Of a DNA stretch of 64,000 nt, positions 1 through 64,000 are shown piece by piece. A program made the position numbers and the translations under genes. The stretch spans positions 2,294,001 to 2,358,000 of the forward strand of contig OZ017755.1 in NCBI GenBank assembly GCA_963969365.1, given 5' to 3'. The DNA comes from Asterochloris sp. CNOR1. Taxonomy: Eukaryota > Chlorophyta > Trebouxiophyceae > Trebouxiales > Trebouxiaceae. The notes beneath the pieces are model-generated. The model worked only from the letters and a program-made list of their open reading frames with translations. It was not told the DNA's origin and did not search any database. Every line of letters starts with the position of its first letter. The first letter of the stretch is position 1.

Positions 1-3000
1 ACTGCAGTGCGCATGCTGGCAGCATGACTGCAGCAGGGGCAGGCCTGCATCAGATGGGGAAGCTAGGGCCATACACAGCTCGCCCGCTCCAGCCTGTCCT
101 GGAACTGATACTGCAGCTCACCTGCTCTATCTGGTCCCACAGTAGGCAGGCCACAGCTCAAAAAGCTGGCCACATCCATCTTGTCCCAACATGGGCGGGC
201 CACAGCTCACCTGCTCCATCTTGTCTCGAATGAGGCGGGCCACGTCCGCCACCGCCTCCTCGCCAACCTGCGCCAGCTCCTGAGCCTTCTCAGGGGCATG
301 CTTGACAGCGTCAGCTGCAGCTGAGCCTGCCTGCACACGGACACACATGAGCATGTGAGGCCATGCCCGGCTGCATCATGCAGCTTTGTGGGAGCCACCC
401 CTGCTGCAAAGCATGTTTTGGGACGACGCGGCAGATGGCTGACAGCCAGCTGTCCTTGTGAACCTGAAGCAGACACGTTGCCCCAGCTGACGGCTTTGCA
501 ACTACAGAACGGCCGTGAAGGGGCCCAACCTGCTCAGCTAAAGCACTGGGTGGACACAGCGCCCCAGAAGTTGAGCGCACTTAAAGCGCACACTCCCTGG
601 CGATAACAAAATAGTTTGAAATTTATGCTTGAAGGCAAACTCTTGCTTGTCATACCGAAAGCTTTTGGCACACCTGACCGCGACTGCACAGCAGCACATG
701 GGTTTGATTGCCAGCCTGCTTGGCTGCCTTGACGGTCTGCAGGATGCATAAGGCAGCCACCCCCACATGCTGGCAGGATCAAGGCTTGTACATCTGGCTT
801 GGTTTCATAATGCTGATGATGACAGTACCAATCTTTCTGCCTTGCATGGCTGTCTCGACAGCCTACAGGACGGCAAAGGCAGCACCTCCCATGTGCTTTT
901 GCAAGCGGAGGGGTGCTCACCTGCTCAGCCTTCTCCACTCCAATGACAGTAGCCCCAAGCCCAACCTTGCCAGCCTGCTTGGCTGTCTCAGCAGTCTGCA
1001 GGACGGCAAAGGCAGCCACTCCCACTGCCATCTCTGCCAAGTTCTCCAGCTTGTCCGTAGTCAGACTGGCAGCCCCAACTGCCACCTCAAGCCCCTGCAT
1101 TAGCAGCGTATACATCAATGCGTATCTCTGGATGCCAACAACAATGCCAATTTTGTCAGCACTTTCAGAATCAGTACGGTGACAGAGTGGACAGTGTGTG
1201 GCAGCCCAGTGCCATGCCCAGCCCCAACACCAGCAGGAAGCTATAAGCTGCTGGGATCAGTCTAGCCGCTACTTGTGCCAGAAGAGTATTTTGCCAGAGA
1301 CCCAGCTATCCATGACAGCGACGGCAAACAAACCTCCAAGAGTAGCAGCAAAACCATACTGGGTACTGTGGGCAGCCATTGGCTTTCCAGGCTTGAGCAT
1401 GGCCTGCAGTGTAGCTGGCTGACTATGCACTCAGGTAGAGGCAGCACCGCGCAAGGGGACTAGCTGGTGCATCAGGTCGCGAGCCTAGCGTTCCTGCTGG
1501 CATCTTAGCACATGGGGGTCACAGGTACCAAGACAGATCAGCGCCTTTCAACAGATGTGTCATAGATGGAGACCAAAAGCAGCTCGTTGACCTGGTGTTG
1601 CCGGGTGCCTGTTGCAGGCAGGCAGTGCATGGCAGCCAGTCACAAGCACAGCGTTGCCCAGGATAGTGCTTGAATGCAAAGCTCCTCACTGCAGTGAGGC
1701 TTGCAAGTATATCCTCTACCTGATGCAGATGCTGTCACTCAGTTGGCAATCCTGGCACCGGCACAGGCTTGCAGGTAGCCCTCTACCACATGCAGGTGCT
1801 CATGCACCTGGCTGACTCTGCTGGCATTGGCGCCACCCATGACTTATCTTTGACTGGCAGAGCAGCTGACGTGAATGTCCCACTGTGTGCAGGTGCTGGC
1901 ACATCAGTTTAGCGGTGCAGCCCAGAAGCATGCACCTCACCTTGTGCAGGTACTGGTACAGCTGGTTGGCAAAGCTGGCAATGGCACTTGCTATGTCGCC
2001 AGCAGCGTCCTGCGCAGTCGCCACAGCATTGCTGTCCCCACCATCCCGTGCCTTGCTGTGGGGGTAGCTTGTGACCTGCAGCAGCCAGGCAGGCAGTGTA
2101 GCAGTCAACATAGACTGAGCATACAAGCAATGTGGAAGCCCCTCTGGGCATCTGGCAAAATGCTGCCTGATGTGCAGGCTGCAGCATGGCAAGGGCTCTC
2201 CATCCCTTGCAGAGGCTGACCAATGACCTGTGCCCTGTGTCCTGTGACTGTGACCTGCAGCAGCTGCGCAGGCACAGGGCACTCCATGCTGGTGCACAGG
2301 AGAAGCCTGACATGCACTGTGCAGCTGTGACCAGTGAGAGCAGTGGGCTGTGACCTGCAGCAGCCAGGCAAGCAATACTGCAGCACACGCCATGCGGTGC
2401 TAACCCTAGGTGAAGGCAGATATGCAGCAAGGCACCCTCTGCCAAGCTGCCAAACTGCTGCCTTGGAGACAAGCTGCTCCCCCACATGTGGCATCCAGGA
2501 TGTGCTTGGGCTCCAGCGTGTGGCTGGCAGCAGCCAGGTAGGGGCAGCATAGATCAGCCACAGCTTGCCTGAATCGGCAAGACAGAGTCAGACTAGCAGG
2601 CCAGACAGCTGGCTGGTGCTATGGGGCTCCCTTCAAGACTGGCTGCTATTCACTGTCTGCTTCAGACCTAAAGTTGTGTTGAATGCACTGCACCCTCAGG
2701 TACAAGGTGGGCAACCCCTCTGTCTTTCTCTGTGGCTTCTTGGGCCCCTCCATGGCGCTGTCTGCAGAGCAGGGCACTCACAAAACCGGTCCCATTTCAG
2801 TTGCCCTTCCTTTACAGTCCTGTCCACGTGTCTCAGTCAAGTCACAAGACGAGCACTGCAGTGTCCAACCTAGTGCACTTTCTGTTGCCCTGGGTGTGCA
2901 GTACCTGAAGCACAGATCAAACCACCTGCGCAGTGCCCCTTCTCCTGATATGCCTCCTCCTGCCCACGCTATTCAAAGTGCACTACACTCTCAAAGCCAT

Positions 3001-6000
3001 CATCCTCAGGTCACAAGGCCAGCATGGCAGTGTCCAACCTGGCCAACATGCTGCACTGTCTCTTGCCCCAGGTGTGCAGCACCTGAAGCACAGATCAAGC
3101 CAGCTGTGCAGGGCCCCTTCTTCTGTCGTGCCCTCTCCTGCCCATGCTATCTGCACTGCACTGTACTCTCAAAGCCAACATTCCACCGTTCCACCTGGGC
3201 ACAACTTCCTACCTCATCTTGCTGTTGCCAGGGATGTGCCCGCAGGCCAGCAGCACAGTCCCCACCTGGTGCAGTTTCTCCCGCTCCTCTGGGTTGCTGT
3301 CTGCAGAGCACTGCATCCTCATGAAGACAGTGCCCCACCTGCAGCAGTTTTGCCTGCCGCATCATGCTGTTGCCTCAACGCTCCGCTCGCCAGCAGCGCA
3401 GTGCCCCACCTGGTGCACTTTCTCCTGCCCCATGTGCAGCACCCTCACCACAGTGTCCATCGTCTTCTGCTGCAGCGCATCAAACATCTCGCGGGTCTGC
3501 TGAGCGGTGTTCAGCGTTGCTTCGCGTACTGTGCCCATCACGCCGCCGGCTTTCTGGCGGGCTGCCTCAGCGGCCTGGGCAGACCTCTCTGCAGGCAGGA
3601 AGTGTGGATGACAGGTGATGCCTCAGTTGTCTTCTAGCAAACTCAGAAGAAGAACCACTTGACCTTCAAGGGCGGAAACAATAGTTACATCAGGTGTTGC
3701 CATTCTGCAGCGCTGTGAGCAGCTTGTCTGGCCTGGGCAGACTGCTGTGCAGGCAAACACAGCAGGAGATCAGGACGCAGCCCATCTAGGAGCAGCACAA
3801 GGTCTGCCTCGTGAGGCAGACTTCTGCAAGCCAGAGTGCAGCAGGCTCATTGTGAGCTGCAAGAAACACTGAGTTTTCAGCAGAGTGCCTGGTCCGCTGT
3901 GCCTGGCCACTGCAAGCAGGGCCTCGAAGCAACTGCACAGCTGCCAGAGCATGGCTGATTGCAGACTGGAGGGGGCTCGAAGGACGCATGGCAGCTGCAT
4001 GGAAGGGGAGGCCTGTGCAAGAGGCCTTCAATGAAGGTCTGTGTACAGGCAGGTTGAGCCAATCGTGTCTCTGGGCTGTGTTGGCGAGACGGCTGCCAAT
4101 TGGCAGCCGAACCAAATGAGCTGCCAGCCACCACCTCCTGGGCATGCCACTGCTTGCCAGAAGCATGGTGGGCTTGCCTGTGGGCTGGTGGCTGTGCTGG
4201 CCCTGATGCACTGTCACGCCAGCCCCTGCCTGCCAGGGAGAGACCCCAGGACTGAGGCCCCACTGCAGTGGGCACTACAGGCGGCCATGCATGGCCTCAC
4301 CAGCACTCCCCTCGGCTCCAGCCCCAACATACGCCCCTACTAGAGGCAACCTTACAAGTCGAAAGCAGAGCAGCCCGGGCAGGGTGACCTTCAGGATGCA
4401 GCCAGCTTGCCAGTGGTTTTTGACGGTGTGCCAGTGGACAACAGCAGAGACAGGCACCCTCACGTCCGGCCACACTCACCTTGGACCTTGCCCCAGCTGT
4501 GCACCTGATGTTACTTTGACCCTGGTGCCAGCCCTGAAAGACCAACCTCCAGCTGCCCGGCGCTTATAGGTGCCTCACCCTGTGCCGCTGCAGCAGGAGC
4601 CAATGGCAAAGAGCCAATGGCAGTGAGAACCTCACTCATAGCCACTCTCACCTTGGACCGCCTGAGTGACCTCCTCCCCCTGCTGTGCAGCCTCATCAAT
4701 GGTCCTCTCCACCTTCTGCCGCTGAGCCTGTGCCGTCTCCAGCGTGGTGGACTTGACTGCCTCTGCAGGCATGCGCAGTAAGCTTTGTGGGACAGAGTGG
4801 TGGCTTGGCTGCCTCTGCAGCCTCGGGGTGTCAAACAATTTTTGTCTTTGAGCCCCAGGGTGGGGTAGGGGAGGGTGAGGATACGCATCGCTTGGTGGAC
4901 CCGGCTGCTTCTGCAGTGCAGGTACACAGATTCTTGGTGCTGGAAGGACAACGCCCACCTGGCACACATGCGTAGTAATGCCTTGCAGCAGAAAGGTCTT
5001 GTTGCTTGGGGCCTCTGCAGGCATATGCACAGCTTGATTGGATCTGCTGGGGAGCAACCTGGCTGGGGAGATGCCGACATCTTGCAGCAATGTTCACAGG
5101 CGTACCCTGAGTTGGCACTGCATTACTGCAGGATGCCCAAAGGGCATGCAGCGGCAGAGAAGATGGCAGAGGTTCAAGAGAACCAACGTGCTGGGAGGAA
5201 GGCACTACAGTGAATCAGCACAAGATTCCACAGACAAAATGCGTCTGATACTGCTTCTGCTGGTGGCTTTCTTGCATCACGGTGCAGCCAACGACTCCAC
5301 ATGTGCGCCATTGCAGCCTGCCTGGCCTGCTCCACGAGCTGCCTACGTTCCCAGCAAAGTCAGCAGCATGAGAGCCCACCTGCAGCCTGCCTCGAGCTGT
5401 CCATGGCTTGCTGGGCTGCTTGGGAGATGCTGGCAGTGGCCTCACTGGCACAGTGCTGGACCTGAGCCGTCCTCTCCGCTGCAAAGCGTGTAGCCTCACG
5501 AGTACGCTGCTCTGCCCTCTCAGTATCCACGACAGGGTGCGAGTCCGCAATGCCTGCAGGCAGACACCAGAAACGCTGGGTGTGGAATACAGGTACACTT
5601 GTGCACAAACAGAGGCAGGCTGTGTACCACCAGAGGGAGAGACCTCCAGCGCAGCGGATGCACGCTGTTGTGCTCGCTCAGGATCTGCTGCAGGCTCAGG
5701 GTCTGCAGTGCCTGCAGGCAATCGCCAGCAGTACTGCGTTGAGATGTTCAGACATGAAGTTGCAAAACGTAAGGAAGGCGGTGCACCACTGGGCCGGGAG
5801 AACTCTGATGCAGCGCGGCCACGCAGAACTGCCCTCTCCATGTCTTCAAACGGCGGCCGTTCTATCAAAGGCGGACGCTCTGCAGTGCCTGCAGCCAAGC
5901 GTCAGCTTGTTGGGGGGAGGGTACTGCATCCAGCTGCAGAGACAGAGGCGTGCTGTGTGCATCACCAGTCTGGCTGTACTCCACTACAGGTGCATCTTGG

Positions 6001-7183
6001 GGCCCCTGATCAACCCATTCAGGCTCTACCACAGGTGGCAGCTCCAGAGTGCCTGCAGGCACGCGCCAGCACAGTTTCAGGTGTATGCTTTGGCAGCCAG
6101 TGCCTCAAGCAGAGGAGCTCTGTGCACCACAGGGGCGGCAGCGCTCCAGTGCAGCACGAGTGATCTCACGAGCATGGCGCTCTGGCTTCTCAAAGTCTAC
6201 TATAGGCGGCGAATTCACAGTGCCTGTACACAAGGGGATGGGTCATGGGTCATGTGATGGACAGCCATGAGTCCCAGTGCAATCTGTGCACCACTAGGGC
6301 AGCAGAAGCAGGGCTGTACCAGATGATGTGGGCGTCTGTGGATGGAAGCTGGCAGGCTCTTCTGAGGAGTACTGCTCAGGTGTGCTGGGAGGAGTGAGCT
6401 GAGCCACAGGGGGATTTTTTGCTACAGAGGCATCCTTTGATTCCAAAGGGTGGTACCGTTCTGCAGGTTGTGTGGGAGACATGGGTTGGCTGCAGCCTAA
6501 GCAAAATTTGGCAGCCTGGCGGCGCAAGCTGCGGTTGTGTCTGCTGTCTTTTGTCATGAGGCACCTGCTCTGGTATTTAACCTGGGCGCTTTTAAAGGGT
6601 AAGTGACCTTTAGGTCGCATTCAGGCAGCTTCACAAGAGACACCAAAGTTGTGCATGTGCCAGCATGCACCACAGTGGCCCTGCACGGCTTGTACAATAC
6701 AGTTGTGTACACAGGCTAAGCTGCTGAGTCTCCCAGCAGCAGGCAGCCTGCCGCACAAGGCCAGCCACACAACACAATCAGCGCCTAGTCTGAAATGCAG
6801 GCGTGCCATCACTGATCCCAGCTGATCTGCACAGCTATGCTGGTCAGAGGCTCATGCATGCATCTGATGTGCGAGTGGTGTTGGACAGCAGACCACGCTC
6901 GGGGTGTCATGTCAAGCGTGATGCGCCCGCATCACCCTCACAAGACCCCAGGCCAGAGAGCCGCAGGTGCAGGCAGTACCAGGCAGCCTGAGCTGCCCAG
7001 GGGGGCCTCACCTATGATCTGCTGGCCCCTCCTGCGGGCTTCCTTGGTGTCAAATGGAGACCTGGTGCCTTCCATGTGAGCCATGGGGCTGCCCAAGCTT
7101 CCGTAGGAGCTCTGCAGTCGGGGTGACACCAGCGCTGCTTTAGACGACGACGACAAGTACTGAACTGCTGACAAGGATGACAT
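1..7183 (-). CDS. LEA-like hydrophilic repeat protein, partial (3' end beyond window)
   Basis: The start codon is at 7183 and the first exon (7012-7183) begins MSSLSAVQYLSSSSK. Supported exons on the minus strand are 7012-7183, 6320-6460, 6128-6223, 5966-6052, 5787-5888, about 5628-5711, 5380-5553, 4652-4762, 3410-3588, 1941-2075, 921-1094 and 211-330; more may lie between. The product is rich in Ala, Glu, Gln, Lys and Arg with long amphipathic helices, for example EAARQKAGGVMGTVREAT (3410-3588) and EKAQELAQVGEEAVADVARL (211-330). This is the composition of group 3 LEA-like desiccation/cold protectants, although no single signature fixes the family. Exons 3 to 7 are related to each other and carry a PPVVD-ERA-type core. 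The first seven exons are joined by phase-1 introns. Function as a stress protectant is inference. The gene is cut by the left edge, so the C terminus is not seen. Confidence 0.6.
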
Positions 7184-7702
7184 TGACCTCTTGCGATCAG
7201 GTCAAGCAGGGCGCCTCAGGCAATCTGCCACGCTTGTCAATGCGCAGGCAGCTGGCGGGCATGCGTACACATTGTGCATTCTCAGCCAAGGTGCCTCAGC
7301 GCTGACTAGCCCCTTCCACATGCCAAGCTATTCGAGTGACTTGCTCCTCATGCTCTTCCCCTGATGCGACGCCACTGTGCAGTGGAGCACCTCAGGGGAC
7401 AAGACTTGCCACAGGCAGCATCCCAGTGGCAAGATTCTTACAACCGCGATTTGCCGATCAGTCACCGAAACTTGTTCTGGGGATGGCCTGTGCAAACCAC
7501 AAGAGCAGCCGGATCGCACCATGCTGGTCCTGGAGCCCTCGCTGGGCTCCACGGGAAAACTCGACAATGTGTCCAGATGATATCCCGCATTCATCCTGGC
7601 TTCCAGATCGCTGGTCCTCGGCTGGGCGAGGTGCATGCCGAGGAGCAGCAAATGGGTCAACAACTGACTAACGCTCCTGAAACCACTCAGCAGGAGGCTC
7701 TG
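7184..7702. promoter_or_regulatory. Divergent intergenic region, LEA-like / TRAPPC2L
   Basis: These 519 bases separate two start codons on opposite strands and should hold both 5' UTRs and promoters. I see no clear TATA box or repeated element and no supported coding exon. Confidence 0.4.
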
Positions 7703-8741
7703 ATGATCGTGTGTGTTGCAGTGGTAGGACAGAAAGTAAGCGTATGGATCAGCCAGCTTGTTTGACCACATGCACAGCTTTTATTTGAGGATGGTTTAGT
7801 GCTTTTGCAGAACAATCCTTTGTTCATTGAGGTGTTCAGCAAGCAGGAGGCTCTACCCTTCCACTACATTGTGCACTGCGCACTCGATGCTGTTGAGGAG
7901 AAAGGCGAGGGATTCATGTGCAGCCTGCACAGGTCTACTCTTGCATGCCTCACTCACGGAGCCATGCTACCTGCAGTCACTGCCCCTCGCAAGGGCCCCA
8001 GCGATCTCATTGATGCCTACCTGGGCCTGCTTTACCCCACAGAAGACTACAAGGTATCCTTTTAGGGGCCCTGCTTGAGTGGCAAAATTTGATGAAGCAC
8101 AAGGGTCTGAGAAATGATGGAGGCCAGCTTTTCTGGCACCTGCTGCAGCTGCTCAGATGCAAAGGGCTTGATGGCGTGCAGGTGTATGGGTACATCAGCA
8201 ACACTCGCATAAAGTTCCTGCTGGTGCTCAATGAGCAGGCCAGCAGGGAGGACGAGATTCGCCTGGTGCGGTCACAGCAACAATGCTGCACACCAAGTGC
8301 AGACCGCCTGCATGGCCCGCAGCAGCCGTTCGTGTCCCTCCTGCTGCTTTGCAAATGCCTGCTCTGCCCCCTGAATCAGCATGGTCTCAAGCCATATTTC
8401 TGCAGCTGCCACTGGTCTGTGACCGGCTGCAATGCAAGTACCTGTTCTGCCCACTCTTGGAGCCCAGGTTGCCACCATGCACCACTGCAGCGTCGACACC
8501 TTCAGGTTGTGGCATGCAATGCAGATCTTTCAGCGCTTCCATGCCGCTTATGTGGATGCAATCTCCGATCCCTTCTACACAATGGACACCGTGAGCCACA
8601 GACATTGCTGAGCAGGCTACAAGTGCATCATGTACTACTACCCCTCAGACTCCTCAACTTACCTGATTACAGGCCATCAACAGCCAGCGCTTCTCTCGCG
8701 CAGTCCAGGCATTAGCTGGAGGAGTCATAAGAGCAGCATGA
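7703..8741 (+). CDS. TRAPPC2L: Trafficking protein particle complex subunit 2-like (TRAPPC2L)
   Basis: Longin/sedlin-fold subunit of the TRAPP tethering complex in ER-Golgi traffic. Exons are 7703-7735, 7811-7904, 7977-8053, 8182-8265, 8525-8590 and 8673-8741, giving 140 aa, the same length I recall for the human family member. The start is MIVCVAVVGQKNNPLFIEVF, a plant-like N terminus; then come FHYIVHCALDAVEEK, YLGLLYPTEDYK, VYGYISNTRIKF and FHAAYVDAISDPF, all diagnostic blocks in the right order. The second intron (7905-7976) uses a GC donor. Without removing it the protein gains 24 residues exactly where the family is contiguous. Head-to-head with the LEA-like gene, tail-to-tail with the kinase gene. 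Stop is TGA. Confidence 0.93.
7905..7976 (+). other. GC-AG intron in TRAPPC2L
   Basis: Donor AAAG|GCGAGG and acceptor CTGCAG|TCAC. The intron is 72 nt, a multiple of three, so reading through keeps the frame. Excision gives EEK-VTAPRKGPSDLIDAYLG, which aligns with the plant family without a gap. Confidence 0.8.
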
Positions 8742-9050
8742 CACATGCTTCGCCAGCCCCATGAGCCTGTGATGCTGCCTTCGCGTGCCCAACTTTGGTT
8801 GACAGCTGTGCAGGAGGACAACGCTGCGTGTGCCCCATCTGAATGCTTGGATTCATTCCAGTGCTACAGTATTAGCAGCAGGAGCCATGCATTTAGACTG
8901 CTTGGAGCAACTGATGGCATTGTCAAGGGGAGGGGCGCCACCTTGCTGGGCAGAGCACTCCAAAGTGCTTTGCCAGCATACACAGTACAGACAGTGAACA
9001 GTTCTCAACTATCAAGTTCTTATCACTGAGTGCTGAAGCAAGCTCTGTCC
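8742..9050. other. Tail-to-tail intergenic region
   Basis: Between the TGA of TRAPPC2L and the TAG of the kinase gene. Presumably both 3' UTRs. I see no coding signal, tRNA or obvious repeat. Confidence 0.5.
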
Positions 9051-12000
9051 CTATGTGTCACTACTGCCAGCGTCACTATTGGGCGTCAGCAGCTTCAGTT
9101 GGGCCATAATGTCTTTGAAAGAGGGACGCCTGCATGTGCAAGCAGAATGTAGGGAGCAGGCATACTGACAGATTTGCAATAAGCAGCATGTCTGCAGGTC
9201 CCAGGCCTGACACAAACATACTTTGCTTGTGGAATGCCTTGTAAGGGCACTCTGCCCAGACCCTAGCTGGTCTTTGACACACAGGAGACTCACAGTTCTG
9301 GCTCGTGCTGCGTGCAGTCCAGCACCATCTGGGCAAGGGATCGCATGATGGCCTTGCCAGCAGCATCCAGGTTGTCAGGGATATTGACGGGGCCCAGCTT
9401 GGGCGTCTCGCCCATATACCATTGCGTCTGGATCTGTAGCAGAGGGGGCAGGGATGCAGAAGGCTTTCTGACAGGGGCGGGCGGTTGATCCCCATAGCTG
9501 TCAGCATACGGAAGGGCCTCTCCGACAACACATATGTCACCCTGTGTAAGATGCAATCATGAGGGCCCTACCCCAGGCAATACGCTCTCAAAGCCTACAT
9601 TTTCAGAAAAGGTGTAGACCTAGAAGTCAATCACGCTGCCAAAGGGCCACTTGTACTCCAGCACCTCTCACTGAGTAATGCCAAAGGCCCTGCCAAAGCT
9701 CCAAGCTGGTCAAAAGGTTGCACCTGGAAGCCATTGGTGCCTCCAAAGGGTTCAAAGTGGGGCGCTTGCTTCTATCAGCTCGTCCCTTCTTTGGTCTCAG
9801 GACCCCAACCCAACCATCCAAAACGTCAAGTCACCAAGTGGCCTCACCTGGAAGCCGTCCATGCCCCCAAAGGGGCGCTTTCGTTCCAGTACCTCCCACA
9901 GCGTAATGCCAAAGGCCCACACGTCCGATTTCAAAATTGTGGCCAGGGAGTCCGGCTCCTGTCGCGGGCTCTCCACCAGCAGCAGCTCTGGTGCGGCATA
10001 GGCAGCCGTGCCTATGACACCAGCCGTCAGGCTGCGTTCCAGTGTGGGCCTCTTCTGCGTTGAGCTCTGCTTCAGCGAGATGAGGCGGCTCATCCCAAAA
10101 TCGCCAATCTTGGCCTGCAGGCCATAGCCTGCACAGACAGCAGCAGCAGTGGCTCAGGGGAGAGCCAACAGATTACAGGAGGCAGCTCCCCCACCAGCCA
10201 CTAAAGGAGCGGGGGCCTGCAACCTCCAGGGGTACAGCAGTCCAGGAGACATCAGTTCCTGTGTGCTGGGGAGTCCGGTTGGCTGGACAATCTACCACAC
10301 ATGGGCAGCCCATGAGCCACTTCTGCACAGCCTCTTGTCAGCAGTAGAGGATGCACTGCCATGTGCTGTCACGCCATTTGTGAGTGTCAAGACGCGCAGA
10401 CACTGCCTGATAGCTCCATGACCAGCTAGGCCACGCATCTGAGGGCAGCCATGACCTTGAGACACAACCTCATTTGAGAGTGCAGGCTGGAGAAGTACAG
10501 CCCAGCTGTGTGACACTTGCTGTTGCAGCAAGCATGGTCCTCAACCCCCGAGGCTGGTGATGGAGTGCCCTCGCAAGGATAAACAAAAAAGATGTTTGCC
10601 TGTATGCTGATGGCCGCATCAAGCAGCGTCCTTCCTCTCCTGCCTACAGGAGGGATCCTCCTGAGTTTCCAAACAGAAGCCCTCCCGGATGCTGCACATC
10701 TATGGTCCTCTGCCACCATGCTACCTGACACATGGATGCAGCGCTTGACGCTCCCAAAGCATCCCAAGGGCATCCTGGCACCCCAGAGCCAGCCATAGAG
10801 ACTCATGGAGCTGCACCGCGTCCCCACACCACTGCCATAAGAAGCTATTGGCCCCCCAAACCCTGCTTGTGGACTGTCAGGATGCCCCAAGTGTGTGCAG
10901 GCAGCACACTACTTTGCGCTGGCAGAATGTGCAGCAACCTCAGAGCTAGCTCCCCCACCAACAAAGATGTCGCCTGCCTGGCTCTCAGGTAGCGCCACAA
11001 GGACCATTGTCGAGGGCAGCCCCGCCTGCTGTCGCAACTCCAGTGCCCTCAGTGCAGCAACCTCAGAGCAGCTCACCCAGGAAGATGTTGCCTGGCTTCA
11101 GGTCGCGGTGCAGCAGCGGCGGTCGCTGTGCATGGAGGTGCACCATGCCTCGCACCACCGCTATGAGCAGCGCCACCAGCTTCTGAGGGTTCCAAAACCT
11201 GCGAGCGCTGTGGTGCAACAGCAAGTCCAGCGTCCCCCGCGGACAGTACTCCATCACCAGGTACAGCTCGTTCTGGTGCTGGCACAGACCGCGCAGGGCG
11301 ACAACATTGTCATGCGTGCCTGCAGGGCAGCCAGTCCACATGGGGGTGCAGCAGCAGGCTGCTCTGGTGCCAGCACAGGTTGCCTAGAGCGACAGTACCA
11401 GCTTGCGGGCCTGCAGGTGACGCGGATTGCAGGACAGATAGTGGGAGCAGCAGCAGATTCTCAGGGTGCAGCAGGAGCCAGCCGGGAACAGGAGGCAAGC
11501 TCCAGGGTGCAGCAGGCTGCTCTGGAGATGAAGCACTGCAAGCCGCCCACTGCCCAAGCCTGCTGGAGACAAGGAGGGCAGGAAGCCATGAGCACATGGG
11601 TGCAGATTCTGAGGGCATGCAGCAGAGGCCCCAAACCACACCCTCTGCTTAGAACGCCTCCACCTGTGGCAGGAGCCCCACAGTCTCCATTTGCATGTGC
11701 CAACATTCTCCCCTCCCACTCAAGCCACCAACCACGAGGCCCACCTGTGCTCAGGTTCATCTCCAACTCGGTGGACGAGGAGGTCTGCTTCACAGCGACG
11801 GGCGTGTCCAGATACATGCAGGCGTGCACTGGGCCCTCGGCGCCCCGCCCCAGGAACCTGCCCCACACCAGGTCCTCATATTTTATGATGTCGATGGACA
11901 CCTGCAGGGGCGCATTGCTTCAAATGATGTGGACAATTGACCTGGACTTGCCCGCATCGACGAAGTCAGTCAGTCATGCCCTGCATGGTTGCAGGTGCAC

Positions 12001-15000
12001 CATCAGGTCTGGGCTCTGTGTGTTTAAGAGATGCCACTTGGCATGTGCAGCGGGCAGCCCAGCCAGGCCTCAAGTGTACAGGGGCTGCCTGCAGAGAGGT
12101 TGTTAGCCCATAAGGTCAAGACTTGCGGACAGCGCCCATGGCGGTGCATGCTGGCAGGCACCAGGGCAGTCCTCAGCCATGTGAGAGTTGAGCAGGCGTC
12201 CAGCCAGCAACAGGCAGCTGCGCTTGTGAGGGCCATGAATGCTGATTGCCTGCGCAGAGCTGCTGGGGCCCCATCTGTGCCATGCACAGGGCGTGTGGAC
12301 GACTCACCTTAGGTCGTTTGAGTAAGCGAGCCACCTCATGAGGGCTGGTGGCAGCTGTGCTGCTGCCAGTGCTGGAGGATGCCATCCCCAAGCCAGCTGT
12401 GCCAGCCCCCAGATCAGGCCCAGCCCCTCCTGGTGGGAAGGCTTGGGTTGTGGCTGTGCTGTCCTCAGACATGGGACTGGGTTCCTGCAGGGGTCAGTAC
12501 ATGTTCTGAGGGGCAGCAGAGCATGTCATTTGTACTTCACTAGGGCAAGAGGTTACTCTTGGGCAGGCTGCCAGCTTTAGGCAGCAGGGTGCAGACAGCT
12601 CTGCTTTGCATGCTCAACAAGCCTGTGCGCTTGTGTTGCAGAGGCAAAGAGCAGAGTCTATGGGTCCAAACAAGCGTCAAAGTCGTAGGAAGCGGGTTTG
12701 ATATGCTGTTGAGTGCCTCATCTTGGCCGAACCGAGCATACCTGTACTTGCTGAGGGATGCTGGGCTCATTTGACTGTTGAGCTGCAGCATCCTGCATGT
12801 TTGCAGCTCCCCCCTGCGCCTCCTGCTGCAGCATGACCTCAAAGGGCGAGGTCGGAACTGATGGTACACTGCTGATACGTGACTGCAGAGGCTGAAGGCC
12901 CCCCTGCACACCACAGGGGGCAAACAAGCTCAGAGATCACAGTCGGGGATCTCAGCGCTCCTGTCGCTCTTTGAATCACATGGAAAATATCCACTGGCAG
13001 GCTGCAGCTTGGGGGACCAGCACTGCCGTGTGCATGTGGCCATGCAGGAGGCGCTGCAACTGTTGAGATGACACCCTTGGTTGAGGTTGTAGTGGGCACG
13101 GGTGCTGAGAGCTCGGCTCACCGGGGCCAGCGTGCTCTGTGGCTGGCTGTCGGCAGAGTCTGAGGCCTGCGACAAGCCAGGTTGCTGTTGCTGCTGAACC
13201 GCCTCCATGCTGGACTGGCCTGCCTCTTGCTGCATGCCCAGAGGAGGGTGCAGCACCTGCAGGCGCACCAGATCTTGGCGCTGCTGTAAACGAACAGGAT
13301 CCTACTTGGCCAAAGCACTCCCTCAAGGTCATTCATGACACTGATTCTGCAGTCAAAGCATTGTATGAGGCGGGCTGGATGCTGCCAGATCACCACATGA
13401 CTTCAATCTCATCACTGCTGAGCTACCTTGGAGCCAGGGTTGCAGTCAGTCGCTGACCATGTCTGGCTTGATGCAGACCTCCCATGTTCCAGACCACACG
13501 TTGGAACGGGCCTGTTGTCCATCATTTCAGTGAGACTCTGGAACAACAATGCGTGCCTCCACCTTGCAGTCTAGGCACTTTACTCACTGCGTTTACACTT
13601 ACCAGGGAGAGCTCAGCGGGCAGCTGCCAGTTGCACATCTGCTGAGGCAAGTGCACCCTATTGCGCACAGTACCTGTTCAGGCAGTGGCCTTTCAGAGAT
13701 TTTGGAGGCACAGTCGGAGGCAGCTGCCCCTCCACGCTCTGGGCTTTCTCTGTGAGGAGGCAGACACAGGACAACCCCCGCAGTCAGGACACCCTGTATT
13801 CACATGCACACAACAACCTCACCTCGTGGTGTTCATCCACAGGGGCCAGCGGCAGGCCCGGCGGCAGCTGCCCCTCCAAGCTCTGGGCCTTCTCAGCCAG
13901 GAAAGAGGCAGACACAGGGGGCGCTCCCTGGAAGACTGCATGTCCCTTCTGGTGACGGGGTTCCGCAAGTGCGCCGTCTGTAGAGATGCGCTCTGGCGAT
14001 GGCGCTGGGGAGCGCGACGGCCGCTGGCTCTCCACAAGCTTGTGGTGCTTGGAGACACGGAAGGTGCCCCCTGGGGACAGACAATCTGCCAGGCGCCGCT
14101 TGAAGCGGACAGGGACTGACCGTGTTTTGGCCAGGCCAGGGGTTGCACCCTGTGCCTGCAGGGAGGCAACATCAGATGGTGCCTGAGTGGTAGAGGCATT
14201 GCACTGGCCTGGACTGCAGCTGTGCAAAGCATGTGAGTAGCTGGTAGTTGTGGGGGCTGTCTGAATGTGGTCAAGGTGGCACTTGTCTGCGCCACCCTTC
14301 CACACGTCCCCAGCTTTGACTTTGGTTTGTGACATTGAAGGTGTCGTATGCGTCAGAAAACTGACACTCTTGGGGGGCCTCTAAACGCACAGCTCCCCCT
14401 ACACATTCAGAGCTTGCCCAGGCCAGATCTGCCTTACACTCAGCACACGCCACTGCATAGCAATGCACAGGCAAGGGCAGCAAGTCGTCATGAGGCAGCG
14501 GCCACCACGGGGGGTCCACATGCAGCCCTTTGGTGGTCCTCCATTGGGTGCCCCTGACAATTGCACAGCTGCCTGCTGTGTTGAACTTTCCCTGCAGCAG
14601 GGGCTCTGTGCCTGCAGGATACCCCTGAATACCTGCAGGTCCTTTTTGATCTTCTGAGGGGGAAAGAAACAATAAGGAACCCTTCGTCTACTGCAGGGCA
14701 CACCTGAAGCCCCGCAGCGCCCACAACAGCGTCCTGCTTCTGATTCTCCTCCCTCAGAGCGTCCAGCAGCGCCGCCACAGGGACGGTGTGGCCCCGAAGC
14801 AGGGCTGGCCCCTCTGGCAGGCTGCCAGCCTCTGGGCTGCCACTGCGCATCGACCCCGTGGGGGTCCCTGATGGAGCCAGCTCCAGCATGCCCCCCGTGC
14901 TGGGGGTCATGCTGTTCTCAGGGGTTGTCAGCAGCCGTGAGCGCGCCCTTTGGGCCACCTGCAATCCACAGCACACCCTCTACTCCATGTGCATTGGCCC

Positions 15001-18000
15001 TGTGGTTGTGGCAGACAATATTGACCGCATCCTGGCCGCTGCCGGGGGTCATGCGAGTCTCAGAAGCCTGCGAGCCACAGTGCACCTGAGCATTGTCAGG
15101 TGCTCTTTGGCTTGCTCAAGCCGAGCACAGCACAAAAAGCGCCCAGTCGGGCCACCTGCGGCCACAGCGAACACTTGCATGGCCATGGTGCCCTGCTCAA
15201 GCCTGGGAAAGTGCTTGCAGTCGCTTCTGCATGTAAGTGACAAGGCAGAAGGCACCTGCCACAGTGCACCTGTTGTACATGCAAACCAGGTGCCAATGGC
15301 ACAGCAAGTGCAGCTGAGGGCGTTAGCTGAAGCGCCCGCAAGACATGCACACACAAGTTGCCTGCTGGCCGTGCAGGAGTTGGTGTCCTTGAGATTCTTT
15401 GGAAGTGTATTGTGCAGTGTCTGACAGGCAGTCATATTGAGCAGTCATCCAGAACGATGCATCTTGACAACAGACCAGCAAGAGGTCGAAACGTCTAGAC
15501 ACCCTTCAATTATGGCACGCTGGGTTTGCAGGGCCAGCAGCACCACACTGGCACACCTGCTGGAATTTGAGGTTCTCGGGGTCCCGCAAGCTGCGCCGTG
15601 AGTGCTTGATCCCCAGCTTCCGCAGCAGCTCCTGGGGGCTGGACTTGCCACCTGCACATCAGAAACTTGGGGCAGTGGCTGCAGCCATGAAGACCGCCTG
15701 CACTGCATCTCAAACCATACAGGGACAGCTACGCCTGAACAGGACTGCAGAGGAGCAGGGCTCTAAGCGGCCAGACTTGTATGACAGCTCTGGTGGGCAC
15801 TTGCTGCAGCACACAAGCTGCCGGACACATGACCCAGGGATGGGAACTGCACTGCCTAAGCCGCAAGTGATGAGGACTCAGTCAGAGTCCAGGGGCATGG
15901 CAGCATGAACACTTTTGTAGCAGGTCATGCCACACCAGCACTGCTCACCATTGGACTCAGAGACCAGCTGCAGGACCATGTCGCGCTGCTCTGCGCTGTA
16001 TGGCGAGTGGCCCTCCCCCCGGTAGGGTGCTATAAGGTGTGCCGCATCCATGCTCAAGTCCAAGCCCCTGCAGGTTGCCAGCAGCAGCATGTGGGGCCAC
16101 TAAGCTGCCACAAGCAGGGGGTGTCAGTAATGCTGCGTCCCTGCTGACGCCAAGGCCCCTGCCTGGCATCGTGACATGCTGTCAGGTGCAGCGTCTCCAC
16201 AAGCGGGACCATGAAGATGCAGCACAGAAAGTGCCATACATCGCTGGGTTGCTCCAAGCAACTGCTCACGCACAAGCGCAGAAGTGCACAAAGATGACAC
16301 AGGCAGGCAGACGGGCTGACCTGCAACCCTCCCAGCAGAATTATGCAGCCCTGGGCAGGGTTCTGGCACCCACCCAGGAGCAAAGATGAGGGACATGACC
16401 TTCTCTAGCCCTCGCCGCCATACCCCAAATGTGGAGGGCTCATAGAACTTGAGGCGCAGGTCAGCCTCTAGTGCCATCTTTAGAGTGATCACCAGGTCAT
16501 CATCATTCACTTCCAGCTCCTGTGAGCAGCAAGGGGGATCTTGAGTTAGCCAAAAGAAAGAAATTGACTTGCAGCAGGCTTCCTGCTGATGGTCGAGCAT
16601 GGAGCAATGCTGCCGCAGAGTTATTGGCTCTAGTCACAAGCTTGTGTCCCCTGCTGCTGCCTGCACATGCAAGGTCAGCCTTACCCATGGCATGCTGGCA
16701 GCTCGCCAGCAGATGGGCCAGGCTGCTGCATCAAGCCGGGCGTGCTGCGGGGCCCCAGCAGAAGCCACACCACAGCCTGCCCATATCGAGGGCACGGCGG
16801 GCCGGAGCATCAGAAACATGACATGCAGCAGGTCCCAACCACAGAGCACAGCTTGATGCACTGCGCCAGTCGTGCCACCCTCCACGGTAAGTGAAAGCAG
16901 CAATGCCTGCTAAGTGCAGAGCCCACTGCAGCAGCATGTGCTGCAAGCAGCAGGCAGCCCTGACCAGGAAGGGGCTCTCACCTCGACATAATACAAGAGG
17001 ATGTATTTGTTCCAACTCCAACGCAGAGTGCTCCCATCCTGGCTCAGCTGAAAGTATCTGCGCTTTCGAGGTGTTTTGGTGGACGGCTTTCCCTGCAGGT
17101 GACAGGAGCTTGCTGGAGCTCTGTGATGCTGACCGCAGCTCATCAAGCCAGGTCAAGGGGCTGTAGTGCCAAGCGGAACAGGGTTTTTTCCTTGAGTCAT
17201 AGGTCACCAGGGTCCAGCGTGGACAGCACAGGGTCTCCACAGGAGCCAGGTAGCAACGCAGGCTCCTGGAGCTGACAGATGGCGTGCACTGTCAGCTGAT
17301 GGTCCACAATGCAGCTCAGCACGCCCATGTCAACATGGCACAGAGCAGCCTGAGCAGGCCAGAGGCAGCGGGCTTCAGCTGCAGCAATGGTGCCGACCAG
17401 GCAGGGCCGTGCTGGGCAGCCCAAGCAGGGCCGATGGCCCTCCCCACTGGCGCCTCAACACACCCACACTGCCCTCTCGCAGTCATTGCAGGGGGACCCA
17501 CGATCCAGGCTCCTCGCATCAGCGGCTGCAGCTCGGCATGCCGCCCAGCCAGCGGCTTCTCTGCCATCCCCGCCAGGCTGGCAGTGGAGTCGATGGACCG
17601 AAGCTGTCGCGCATTCTTCTGCTGCTCTTGCTTGGCCTTCTCAAATCTCCGGTGCAGGATGTGCATGAAGGTCCAAACCAAGGCCCGCGTCACTATCACC
17701 AGGATGGCTGACAGCAGCAGGGACTCCTGCGCATTGGCTGCTGAGTCCTGGTGCGTGGCAAAGACTGCAGGCAGACCAGCTTTTGTGTCTGCTCTGCTTC
17801 ATGGTGGGTGGTGAAGCACATAAGCTGGCCAGTGCCATAAGGGCAACATCTGGCAAGGGATGTGGCTTGGTGTTGTGCAGAAGTTGTGCACAGGTTGTGC
17901 ATCTGCAGCCCACCTGTGCGCATGTGGCCACTGGCAGGCATACAGCAGTGGTGCTTGAAAGCTGACATGCCCCGGCGGTCTCACAACTGCCATGGCAACC

Positions 18001-21000
18001 TTGGCTGTGAACCAGTGCACAGTATAGCCACAACACCTGGGTCTCCCAGCGCTCAAAGCAGTGCTGATGGGAGCAGCCCCACCACTAACTGCAGCCAGCC
18101 TTGCTCACCCAGCAAGATATTGGACACCAGTATCAGCATGCACAGCACCAGGCTGATGGCTTGCCCCGGCTCACCCAGTACAATGCTTATGACAGGCACC
18201 AGCAGGCACAATGGCAGGCTGATGCTCCGCGCCGACCCAAGACAAGCAGCCCAGCATGTCTGGACCTGACAGCAGCCAGCATCTCTGACCCCTCCCGATG
18301 TTGACAATGCAGAACAATGGCCAGCCCCTGCACTCCCATGATGATGGAAACTGCCAGCACCAGCACAGGCTTGCGATATCCCCCTGCTCACATGTTGACA
18401 GCACCAGCCCCAGCATGCAATGTGCTGAGCAGCAGCCAGCATTTCTGACCAAGCCCAACGCTGACAGCCGGCGCCAGCCTGCATCGTACTTAGTAGCTGA
18501 CAACCCTTGCTTCTGCAACACAGTGTTGACCACCAGCACCAGCATGCACAGGCTCAGGATCTACCCTTGCTCACCCAGAACGATGTTGACCACTGGGACC
18601 AGGAGACACAGTGGCAGGCTGATGGCCAGCAGTGTCCAGGCCCCCTTGTGCTCGTGCTTGACCGCGATGTAGGACAGGATGCCCCAGCCAGCCAGTAGGG
18701 GCAAGCCGACTGAGTTGGTCACAATCAGGGGTGCATTTTTCTTCTCTCCGTGGCCAACTTGTACCGCGACGTCGATCCCAATGATGGTCAGGATTATCAC
18801 AAACTGCAGGCAGGTAGGTCACGGTGGGCGCTGGTGCGCAGCCAGACGGTCTGGCAGCCAGATGGGGGGGAGTGGGAGCTGCGCATGTGAAGAATGGCAG
18901 GAGGTGCAGCTGCAGACTGCAGACGCTGTGGCAGCCAGGCAGCATGTGCCTAGGCTGCAGGGCAGTGTGGTCCCAGGGGTGCAGCATGCTGAAGCTTGCC
19001 ACATTGATCAGCTATTGGCAGCGACTGCTGCAAAGGTGGCCTTTCAGGCAGGGGCTCCCTCCCAGCGGCCTGATGAAGGCTACCATGCAGGATGCCCACC
19101 TGAAAGTCCAGCTTGAGCAGCGTTTGGTAGCAGTTCATCAGGATGTAGGTCACGCGCAGCTGCTGTGCGTTCTTGATGCGCATGTCGCAGGCCAGCTTGC
19201 TGTAGGTGCGCCACCCAAACTGGGACCAGGTGAAGTACCCCAGGACGACGGTCACAGCTTGCAGGACCATGGCCAGCACTGCTATAGCCACATCTGTGCG
19301 GTGGTGCTGTGCAATCTGCAGGCAGTCAGCTATGAGGCATCAATCTGCATGACCAAGGCCACATTTGCCTGCAGCCAGCGCCTTACCACACCATGCACAT
19401 CAATGAGCGCATAAATCTGGAGCCCTATTAGTGCGAACTGCCACAGTGCAGCCAGCATGCTGGAGGCCACACAGCACATGCAGCAGCATGCATGGAGGCC
19501 CACGAATTGCAGCAGCACTTACCACAAAGTAGAGTACCCTGACTGCCACCACCACAGCCAGAATGCTGGAGGCCACCAGCTCGAAGGCGTTCTCATACAC
19601 AATGGCGTCCCACACAAAGAGGAGGAAGAACAGCGCAGCCACCAGCATGGCCAGCGAGATGTGCAGTAGCTCCCCACCGATCTGCAGCAGGCAGACATAG
19701 GCCTGGAATGCTGGCACAGCAGCTTCCCCTGAATGCCGCTTGCAATGTGGCATGCTTCAACCTGTGGGGCAGCAGATCACCCTCTGCTCTGTAGCAGGCA
19801 GCCGCAGGCTTCAGCACTAGCACAGGGGGCTATTGCAGAACTAGTGTGGCTGTGCTGTGCATGCCCAGGGGTGCCCCAAACTGCAGCAGGCAACAGCAGG
19901 TCTTAGTGCCCGATGCAGGGGGCCCGACACATGCCACTGTCTGCATGGCACCTCCCCCCTCAACCTGCAGCAAGCAAACGCAGGAACCTCAGTGCCTGCC
20001 CTGCGCAAATGGACTGCAGCACCGGTTCAACAGCAGGCTCCAATGCCAGCGCAGCAGCTAGCCTGTGATCTGCAGCGGGCACAAGCAGGCCTGGAGTGCT
20101 GCCGCTGCAGCCTGCCCCTGGAGCGGCTTCACCAGCCAGCAAGCCAGCTTGTGTTGCTGTGGTGCTCTGGCTCAGCAGCATGCTGCAGCGCCTATGCCTG
20201 TAGGTACCCCAGATCTGCAGCAGGCAAGAGCTGGCTTCAGGTCTGCCAGAGAATGTCTGCAGTCGCCCAGAGCTCCAGTGCAGCGCCTGCCCAGCTGGTC
20301 CCCACAGCCTGCTGTGTGGCAACAGCATGCTTGAGTTCCAGGACAGCCGGCGCCATCTGTGGGGCCTCAGCCTGTTGCACTCCAGCGCCTGCTCAGCAGC
20401 CCCAAGTGGACATGCAGAAGGCAGAAGCAGGCAGATCCTGTGCTGTGGTCTGCAGCAGTGCATCAGCTGAGCAGCAAGTTCTTCTTGCCCCAGCATCAGG
20501 CTCGAGTGCTGGCCAAACCCCCCAACAGGCCCTTTGCAAGGGCCACAGTGCTGTCTTGCTGCAGCTGCAGGGTTCAGGTGTTGCCGCAGGCCTGGGCCCG
20601 GCCAGCAGGCCCTCTCTGCGCATCCCGTCGTTGCAGCATGCTTCAGCCCAGCTGGCTGTGTCTTTGGGCTGCATGCTGCAACTAGGCTAGCCTGTTTTGG
20701 TCCTGCTGGGCATTGTATGCCGTGCTAGCAGGGCTGCTTTATGCGCAGCACAGCATGTTTTCTTTCGTTCCGGAGAGGCCTCCTCTCATTAGTCGTGACT
20801 GCTGAATGTCATGCTCCATTGCATCATGCAAGCACCCCACCTCTGTCATCTGCCAGACGGCAAATGCGATGACGAGAGCCGTGTCCACTACCGACAGCAC
20901 CAGGAAGACCTTTGACAACAGCGGCAGGGACTGCAGGCAGTGCAGCTGCAGTTCAATGACCATCATGATGTGTGCAGCCGCCCAAAGGAGCAGGCCCCCA

Positions 21001-21312
21001 TCTGAGCAATGCCAGGTACGTCTAGCACCAGAATGCAATTGCATTGCGGCACTATGCGATAAGCCGTTGATGATTGATGTGATTCCCAACGGGGTAAGCA
21101 GAGTGGATGCCTACCTCCCAGAACTGTGTGCTAGTGATGACCTTGCGCAGGCTGGTGAGCCTTTTAAGCTCGTTCCTGAACTTTGGGGAGTGCACCTCCC
21201 CATGAACTGACCCCATGCGCACAGACTGTCTTGTTTCTCCAGCCTGCTCATCTTGGACCTCGATGGCTACATCTGGAGGCTGGGTCTGAACGTTGTCGGG
21301 CCCAGGCTGCAT
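9051..21312 (-). CDS. Multi-pass membrane protein with PH-like domain and C-terminal TKL-type kinase
   Basis: Twenty exons with consistent phases give 1195 aa: 21115-21312, 20841-20930, 19523-19681, 19100-19315, 18575-18803, 17502-17764, 16982-17092, 16374-16519, 15949-16067, 15557-15651, 14704-14958, 13823-14155, 13122-13256, 12742-12903, 12308-12484, 11745-11901, 11077-11319, 9848-10128, 9294-9433, 9051-9129. Residues 1-66 are soluble. Residues about 67-345 hold roughly eight hydrophobic segments. About 386-471 resembles a PH domain (RKRRYFQLSQDGSTLRWSW, later LRLKFYEPSTFGVWRRG). A Ser/Pro/Gln-rich linker follows to about 896. The kinase (897-1195) has G-loop GRGAEG, AVK (Lys ~934), HRDLKPGN (Asp ~1021), DFG (~1039), AAPELL, SDVWAFGITLWEVL and RPSF, so it should be active. 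TKL (Raf/CTR1-like) is the best group. A receptor-like role at a membrane is inference. Stop is TAG. Several introns carry decayed exon copies. Confidence 0.8.
9605..9770 (-). pseudogene. Decayed copies of kinase exon 18 inside the following intron
   Basis: On the minus strand about 9605-9690 reads AFGIT-Q-stop-EVLEYKWPFGSVIDF-stop. This parallels AFGITLWEVLERKRPFGGMDGF of the true exon (9848-10128). A second partial copy (about 9715-9770) matches the exon's donor side, with a cacctggaagcc block shared. The stops and changes exclude use as a normal exon. Confidence 0.75.
10920..10995 (-). repeat. Decayed copy of the HRDLKPGN exon end
   Basis: Aligns with 11055-11120, the donor-side end of kinase exon 17. 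The shared blocks are gtgcagcaacctcagagc and a diverged aagatgttgcctggcttcagg. It lies in the intron downstream of the exon. Confidence 0.7.
11360..11405 (-). repeat. Decayed copy of kinase exon 17 acceptor side
   Basis: On the minus strand this reads as GTVALGNLCWHQ-like sequence, paralleling DNVVALRGLCQHQ at the start of the true exon (11319 downwards). It ends in the same ctgcag-type junction. Confidence 0.55.
18100..18570 (-). repeat. Array of about five degenerate copies of the exon 5 end
   Basis: Units of about 60-100 bp at roughly 18104, 18166, 18290, 18385 and 18510 resemble the last bases of exon 5 and its donor (18575-18640). In frame, parts read SLPLCLLVPVISIVLGEPG and CMLILVSNILLGEQG, against SLPLCLLVPVVNIVLG in the exon. 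All lie in the 810-nt intron 17765-18574. Confidence 0.7.
19438..19485 (-). repeat. Degenerate copy of exon 3 donor side
   Basis: Reads VASSMLAALWQFALIG on the minus strand, parallel to VASSILAVVVAVRVLYFV at the end of exon 3 (19523-19681), and is followed by a GTAAGG donor-like site. It could be an alternative exon, but the phase at its possible acceptor does not fit the flanking exons. Confidence 0.5.
19870..20700 (-). repeat. Degenerate repeats related to the exon 3 acceptor region
   Basis: The plus-strand motif ctgcagcaggca followed by a purine-rich tail recurs at about 19878, 19972, 20082 and 20215. It matches the junction upstream of exon 3 (19682-19715). This fills most of intron 2, which has no supported exon. 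Confidence 0.45.
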
Positions 21313-21662
21313 GGGAGTCCTATGTCAGCTCAACAATGCTCTGCAGCATGGCGTCCTGTCTCTGAAGGGTGCCTGCATTGTCCACTTCCGGATAAGTAAA
21401 TATGCTACACAGATGGCTCAATCAAGAAAGAAAGTCAGGATCTCAAAGTTTTCGTATTTGTCTGTCAATCCAAGAGCACAATAATGGGGCAACAGTTGCC
21501 TGGTTTCATCGAACAGAGTCAGCAGCCCGCTGCATGAATACTTTGAGCTCTCGTTTCGCGCCACTGCCCTTCTTTGATCTGCTCGCAAGTTTCCCCTGCA
21601 TCTGTCTGATCTGTCGTTAGATCATCCGCCTCGGAGCCGGCTGCGTCTGCTCCCTGCGCTGC
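21313..21662. promoter_or_regulatory. Divergent intergenic region, kinase / dioxygenase
   Basis: 350 bases between two opposite start codons. It is more AT-rich than its surroundings around 21380-21500. Expected to contain both promoters; no specific element recognised. Confidence 0.4.
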
Positions 21663-24600
21663 ATGATTTTTCAGCTTCAACACCTTAATGGACGCCTCTC
21701 CCCCTGGCTGAAAGGCAATTTTGGGCCTGTTCACCAGGAGGTACACTTCCCAGACCTCCCAATCACAAAGGGAGCGCTGCCTAAGGGCCTGGCAGGCCTA
21801 TATTTGAGAAATGGGAGCAATGCAGTGGCTCAGCCCAAGGGTGGCTTCCACTGGTATGCCCTGCGGCCACCAGCTTGCCCCTGATCCAAGCATCATGCCC
21901 CAGGCTCATGTGTTGCCTGCTCTGCACTGCAGGTTTGGTGAGGACCTGCCTCCTGCGCACTGCCAGGCAGCTGGCCAGCTCAGCATCTGCTGACCTCAGA
22001 CTGCATTGCTCAGCATTGAGTCAGCTCTCTGCCCATTGTGGTGGCCACTGCCGCATGCCTGCCCACTGTTTGGGTCTCTTGGCCTTGCGTTGCTCTGCAT
22101 CGGAGTGCAGCAAGCCTGCCATACCTGTGCATAGGTCAGCAGTGGGCTGCATGAGGGCTCCACCTAAGGCTCTCTTGCAGGACTCGCATGTGAGCCAGTC
22201 ACCACACTCTGCAGACTGGGCCTTCCCTGTGCCTGCAGATGGGGATGGTATGCTGCATGCCTGCCGGATCACTCCGGATGGCACAGTCTCCTATGCCAAT
22301 CACCTCATTCAGACAAACAGGCTGGCACTGGAACGTGCGGCCAAGCACCAGATGGTTATGCGGGTGAGGAGTCAGACTTGGTCAGCATGCTGCTATGGGC
22401 TCTGAAGGCCCATGTTTGGGTGCCTTTGGCTACCGTCTGTTGCATGCTAAACCCTTCTGTTTTTCAGTCGCTGCAAACTACACCATGATGCAGTGCAGTT
22501 GCAGAGTTCTGCAAGCCTGCGTCGGTAAGGCAGGGCTATGTTTAAGCATGGCTGAGGGCTGCTGCTGCCAGACAGGGTCTTGTGCTGTCCTATGTGCATT
22601 AGCAGCTGGTTAAGAAAGGCAGCTGATGCTTTCTGGGGGCCGTGGCAAGCAATGCATCCCTCAGCTGTGGCGCCAGATGCTTTGGTGGCCTCAAGTGCAC
22701 AGGGGAACCAGAGCTCCCACGCAGGCCGCCTGACCCACACCCTGCTCAGTGCTTCCCTCTTCGCAGCTCATGTTCAGACTGCTTGCTGACCCTCCCTTGA
22801 AGGTTACGGCTCACTGTGACCAGTGCCGACCCTTGTGACCCAGGCCTGGCCTGTGCTGTTGCAGTTGGGGGACTTGAGGGGCTGGGGCGGCCTGGGCCAG
22901 CTGCTGCTGGAAGTCGTGTCGCGCAAGGCAGGCGTCATTGATGCTGAGGTGATCACTGCCAGGCTACTCGAGGAGGCAGGACATCATGTTATAAAAAGCT
23001 TGAGATGCAGAGCTGACTGTATAACTGGGCTGCTTGGTCACTGGACCACGTGCCAGCATCTCGGCTGCGCGTGATTGGGCAGGCTTTGTGCGTGTTGCCC
23101 GATTTGGGCTGGGGCATGTCCATACCTGTACTGCGCTTGCCCTCATGCTTTGGCGCCAGGTGGCTTCAATCTAGGCTGGCGCGCTTCACATGGCAGCTAC
23201 ATTGAGCAGGCCCCTGCACTGCCTCCGCACTGCCCTGTGGACCCCACAGCGAGAGCTGACAGCTCACGGACTCGCCCTTGCAGGACCGTTTCCAGCCAGC
23301 CAACACCTCTGTCGTGGCTCACGGAGACAAGCTGCTGGCCCTGCATGAACAGGATTTCCCCTACAGCCTGCAGCTGCAGGATGATGGCACACTGAGGACT
23401 ATGCAGCGCCACAACTTTGGAGGGCAGCTGCGCCACACCTTCACTGCTCACCCCAAACTTGACCCGGCCACAGGTGGGGCCCACGGCCACTTCTACGAGT
23501 GCAGGCTAGATAGATTTGCAAAGGCGTTTTGCTCTGCGCACTGGGAATCCCTTGCAGGGGCCTGACTGTTGGCCAGTCCATCATTCGGGCCAGACTGCAA
23601 GGTCGAGAGAGCCGTGAAGTTCCATCAAGCGACAGCTGCATGGTTGCCTGCTCATGTTCCCTCTGATTGCTGCAGGTGAAATGCTGTTCTTTGGGGTTGA
23701 CCCTGGGTCCTTGCCTCCCAAGGTACATCTCAGCATTGCAGATGCCCACAATGACATCACAACAACTCTGCACATCCCTCTGGTGAGCTCACACTGCAGC
23801 ATGCCAGTTTTGCTGCAGGCAGCACAGGGCGACACCAGCAAGGGCTTGCCTCGCCAGCTCTGCTGGCAGACTGCTTGCTACTCGAGCAAGAATTTTGTGG
23901 CCAACAGCAACGGCAGCCACCATGCCTTTGCCATATGTCTGACACCTTTGTCAAAGCACACCTTGTACAACAGCATCTGCGACAAAGCCGGCACCCCACA
24001 ACAGAGAGATGTGTCATTGCTGAACCTGTACACCGTGCAATGAGGTCCCCACCTTCGTGCAGGAGAGGCCGTGCTTCATGCATGACTTTGCCATCACGCA
24101 GAAGCATGTTATCCTGCTGGACAGCAGCCTGGTGGTCGCGCCTCAGGCAAGCGCCCTGATGTGCACTGCTCAAGCGAGCAAGAGCAGTATGACATTGTAT
24201 GTCACCAGGTAGCCACCTGCGTCGGTGGTGCTGCGACACCAGGCGGCACCTCGAGTGCTTGGCTGCAATTGTCAGGCTTCAGTGCACCACTGAGTGCCTG
24301 TCCTAGTCGCTGCCCAAAGCACAGCACAGGACACGTCATGCAGGGTTTGGTACTAGCCACTTCAGCAGATGATCACACATAACCTTGAGGGCGTACCTGG
24401 ACAGCTGGCGATGCCACCAGCAGCCATGCTGACCCACTTCAGTGGCGCTCCATGCAGGTGCTGCTCCAGGGGGGCAACAGGATGCCCATGATGTTGGACC
24501 TGCGCAAGCCCATGAGGGTGGGCCTGCTGCCACGAAAGGAGCCCTCCGCAGCAGCCTTGCGATGGTTTGACCTGCCACCCTGCATGGTCTTCCACACAGG

Positions 24601-27557
24601 CAATGCCTGGGAGGAGGCAGATGGCACAGTCAGGCTGTGGGTCTGTGTGGCCGACCAGGTCAGCAGCCTTTGTGTGCACTGGTCAAACGTTATAGGAACC
24701 TGACAAGGTCAGAGTCTGGGTCTATCTGCAAACTGGTGAAGAGCCTCAGTGCCTGCACTGATGGATTGCGGGAGGCACATGGCACAGTCAGGCTGTGGGC
24801 CAGTGTGGCCGACCCAGTGAGGTGCCTCTGTGCAAGGAATGACTAGTACTGAAGTCAACCGGTGCTGCCCACCAGGTGAGGGACCAGGTCTGTGCATGCA
24901 AGGACCAAAGGCTGGGCCGGCAGAAGAGTCAGGCTGTGGCTCTGTTTGCTGCTCTTGCATGCTCTCTTGTATGCATGAGTTGCAGGGGTGGCACACATAG
25001 GCAAGTGTGCTGGCTGTTTGCAATTTGTGGAACAGTCAGGCTCTGACTGGGGGGAGCAGCATGGGTGGCCACCTTGCCATGCAGCCTGTGTGTGTGGCTT
25101 GCCTTGGCATGTACGGACTCAGTGACCCAGCTTTGCCTGGTGGCTGTAGCACCTGTAGGCGGTCAGCCCAGCAAAGTCATGCATGGGCACAGGTGACTGC
25201 ATGCAGTTCTGATCGATGCTCTGGAGCCTAACCACACCTGGAAAAGGTGGCCACAGCCATACAAGGTCATGTTGCGTAGACTGAGCTGCTGCCCTGTCGG
25301 CAGCAGTGCTGAAGGCTTAGCGAAGGCACACAGTTCGCACCATGCTGTCCTCAGCTGCCTGCCGCTTTTAAAGGGTTTAGGTACTGCACCTGGCAAACAT
25401 CAGCTCTCCTCTTCTGTCAGCTGCAGGCATATAGTGCGGGACCACTCGTTTCAGGCTGCAGTTGCAGCATGAGCTCAAGCCCGTGCACCGGCAAGGGCAT
25501 TACGACATGCACCAAGACCTGGAGCAGCATGCCAGTAAGCTCAGGCCGTGCACAGGCATTGCAGCATGCTCTGAGCCCCTTTGTGCTGTGTCTGCAGCAC
25601 GTGCTGAAGGCCTTCCTGGACGAAAATATCCTGGTCAAGCTTCCCAAGCCGCATGGCAGCGGCTCAGCGGCAGCTGTTCGTCACGGAGAGGCCTCTAGCT
25701 CTGACACAGCCACTGGCAAGGCGCCAGTGGCCAGCAACGTGGTGCCCTTCGAGCGCCCTGCAAGGAGGCTGGGCTTCAAGCAGCCCAAAGCCAAGCTGCC
25801 CACAGTCAGAGAGCTGGACCACGACATTGAGCAGGGGCGGGCCACGGTGAGAGGTGTTGTGGGTCCCACTTGTCCTTGCAGGGGTCTGGCCCTGCAATTG
25901 ATAGCGGGCACTACCACAGGCATGGCCAGGGTACACAGAGCCCTGGTTCGGGCTCTGGGCTCTCCATCTTCACTGTGCACACCCAGCGACTACTTGCTTT
26001 GATCACCTCTGTCTCTGCAGAGACCTGGCCTGCCCGCCTGTCTCTCCACATCTGCACCGGTGCCTGCCCGCTGACGCTGCCAGCCACCTCTGTGAAGCTC
26101 CCTCCGGCCCTGCAGGGGCCTGGCCTGCCCTCCGGGCTGTACGAGTTTACAATGGACCCCGCCACAGGCACAGCCAGCCACCGCCTGGTGGTAGAGGGCC
26201 CAGCGGACTTCCCTGTCATCAACCCCTCCTATATCAGCCGACGTGAGCTGCAAGTTGGATCTCTGCCAGCAGCTGAGCACTGGTGGCTCAGCCAGACCAC
26301 ATTGCTGGCCTTCCGGAACACAGCTAGATGGCCAGAGACTGCTGCAGTAGCCAGCATTGAACGAGAGCGCAGGTCCACTGCTGCCTTCAGCAATGCTATT
26401 GCAGCAGAGGCATGATGGTGGCAACCCTTCAGTGTGCTTGACAAACCCAGAAGGGCCAAGGGCACTTGCTGGCCAAGAGCCTGTTGGCAAAGTGTCAGTC
26501 AGGGTCTGCACAACGCAGGGCCGGCCAAGTGCATGCTCCCTGTGCACTGTCAGTCTCGCCAGAGAAGCTTGCTGTCCTGTCGGCTGCATGCTGCTACAGC
26601 TTGTCTCAGCCCCACCCGCAGCAGGCCTTGATGGCTGACTGGGCTGCCTGCAGGTAGCCAGTACTTGTACTTTGCAATGTTTGACATCAGCGGCAGCATG
26701 GCAGCAGTCTCTGTCAGCAAAGTAGACACCCTCGCAGGGCGCCAGCAGCCGGGGGTTGTTGGCAGCATTCACTACGCCACGGGATGCTATGGGGGGGAGG
26801 CACTCTTTGTGCCTAGGGACAATGACCCGGCCAAGTGTGACGGTGAGCCTCCGTGAGCCTCTGCAACCCTGTAAGGAGATGCCAGGGCAGCTGGTTGTGC
26901 ACCTGAGCTGTTGGGACTGCTTGCTGGGGCTGATTGCTGGGCCAGCTGTGCTGCGGTGGGCCTCTGCAGCAATGCAGTACTGCCATTGTGGACAGGCGCT
27001 CTGCATGCCAAAAAGCAATGGTTTGCGGTGACGGACAACAATGACGTCATTGAGACGGGCCTGCGGGATCCAGGGCTCCTGGTGCCCAGGGCTGGCAAGC
27101 ACGACGGTGGGCAGCTGTGAGCGCTGGTGGAGGCCTTGCTGAGCTGCACAGGGCTGTGAGCACTGCAGAGCAAGGCTGCCTTCCTGCCGGCATGCTGGGG
27201 TGGAGGTGCCACCCCTCCACTGCCTGGCTGCCTGCACATGCGAAGACAGCAGCTGGACACTTGCGCTTTTGCTGTAAGCGAAGCGGCCAGACCTCATCTG
27301 CCTCACCCGCTGCTGCAGGCGAGGATGATGGCTGGCTAATGCTGTTCCTCTTCCATGAGGTTGACCAGCACTCGGAGCTGGTGGTGTACGATGCAAAGAC
27401 CATGAGCTCAGAGCCACTGGCCACAGTCAGGATGCCTCAGCGAGTGCCCTATGGCTTCCACTCCCACTTCATCTCAGAGGACCGGCTCAAGGCTCTAGTC
27501 AAGGTGGCTGCCATGGAGGCTGCCGGTGCCAAGCAGCGGGCAAGCGGCACGGCCTGA
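21663..27557 (+). CDS. Carotenoid cleavage dioxygenase (CCD/RPE65 family)
   Basis: Non-haem iron enzyme cleaving carotenoid or apocarotenoid double bonds. Exons: 21663-21853, 21933-21937, 22239-22363, 22865-22948, 23284-23473, 23676-23782, 24063-24146, 24458-24658, 25598-25846, 26116-26242, 26654-26842, 27319-27557; 596 aa. The four iron-binding His sit in FTAHPKLDP, FMHDFAIT, VFHTGNAWEE and YGFHSHFIS. Other family blocks are LYLRNGSN, WFDGDGMLHA, GDLRGWG, YGGEALFVPRDND and EDDGWLMLFLFHE. The second exon is only 5 nt and supplies W-F of WFDGDGM. The intron after 24146 has a GC donor. Exon 9 (about residues 330-412) is a hydrophilic insert longer than usual, and the acceptor of exon 10 could lie slightly upstream. 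No transit peptide is obvious from the start at 21663, and an upstream exon cannot be excluded. Substrate specificity cannot be read. Confidence 0.9.
21933..21937 (+). other. 5-nt microexon of the dioxygenase
   Basis: GTTTG flanked by tgcactgcag and gtgagg, a perfect acceptor and donor. Exon 1 ends in phase 2 (TG) and exon 3 starts in phase 1 (ATGGGG). Only the five bases give TGG TTT GAT, hence HWFDGDGMLHA. Confidence 0.8.
24147..24457 (+). other. GC-AG intron in the dioxygenase gene
   Basis: Donor CCTCAG|GCAAGC and acceptor CATGCAG|GTGCTG, phase 0. Upstream reads SLVVAPQ and downstream VLLQGGNRMP. A weaker GT two codon-triplets upstream (CTG|GTGGTC) would also be in frame. Confidence 0.65.
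24772..24840 (+). repeat. Decayed copy of dioxygenase exon 8 end
   Basis: Aligns at high identity with 24617-24680. Both contain atggcacagtcaggctgtgg and then gtgtggccgacc, and the copy includes a degenerated donor. Shorter echoes occur at about 24930 and 25030. Confidence 0.75.
25455..25597 (+). repeat. Internal duplicated block before dioxygenase exon 9
   Basis: Two related blocks of about 50 bp (from about 25465 and 25527) share gcagcatg, agctca and ccgtgcac elements and directly precede the acceptor at 25597. No coding use is seen. Confidence 0.45.
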
Positions 27558-28311
27558 GCCGCATGTGCCCACGCGGCGGGCTCAGGGGCCAGGCCGAGAG
27601 CGGCTGACGCCACAGAAGCCTTGTAAGCTGACTACAGTGGGCTGGTGTCAGCAGAGTGCTGGCCCCGCCTTTGTATACAACAATGCATAAAGCTACATAT
27701 ATGTATGATAGGCGCAGGCAGCACAAACACCGTGCTCTGCAGCCAGAGGTGTTGTACGCAGTGGACTGCTGCATGGCTGTTTCTCCCAAGCTCCCTTCGC
27801 TGATACTCAGATGTGCACCTGGACGGATGATGTGTTTTGGCTGAACCCTCCTGCTTCCCTTTTTTAGTTCCCCACTGTTGCCGAGCTGAGGGATAGCCAT
27901 GAGCTGATGGCTTGCCTCTTGACATTGTATCTAGGTTTGCTCATGGTTTCTGTGTCACAACTGTCCCGCCTGAATAGCTGAACCCTGCTGAATGTGCTGC
28001 AGCTTGATGTGGAAAAGTTCCTCCCTGTGCTTGCTCTGCTGTTTTGAGCTGCTGAAATGCTGTTGATATATGCTGACGCCAACTGCCTCGAACAAGTCTT
28101 GACAGATCAAAGTGTAATTTGTGATGCACTCCTGTCTCATGGGTTGCAGTTGCTAGATTTCCTTACCTTTGATTAGTTGTATTTCCGGCTCGTGCCACCA
28201 ACTCTTCAACCGGCCAGCGGACTCTGGAAGATATTCATCCCACATCGAGAAGGGTCTAACATCCGCCTTGGGGTAGCTTCCCCTCAGACGCCGAGCTCAC
28301 CTCCCAGCACA
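27558..28311. other. Intergenic region, dioxygenase to FoP-like gene
   Basis: 754 bases, AT-richer than the genes. TGTAA, the usual chlorophyte poly(A) signal, is at 27622-27626, 65 nt after the dioxygenase stop and well placed to end its transcript. The remainder should hold the promoter and 5' UTR of the next gene. No supported ORF or RNA. Confidence 0.4.
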
Positions 28312-29932
28312 ATGCCTCTCAGGGGTGCCAGAAGCTCAGACTTCCTCACATCAGACAGAGCAGGAGGCTCAGGGAAGAGGAGAGGCAGGGGACGCGGCAG
28401 GGGGGGAAGCGATTCTCTGGTCGTTGTGAAGAGCAGTGATGGCAAGATGAAGGTGGCAAGCTCAGGTCGCAGCAGGCAAGGCAGCCCCTGTTGGCCTGCA
28501 TGAGAGCAGGAGGCCTGCTGCATGAGGCACAGACTCATTCAAAGGCGAGCTGCCTGCTGTGCATCGGCACTGTGTGAGCCTGCAACAATGCCTCAGCAAC
28601 CCTGTACAGAGTATCTGTTATAGCATCAGTGGTGTCAGCATCAAACAGTCAATGGCAGGCCAATACTGGCCTGGCAATGGGAGCCTGGCTACATCACAGC
28701 ATGAGACACATGTCAGCTGCTTGCGTCCTCCTATGCTGCAGAGGTGGCAGGCGTGGTGGCAGGGGCAGGGGTCGTGGCGGCGCCAGTGAAAGGGGTGGCC
28801 GCGGGGCCAGGAAAAATGTCAAGGATATGACTGCGGAGCAGAAGCAGGTGGGTGGGCTGAGCACCTCTGCTAGCTGCCCTGCTCAGCATCTGCTGGTGCA
28901 TGTGGGCAGGCCATACAAACAACTTGGCTCAGCCAAGCCAGTCATTGGTGGGTGGGTGAATGCAGCCCAGGTCAGCACAGCGTGGCCCTCTGTGGCTGTC
29001 TCAACACCTGTTGGTGTCTGTGGGCACGCAGATGCGAGCGCGCAGCAAGGCCCACTTCAGGTAGCCGCTGGTGACGGGCAGGTTTCTTTTCATATGCATT
29101 CTGCACGGATCTGTCCCAGCCTGTGTGGTGCTGCCCTCTTGCCACAATGACCTGTGAGTGTCTGCCACAGCGGCAGATGCTGAGGGAGGCTTCGCAGAGG
29201 CTGTGACCACAACTGCGCATCACGCAACATGGCGAGGGCAAGCTGGCAGCAGCAGTTGCTGAGGGCCTTGAAGGAGTGGGGCAAGCAGAGGTTTAAGCAG
29301 CAGGATGACTGAGCTGGGAGCCCAGCCCAAGCGTGCGAGGTCACTGGATGGCGCAGAATAAACTGGATCCATGGGGGCACCGCAGCTGCATGGGCTCCAC
29401 CACAAGCGCAAATGGAGGACCGTACCTGACTGTTGCTGATGGAAACCTCGACTCTTCAGTGGTTCTGCTTGGCAAACATCAGAATTAGCTGGATTCAGAC
29501 AGTTGTAAAGTGGTTGGAAGGCCTCCTAGCTTGCTGAAACGCTCATAGGCAAGCTCTTCTTTTAACAATTTGTTCTGCACCAACTGATGCAGAGCTTCTG
29601 CCTCAGTGCACGCGAACGCAGTGGGCCCTGAGCCTGTGCCTCTGCACAATCCCCAGTACTCTGCTGTGTACTGGTTGATGTGCAACCTTGCCCTGTCAAT
29701 GCACATCATGTGTGTCCCCTACTGAAGGCACCTGAGGGGCTCTGCCCTGTTGCAGGCATATGAGAAGGAGCTTGATGATCAGCTTGATGCCTACCGCAGC
29801 AAGAATGATCCCAGCTGGAAGAAGCAGCAGCTCGATGATGAGCTTGAGGAGTACAACAAGAAGAAAGAGGCAGCAGCAAGTGGAGAGGCTGCTCCAGTAA
29901 CAGACACCGATACTAAAATGGCAGACACCTGA
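28312..29932 (+). CDS. RGG-rich FoP/CHTOP-like chromatin and mRNA-export factor
   Basis: Exons 28312-28475, 28742-28847 and 29756-29932 give 148 aa. The N-terminal and central parts hold RGG/RG clusters (GKRRGRGRGRGG, then GGRRGGRGRGRGG and RGGRGARKN), typical PRMT1 substrates that bind RNA. The C terminus has two tandem L-D-x-x-L-D-x-Y units (LDDQLDAYRSK and LDDELEEYNKK), the FoP duplication domain found in CHTOP/Friend of PRMT1 and TREX adaptors. A nuclear role in mRNA export or chromatin follows from the family. The first intron (28476-28741) is best read as GC-AG (AGCAG|GCAAGG), giving GRSRGGRR across the join. The alternative is a GT donor at TCAG|GTCGCA with a non-canonical acceptor two bases further on. 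Stop is TGA; the next gene starts 140 bp downstream on the same strand. Confidence 0.85.
28476..28741 (+). other. GC-AG intron in the FoP-like gene
   Basis: Donor AGCAG|GCAAGG and acceptor GCTGCAG|AGGTGG, phase 2. It keeps the RGG frame while using the CTGCAG acceptor seen throughout the window. Confidence 0.65.
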
Positions 29933-30072
29933 CTGACTGGCTCTCCTATTGCGCTCTTGACTCCTGCCAAACTGACATTCAAATAGTGATTGATGCACGC
30001 ATCTGTTGCAATGTGACGGGCATGATACCCTATCTGTCATCAATCCTGTTGCTGATACACTTTGGAAACATC

Positions 30073-33000
30073 ATGCCTTCCTTCAGACTGGCAGGGGCTC
30101 TGATCTGCTGTCTGATCGCTGCTGCGCAATGTCGACCTAGCACATCAGGCGTCCTCCGGTTACCTGGAGAAGTTGAGCAGAGGCTCACACCAGCAGCCCA
30201 CCAAGACAGAGTGGCATTTCTGCCAGGATGGGGGGAGCCAGATGGTCTCTTTGCTGGGCAAGCCTGCATTTGCTCGCCATGCACATATGCTACCACATGC
30301 ATTGAGTCCTTGTGTGTTGGGTCTGCACAGCAATGGCAGCATGCTTTGCAGCAGAGAAGGAAGCAATTGTCGGCACACTGGAAAGGGCACTTTGCCGCCC
30401 TCAGGCAAGGCGCCTCTGTCCTGCTGCAGATACGTGACAGTGGATGAGGATGCTGGCAGGGCCCTGTACTATGTCTTCCAGGAGTCCTTGGGCAAGCCTG
30501 ACAGCGACCCCTTGGTGCTGTGGCTCAATGGGGTGCGCATGTGCAGTCTGGCACACTCTGGGTGCAAATGACATGCTGCAGCGCATGGCTATGTTATGTC
30601 AACCGACATGAATCTGAAGGAGCATGACACTTGCTGGATCTGCCGCAGGGACCTGGCTGCTCGAGTCTGGCAGGCGGCTTTCTGAGTGAGCTGGGACCGT
30701 TCTACCCCACAGCGGTGAGGTGCTGGTGTCAGCCCTCAAGAGCATGCACAGCCTAAGTCAGCTGTGCCACAGGCTCATTTGGTGGCATGTCCCTAGCTGC
30801 CAGCAGCTGTGCCCATGCCTGCCAGCTCTGTGCTGTGCAGGACGGGGAGCTCCGCCCCAATGAGTTCACCTGGACCAGCTATGCCAATATCATATTCCTT
30901 GAGTCCCCAGCCTTTGTGGGATGGTCCTACAGCAACAGCACACAGGACCTGGCAGTTGGTGAGAGCAGCCAGGCTTGTGTGGCTAGTCCAGTGTGCTGCC
31001 ACGTCCAGAGGCCAGCATGGGGCCAGGAACTGGTCCAGCAGCTGTGCTGTGCCGTGCAATGAGCAGGGCAAGAAACGGCTCTGTGAAATATACAAAGTGC
31101 CAGGCCTAGGGACTGCGCTAAGCCGCTTGCATGGTGTCTCTTGTAGCTGTGCATGGGGCTCTCCCTGAGCTGCGTACCCGGTTTGCAGGGGATGAGCGCA
31201 CCGCTCAGGACGCGTACCAGTTTCTGCAAGGTTTCCTGGAGAAATTCCCTCAGTACCGTGACAGGCCGCTATGGATTGCTGGAGGTGACTTTTGCGCATG
31301 ACCTTGACAGCAGGTGGCGCTGGAGCAGCCCAGGTCACACTTTGCGACGAAACGCCAGACCTGTCCACGTCCCATGTTGATGCCCTTCCCAGCGGCAGAC
31401 AGGGCAAGCTCAAGGGTGCTCTCTCTGTCAGCTGGGCTGCATTCGTAACACAGGCATTTCCAGCATGGTGGCTCAAGCGTGATGCCTCGCTGTCATGCAG
31501 AGAGCTATGGAGGGCACTATGTGCCCAACCTATCGTTGCTGGTGAGTCTCACCTGGTGTGCTGGTAGAGACAGCAGTTTAGGGCATGCTCGCTCACTGCC
31601 AGGCATGCACAGCTGTTCAAGTCCTGATGCTGAACCTCTCCTCCCCACTGAGCCAGTCAGCTGTCCCGCAGATCGCCAAGAACAATGTCAAGGCCGCTTC
31701 AGGGCAGCAGATGCAGCTGCAGGGGTTCATGATAGGTGTGCCCGAACTGCTGACCGGCTCCTCCAGTCGTCAGTCTGTCTGCAGTGCCTCTCTGATGATG
31801 CTGGCCTTGTCTTCTTGCCACTGCGAGGGATGGCAGCAAACAGCAGAGCCGCCCTCATGGTGAAGCCTGCTGCAGGCAACCCCTGGACAGATGCTGACAT
31901 TGACAACAGGGGTGTGGTGGACTTCATGTGGAATCATGCAGTCATCAGCGACAAAGCTGCAGGTGAGTGCTTTACCATCCTTGAAGCCTGGAGCAAGGCC
32001 AGTATCTACACATTTTTGGCAACGCTTTTGTGTAGATGTTGTGCTACTGAGCTTAGCAGTCAGCGGTGGCATGTCAAGCCCCAAGGTGTTGCTCCGAGTC
32101 GACCCTGCTGCTGTGCAGATGCACTGCTGGACAACTGCAACTTCTCACACATCGGCCCACTCCTGCAAGGGCAGGCAGCCAATGGTGCACTGTCTGACAC
32201 AGCCAGCGCTAAGGTGAAGTTGGCCAGCATCTCTGCGGTATCAGGACATGAAGTCATGTGCGTGCCTGCCTTTCTACTGACACATCTTCTGGAAGGAGAC
32301 CTAAAATCCAGCTGTGTCCACTGTTGCAGAGGTGCCAAGAGGGTCTCTCAGCCTTCCAGGGAAGCCTGGACCACATCAACATCTATGTGAGCCTTTGCTG
32401 TGTGTGTGCTGGAGCAGTCCAGTCCTGCAAGGCTGGGAGTTTGCCGTTTGGCCGTACACAACTCTCTGCAGAGCGGTTGCAGGGCGGGGTCTGCTGGGCA
32501 TCAGCAGTGATCTGCACCAAGCATTGAGGTCAAGCTGGGTGTTTTGGATAGCAGTCAGGTCAATGAGGGACCTGCATGTGACATTTAGATGCATCAAGAC
32601 CAGTGCCACTCCTGCTCAAAGGAGACCCCAGCAGCTCATGCTGACAGATGTGCAACCTGCAAGATAAGACATGACAGCACATTTGTCCGAGAGGACCTGG
32701 TGGCCTGCACTGGCGGCATGTAACTAGGATTTAGAGAGCTGAATCTGATGGCCCTGGTGCAGGATATATATGTAGATGTGTGCCTCCCACGCCCACACGC
32801 TGATGAGATTGCCCAGCTGGCACGAGTGTCCCGGGGCGGGGTGCTGGGGGCAGCAAACAGGCTGGGCCAGCAAAGTGAGGCTGGCTGCCTGTGTAGGACT
32901 GCTCCTGATGCTACAGTACTCTGTGGGCAACCATGCTGGCAGATGCCTCTTGTGTGCGTGCATTGCATGAGGTGGCAGCACAGGGCTGTGTACAAGATGC

Positions 33001-34835
33001 GCAGTTGTATCCGCCGGCATGTATGGGCCACCAGACATGCAAGGCACGCAAAGCAATGCTGCACGCGCTGGGCCTGACAGCACTGTCCTGACCAGCTGTA
33101 TCCATCACTGCTCTGTGCCTCCTGAGTGGGTGTGATCCCCGCCTGCTGTGTCATCTCAGACATGAGGCAGCCCGTAGCCATGGGTGCAGCCCCGCATGAC
33201 TTGCACCTTTTCACTTTATCTGCATGCGATGTCAGTGGCCCCTCTGTGCTGTGCAGTCCCCTATGACCCTTGCGTGGACAATGAAGTGGAGGTATACTTC
33301 AACAGGTCAGCTGCTGCTTGATCCTGCTGTAGTGCATCTTGAAGGGGCATGTTGGCGGCGCGCTGCCAAGCACCTTGCCTTGCTGCATGTAGTGTGATTG
33401 CCGAGCTGGCAAAGCAAGAGCACCCAAGGCCTGTCAGGAGGCCTGTGACCAAAGATGAGAGGCAAGCATGACGGCCAGGGGTTGTGCCGATGGAGCATGC
33501 ACAGCCAAAAAGTATGTGCTGCCATGCAGGCGGGATGTCCAAGACGAGCTGCATGCCAACATGTCGGGCAGTCTGCCAGGCCCTTGGAAGGGCTGCAACC
33601 AGGAGATCCAGTACAGCATGTGAGCCAGTCACCAAGTGAATTGGAGAGTGTGCTGACACCAGGTGCTGTCAGCACATCGTCCAGTGCTTCACTGTCAACC
33701 AGCAGCTGCTCCAGCACGTATGCAGACAGAGTTCTTCCCGTCAGCTGCTTGCTGCTGTGCCCCCTTTATTCCGTGGCTGGGACAGCATGCCTTTGTGTGC
33801 CCCCGGGCGGGTACAAGCAGACATGGCCCCAGCAGCATACCAAGCCGACCCGCCTGGCTCGCCGCTGCACGCTGCTTCCACAGGTACTGCAGCCGCTCAG
33901 CAAGGCAGCTCCCAGGGGGCCTGCCGGACCACCTCTTCCAAGATCATGCTGCCAGTTCACCAGGAGATGCAAGTCCATACACCTGCAGCTGTTGAGCAAG
34001 GCTGCCTCCATGTGCTGCGAAGGGGACCCCCCCACGTGCTTGCAGGGTCAGCCTGGCCAGCAGCATGCACTCCTGTGTGCTTGCAGGGACGACCTCTTCA
34101 GCAGTGTGCTGCCGGTGCACCGCGAGATCCAGGAGCTGGAGAAGCCCCTCAAGATCCTAGTGTTCTCAGGCGATGTGGACGGTGTTGTGCCAGGTCTGTC
34201 CCCCCATGGACAGCACAGCAAGTTCTGCTTCAGTAGCAGACATAAATATCAGCAGCCTGCCAGCGCAGACTTGCTCTGGAGCGGCTGGTTCTCCAAGAGG
34301 CTGCCGTAGTCGAGCTGCTCATCAACACTTGTTTTGAGGATGCAACGGTGGCTCAACAAGCTGAGCTGCCCGAGGTGTGCTTGTGCAGCGACCAATGCTT
34401 GTGATCTGGCTGACTCCCTGGCTGCAGTTGTGGGCACCAGGCGGTGGGTCACGTCACTGAACCTGACTGTCAGTGAGCCCTGGCGGGCCTGGTACAGCCG
34501 CACTGGCCAGGTTGGGGGCTTCACAGAAGGCTATGACGGTCTACGGTTCGCCACAGTCCGCAATGCAGGTGCGGCTTGCATCGGCAGCTCTTGTTGCAGC
34601 AAATTTGCCTTCTGCAAGTGACCCATTGAACAATTGCCACAATGTAGCCGACTTCCCCCTGCCTTGGAAAGAGCTTGCTCTGGCCAAGATGCGCAGGCGC
34701 GCTCGCCGCAGCGGCTTTCATGGCAGTAACGGTTGACAAAAGTCACTTTGATGTGCAGGTCACATGGTGCCTTTCACACAGAGCGAGCGCAGCATGCATT
34801 TGTTCGCTCGATGGGTGCACGGACAGCAGTTGTGA
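30073..34835 (+). CDS. Serine carboxypeptidase (S10), secreted or vacuolar
   Basis: Sixteen exons give 495 aa: 30073-30257, 30430-30532, 30649-30714, 30841-30958, 31189-31284, 31501-31541, 31672-31735, 31876-31962, 32119-32213, 32330-32386, 32763-32874, 33257-33305, 33530-33619, 34087-34193, 34428-34568, 34759-34835. A signal peptide (MPSFRLAGALICCLIAAAQC) decides the start; upstream in-frame codons would bury it. Family blocks in order: LFAGYVTVDEDAG, LVLWLNGGPGCSSL (oxyanion region), IIFLESPAFVGWSYS, GESYGGHYVP (Ser ~191), GNPWTDADIDN, YDPC, VFSGDVDGVVP (Asp ~417) and GHMVPFTQ (His ~472). The triad is complete, so activity is expected: removal of C-terminal residues, or acyl transfer as in some plant relatives. 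The first intron has a GC donor, fixed by GYVTVDE. Convergent with the zinc-finger gene. Confidence 0.93.
30258..30429 (+). other. GC-AG intron in the carboxypeptidase gene
   Basis: Donor GCTGG|GCAAGC and acceptor CTGCAG|ATACGTG, phase 2. The join encodes LFAG-YVTVDEDAG, the invariant family motif. No GT donor in this phase exists nearby. Confidence 0.85.
33922..33988 (+). repeat. Decayed copy of carboxypeptidase exon 14 start
   Basis: Aligns with 34085-34148. The copy has ggaccacctcttccaa, ctgccagttcacc and gagatgcaagtcc against ggacgacctcttcagc, ctgccggtgcacc and gagatccaggagc. It lies about 160 bp upstream in the same intron. Confidence 0.7.
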
Positions 34836-34954
34836 TACAATACAGAGCTCTGATTATAAGCAAGTGACGCTGCAAACTTATGTTGCAGTTGATCAATGAA
34901 CTTGACCTCAGGGTGGCAGTGCAAAGAACATGCCTGGGGGCTTTGCCAGCTGCC

Positions 34955-35584
34955 CTATTTATGCCTGATCTTCTGGCTGCCGCGCACTGCAACACCCTGC
35001 GTTGTTACGCCACCGGCTGCAGCATGAGCATCAATGCACTGTTGGGGGTTGAAAGCGCCCATCTTGGAATGCTTCGAGTCATGGTGTGCTTCCATAGACT
35101 TGAGGTCTGGAGCCTGCAACAGGGACAAGGGAGTCCATTTGAGGCTCAGATGTAACACATGCACCAGAGGCCCCCTCAAGGATCAGCACAGGGACAAAAC
35201 AGCTGGCCAGAGGCAGGTGCTAAAGGGGCCCTTGCTCCTGCAAGCTCAGCTTACCTGCTGCGCGCAGATGGGGCATTTATACTTTGCATGCCCAGCGGTG
35301 CCTCCTAGCCTGCAGCAATCAATGCTAACACGTCTCAGACAACCTGCCAAGCCTTCAGTGGCAGTCTGATTTGGGACCTGCAGTCTCCCGAAATTCCAAA
35401 GACACAGGAGCATGACGAGAAAGTTTTTTTCACTGTTACTGGTCTGGTCTCAAGCTGGCCTCACAGAGTCGTGCTCCCACCTGTCTATTTTCCCTGATTG
35501 TCCACCTCCCTTATTGGTTAAGGCAGCCTTTGCCTTGGCAGCAAGCTCCTTTGAGGTGTGACTGGCAGGCTTGGCCTTCCCCAT
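34955..35584 (-). CDS. Small C2H2 zinc-finger protein (At2g23090/ZNF706-like)
   Basis: Exons 35481-35584, 35255-35309 and 34955-35113 give 105 aa, starting MGKAKPASHTSKELAAKAKA. The N terminus is Lys/Ala/Gly-rich, like the SERF-like tail of this family. A single zinc finger reads YKCPICAQQ-APDLKSMEAHHDSKH, Cys-x2-Cys-x12-His-x4-His, split by the second intron. The C-terminal tail (GAFNPQQCIDAHAAAGG) is not recognised. The function of the family is poorly known; RNA, DNA or protein binding is possible. Stop is TAG, and a further 3' exon cannot be excluded. It ends 119 bp from the carboxypeptidase stop, tail-to-tail. Confidence 0.75.
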
Positions 35585-36190
35585 GTTCACGGCACGCTGT
35601 GAGTGCCTGCAGTGTGCATGCAACAACAAATGCAGCAGCCAGTGTGAGGGCCGTAGTTGTACAGGTTGGCATGACCTCATGACTTGGAGGTTACTGAGCA
35701 GGCAGACTTCATCATGACAGACACGGTCCGCCCAACAACAAGGCTCCCAGGCTGCATGGCTGCAGGCTCTACCTGCAAGATCGAGCCGCCTAGTGCGGCC
35801 AAGCAAATGCCAAGTGTTGGGCCCTGTGTGGTAGGCTGGAAAGGCCCCTACCGTGCTTCAGACAGCTCAAACAGGCAAAGGCTCAAGCCTCCGACAGGGC
35901 AGTACTACAGTTTGGCAAGAAGGCAACCAGACTCTCTTGAATGATTTGAGTTGTCGCTCTCAGCTGGCTGGGCCAGGGTGCCTTCAATCTTGTTATCTAC
36001 ACTGTGCTTATGGCATGATCCCTGGTACATCCTGGAAGCCACTGTCCCCTCGCGCCACAGCTTGTCGCGCCACAGCTTGGGCAAACAAGGCTGCACTGCA
36101 ACAGATGCCAGCATCGCTGCCAGGTCAGCGAGAAGGATAGGAGTGGATTGGCTCTGACAAGAACAGCTTGTCAAGGCTCGCCGCTGCGGA
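35585..36190. promoter_or_regulatory. Divergent intergenic region, zinc-finger / glycosyltransferase
   Basis: 606 bases between opposite start codons. A short direct repeat cgccacagcttg occurs twice near 36054-36080. No supported exon; expected to carry both promoters. Confidence 0.4.
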
Positions 36191-39100
36191 ATGGTGACTT
36201 TGAAGGTGGATGCTGTGGGCACCGGCATCATAGCAGCGCTGGTTGTGTTTGTCGTGCTCTGGCAGGTGAGTGCAGACATGCGGTCCCGCCTTGGCGCCCC
36301 TCATTCAAGTTTGGCCTGTACAGCGGGACCTGCCTGCTGTGTAAGGGTATGTAAGCCTCTGCATGATCAGCAGGAGGCACTGGCTGCTTTGCATGCTTCT
36401 GGCAGGCATTCAGCTTGCAGGATCTCCTCAACCAGCCTGTCGCCTGCACATCGCATGCACCTCACGTAGGCATACAGCTGTTGCCATGTACCAAGCATCA
36501 TTCATTTAGGGCCAGACAAGTCTTAACACGTGCCTAGAACGATTTCTTGAGCTTGCCTCTCTCTGAGCTGCCCTGTCAACGTCCCACCCTGAACATGCAC
36601 CACCGCTTGCCGTTGAACAAACATGGAGTGCATGCTTGTGTCTCAGCTTTTGACTCTCATAAACAAGAGCTGCTGCTGCAGGACCTCCACCATCGCCTGC
36701 CAGATGACGGCCACAGTATGCGCCAGCGGCATACGGAGCTCATTGATAACACCTTTGTGCCCACAGGGCTAGCCACGGATGCGGCCGACCTTCTGGGGGT
36801 CAACCTGACCACAGCTGTGCAGGCCATGCCGACCCAGCCTGCCACACCTGCGCCCGTGGCTCCTCTGGAGACCATTTTCGTGTCCATTGCAGCATACAGG
36901 TGACAGCTGCTTGTGGCCTGACTCTGCACTTGCCGCCACTGACCAGGTGTGTTAACAACATTGAGGGACAGCTGCATGCAGCAGCAGCCCTGCCTGCTCA
37001 CCAGGGGTGCCTGCTGCCACTCAAGGGAGTCTCATCTACCTGGTGCTCTGCAGCACTCCGGCATGTCTGCTCAGCACCTGCGCAATCATTACTCCCGGCC
37101 CTACTGCCAGCACAGCATGCCTGCACTGCCAGGATGCCTGCTCACATCGAGAGCCCGTTGAGACGCAGCAGACACACAGCACCCATGGCCCGCTGCCACC
37201 ACACTCTATTGCCCTGGACCATCTGCCCTGCAGCAATGGCAAGTCATGGCCGGATGCTCAGCGCCCATGGCCAGCTGCTGCCTGGGGTTGCTGCGCAATG
37301 TCTGCGCTGCAGGCACATGGATGTTGCCTTCGTCTTCAGCTCCCTGCACAGGTCCTTCGCCAACAGTACTGAACTGGCACCCCATGCCCTTCAGGGACAA
37401 CGAGTGTGCGTCCACCCTCAACAGCCTCTACAGGAATGCGACCCACCCCGAGCGTGTGCACGTGGGCGTGTGCCAGCAGCTCAAGCTGGCCGACGAGAGC
37501 TGCCTGCCTCCCAGCGTCCCCTGGAGCGACGAGGTGTCCCTCATCACCGTGCCCTTCTTTCAGGCCAAGGGGCCTTGCTATGCCCGCCACCTGGTGACCA
37601 CACTGTACAAGTGAGTCTCTGACCTTCATCTGTTGCATCTGTGAGGCAGGCAGCAGATTGCGCAGGCCGGGGCCTCGTGTGGGATAATGCTGGGGACAGC
37701 TGCCATGGCCATGCTGTGATTGCCGCCAGGCCACCATGCTCCATGAGTAAGGCTGGCTGACCAGTGCTGGGTTGTTGATGTGCGGGATTGCAAAGGGAAC
37801 ATCCAGGCATTGCGGTGTGCTGTCCAACTGCAAGAGAACAGGCTGGGCAGCACACTGGAATGGGCGGTGGCTGCCTGCTCCCTTCATGTCCATGCCAGGT
37901 TGCACTACTGTCATTTCTGTGCTGATTTTCTGGGCTTGGCCATGAGTAGCCACGTGAGTGCCTCCACACTGCATCATCCAGGGGGTAGCATCCGCTAGAG
38001 ACTTCCATGCCTAGGTCCAGGGATGCAAATTGCCAGTACTGCTGCCTTGCTCACCTCTGTGTGACAAAAGGAACACAATGTCATGCAGCTGGACAGCCAT
38101 TCACTGCTGATCAAGGGCGGGGATGTGGCTGCTACAGACATGTCAAGGCTTTTGTGTAGGTCAGCACGCCAATTGAGCTTCTGAGACTCTGCTCAAGGCC
38201 TGGCCCCCCCTGGGTGCAGGAATGAGGACTTCTTCATGCAGCTGGACAGCCACTCAGTGCTGATTGAGGGCTGGGATGTGGCTGCCGTGGACATGTGGAA
38301 GCGCTGCCCCCATGAGAAGTGCGTGCTGTCACACTACCCTCTGGTGGATGGGTCCAGCGCTGGGGTCCCCGTCATCTGCAACGTGACCAACATGGAGTCC
38401 CATGGCCTGCCAGCCTTCCAGGCCATCATCTACGGGCTGCAGCAGGGGCAGTTCATGCCCACACCCATTGCAGGTGGGCTTGGTTGTGGGTGCATGTAGG
38501 CATGTAGCCTGGCTGCTGGTGGGGCCCGCCCAAATTCCCAGGGCATTGTCTCAGGGCTGCGGCAGGGGCACAGGCCCCTTGCCAGTGGGCTTGAAATCAG
38601 ATGTAGTTCAAGGTGAAGGCAGAAGCAGGTCTCACTCATGCTGAGGGTAGGCGAGGGAGCTTGCTGCTGCCCTGCTTGCGGCTTGCAAGTACAGCAGGTT
38701 ATGCAAAAGCATATACACTACTGTGCCACTGCGTCCCACTTGGGCATGCCACTTGCTGATGCTGTTCCCCTGAAGAGGTGCAGGTGCCAGCTTCGTGGAT
38801 GCCAGAATGCACCCTGTGTGCCCCATTGGATAAGCTCATCTGCTGATGCCACTCCTCACAACTGCTGCAGGTGCTGGCTTCATCATGGCCCGAGGAGAGG
38901 TGCTGCTGGACGTGCCGTATGACCCCCACCTGGACATGCTGTTTGTGGGCGAGGAGATTCTGCACTCAGCCCGCCTGTACACCCACGGGTACAACCTGTA
39001 TGCCCCAGACATGAATCTGGTCTTCCACCACTACAACCGCCGTGAGAAGCCCAGCATGTTCACAGATCTGAAGGAGGCCTGGCACAGACCCCAGCAGAAG

Positions 39101-39337
39101 AGCGCTGATCGTGCAAAGTACCTGTTGGGCGTGGCTGACATCACCAAGCCCCAGGATGAGGGGGAGCACTCCCTTGAATACTATGGCATGGGAACAGCTA
39201 GAAGCGTCCAGGACTACCTGGCTTATGCTGCCATTGACCTGAATGCCAAGACCCACACAACAGATCAGAAGTTCTGCAGACCACCACCCCTTGAGCTGCC
39301 AGTCGCTGCTGGCACCACTGAGTCTGATGTCAACTGA
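36191..39337 (+). CDS. GT60-type N-acetylglucosaminyltransferase, membrane anchored
   Basis: Exons 36191-36265, 36682-36899, 37395-37610, 38220-38473 and 38871-39337 give 409 aa. Residues about 8-25 (AVGTGIIAALVVFVVLWQ) form one N-terminal membrane anchor, so a type II Golgi topology is likely. The catalytic part begins ETIFVSIAAYRDNEC and carries GPCYARHLVTTLYK, NEDFFMQLDSHSVLIEGWD (metal/sugar-nucleotide region), AAGAGFIMARGEVLLDVPYDP (spliced across the last intron), VGEEILHSARLYTHGYNLYAP and VFHHYNR. These match the GlcNAc-transferase family that includes Dictyostelium Skp1 hydroxyproline GlcNAc transferase (GT60). The Dictyostelium enzyme is cytosolic, so the anchor suggests a different, secretory-pathway acceptor here. 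Activity on hydroxyproline is inference. Decayed copies of three exon edges lie in its introns. Confidence 0.87.
38070..38150 (+). repeat. Decayed copy of glycosyltransferase exon 4 start
   Basis: Offset by 153 bp from 38220-38303. Shared blocks are atgcagctggacagcca and gggatgtggctgc. The copy has lost the frame and its acceptor. Confidence 0.8.
38530..38600 (+). repeat. Decayed copy of glycosyltransferase exon 4 end
   Basis: Aligns with 38415-38485: gggctgcggcaggggca against gggctgcagcaggggca, followed in both by a gtgggcttg donor context. Confidence 0.7.
38750..38815 (+). repeat. Decayed copy of glycosyltransferase exon 5 acceptor side
   Basis: tgctgatgctgttcccctg, then gtgcaggtgccagcttc, aligns with 38841-38885 (tgctgatgccactcctca, then ctgcaggtgctggcttc). 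Confidence 0.65.
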
Positions 39338-40245
39338 ACAGTAACTTTATCAAGTGCGCATGCATGCCCTCAAGTCGGATCAAGGAACGCTTGACCACAT
39401 TTTATTGACATTGAGTCGCCACCTGCAGTCATGCTGAGTGACACGTGCAGCCAGCCGCTGACGATAGAGTGAGGTCCAGCGCTAATGTTGTGAACTGGGC
39501 AAGCTGCATAGCCAGGGCGGGCTGCTGTATGTAGGGGGCCTGAAAGGCCTGCATCAACTTAAGGCAGGCAGGCTCCAAGCTGCCTGCACCCTGGCAGCTG
39601 GCGCAGTCCTACCTGGACATCCCTTTCTGCCCGCTTGATGGGCTTGCATGATGCTGACAGGCCCCAACTGTAGTGTGCACAGGCTCAGCAACAGGCTGTA
39701 GGTTGTTGGTTGCTGCAGCACTGATGCTGAGGCTATGGGGTGGGGCTCCCCATATGAGTGCTAAGTAGGGCTGGCTAGCCAGGCAAGGGCCAACTTGTGT
39801 GGTTTGGCATCCTCTGTCCGGTGCTTGCAGCAGCCGCACAGCTCCATGCTGCAAGAGGTGACTCTCCAGGAGCTGTTTGGGAGGGGAATGAATGCTCACA
39901 CAGCTCCATCTGGGAGTGACATGTGGCTTCTGGCTGCAGTCTTAAAGGAAGTGTGCCGGCTCCTGCAGTGGCTGATGTGGCTCAGATGATACATGCTGTA
40001 ATCGGGCTGCTGGCTGCATTTGATGAGCAGCTCATGCAGGCACGCTCATGGAGTAATACGAAGGTACCACCAGTATAATGTTATGGCAGATTGCTTCGCA
40101 TAAGTACTCACTGAAAGAGGACGTACAAAGGACAGCCACCACTTGCACGCACCAAGGACACGAGCTGCCACACTATCGCTGACAGCTCTGAAACCACGCC
40201 AGTAGACCGAGCTCTCGCGAAGCATCCTCAGAAGCCACAGCACCA
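39338..40245. other. Intergenic region, glycosyltransferase to aminotransferase
   Basis: 908 bases with no supported exon on either strand. TGTAA occurs near 39996. The last 200 bases are AT-richer and may be promoter and 5' UTR of the aminotransferase. Confidence 0.4.
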
Positions 40246-43200
40246 ATGGGCAAAGGCAGCAGAGCTACCCTCGCCATCCCTCAGCTGCAGCAGAAGAATG
40301 TTCCCATCAGAGCATTCAACTTCTCTGCGGGCGCTGCCATGTTCGATACTTCAGTTATGTTGGGTCTGCAACAGGAGCTGCTGAGCTATGAGCACAGCGG
40401 CATGAGCTTGGTGGTGAGTGTCGATGATGCTGGCATATCTCACCCGATGCTTGTCCTGCGGGGCCCCTCTGTTGCCAGGGACTCCTGTGTTACCACCAGC
40501 TTCCTCTGCAAGGGTCTGATGGCAGGGACTTGAATGCTCAAGCAATGGTCAACATCTGCCCCTGTTCTGCGGTGTACAGGCTTAAAGCTGCTTGAGTGGG
40601 GTGATGCGGCTGCTATCTGCCTCTTTCATGCTGCCTGTCCCAGCTAGTTAGGCTGCCGTCAACAACCATGGCCACTCTAGGCCTTTGGAGGGCTCCCACT
40701 CAACGGCATGCTGAGAATGCCCTAGTTCCCTGCTGCAGGAGATGAGCCAACGGGATGCAGGAGGTCCAGTGCAGCAGGTCATTGCCAGGTAAGCAGAAGC
40801 TGCAGGCAGCGATCAATTTGCAGACTCGCCAGGCTGGCACACGATGCCATCACCTCGCGCATGCGCTGACTCCCGCCGGTCTGCGCGGCATTAGATTCCC
40901 GTCCCCTATCCTAGTTTTGCAGTTGGGCCTGCCAGCTCTTCCCCCAAATGCATGGCAGCCATGGCTTAAACATGCAGCCATGCATTGCAGGGCTGAGAGG
41001 AACCTCAGACAGCTATTGCAGATCCCGGGCAACTACCGAGTGCTGTTCCAGCATGGAGGCGCGCATGCTGTGATGGCGGCGCTGCCCTTGAACCTGCTAG
41101 GTGAACCTGCTTGCTCACCCTGCTGAAAACGGTGTGCTGCGATCTTTGCGCCAGGCTGTCACATGGGGGGCCCATGTGACAGCCCACATGGAACCCTGTC
41201 CTGTCCCCAGGGGCGCACAACTCATAACTGCATGTGCTGGCACAGCCTGACACTCAGCACACAGTGTGGTGGGGCGTCTGTACTGCTGAATGTATGACTC
41301 AAAAACCGCTGAGGGGCTGGCAGTTGGGTGTGCCAAATGTATGATACCTGGCTTTTGTGAGAACAGACTTCTTGATCTGCATTGGCCAGTTTATAATGTA
41401 CGCTGGCGCGGCAGCGATGCAGGACAAGGGCTGTGGTCTACTCCTGGGCCTGGCATGGAGAGCTCAGAGCATTGCATTGCAGTCCTGCAGTGGCTGGTCT
41501 TCGTGCTCTTTCTGCAACTGTGCAGAGGACAGGACAGTTCGTGAACAGTGCTCTTGACTCGCAGAGTACAGCACAGCACTCACCAAATCTGCACCGCTAA
41601 GAGTTTGTGCGTCCCTGCTGACGTGCTCTTGGCTACCTCTGTGTAGGGGACAAGACAGTGGTGGACTATGTGAACGGCGGTGTATGGTCAGAGAAGGCTG
41701 CAAAAGAGGCCAGCAAGTGGGCCCGGGTGCACCAGCCAGCCGGCAGCTTGGACACTGAGGCGGGGCTGAGCTACCCCCCAGCAGAGCAGTGGTGCGTTCC
41801 CTTCTGCTTTGCTGATTGTGCTACCAGCAGAAGGTAGCCCGCTGCCACCCCTGCTGAGCTGGTAGTCAGTGTCTTTGTGCAGCGGCATGGTCAGCTCCTC
41901 AAAAAAGCCTCCGCTGCAAGGAGTGTCTGACAGCCTACGACATGGTGTCTGCACCACACCGTAGATATGTCATGGCTGCTCAGCGCCTGCAAGGGCGTCC
42001 TAATAGCCTGGTGTCTCTGGTCAAGAATGTTCTGTGCAGGGCTGCAGCCACCTGACCATGGCAAGGGCAGCTGATGAGTGCATGCAACTTGCAGTCTGGA
42101 GACATGTGCAGGTTTGCTGCTTCAAAATACATGTCTCTGCCCTGCAGGGATCTGTCCCCCAAGGCAGCCTACGTCCATGTCTGCGGCAATGAGACCATGT
42201 CAGGCCTCGCCTTTCACCAGGAGCCCTCTGTCGGCCCCGGCCACACCCTGGTCACCGACATGACCAGCAGCCTGCTCTCGCGCCCAGTGGATGTCAGCAA
42301 GTACGGCGTCATCTATGCCAGCAGCGGCAAGAATCTGGGGCCTGCGGGTGTGGCCGTCGTCATTGTGCGCGAGGACCTGTTGGGGCATGAGGCTGCCCAG
42401 GTGAGCTGTGGATGCAACTGACTTGAGCAGAATGAGGTGGTGCCGCCTAGTGGCCTCTTCTGCGCTGTGCTGGGGTCGGTGCCTAAGAACCGTTATGTGC
42501 TGCAGCTCACTGCCCATTGACCCGAAAGGTCGGTCCTTTGCAGCTGCTGCTCTTGCTTGGAGAGTTGGTTTGGAGTCCACTCTGTCGATCCTCCCACCCT
42601 TGGATCCTTTGTCTGGAAGCTGGTCAGCTTCCAGCAAAGTACCTGCTGCCTATGCCTCCTGAGATCACCTTTTGTCTTCTTGCTGACCCGCCCTTTGTTT
42701 GTGTGTCATGCAGACCCCCAGCATCCTGTCCTGGGCAACCCAGGATGCTGCTCACAACATCTACAACACGCCCAACATCTTTGCTATCTGGGGAGTGGAG
42801 CGGGTCACTGCTGACCTGCTGCAGAAAGGCGGGCTGGAGGCTGCTGGCATCCGCTCAGCGCGGCGAGCGCAGCAGGTGGGTGGCTGGGGTGCGCTTGGAC
42901 TGTGTGGCTTGTGGGGGCTCTTGCTTTGGACCATCATGCCCAGATGAAACCAGGTGCACCTGTCGGCAATGAATACCTGCCGGCGGGAGAGGGTCTTGAG
43001 GCAGGGGGTGGATTCAGAGGCCAGAAAGCAATGATTGAAAGGCAGCTGCAGGTGGCAGCTTGTTGTGCAGGCTCTTAGATCCCCTCAGCAGCAGCTCACA
43101 GGGCAGCAAGAAGTGATGCATGCTGGGTGCAGCGATGCTGAATGCTTATCATGCCCTGCTGCAGGTGTACGATGCACTGGACGGCTCTGAGGGTTTCTAC

Positions 43201-43730
43201 TCCAATCGGGTGGACCCCACCTACCGATCCCACACTGCCATCCCCTTCAGGTGGGACTGGTTGTGGCCTGCGCCTGCAGCGCTGCAGCACATTTGTCTTT
43301 GACAGGCCTGGCACAATGCTGTCACAATACCCGCAGCCTGCCACTCGTGCGCGTCAATGACATCAGTGTGAGTTGACAGCATCGGGAGCTGGCGGTGTCC
43401 ATGGCCATGGCGATGTCCATGGCAGAAGGCTTAAGAGAGCCTGTCCAGGTCCTGGCGCACAGCAACCACCAGCACGCCATGTCTCTCGCTCCTGCAGCAG
43501 CCAGGCATTCATAAGGCTTCATTTCTACCTGCTGCAGGATCCGCGAGGGGGACAGGCAGCTGGAGGACGCCTTTGTGGCTGAGTCTACAGCTGCAGGACT
43601 GCTGCAGCTGTTTGGGCATCCTCTGATGGGCGGCCTCCGTGTGTGCATCTACAATGGCCTGCCCGACGAGGCCATAGATGCGCTGCTGCACTTCATGGCA
43701 GCCTTCAGGCTCAAGTACCAGGGGCGGTGA
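40246..43730 (+). CDS. PSAT: Phosphoserine aminotransferase
   Basis: PLP enzyme of the phosphorylated serine pathway, converting 3-phosphohydroxypyruvate and glutamate to O-phosphoserine and 2-oxoglutarate. Exons 40246-40413, 40739-40788, 40991-41100, 41647-41791, 42148-42400, 42714-42875, 43165-43250 and 43538-43730 give 388 aa. Family blocks: [74 protein letters not shown], then [12 protein letters not shown] with the Schiff-base Lys at about 219, and [10 protein letters not shown]. The C terminus [20 protein letters not shown] is standard. The first conserved block starts near residue 24, so there is little room for a plastid transit peptide, unlike land-plant enzymes; an unseen upstream exon is the alternative. 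Confidence 0.95.
41500..41552 (+). repeat. Decayed copy of aminotransferase exon 4 acceptor side
   Basis: cgtgctctttctgcaactgtg, then gaggacaggacagt and gtgaacagtg, parallels cgtgctcttggctacctctg, then ggggacaagacagt and gtgaacggcg at 41618-41682. Confidence 0.6.
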
Positions 43731-44263
43731 CAGCCCTTCAAAGGCAATCCCACATTGCTGGCCAGGCAGGACATTTGAAAGGACAGCAAGCTCTGGCCCT
43801 TCCTGCGTGGGGCAAAGAAGCCTTTGACCCACAGTTGAAGTGCTGCCCCAGCCCCCACGCAGCAACCATGACGCAGCTTGCCGCTAGAGATGCTGGGCAT
43901 TCCCGAACATACGTCTTTTGGTCCCCGCACATGACCCTCGAATCTTCGCACAGTACAGCCACCGCCCATTGTACCCCCAGTTCTTTTGTATGCCCTTAGT
44001 GCTTGAACTGCCAGCGGGTGGGAGGAGCTGCTTAATTTGGTGAGCAGCCATTACTGCAAGTGGAATGGCAGCGTCTAGTGTACCATCTTGATTTCATGGG
44101 CTGCCACAGCTGCAGAGCATCGTCCGTCTTTACTGAGGCACAATGCAGTAGTGTTCAAAGGATGAACCAGTCTGTACGAATGAACACCTTCCTGGCTTTC
44201 AGTCATCAACATGTTATGCCCCTCCCAATTTTGCATGTAAAAGTGGTGCTGCAAAGCAGACCC
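43731..44263. other. Tail-to-tail intergenic region, aminotransferase / LRR gene
   Basis: 533 bases between two TGA stops on opposite strands. TGTAA at 44236-44240 could end the aminotransferase transcript. No supported exon. Confidence 0.4.
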
Positions 44264-47200
44264 TCAGGGAAATTGCGGGTCCGGGTGCATTACATGGGTT
44301 GTGTGGCTGTCAGCATCAGTGCTTCCTTCACTCTGCAGCGAGTCTCTGCTGGTTTGTGTGTCTATGACTGATACGTAACCGGCTGCCATGGGGGCATCTG
44401 TACCAGTCTGCAGGAGGCCCCCCTCTGGGGGGCCTGCTGCATTGCTGAGCAGTGCAGCTGGCTGGCCAGGGCTGCGAGTTGCATGCTGCATGCCTGCTGA
44501 GTCCCTGGTGGTAGGCTGCAGCCCCACCGCCAGGTTGCCATCATCATCCAGCCAGGGGCAGGCGGCTTCTGGCAGAAGCAGCACGTCCAGCTGCAGCTTC
44601 CCCTTGGCTGGCAGGGCTGTGTCCCATTGCTTGGCTGCCACGTCAAACACCTCCCCAGCGGGCGACTGCCCAGCTGCTCGCAGGCCTTTACCGTCCAGGA
44701 CGATGTTGCTCCACGTCGCGAAGCCAGCCTGCTTGCCCTGCAAGAGGGGAGTGAGACACACCTTCACTCTCTGTGTGACTTGCCCAATCCTGGACTGCTT
44801 GATGATGCTCGACCTCCAGGGACCAGCCTGCTTGCCCTGCATGTGCTGCACAAGCTGCAGGTTGTGTGCATCCATCATCAGGCCATGCAGGCACTGCGGC
44901 AGCTTCTGGGCAACAAAGCTGGGCAAGGCACAAAAAGGGCACGGTCATCATGCTGAGCTCCTCACAACTGCAGATGCTGCGCAGCTGCAGCTGCAGGCCA
45001 CACCACTGCTGCAACTGCTTTCTTCATAGATGTGCCACCAGCACCCACTGCTGACTGACCACCTCTGCTGCAGTCCTGTGCTGTCACTGCTTTCTTTGTG
45101 GTCGTGCCACAAGCATGTACCTGGCTGACAGGCATGCCTGCCACTCAGCCTCCAGACAGACAGGCATGTCCAACCTGAATGCTAAATGCCACCAACACCT
45201 GCAGCATGCCTACCTGAAGCTGCTCAGGCTGCAAGAGCAGAGCACCTTTTACCCTCCACCAGAGAGGCATGACACGATCATTGCTTCAAGCTGAAGCATG
45301 CAGCTGGCTGTCCAGGCTGATGCTGCACAGGCTGAGACCCACGTGTCACGAGCAAACGGTCAGCTTGCAATATGCTGACCCCCAAGCCCCCCTGAAGCTC
45401 GTGCTGTGCAAGCTGCACCACCACGGCTCTATACAGGGAGGCACAACATCATGGCCACTTTCCAGCTGCAGCATGCAGCACGCTGTCCGGGCCCTTCCTG
45501 CAACATGTGCTGCACAAGCTGAGCCAAGATCCCTGACCGGAACACCTGCAGCTGGGGCACGCCTAGCCCAGCTGAAACGTGTTGCTGCACCACCCTGCTA
45601 ATCCCTGAAGGTGAGGCTGCACCAGCTGCGCTGCCACAGTCCTTTTACACATGAGCATGCACCATCCTGCTCAACTCATACCTGGAGCTCATGCTTCACC
45701 AGCTGCTCTGCCACAGTCCTGTCCCTGTCCACAGCCAGGTCCAGGAGAAAGCGCCGGCCCACAGGAGCTACGGCCGCTGCTGTAGCTGCCGCGGGCGGGG
45801 TTGCAGGCTTCTTGGCGGTTCCCTGTTTGCCTCCTGCGTCGCCTTTGCCCTTCTTGCCCTTCTCCTCTGCAGGAGGCTCAGGCTCCGGGGGCAGCTGCCT
45901 GTACATCAGTCAGCACAGACCCAGCTTGAGTTGCTTGACTCTGCTGCCCTGCCTCGCATGGCGCACACATGCAGCCCCATGCTCACAGCAGGTACACTGC
46001 CAGCGCACGCTTCAGCGGCACTGCTGGCTTGCTGGAGGTCAGCAACTGTGAGACCCGGCGCTCACCTCTCAGTGGTGCCAGTTGCACAGCGCCCAAGCTC
46101 GAGCCTGAATCGTGGGTGCGCCTGCAGGTGGGTCTGCAGCTGGCGCAGCAGGCACTGCCCGGCCACACCCCCCAGCACTGTCTGGCTCAGGTCCAGGCGT
46201 GTGAGAGCCACCTGCCCTGAGCCAAAGGCGACAGCCAGCGCCATGAGCCCCTGCAGGTGCCAGGAAAAGGGTCTAAGGTTTAGGCAAGTCGCCCGCCTGG
46301 TCAGGCTCCAGTTGAAGCCAAAGAGCCATGCCCTGCCTGCCCTTCTCAGGTATGACATGCAATTGCATACACGGGTACACTGCAAGGCGCTTCTACGCTG
46401 CCTGGGGACAGGCAGGCAGTGTGCACCCTGTGCGGGTGCCGTGCTCAGCTTGGCATTAGCTGTATGCTTGTGGTCGCTGAGCCTTTAGGGGCGCCAGCGT
46501 GCTGGAGCTTCTGCTTTCGCCAAGCTGGCCACCCCGTGGAGAGGGCTGCAGCTTGCTGAGCACCCTGAACCTTCCAACCCTTGCCCTGTAGAGGCAGCCG
46601 CAGCCTTGCTGAGCATGATGAACATTCCCTTTCTTGATGCACAGAGCTTGCTTCCCCTGTGCATTTGCAGCAAGCTTTGGCCCCCACCACGCGGCAGCAC
46701 AGATGGACGATAGAAACAACTGGCAGTAAAGCTTTTGGAGCTGTGCACCCACCTGGTCCGACATCTGCACCCTGCTAAGGTCCAGACTCTCCAGTCCCAG
46801 CCCCGGCTGCTGCAGGCTGGCAGCAACTGCTGCCAGCCCATCTTGCAGACGACACCAGGAGATACTCAGGTGCCTGAGGCCGACCCCTGCATGCAGCCAA
46901 AGTGCCGCCTCTCATACACTGTCGAGTTGCAGAAAATGTTCAAGTGCCTGAGGCATGCCCCTGCATGCACCAGCTGGCCTTCTCCAGCATGCTGGCAATG
47001 TGCATGCCACAGCCACCCTGTGCAGCGTGCTGCACAGTGGCTGCTGCAAGAAGCTGCCTCATTCCAACCAGTAGAGGCCTTTTGCTAGTCCAGTGTACGT
47101 CGTGGCATTATAGCATATTGCTGAGAACTGCATCGGGGAAATGGTGACCTTACTCAGTCTTGTAACAAGGCAGTGCGTTGAGCACAATGCAGGACCGCCC

Positions 47201-50200
47201 ATTGTATCTGCTGCGGGATGCACTTGACAGCATCCCCATACCCCCGAGTCGTTGCCAGGACACCATGTTCCTGCGGGGTGCTGCAACAGGCGTTTTGATG
47301 TCATGCTGTGCGTTGAACACACTGGCTGCTTGCTTGCTGCCTGTGTGTGCTTCAGGAAGGCCGCAAGGCACACCTGGGGCTGAAAGGACGTTTGCTTCAG
47401 GCAGGCCGCAAGGCACACCTGGGGCTGAAAGGCTGTTCGCTTCAGGAGTGCTGCACAGCCCACCTGGGGTGAGGGATGCCGCCATGCTCTGCGCGGCCAC
47501 AGGCCCCAGCAGGTTGCAGGAGACATCCAGGCGTGCCAGCGTGGTACGGATGTCAATGATGCGCTCCAGTGTGAGACCAGCCTCCTCACTCAGGTCGCAG
47601 TACCTGCAGAGAGGACAACTTCATTGACTCCTACTGACTGCATGATGGGTCATGTGTGCTCACTGCGGCGGACCTGCCTTCCTTTAGTGAGGCCAGAGCA
47701 GTTGCACATCATCTGGTGCAGAAGCCGGCCATCTTGTACACCCTTCTGGGCAGGGATCAGCCTGCACACCCAAGGCAGCACCTGCAAACACGACGGCGCT
47801 CAACAAGTCTTGTCTTTGCTGGGTGGCTCTCAAGTAGGTATTGAGCCTGCCCACAGTGCAGTGGGGGCTTCAGATCACAGCCCACCTGCACAGCACTGCA
47901 GCCACTCCCTGCAAACTTTGTGCAGCACGAGCAGGAACTCAGCTTGCCAAAGCAGCCGCAGCACCTGTACAGCAGCCAGGTCAGTGCACAGGCACAGGGC
48001 TGGCTGCAGGGGCAAGACATAGCATCTGCGCAGCAGCCGGGTCGCTGAAAAGAAGCATAGGACTGGGTGCAGGGGCAACGCATCCTGCCCTATTACTCAG
48101 AGGGCAGGTGCTGTTCAGGGTGAGATTAGCCTCCTCACTGGGGTCAGAGCACCTGCAGAGGGCAGCAGTAAGCTGCGACCCACATGACTCTGGTCGGTCA
48201 TTTATTCAACACAGGAAGCAGCATAGTGGGCCCATGCCAAGAGCTGGAGCTCTGCCGGTGTTGGCAGGCACCTCTACGCGTCCCGCCACCCAAGCAGGCA
48301 GTCCCGTGATGCTCAGCCCAGACAGCACTGCTGCTGCAAGCCTGACTGAGCAAATGAGTCACAACACATTGAAGTGTGCCCGAGAACAGCACATGCGGGC
48401 ACTTGCCTGAGATGCAGTGCCGTCAACTTCTTGGCAGTGCAAAGAAAGTCCTCCAAAGCTGCCAACCCCTTGGCACCTGCAGGACTCAGCTCATCAGTAG
48501 GAGGGCGCCAATCAAAACTAACAACAAAGATCGCCGGGGCAGCAGCCAAATAACAACATATGTTTGGGGTCCGCCAGACCCTGTTGTTCTGTCCACAGAG
48601 TTCTTGGGCAGCCTCCCAACAATGTGTGTTGTGAATTGCATTGTCAGCAGCCATTCAATGCAGAGGACAGAACGGGCAAGCGTGGATTGCTGGCAGCATC
48701 AGGCATTGGCTCCGCCCCTATGTGCTCAGGCAAGGCTAGTGCCACGATGTTTGTCAGCGAGATGGACGCTGCCACAGTGATTGGTGACAGCGTCGACCGG
48801 CATGAGGCAGCAGCTCCTGCTGCTGCTGCGCTGGTCACTCACCTATAGCATTGCCGGACAGGTGGAGCACCCTGATGTTGGCGTGCAGTCCAAGTACTGG
48901 TGCCTCTGTCGCCTGACTAGCAAGCAGCGCCTGCAGATGGGCGGGCAGGCAGTCCCCTTTGGGGCACCCGCTGGATTCCAGACACACTGGCCATATTCCT
49001 CTGGCGTCCAGCCCAGCATGCTGCCTGGGGTCACAATACGCTTCCAGGGTGGGCAGCCCTGAGAATGCTGCAGTGTTGCATCGACACCGCAGCAGGTGCT
49101 CACAGATGCAGCATGCACGTGTTGGCTTGGCAACCAACAGGTGCTCACTGCTGCGCCAGCTGATGGTGTGCATGCTGGCATGCCCCTTGACACAGCGCTC
49201 ACTGATGCGCCCTCCGCTGAGCCTGCAGCCGGTGCTGGCGCGCCACGTAGCATGCCCACAGCTGCGGCCAGAGCTGCAGCACCCGCAGCCTCCCCCCGCA
49301 CTGCAGCCTGTGCTGCCACACCCCCACGTCTTGTGACTGACTTCTTCATGAGCGTCTCAGCAAAGGTGGGCCAGCAGTCTGGGCTGAGCAGGTTGTTGGA
49401 GAGGTCCAGCATGTGCAGCCTGGCAACCTGCAGGCGAACCACCTAGCAGTGAACAGGGCTGGCATGGCCCGCCAGCAGCAGAGGGTATGTGGCGGAGCCC
49501 TATTGACCCGAAAGAGGCAGTATAAGTGCTGAGACTGTTGGGACTCCAGGCCTCAATCTTTCCATCAGGTAGGAGTCAGAGCACTCTCTGTGTCGCAAGG
49601 CAGTGGTGGCCAGGAGGCACTGTGTGTTCCAACACAGCCTGCTTCAGCACAGCTGCACTGCCCTGCACCTCTGGTGGACACTGCTCAGGCTCGCGATTAC
49701 TTTAAGAGTTGCTTCAAAAAGTGTGCAGCTGCTAATTATTGCAGCTGCGTCCTAGTTGTTGCATGCCCAGCAGCTTGTATGGAATTCCATGGGGCTGCCT
49801 GTGGGCAGGCCATGGAGGTGATGGCAGGCAGACAGGTGTTTCTGCCACAGCTGGCCACCTCTGACTGTGGAAGCAGCTGGAGCGGGCTCACAGGGGCTCT
49901 CACTGCCACAATTGGTGGCACAAGTTGGTGCCTCATGCTCGTCTCAGGTGCATTGCAAACCGATGGCATTGACAACAGAGACGCTTCCCTTCTAGACGTC
50001 CGGCAGCATTGCATGAGGCGCACCTCCAGGTGTGGCAGCAGCAGCAGGAGGCCGGCGTCCCCTAGCTGGGTGCCGTTCAGCCGCAGCTCCCTCAGGTGTG
50101 GCGAGGTGGACACGCACACGCCTACACTCTCAATCCCTGCATGAGTGAAGCAGCAGCGTCTGCACAAGGTACATGAGCAGCAAACCACTGCAGCAGGGAA

Positions 50201-53200
50201 GAGGCGGACATGGGAACTCTGATGAGAACCGAGTGGCATGTCACTGAGTCATATACCGGCAGCTACATGTGAGTGGATGCATGTGAGGATTGGGACATTG
50301 GGCGCAAGGCATCAGCAGCAGGGTGCGAAAAGTTGAACTGAGGCTGCAGGTGTACAGGAGGCATCGATGCAGCTGTGCCTCCACTGGGAGTGCCAGGACG
50401 GGGGCCGCTGTTCATGGCATGCCGACCTTGCACGCAGGAGATTCACTTCAGCAGCACTTTTGTTGTCTCTGCAGTGCACACACAGGGCAATTAGTGGCCA
50501 GCACACACCTGAGTCGTCCAGCGGCATGTGTGACAGGTTGAGCACGCTGAGGCGCAGCTGCGACAGCACAAGGGACGAGGGGCGGCAGGCCAGTTCCGCA
50601 CACTTGGCAATGTAGCTACGCTCAGGCTCTACACTGGGCCCTGCCTGCAGCCCATGACACAGAGAGGTTAGCTGAGAGGTGGAGGGGCACAGCTGGAAGC
50701 GGTGTGCCTCTGTCTCATGCTCCACACCGGGCCCTGCCTTGGCCCAGAACACACAGAGAGATGCTCAAAGGTAGAGAGGACCACTGTGCAGTGTAGCTCA
50801 GCCGAGGTTCTACACCTGACCCTGCCTGCAGCTCAGCACAGCAAGATGAGCTGAAAGACAGAGTGAGTACAGTTGGACCCAGCCTGGCTGCGGCTCAGTC
50901 TGGTGCAGGTCAGCGTAGCTGACAAGGTGATGTGTGGCTGAACGCAATGTGCTCTCAGCCAAACTCCACAGAGACGGCGGGCTGGCTGCCCAGACACAAT
51001 CAGCCACAGCTGTAGTGGCTGCAGCGTCTGGCTGGGCACCTGCCCCTGATATAGGCAGCTGCAGGTGGGCAAATGCTGCTGTCTCTGAGGGCAGGCAGCG
51101 CACTGCAATGCATCCAGACGACATAGGGCCGCAGCCTCAAGCAAAGATTGTGCTGTCTGCGCTGAGTAGGTACACCTTCCAGGCTTGAGGTGGCCCATGT
51201 CATCATATACCCAGCTGTGGTGGCTGCAGCACCTGGCTAGGCCCATGCTCCTGCTGAGTGACATCTTGTGCAGACGAGTTGCCATCGTGAGAATCATGCA
51301 ACGTGCGGCCATGCATCCACCCACAGTAGTGCATCCACAAACCAGGGGGCTGCCCCAAACAGTGTGTGTACTGCCAGCCTGGCCTCAGCTCACCTCCAGC
51401 GAATAGGCTGGCAGGCTACCCAGGTCGCTATCAGCCTCTGGATTGGTGGCGACAATGTCTGGCTGGGCACCCGCCCTGCCTGGTGGTGTAGCATCCCACG
51501 TGGACAGGTCGACATGTTGCTCAGAGCTGCCAGTCATCACGTCATGGAGGGACAGGCTGCAGCCAAAGAGGTAGCTAGACTCAGATGATTGCAGAGTTGT
51601 AAAGCGACATCTCACCGTCAGCAGTGGGATGCGCTTGTGGTCTGTTCCAGGATGCCATGCTTCAGGGAGCACAACATGAGATTGCCCTGCTCAAATTGTG
51701 CCCGGCACATGCAGAGACAGGCGGTCAACTGCTAGGCTTGCGGCATCTCTGGCTATCTTGAGGTATCGCGCTCCAGTAGTAAGTGATCAGCGTTGCAGAA
51801 TCAATACGCTGTCCCAAAGCTGCAGGGCCAGGCACATGCACACCTGTGCTGGTGCCTGATAGCCATGCACACCTGCCTGAGATGGCATCCAACTGCAAAG
51901 ATGCCGCCCGTGCACACCTTGGGTTGATGCTGACTGCACATGCACGTGCAGAGGTTCCGCATGGACACCTGAGATCGTGGCTGGCAGTGCATACACCAAG
52001 AGATGCCACATACACACCTGGCCTCGTGGCTGATAGCGCCTGCCTGGCCATCTTGGCCTGGCACCATGGCACCGGTCTTCAAGCGCAGGATGTCTGCCAT
52101 GGCATTGGCCTCAACGTTGCCGAGGGAATCCTCACCCTGCAGCACAGAGGGAGGCCTGAAGCGCCGCTGGTGCGCAAGACGGGGCTGTGTGCTGAGGGAG
52201 TCCTGCTGCAAATCCCTGCAAGCAGATCCGGCGGCCCTAAGGATGGCGGGCCTCCTGTGCTGCACGGACGGTGAGGCGGCCAGTGAGGCAGTCACTCTGT
52301 GCTGCCCTACCTGTGAGGCAGTCCACTCGTCCGAGATGGGTGCCATGCCCAGCAGCCCCTGTTGCAGCTCCTGCGTGCCCGATTTGGCCCCTGTGGCCGC
52401 CCAAGACGTCCTGGTGAGGCTGCCCCCAGCCACAGACTGCCGCCTGCTAAGCGGTGACGGTGGGCCGACGAGTGTCGACCCTGAGGCTGCTGTGGACCCC
52501 CGCGGGGTGAGCACAGCAGCTGCTGGGACCAGGCCAGGGCCCCTCACGGGGGTGGATTTGGGGCTCATCAGTACAGAGCCCCCGGCAGAGGCCTTTGGAC
52601 TGCGCGCCGCAAAAGACTGGCGTCGGGGAGCCATGCCTTTCCGCGAGGAGGGGGAGCTGCTCAGCACTGCAGCAACATGCATGGATCCTCAGGTGTGCGA
52701 AGCCTGGCGCCTGTAGCCCTTGCACAGTCTGCTGTGCGATAGCAGAGGAGAGGGAGGGTGGAGGGCCAGCCTGCCAGCTTTCACTCACGATGCTTGAAGC
52801 AGGGTGACACATGACTGCAAATGTTATTTGCACCTAGAAGCCCTGCTTGACTAGCAGTATACAGAAATTGCGGACCCCCAGCCTCCAATCAAGCAAGGCC
52901 AGCGCTGCTGTGCAGAGCGCTTTACGCCTGCTGGGTTTGCACCAGAGGCAGCCCTGCCTGCACCACCCCATGACCTGCCTGGTGACCGGGACCGGCGCTG
53001 CTTCTTGGGGCTCATCAGGTTGGCAGTCCAGGACCCATCTTCCTGCACAGGTACTGGTGTGAGTGGGCGAGATTATTCACAGAGCCGCCTGAGGGACATC
53101 CTTCCGCAGAGGCAGATGTGCAGCAAGGAGGGCTCATGATGCAGGTCTGCCACCGCCTGCAGGGCAGCCCAGGACCTGTCCTCTTGCTCAGAGCAGCTGC

Positions 53201-54153
53201 ACAGCATGCACAGCAACCAGATGCAGGGTTGCCATCACTCATAGGCAGACCAAAGATGATCTTTCTCCACAGACAGGAGCGCATCGAGGAGGACTCTGCA
53301 CTGTATAGGCCTAACACTTCCTGGAGCGCATTGCTGGGGTGCCAGTCTCATGCCCAGACAGCTGTGCACTGCGCGGGGTGACCCAGACTGCAGGCCATCT
53401 TGCAGGGCTGGAGGTGCATGCATGCCAGCAGCCGCCCCCAGCATGGCATGCAGATCGGGTGGTCCGGCAGGCACGCCGCTGACGGTCGCCAGAAATCCTC
53501 AGGGAACACACAAGGGCCTTTGTGCAGCCTCAGACTCTTGGTGCTGCTGTGTCAAGGCAGCTGGCACCCACATAACCACCTCAAGCCCTGCACTCTCGAA
53601 CAGGAATGTGTTGACCCTCCGCGCATCTGTCACGATGCAAAACTTACTGTGGGCAGGCTGTCAGAGGTTTGCTCCAGGGTTTCAGGCACTGCGCCAGAGT
53701 CCGCCTGACTCTGCGCAGCCTTGAGCATCTCAAGCTGCTCCCCGATGCGCTCCTCTCTGCATGAGAAACTGGCTCTCAGGAACACCTTTGACCTGGGCAT
53801 TCCCTGCACGAGCTTTGGGTGGTATAGGCTGCTCTCAATGCGTGCCTCCCTGCGTGGTGGACTGCTCTCAGAAGAGCCTAAGCTCGACATCTCCTGAGAG
53901 TTGCTGAGTGGTGCAAGCAGGACCTCAAACAAGTGGCGAACTCTTCCTGTCAGCCCTGATGCTGCTGCAGAGCTGCAGCCTAATTGCTGAGGCAAAGCCA
54001 CAGCAGACACGCCCACAGTGCTGGCCAAAATCTGCCAGGAGAGCATACCTGGCTGCTTCAGCATGGAGCACATCAGCCTGCTGCAGAGTTTCCTACAGCA
54101 GATCTGCAGCCAAATCGGCCCTGCTGTGCTGCATTTCAGTGCATCTGCGTTGC
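44264..54153 (-). CDS. Leucine-rich repeat protein with disordered region (C-terminal part of a large locus)
   Basis: Exons: 54049-54153, 53648-53756, one near 53045 downwards, 52311-52666, 52018-52136, 51394-51556, 50509-50644, 50024-50136, 49203-49427, 48843-48930, 48407-48476, 47464-47603, 46753-46886, 46066-46250, 45682-45898 and 44264-44737, with consistent phases. The start is coiled coil (EERIGEQLEMLKAAQ). A Ser/Pro-rich stretch with MSPKSTPVRGPG follows, then RNI-like LRRs: LSVLNLSHMPLDDSG, LRELRLNGTQLGDAG, LHMLDLSNNLLSP, VLHLSGNAIGAKG, LTALHLRYCDLSEEAG, ARLDVSCNLLGP, LRHLSISWCRLQDG and LTRLDLSQTVLGG. The C-terminal 158 residues are not recognised. Two introns look GC-AG. A TAG at 54093-54095 interrupts the first exon. 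Phase suggests it continues from the 54391-58884 exons as one gene. Function unknown; protein scaffold likely. Confidence 0.65.
47350..47480 (-). repeat. 45-bp tandem repeat at an exon end
   Basis: Copies at 47350-47394 and 47395-47439 differ at few positions, and a third diverged copy (47440-47480) spans the real donor after exon 47464-47603. Each copy contains cacctgggg, the exon-end context. Confidence 0.85.
47604..48406 (-). other. GC-AG intron in the LRR gene
   Basis: Minus-strand donor CTCAG|GCAAGT, phase 2, acceptor CTGCAG|GTACTG. The join gives LTALHLRYCDLSEEAG, a textbook RI-type LRR. The nearby GT alternative is in the wrong phase. Confidence 0.75.
48098..48165 (-). repeat. Decayed copy of an LRR exon start
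   Basis: Aligns with 47555-47620. Both contain cctcctcact and an acceptor ctgcagag on the plus strand. It lies within the 803-nt GC-AG intron. Confidence 0.7.
50690..50835 (-). repeat. Degenerate copies of LRR exon 50509-50644 acceptor side
   Basis: Two blocks carry accgggccctgcc and acctgaccctgcctgcagc, matching actgggccctgcctgcagc at 50632-50652, with further similarity around acacagagag. Confidence 0.5.
51000..51260 (-). repeat. Degenerate copies of LRR exon 51394-51556
   Basis: About 51020-51060 reads GAGAQPDAAATTAVAD on the minus strand against GRAGAQPDIVATNPEAD in the exon. A weaker copy is near 51215-51260. Confidence 0.6.
54093..54095 (-). other. In-frame TAG in the LRR locus
   Basis: The frame reads DLAADLL-TAG-ETLQQADVLHAEAA, amphipathic on both sides, and the exon's phases at both ends fit its neighbours. 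One transition would make it CAG. Confidence 0.6.
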
Positions 54154-54390
54154 CTGCAGGCTGAGTCAGTTGCTCACACGGGACAAATGATGCATGTTAT
54201 CGCCAGCGGTTGCTGTCGTAATGTTGCTCATTTCGCCAGCAATCTCCTCACTGACTAAAAGCCTCTACGACAAGTAAACCCATCACTTGAGCTCTCGACA
54301 TAGCTTCCTTGCAATGAATTGGCATGACAGGGCTCAAGCCCCCCGCTGAAGGCTGCTTGCTGACTGGCAATCTGAGAGATATGCCGCTCC

Positions 54391-57300
54391 TCACTTGAGC
54401 TCCTGGCGCAGCCTCCCCGCAAACACCGCCATGGCACTGCTCAGGTCCCACTCGTTGACCCGCTTGTGTTCCAGCTCAAAGGCCACGGCGTGCTGCACCT
54501 GTGCAGCTGCCTGTTTGCGCGCCTTCTCCTGCAGGCAGCGATGCCGATCCTTGAGTGGCCAGGCTGCGCTCTGCGTTGTTACCTGCATGAGCACGGCCCA
54601 TCTAGGATGAAAGGCAACGCAGCAATGTGTCGCTGGTGAGCTTCAAACAAATCCTTGGCTGTGTGAGGGGCTTTCAGATGACTCACAGCAACATTCAGAT
54701 GGCCCAAGTATGTCTGACATGGGAGAGGATATTCAGACGGCGCAGCCATTGCCTGTCACGGCAGCTCGAGGGTGTGAGGCATCACAGATACAGCCTGCCA
54801 GCCGCCCAGTGCCTCAGCAGACAGACCTTGAAAGAGAGGGTTCAAACCCATGTCTGAGCCTGGATCAGCCGGGAAATTGATCCGCAGACCTTTGCGGAAG
54901 CAGCACAACCGTGGTGCTTAGCAGATGCTGCAGTCATTGGTTGACAGGGTTCAGGGTTCAGAGTTTACGGTGCTCAGCTGACCTTGAGGGAGCGCAGAAT
55001 GGGGTTGGTGCTGTCCAGAATGCCCATTTTTCGGAGGTAGGCAGTCTCCCCTGCAGCAATGCGCTTCTTCAGGGTCTCCTGTACCTACAGGCAGGCAGGT
55101 GGTGCACTTTATGCGCTGGCTGTGACGAGAGCCCTCCGCCCTCGAGAGCACTGCACGGTGCTGTGGCAAAGTGCAGACATGCAGTGGTAGTCCAGCTACG
55201 GCTTGAGGTGCGTACATTCACACAGCACAGCATGCCGCCCACAGAACACCTTTGCAGGCACAAGTGGCAGCTGGCCGTGCAGCTTGGCAGCTGCGGCTTT
55301 GCTGCTGCCTGCTGTGCAGTGCTGGTTGTACATGTCTGCCCTTGCAGCGTCATAGGAGCCCGCTCTCACCTTCCTGTGAAAGGCTGCCTCCTGCTCCCCT
55401 CGCCACTCCAGTGCCCGCCGCCGCACCTCAGAGTTGAACTGCTGTGGGTCCATGTCCACATACACCTCTGTGTTGGCCAGGGGGCGCCAGGAGGCCCTGC
55501 ATGCGGTGACGTGCAGTGCTGCAGAAGTCCGCGCGTGACCAGCGCTGGGTGTGCAGCCAGGTAGGCAGCCAGAACCCTTTGTGCAGCACAGCGCAGGTTG
55601 GGGCACAGGTGTGGCAGGACCTGCAGGGACACACCATCAGAAGGCCCTGCAGCGCTCTGCCCAGACAACTGGCAGGTGCTGGCATGACACAGCATTTGAC
55701 ACTAGTCCAAGCAGATCTGCTCTGCCTGCAGCACACAGTACCCCAGGTCACAGCTGCAGAAAGTTTTCCACGCCAGAAGACAGCCCTGCTGCCTACTGCT
55801 GGAAAGGTCTGTCCCCTCAGCTAAGCCTTTCAGCATCTGGCCGGAGGGGCAGTGGGGTCATGACCGCAAATCTTGCAATGCGATGCAGGCTTGGTGGACA
55901 TTCCCACAGCTGCAAACTGCCAGGCTGTGAGGTGGGGCACACCTGTAGAGCCTGTGGCTGAAAAGCTTTCTTGTCAATCTCCCCCACCTGGGCCAGATCG
56001 GCCATGATTTCGACCAGCTAGACACACTTGCACAGCATGTCGCTGGTCAGGGTGTTCACGTGGAGCACCCTTTTCAAGGCAGGTCCTTAGATATGCCACC
56101 AGCCAGGGCGCACCTGCGCTGCCTGCTGCTGGCAGAGTCCTCCCCCGTGCCAGCCCCCAAAGCACCCAGCTTGAGCAGCGGCACAGGTGTGGCCCCCGCT
56201 GCTGCAGCCCGCCTGTCCATGCTGTTCTGGCGGCTGCCTGAATTTTTCCGCTGCATGCTGTTCTGGCGGCTGCGCGCTCCTGCTTTGCTGGGGCTGGTCT
56301 TGATTGCCCGCAGGCGCGGGGACTCCTGAATCTGCACATGCAGGCTGGGGAGGGGGACTTCGCCTGCACTGCTCGGCGGCATGGCAGCCATTGGTGGCTT
56401 GCTCTCCTCTGAGGCTGTGGTGGACGCTGCCATGCTGCTGCTCAGTGCACTGCGGGCGGCTGCCGAGTCTCCTAGAGAGACCTTCCGGCTCCTCTTCACG
56501 CTCCTGGGACGCCGCGTGAGGTGCACATTGTCCTACACAGTCAACGTGCAGTACTGAGCAGCACAACTACAGCTGGCAGCCCTGGGCTCCGTGTGAGTCC
56601 CTGCAGCTCTGCAATGAAGCCTTGTGAGGTCCTCAGCATCTTGTGCAGTCCAGCTAGGCAGCAGCGGCAGTCAGCAGCCATGCAGCTAAATCACCTTGAG
56701 CAGCCTGGTGGCTCTGTGTGATGCTCTCATGTTGCCGCGTCAGGTGCATGGCATTCTGCGTGTCATTCAGCGGTCTTCATCAACCACCTGGCAGCCTTAG
56801 CTGTTGCTGCCAGGTCTAGAGGTCATCCCAGCAGGACGCATGCAGTCTCAGGCAGGTTGCAGATGTGCAGCTTTGTGCCAGAAGGCGCAGCTTCTCTCTG
56901 CCATGCACGAAGGGCTGCATGAGACTGGTACTGGACAGCAGACTCCAGCGGCAACTGGATGCAGAACGACGCCTCCTCTTTCACAACCACAATTTACTGC
57001 AGAAACCAGCACTGGTCAGCAGCCTTAGCCGCAGCTGCTGAGTCCTGAGAGTCACATGCCTGTGCACCATGCTGGCAGCTGCAGTAGGGAAGGCGGCTGC
57101 TGCAGGTGCCTTGGGCGACCTCCCAGAGATTTGGCGGTGTCCACTAATGAAGGCGCATCATCTCTCAAGCGAAAAGCGCCGCATGAACGGAGCTCTAAAC
57201 AGAAGCCCCAGCCGCAACAGGCGGTCATCGAGAACCACCTGCGTTCGCCCTGAAGCAGCAGCTGCAGCACGGAAGGCTGCTGCTGCGGATGACTTCGGCG

Positions 57301-58884
57301 TCCTCCCTGCAAAGCGAGGCGTGTCGACCACCCGAAACATGGTCGGCCGGGCCGTCATGAATCCGTGGCGGCCTGTCTCTGGGGCTGAGGGTGCCCTGCA
57401 GCAGAATGATATATGTGGAGCGTTGCAACAGTCGTCGACTGGGCTGCAGCAAGGTCCTGTTCCCAGAGTGGGGAATGGCACCATTGTGCATGACGATGGT
57501 GGAAAGCTTGCAACAGCTGCAGCATGCACCAAGTGAAGCAATGAAGTGGCTGTCGCAGCCCAATTTCGCCTGACAGTGACGAGCAGTTGATGCATGCTGC
57601 AAGGCTGTGACATGCATGTGCTAGCTGAAACCATTCTGCACCCCTGACAGCTGGCAATGACAAACTCGCCTGGCAGTGGTGGGTACTGATGCAGGCTGCA
57701 GCATGCGCTCCTTGAAGCTGGCGTGAGGCTGGCCCGCCATGCTCAGCACGCCATCCACCTGACCAGCCAGGTAGCGCTTCTGCAGGCAGGCAGGGCAGAC
57801 CATGCGATGCACACCTGCCCAGCCACGGGCACCTGGTGCAGTGTGCACAGTCAAGACAGCAGGAGCAGGGCCTGGCCAGGTAGCAAGCCTGGCAGGTGTA
57901 GTGCCCAGGTATGAATCTGAGCTGCAGGGACTCTCAGCCTGGGTTGCTGCTACCAAGAGGAACTCCGTGGCTGCCCTGAGCTGCAACAGGACTGCAGAAT
58001 GTGAGGCGCCGTAAGCGCAGCCCTGGGAGAGTCCAGCACTGCGCTACTCTTGCAAGCACCTCAGCACTGCTGCAGCGCCAATGGGGACAGCTGCGGCTGC
58101 CGCAGGGCTGTCACAGGGCCTTGCTGGGCTGCCCCCATGCAGATGAGAGCTGGCTGAGAGTTGGCTGTGCACTGTGGTCCAGGACCTGCACGGTCAGCTG
58201 GCCAATGCCTGTCAGCTCAATGCTTCAAGCCCGCGAGATTGCACCATGAGCTGGCCTAGGGTGGCTGCTGTGAATGGGCTGACACCTGTTACGATCTCAG
58301 CCTTCAAGGCATGTGAGTGTGCACCTTGAGCTGGCTGAAGCTGGCACGCATGAGATGGGTGATGTGGGACTCCAGCTGCGAGGGCGCCAGTGCAGCCTTG
58401 CTGCTCATGCCAAGCTTGTCGCCCCGAATAGTCACCCGCGGGTTGCTGACTGAGGCTGAGGCGGCGCGAATGCCGTGCACTGCCCTGCAACATGTGCAAG
58501 CCAGCCTGTGGATACCGCTTTAGCGGGGAGGTGCGGCCAGGATCATGCTTGTGGTGATTTATGCAAAGCAGTAAATTTACTGCACTCCAGGAGGCAGCAT
58601 GCAGCCGAATTAATGCTGTCGGCCAGTCAAGATGCTGTAGCCTCTGCTGCTTTGTTCAGAGTAACTGCCTCAGATGGCAGACACTGCAGGCTGCATGATT
58701 CTTACTTGGACAGGGCCTCATGCTGCGCTATCTTGGCAGCAGTTCTGTTGTCGGCGTCATAGGACATGGACATGCTGTGCTCTATCTCCTGCTGCTTGCG
58801 CTTCAGCTCCAGCAATCCAGGCACTGCCTCTGCAGCCAACACTGCCTCCTGCTGGACGTTGGGGGCCTCCTTAGGCTCAGACAT
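54391..58884 (-). CDS. N-terminal part of the LRR locus, or a separate coiled-coil/helical protein
   Basis: Start MSEPKEAPNVQQEAVL at 58884. Exons: 58706-58884, 58325-58484, 57670-57779, 57239-57395, 56114-56532, about 55943-56077, about 55497-55620, 55370-55496, 54983-55078 and 54395-54582. Content: an N-terminal coiled coil (LLELKRKQQEIEHSMSM), a basic Ser-rich low-complexity stretch (SRQNSMQRKNSGSRQNSMDR), then helical segments (RVLAAYLAAHPALVTRGLL, VRRRALEWRGEQEAAFHRK, ETLKKRIAAGETAYLRKMG). The last exon either stops at TGA 54391-54393 or, at a strong donor AA|GTGAGG, continues in phase into 54153. The intron 57396-57669 looks GC-AG (GCCAG|GCGAGT). A possible TAG at about 56010 and a frame conflict at 55496-55500 mean either decay or errors in my model. 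No family recognised. Confidence 0.5.
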
Positions 58885-59033
58885 ATAAGCTGCTGCCTTC
58901 AGTGATTCCAGACGCTGCAGGGCAGGCAGCTGTGCAGACCAGAGCAGAGAGCTCCAGGAGGTCGCATAGTGTCACACAGCCACACGTAGGTTTAAAACAC
59001 CTCGGACTCGAGGCTGGGGTGGCAGTCATAAAC
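58885..59033. promoter_or_regulatory. Compact bidirectional promoter, LRR locus / plastid L11
   Basis: Only 149 bp separate the two opposite start codons, so both 5' UTRs and core promoters must share it. No specific motif recognised. Confidence 0.5.
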
Positions 59034-60479
59034 ATGGCATACCAAGGACTGCAGGGCCATCCCTGTTCTGTGGGCTCCTGCCCGCGAACCAGCAGCCGAC
59101 TCCACACACTTCCCCAGCCTTCTGTGGCCCTGCAATCCTCCCTGCGGGGAAGGGCTCTTGGATCTGGGCGATTTACAGAGACACCCCTCTGGAGCTGCGC
59201 GCTGCAGAGCAGGCATAGCAATGGCCGGAGAGTAACCGCCATGGCAGCAAAAGGTGACCACCAGCACACCAGGCAGCTCGCTGCATGTCGGCCTGGGCAA
59301 TAAAAATGACAGTAGAATGTGCAGTCACAGGAAGCATGGCCATTGTGCAGGTCATGCACATTGGGTGTGTGTCCTTTCTCACATGTTCACATCCCCGACC
59401 TGCTGGACTTCTGCCAGTTGGAGGTGCAGATATAGCTGTTCCGTGCTTGCAGTGGCGGGACTGATCAAGCTGGCGTTGCCAGCAGGCAAAGCAAACCCAG
59501 CGCCGCCTGTGGGCCCCGCACTGGGTGCCAAGGTAGGCCTTGTCGAGCGTGTTGCTTCTGCTGCACAGCGTGGGCGCCCGCTGGCAGGAAGCTGGACATA
59601 TATCGCCCAGCCTGCAGCCTCAGAGCAGCATAGCATGGCACCCTCTGTGTGCCGCTATGACTTGCATCAAGTGTGCCTCTGCTGTGCTGCGCAGGGCGTT
59701 AACATCATGGCCTTCTGTAAAGAGTACAATGCGCGGACGCAGGATAAAACGGGAACCATCATTCCAGTGGAGATCACAGTGTTTGACGTGAGTTCTCGAT
59801 CATCTGAATGTCCTTGGCCTGCATGGCTGCTCACAGTGCTCAGCCACCAGGGGATGCCAGGCATGGTCTCCTGTCAAACACAGTAGCTACACTATCATGA
59901 TGTTCCAAGGAGCTGGGCTGCAGGTAGGGGCAGAGCTGTGCTGGACGCGGTGCAGGGCCGAAATTCGCCTGTACCTGCTGCCAGCCATCTTACAGCCAGT
60001 GCTTCAATTAGTGCGCAGTGCAGCCTCTATTTTGCTGGAATGCTGCTGCCTGCCCTGCAGGACCGGAGCTTCACCTTCATCCTCAAGACGCCGCCTGCCT
60101 CTGTGCTGCTGGCCAAGGCCGCCGGCATTGAGAAGGGCTCAGGCACACCCAACACCCAGAAAGTGGGCAAGGTGTCGCAGGCTCAGCTGAAGGTGAGCTG
60201 GTCATGGCACAGTTGCACGTTGTGGAATTTGAGGCACAGCTTCTCCCGCAGCAGGACGCCTAGGGCCCTGGGGGGTGATCACTTGTGCTCCCTTTTCGCA
60301 CATATCAAGCATCAAGGTTGTGCTGCTTACAGGAGATTGCAGAAACCAAGCTGCCGGACCTCAATTGCACCAATGTGGAGGCTGCCATGCGCATCATTGA
60401 GGGCACTGCCAAGAACATGGGGCTCACAGTGGAGGCTCCTAACGATCCTGAGGCAGCCACAGCACCTATGGCTGCATGA
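59034..60479 (+). CDS. PRPL11: Plastid 50S ribosomal protein L11 (uL11c), nuclear encoded
   Basis: Exons 59034-59253, 59453-59532, 59695-59787, 60061-60192 and 60333-60479 give 223 aa. About 73 residues of Ser/Arg-rich presequence, ending [12 protein letters not shown], precede the mature start [21 protein letters not shown]. That pattern is a chloroplast transit peptide, and 59034 is the only ATG in frame. The mature part has [54 protein letters not shown] and [21 protein letters not shown], closer to plastid/cyanobacterial L11 than to mitochondrial. It binds the 23S rRNA GTPase-associated centre. Introns are short. Tail-to-tail with the CHCHD gene. Confidence 0.95.
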
Positions 60480-60889
60480 TAGCGTTGCCGCTATCAGCTT
60501 TGTGGCATGCTGACCCAATATCCCCTCATGTCCATGACTGGATCTGCGTCTTTTTTCATGCAGCATCTGATCCCCTCCTCTTACCATTGAACCAATGAGA
60601 CTAGTGTGCAGATGGTATCCCTCAGCATTTCGTCTGTCATCAGGCTGATATCTAAGAGCTGGTCTCAGTCAGCCGCGGCTGCCCGGGATAGAGGTGACAG
60701 CATGGCCAATCTTTCAGCTCGAGATTTTTTGCTAGCCTGATGAGAGGTTTAAAGCCTGATACCAAACGCAAAGCATCAATTCATGAAGGCAGCATGGTGG
60801 CTGCTTTATCAAGCATGAGTGTCCCATCATTGCCACACAGAGCAGTAGCCAATAGGGTGGGTAGGCTGTTGGGGCTGCCAACTCATCCA
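60480..60889. other. Tail-to-tail intergenic region, L11 / CHCHD
   Basis: 410 bases, AT-rich in the middle, presumably two 3' UTRs. No supported exon or RNA. Confidence 0.4.
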
Positions 60890-62089
60890 TCACTGGAAAG
60901 ATTCGCTGCCCTCCTGCTGGACAGCATCGCCGCGGCAGCGCCTCAGCGTGTCGAAATAGTACTGGCAGGAACCCATCTCGCCATTGTTGTCAGCCATGCA
61001 GTCGGCAAAGGTCTTGGCCTGGCGGCTGCAGGGCACATCAGGCTCGCGGGCCAGCTGCTCGGCAGCCTGCTGCGCCTGAGCGGGCTCGGGGTGCCTGCTG
61101 CCCAGCACCGAATCGACGGCCCGGTGTGCAAGCGCGCTACCAGTTCCAATGGCAGCACCTGCAGCATCGACAGGATGCTCACGGATCATGTGCTGTTCAC
61201 TGAAGAAGGGGAGTGCCTTTGTCAAGAGCAGCACTGCCTCACAGCTGGCCATTTTTGACGTGCAGCTTTTAATGTGCAGCTTGCTCACAACCCATTGGCT
61301 GTGCGGGCAAGGGAAGCAAGCGGCACCGCCTAAGAGCTCTTCAGCCAGGTGCTCTGCTGAGCTCCTGATGAAAGTGAGAGTAGCCACTCAAACTAGATGC
61401 GCGGGCCTTGTGCCGCTTCCCACAGGTGCCACCATGGCGCCCAGCCTAGGCACACGGTCACTCCAGGCCAGACCCTGCTGAACCCTTGTCATGAATTGGT
61501 GGGCACCTGGGACCTTTTTCTGGATTGAGCAAGCCAAGTGTTGGTCCAAACCAATCGCACCTTGCATGACCATGCCGCCCAGTCCAGACATGAAGCCCCC
61601 GCCGCCGCCAGATTGCGCTGGGGGTGGCGCAGCTGCAGCAGAGCACACCAGTGTCGGTGGGGCACATACCTGCTGGGGCTGGCACAAAGCAGAGGGCAGC
61701 GGCACAGCTGGCGCAAATGAGCCTCAGTGTTCACCGCCCAGCTCGACCAGGAATCTTAGGAGCAGCGATGACATGGCGCACTTCAGACAGCAATACATGG
61801 TCGGAGCGCATTTGCAAAGCCGTTTCAGCAAAGCAGGGCAGCAGCTCACATTGATGTTGTGCTGGTGGGGGAGCACGGGGCTGCTGTCCTTGCTGAGGGC
61901 GAGAAGGCCCGCCAAAGAATCCTCTGCTCTGGCTGGGAGGGCTTGGGGAGGACGGCCTAGGTGCTGGGCGAGGTGCAGCGCGACCTCCTGCAGGGCAGCA
62001 ACAGCAGGTGATTAGCTGCAGCAGACCTGGCCAGGCAAGATGCCACCTCCAAACATGTGAAGCAGCGTCTCACCACGTGAGCGAGGCAT
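60890..62089 (-). CDS. CHCHD2/CHCHD10-like twin Cx9C mitochondrial protein
   Basis: Exons 62074-62089, 61850-61987, 61561-61632 and 60890-61158 give 164 aa. The N terminus MPRSRGGRAAPRPAPRPSSP is the Arg/Pro/Ala-rich targeting-like start of CHCHD2/10. A Gly-rich hydrophobic segment (GGGGGFMSGLGGMVMQG, then AAIGTGSALAHRAV) follows. The C-terminal CHCH domain has two exact Cx9C motifs (CSRQAKTFADC and CQYYFDTLRRC), oxidised in the intermembrane space by the Mia40 pathway. In animals relatives act at cristae/MICOS and in respiratory regulation; the algal role is inference. The first exon is only 16 nt. Head-to-head with mitochondrial ATP synthase epsilon. Confidence 0.88.
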
Positions 62090-62412
62090 GTTGGATGAGC
62101 TGGGTTAGAGAGGCTCTCTGGGCTGCGAGATCCTGAGAAGACGAGGCTCTGGCTCAGATTTAGTTTCCCTGGTACATTCGCTGCAGGAGCCCCAAGATTT
62201 GCCACTCTCATCAGCATTGGAGCTGGTGACCTCAGGTGGTGATTCGGCACGATCCACTGTCTCAGGCTGCCTGTGTGACTTGCACCACCCAGCTATGGTA
62301 TTCTGAGCAGCCTGCAATTGGCCTGCATGGGTGCTATGGCAGGTTTCTGATGAGTTGTGTTCACGTGCAGACCGCAACCTCAAGGACTGAGCAGGGCTCT
62401 GCCCACAATAGG
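62090..62412. promoter_or_regulatory. Divergent promoter of two mitochondrial-protein genes
   Basis: 323 bp between the CHCHD and ATP synthase epsilon start codons. A long minus-strand ORF crosses it but has no family support. Confidence 0.45.
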
Positions 62413-63420
62413 ATGTCCTCATCTGCAGCAGCAAGCTCATACTGGCGAGTGGCCGGCATGACATACTTGAAGTACAGCAGCCTGTGCGCAGGTGCGTAGG
62501 GCAGGTTCACTTAAGGTCTCCTCTTCAAAAGTGCTGCGTGATCCCTCAGATGTGTTTGAGGCAGGCCAGAGACTCATGCTTCTTATGTACCCTGCGATCT
62601 TGTCGGCCCAGAGCCAGAAGGCTGCAGCAGATGCTAGCTGTTGCCTGCTGAGGCAGAATGCACCACCATCAGGCTCACGTGTGCCAGCTATAGGGCACCC
62701 AGCTGTGTTGGCTCTGCCGTCTACAGAGCATGGTCTGGGGTGCCTGTACTCCTGTGCTCAAGATGGTTGGCTCTACAGCTCCACATCGTGCTGCAGCCAT
62801 GGTGCAGACTGCACTGAGACAGATAGACAGCTGGCTTCCATGTTCAGCTTCAAAGCTGTGCTGCTCACAGGGCATCAGAGTTACACAATATATCTGCCTT
62901 CAGCTCAGTGTCTACCTATGTGTTCAGCTCAGTCCCATGGGCTGCCTGCAGACATGGTGCGGGCCGCGCTGAAGGAGCCAGCCAGGACAAAGGCCCGCAC
63001 TCGGGAAGTTGTCTACTTCAGGCAGGCCATGTGGAAGGACGGCAAGCCAGAGAAGCAAGGTAAGCAAGTGACAGCGTGCCACGTGCATGACCCCAGCTGG
63101 TGATCAGGTGGCCTGAACAGGCCACAGTGCGTTGCCTTCATGTGCCAAAGCAAGGCTACCCTGCCAGACGGCCAGATGTCAGCAGCTGCAGCATCACCAG
63201 CTCTGCTTGCGGACAGACTCTCGGCCAAGCGGACAGCTGTGCCCCACAGCTGGAAGCCAGCCTGGTGTTGTGTGGTGTCCCCTCAGCTGCCCATGCTGGG
63301 GCCAACAGGCTCTTGAAGCTCTCAATGTTTGCCTGAAGACTTGCTGATTTGACAATGGTCATGTGTTCTGTTGCAGTTGTGACGGATATCCAGCCGGAAG
63401 GGGTTCAAGCAAAAGCTTGA
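62413..63420 (+). CDS. ATP5E: Mitochondrial ATP synthase F1 subunit epsilon
   Basis: Exons 62413-62491, 62952-63059 and 63377-63420 give 76 aa. MSSSAAASSYWRVAGMTYLK-YSSLCA matches the YWR-AG-(S/T)Y-YS-ICA start of the family. The plant-type second half DMVRAALKEPARTKARTREV, then WKDGKPEKQVVTDIQPEG, follows across phase-1 introns. It is a small subunit of the F1 central stalk in the matrix. Like the plant protein it needs no long cleaved presequence. It starts head-to-head with the CHCHD2/10-like gene and ends 190 bp from the aldo/keto reductase, tail-to-tail. No anomalies. Confidence 0.92.
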
Positions 63421-63610
63421 CATGTAGGCAGATTAGGCACATGCATGTGGGCGGCACTGCAAGCCCAGAGAAGCAGCTCTACAGTCAGAACATGTCAGAC
63501 ATGAAAGCATGCAGACGTCGAGTTCGAATGAAGTTGGTGATTAATACTTTGTCAGTCAAGGTCTTCACGGCAGGGGTATTCAGAACTGATGTGGTCGTGG
63601 CCGCTTGAGT

Positions 63611-64000
63611 TCACTTGCCCATAGAATCTAACTTCTGCAGCCATAGCATGAAGGTCTTCAGACGGGAAGTTCCTGCAGCTCATTTAACTAAGGAGCTGGC
63701 AGATGCAGTTGTAGTGCTGGCCCCAAGGCAAGGGCCCACCTCATCGATTATGGCAACCTCATTGTCATCCAGGCGCCAGCCCATAGCGCCTGTGTGCTCC
63801 TGCACATGCATTACGTTTTTGCAGCCAGGGATGGGGATAGCGCCTGCAGAGCACCAAGCCACGACCTGATGAGCTGAGTCTAAGCAGGTGTCAGGAAAGG
63901 GTGAAGCAACTGCAAGGGATTGTGTCTGCTGGTGGGCACCACAGTGCCTGCAGTGTGCACTCTGCCCAGGGGTGCCCTTTCAATGGCTGAAATGGCAGAC
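63611..64000 (-). CDS. Aldo/keto reductase, 3' end only (partial)
   Basis: Two exons are visible, 63740-63843 and 63611-63634. They encode GAIPIPGCKNVMHVQEHTGA-MGWRLDDNEVAIIDE then KLDSMGK and TGA. The IPG-(A/C)-KN and G-(A/L)-GWRL-EV blocks are the C-terminal NADPH-binding and terminal helix signature of NADP-dependent aldo/keto reductases, such as the plant pyridoxal reductase and PCNT115-like group. The active-site Tyr/Lys/His/Asp lie beyond the right edge, so substrate and activity cannot be judged. 63844-64000 appears to be intron. Confidence 0.85.

Follow-up and report, generated by a model that had tools for sequence, protein, structure and literature searches.

Introduction

Intron gain by duplicated AGGT exon sequence is said to have been described by Rogers in 1989 and by Hellsten in 2011, internal gene duplication by Gao and Lynch in 2009, and small tandem duplications from break repair reportedly by Vaughn and Bennetzen in 2014 and Schiml in 2016. 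In the potato RdRp gene, a tandem duplication across an intron-exon boundary made a functioning new intron (PMC4974935), and intron gain via duplication of AGGT-containing exon sequence has been reviewed (PMC3443670). In animals, tandem exon duplication has copied exon sequence into introns of the same gene (PMC9013439), and in human DNA small tandem duplications are the commonest insertions below 100 bp (PMC8355091).

Here we analysed decayed copies of exon edges in the introns of a probably algal genome, starting from a 64-kb window (the whole stretch of DNA for which such copies had been proposed, C10:2294001-2358000). As in the potato gene, one tandem duplicate (L024:6935-7140) crosses the intron-exon boundary of its host gene, but the usual outcome differs from the new intron of potato (PMC4974935), being a decaying partial copy within an existing intron, in many genes. 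As in animal tandem exon duplication, genes here carry copies of their own exon sequence in their introns. For about 1.5% of coding bases (1,419 of 95,880) an adjoining intron holds a copy of at least 80% identity. In fly and worm the corresponding shares of exonic bases are 0.08% and 0.06%, and in human, with its far longer introns, about 2% (PMC9013439); as the methods differ, the ratio to fly and worm is rough. No account of widespread decayed exon-edge copies in algal introns was found among the literature matches listed, which comprised titles and abstract openings, subscription papers being mostly outside their scope. The breadth of the phenomenon had been predicted to be unusual, and this holds for its high density across the genome, but the process itself is of a known type (PMC4974935, PMC3443670, PMC9013439). 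Duplication of this kind, including duplication that spans a junction, is already known elsewhere; what is new is its density and its link with intron length.

Sample and Gene Models

The sample consisted of the window and 26 ten-kb stretches from one genome (56.38 Mb in 21 contigs, of which C1-C18 are 2.0-4.5 Mb each), 324 kb in total, with a G+C content of about 58%. The first 18 stretches were taken at preset positions, one per chromosome C1-C18, and eight more were added later; all positions were round coordinates, not a random draw. Exon boundaries throughout are those of a gene finder self-trained on the sequence alone, which recovered the splice signals AG/GTGAG (donor) and CTGCAG/G (acceptor; the slash marks the junction). 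The resulting models of the 324 kb contain 603 exons and 543 introns, with a median exon of 134 bp and a median intron of 276 bp. Tiny predicted exons (5-20 bp) are doubtful, and exons below 40 bp and introns with less than 60 testable bp were left out of the 930 exon edges counted below. As the models fuse neighbouring genes (the model at 21663-43730 holds at least four genes by Pfam), a few of the model introns are really intergenic.

Since a Pfam search of raw frame 1 over bases 1-14999 reported no family, gene models were built before further Pfam searches. Three source exons are backed by Pfam independently of the models: the RPE65 match stops exactly at 24658, the predicted end of exon 24458-24658, the GlcNAc profile begins at 38218 (predicted exon 38220-38473), and Pkinase spans 11078-11314 (predicted exon 11077-11319). 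Peptidase_S10 and Aminotran_5 were also detected in the window. In the regions called LEA-like and LRR no Pfam family was found at E ≤ 0.001 in unspliced frames, and these two names are therefore the original prediction's only. The window also holds a gene for a plastid-type ribosomal protein L11 at 59241-60479, whose best PDB match is chloroplastic L11 (E 1.9e-63); this suggests a photosynthetic eukaryote, presumably a green alga.

The copies and related repeats in the window are as follows (coordinates, strand, description, with the lag between source and copy and their identity).

175-202, minus: decayed copy of 215-242, in the 3′ part of exon 211-330, LEA-like gene (lag 40 bp, 89%, score 32, p 0.003)
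828-891, minus: decayed copy of 961-1024, in the 3′ part of exon 921-1094, LEA-like gene (lag 133 bp, 83%)
2837-3181, no strand: near-complete tandem pair within an intron, 2837-3003/3006-3181 (lag 169 bp, 78% over 176 columns); no exon in the duplication
5380-6223, minus: predicted exons 5380-5553, 5631-5711, 5787-5888, 5966-6052 and 6128-6223, LEA-like, duplicated exons kept in the gene model
5504-5570/5662-5728 (lag 158 bp) and 5702-5729/5879-5906 (lag 177 bp), minus: exon-edge repeats within 5380-6223
9639-9690, minus: decayed copy of 9867-9918, in the 3′ part of exon 9848-10128 (lag 228 bp, 81%)
10929-10994, minus: copy of 11052-11107, a stretch across the 3′ edge of kinase exon 11077-11319 (lag 123 bp, 79%); exon supported by Pkinase
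13715-13770, minus: decayed copy of 13859-13918, exon 13823-14155 (lag 144-148 bp, 83%)
18099-18558, minus: decayed array in one intron of the membrane/kinase gene, with copies of the 3′ end of exon 18575-18803 and its donor at 18503-18558, 18164-18224 and 18099-18160
19437-19475, minus: decayed copy of 19542-19580, exon 19523-19681 (lag 105 bp, 87%)
24613-24658, plus: source, the 3′ edge of carotenoid-oxygenase exon 24458-24658, where RPE65 stops
24771-24832, plus: decayed copy of 24613-24674, the exon end and 16 bp of intron (lag 158 bp, 85%; exonic stretch alone 93%)
33926-33971, plus: possible copy of the 5′ edge of carboxypeptidase exon 34087-34193 (lag 161 bp, 74%; chance level for 198 tests)
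38081-38143, plus: decayed copy of 38234-38296, in the intron before glycosyltransferase exon 38220-38473 (lag 153 bp, 86%); exon start supported by GlcNAc
38538-38570, plus: decayed copy of 38418-38450, in the 3′ part of exon 38220-38473 (lag 120 bp, 82%)
44801-44836, minus: copy of 44702-44737, the 5′ edge of exon 44332-44737 (lag 99 bp, 78%)
45605-45643, minus: copy of 45682-45720, the 3′ edge of exon 45682-45898 (lag 77 bp, 85%)
50601-50877, minus: short tandem array at the 5′ edge of exon 50509-50644, 50621-50739/50714-50827 and 50601-50697/50782-50877
50954-51045, minus: copy of 51384-51476, a stretch across the 3′ edge of exon 51394-51556 (lag 430 bp, 72%)
57075-57124, minus: decayed copy of 57258-57307, exon 57239-57395 (lag 183 bp, 84%)

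Exon-Edge Copies in Adjoining Introns

Over the 324 kb, 40 of the 930 comparisons between an exon and an adjoining intron scored at least 34 on the same strand, where random same-sense introns predict 0.45 and the reverse complement gave none. Introns of the same gene that do not adjoin the exon gave 10 such matches in 6,508 comparisons, eight of them one intron further on, and the density per 100 kb of intron compared was 13.2 for adjoining and 0.45 for non-adjoining introns. The 40 matches are spread over 39 of 501 introns and 22 of 59 multi-exon gene models. When the window was compared with itself (E ≤ 1e-3), all 22 non-palindromic matches were direct, at a spacing of 61-549 bp, the 23rd being a palindrome that matches itself; five dinucleotide shuffles of the window gave two matches in all. 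Outside the window, pairs of at least 40 bits less than 1 kb apart were present in 14 of 18 ten-kb stretches, and the excess persists over the whole sample with its 26 extra stretches. Same-strand decayed copies of exon edges in introns, as the original prediction described them, are thus real and genome-wide, in clear excess over shuffled, random and distant introns. G+C-rich sequence makes random similarity likelier, but every control (shuffled sequence, random introns, the gene's own non-adjoining introns, inverted comparison) lies far below the observed numbers, which refutes chance or base composition, to which we give practically no weight.

At the level of single genes in the window, 19 of the 198 edges tested had p < 0.02 (about 4 expected). 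Those that also scored at least 32 belong to the LEA-like gene (two), the membrane/kinase gene (four), the carotenoid oxygenase (one), the glycosyltransferase (two) and the "LRR" gene (four), and each of the three array copies at 18099-18558 had a score that was reached in 0 of 200 shuffled introns. Copies had been claimed for at least seven genes, of which these five are clear; the carboxypeptidase yielded a single match (33926-33971, score 29, p 0.01), and none was found among the 14 edges of the aminotransferase.

Introners are mainly reported in fast-evolving lineages, among them green algae (PMC9860276), but all four source-plus-copy loci that were searched matched only themselves in the 56-Mb genome (in a search that skips very common words), so that dispersed elements, whether introners or transposons, or reverse-transcribed pieces of mRNA are a scarcely credible source. 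Among candidate origins, copying from mRNA was rejected: the similarity continued into the other exon at p < 0.05 in 6 of 40 matches, and the three very strong continuations are artefactual, because these introns measure at most 93 bp and the 100-bp test stretch ran into the exon.

Anatomy and Decay of the Copies

The 40 aligned pieces measure 26-73 bp, shorter than the 50-170 bp first proposed, and are 73-97% identical to their sources (mean about 45 bp at 84%). They hug the intron-facing edge of the exon: on a scale from 0 (facing edge) to 1 (far edge) their mean relative position is 0.11, and it is below 0.37 in 39 of 40. Seventeen matches end within 4 bp of the edge, and 11 of these keep the splice dinucleotide (6 of 11 donors and 5 of 6 acceptors; the chance is 5-7% per aligned position), so that the prediction of copies carrying their splice site applies to these 11 and fails for the other six. 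From their sequence, it is plausible that copies act as decoy splice sites.

Between copy and source, the three codon positions differ at 88 of 588, 78 of 589 and 123 of 588 sites (0.150, 0.132 and 0.209), third positions being 1.4-1.6 times as changed as first or second ones. Gaps are not multiples of three in 26 of 27 cases, some of them forming compensating pairs, and 16 of the 40 copies carry a stop or a frame-breaking gap. Retention of reading frame and codon constraint, for which these copies were examined, was not found. With most gaps out of frame and only a slight surplus of change at third positions, these are decaying copies and not spare exons; the mild third-position excess would be expected from silent change in the source exon itself. 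Tandem exon duplication is known elsewhere to give rise to alternative or mutually exclusive exons (PMC9013439), and such exons, still in use, could account for the five acceptors and six donors kept by edge-reaching copies, for the low number of stops (5 in 568 codons) and for the 24 of 40 copies free of a stop or frame break over the aligned piece. Against this stand the gaps and the small third-position effect, and also the fact that the copies are partial and lie at one edge, leaving the exon uncovered; we regard alternative exons as very unlikely.

Copies of donor edges outnumber those of acceptor edges by 27 to 13 at scores of at least 34 (p 0.04), 25 to 10 at 36 (p 0.02) and 20 to 6 at 40 (p 0.009). 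The counts are 43 to 31 at 28 (p 0.20) and 4 to 3 at 60, and a donor-side preference, being threshold-dependent, is suggestive only.

Local Tandem Duplication as the Probable Source

All short-range pairs are direct: in the 324 kb there were 119 direct pairs of at least 36 bits at lags of 20-600 bp and no inverted ones below 600 bp; at distances of 1 kb or more, comparison within 10-kb pieces gave only three direct pairs. A separate count gave 18 near-complete tandem pairs, in which the unit length equals the lag, at 67-94% identity, some of them within one array. The unit of the exact tandem pair L024:6935-7140 is 102 bp long and runs from 50 bp of intron through the acceptor into 52 bp of exon; the copies differ at 5 of 50 intronic and 1 of 52 exonic positions. 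A second pair, L022:2403-2630, has a 114-bp unit, 93% identity and a start 9 bp before a predicted acceptor. These are the two youngest pairs, with units that are multiples of three; as the gene model reads through both copies, they demonstrate junction duplication and are not intronic relics (the L024 pair is itself one of the 40 exon-edge matches). One intron of the membrane/kinase gene, with its three copies of the exon tail, holds an array.

Most exon-edge relics are partial, and we asked how similarity continues beyond the match. It was stronger toward the junction (z = 7.8) than away from it (z = 2.2; Wilcoxon p = 0.003), and successive 20-bp windows gave z values of 7.9, 2.8, 2.1 and 0.3 inward and 3.1, 2.2, 0.5 and 0.5 outward, these extension and window tests thus including some weak similarity on the far side of the copies too. 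In a local-alignment test the intronic flank had a mean z of 1.25 ± 0.17 (36 testable, six with p < 0.05) and the far side −0.04 ± 0.17 (34 testable). A lenient gapped alignment of unit flanks was dropped in favour of these windowed ungapped tests, as its controls reached 0.6 identity and it was uninformative.

These data bear on the possibility that break repair or slippage copied short non-tandem patches, 25-75 bp of nearby exon, on the same strand into the intron some 60-450 bp away. The rest of the supposed unit is mostly without clear similarity (p ≥ 0.05 in 30 of 36 testable flanks) and the median aligned length of exon-intron pairs is about one third of the lag, as patches would have it. 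Against patches, the pooled similarity inward, over the junction, exceeds that on the far side, the sample contains near-complete tandem pairs (67-94% identity), and no copy is inverted, where template switching would be expected to yield occasional inverted copies. We consider such patches unlikely, though less so than the other alternatives.

Simulated tandem duplication followed by drift with small indels alone was rejected. In the absence of medium-sized indels, inward windows kept an identity of 0.55-0.76 and 73-88% of matches ended within 4 bp of the edge, both too high against the observed windows of 0.53, 0.48, 0.48 and 0.45 (control 0.45) and the observed 42%. When junction-spanning duplication was simulated with a fitted indel rate (8-80 bp, 0.15 per substitution; vmax 0.35) and with outcomes restricted to the observed range of identity and length, the run gave an identity of 0.855 (observed 0.84), a length of 45.9 (44.6), a gap to the edge of 15.9 (15.6) and inward windows of 0.54, 0.48, 0.46 and 0.46; gaps per match were 0.34 versus 0.675 observed. 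With rates of about 0.08-0.15 per substitution for such indels (8-80 bp), length, identity, edge gap and flank similarity all match together. Because these data also set the indel rate, this agreement is consistency and not proof, and the high frequency of medium-sized indels is a fitted value.

Repeated local tandem duplication, as originally proposed, is supported by the direct short-range pairs, the edge-hugging pieces, the junction-ward similarity and the near-complete pairs. Frequent local tandem duplication, together with intron turnover by medium-sized indels, is probably the best explanation. The genome would often duplicate local units of about 60-450 bp, of which junctions would not be the sole target. 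If a unit includes an exon-intron junction, the gene could survive because the outer splice site, should that be the one used, gives a normal mRNA, and the second exon edge would be left inside the intron. The intronic copy would then decay through point changes and through indels of small and medium size, until some 25-75 bp remained close to the source exon; the intronic stretch of the unit would vanish sooner, as both of its copies decay. Break repair or slippage may generate the duplications. The small tandem duplications known from break repair are homology-independent, direct and beside their source, which makes this a candidate machinery; in human they are the commonest insertions below 100 bp (PMC8355091), whereas the 40 matches here have lags of 66-461 bp.

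Distribution of Direct Repeats

An excess of direct repeats at spacings below 600 bp was seen in introns, in exons and in intergenic DNA, and also between exons and introns. Direct 9-mer matches per million position pairs at lags of 100-200 bp numbered 43.6 for intron-intron (17 at long lags), 38.0 for intron-exon (14), 83.4 for exon-exon (17-19) and 20.4 within intergenic sequence (8-12), where the excess is clearer at lags of 30-100 and 200-300 bp (38.0 and 38.1). Inverted 9-mers stayed near their long-lag rates, and intron-intergenic and exon-intergenic pairs had little or no 9-mer excess. The exon-exon excess includes in-frame protein repeats such as those of the LEA-like exons at 5380-6223, and intergenic DNA makes up just 41 kb, a small sample. 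A nucleosome-sized unit was discarded, the lags being spread broadly with no sharp peak.

Aligned pairs of at least 36 bits comprise 67 exon-intron, 31 exon-exon, 19 intron-intron and two intergenic ones. Exon-intron pairs are thus 67 of the 88 outside exon-exon (76%) versus 49-54% under simulated random placement, a simulation with 1-bp indels only, and pairs within one array are not independent. This surplus is what duplication aimed specifically at exon-intron junctions would produce. Yet, per position pair, intron-intron and intron-exon DNA have much the same 9-mer excess, and since selection preserves the exon copy, exon-intron pairs stay detectable for longer; a doubled detection time alone implies about 62% exon-intron pairs by arithmetic from the simulation numbers, so that preservation of the exon copy accounts for at least part of the surplus. 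We judge such aimed duplication improbable. A special duplication of junctions, the form in which the process was first proposed, is unnecessary given the intron-intron and intergenic excess, the surplus by alignment notwithstanding.

Intron Length and Intron Gain

Introns with a copy have a median length of 517 bp (346 bp once one unit is removed) versus 264.5 bp for those without, and 25 of the 40 matches lie in the longest-intron quartile of edges, where controls expect 0.2. Copies had been proposed as a source of long introns; the correlation bears this out, but causation would go a step beyond it. Repeated rounds of duplication would lengthen introns, and the process may help to make them long.

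In a wider and tentative reading, toward which we lean less than away, the introns of this lineage were largely built and lengthened by serial local tandem duplication that took in exon edges too, offset by medium-sized indels, and splicing selects the survivors; donor-side duplications would be tolerated more often because the first donor is used, with acceptor-side ones risking inclusion. If true, this would offer a concrete mechanism behind the long, so far unexplained introns of green algae. In the Chlamydomonas group of green algae, to which no kinship of the present organism is assumed, introns are long and lack the usual short-intron peak, with a driver that is likely ancient and an advantage left unexplained (PMC8226300). 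Exon-edge relics could serve as fossils that date one candidate mechanism of intron length, since the source exon stays recognisable while the remaining intron turns over. They would also show, as a natural experiment, which member of a pair of identical splice sites a cell tolerates.

With intron gain by AGGT duplication (PMC3443670) these copies share the mutational step. Its signature, in-register similarity of donor and acceptor junctions at a lag equal to the intron length, did not rise above the control level across 542 introns (mean identity 0.258 vs 0.257). Three of the 542 introns exceeded the 99.9th percentile of controls (about 0.5 expected), and the new introns that had been envisaged come down to the one convincing case among them, L026:9563-9688, as a single lead.

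Copies of exon ends and exon starts

Copies of upstream exon ends in the adjoining introns outnumbered those of downstream exon starts, 27 versus 13 among the 40 matches scoring at least 34; the counts were 20 versus 6 at a stricter score (at least 40) and 43 versus 31 at a looser one (at least 28), and the significance of this asymmetry varies with the threshold chosen. The predicted introns have a strong acceptor consensus (TGCAG|G) and the donor consensus AG|GTGAG; the gene finder arrived at both by training, having been given just approximate initial patterns.

Tandem repeats at exon edges and within predicted exons

Features from ten-kb stretches elsewhere in the genome (L022, L024, L025 and L026, local coordinates) and from the window were as follows:

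L026:9563-9688, plus strand, predicted intron of 126 bp whose 3′ end repeats the end of the preceding exon
L024:6935-7140, plus strand, tandem duplication of a 102-bp unit across an acceptor, 94% identity
L022:264-614, tandem repeats within predicted coding exons
L025:5770-6215, tandem repeats within predicted coding exons
Window 47348-47469, tandem array of a 45-bp unit, 2.7 copies, 87% matches

At the L026 intron, CAG|GT is present at both junctions within the repeat, the mark that would be expected in the sequence of an intron arisen by tandem duplication. The stretch is open in frame, and therefore what the gene model calls an intron may instead be coding sequence. The two L024 copies differ at 1 of 52 exonic sites versus 5 of 50 intronic sites. 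The repeats in L022 and L025 have lags of 75, 93, 132 and 186, all multiples of three, and it looks as if the same frequent local tandem duplication that is favoured for the exon-edge copies also makes protein repeats. The window array overlaps the low-coordinate end of a predicted exon (47464-47603) of the 'LRR' gene by 6 bp.
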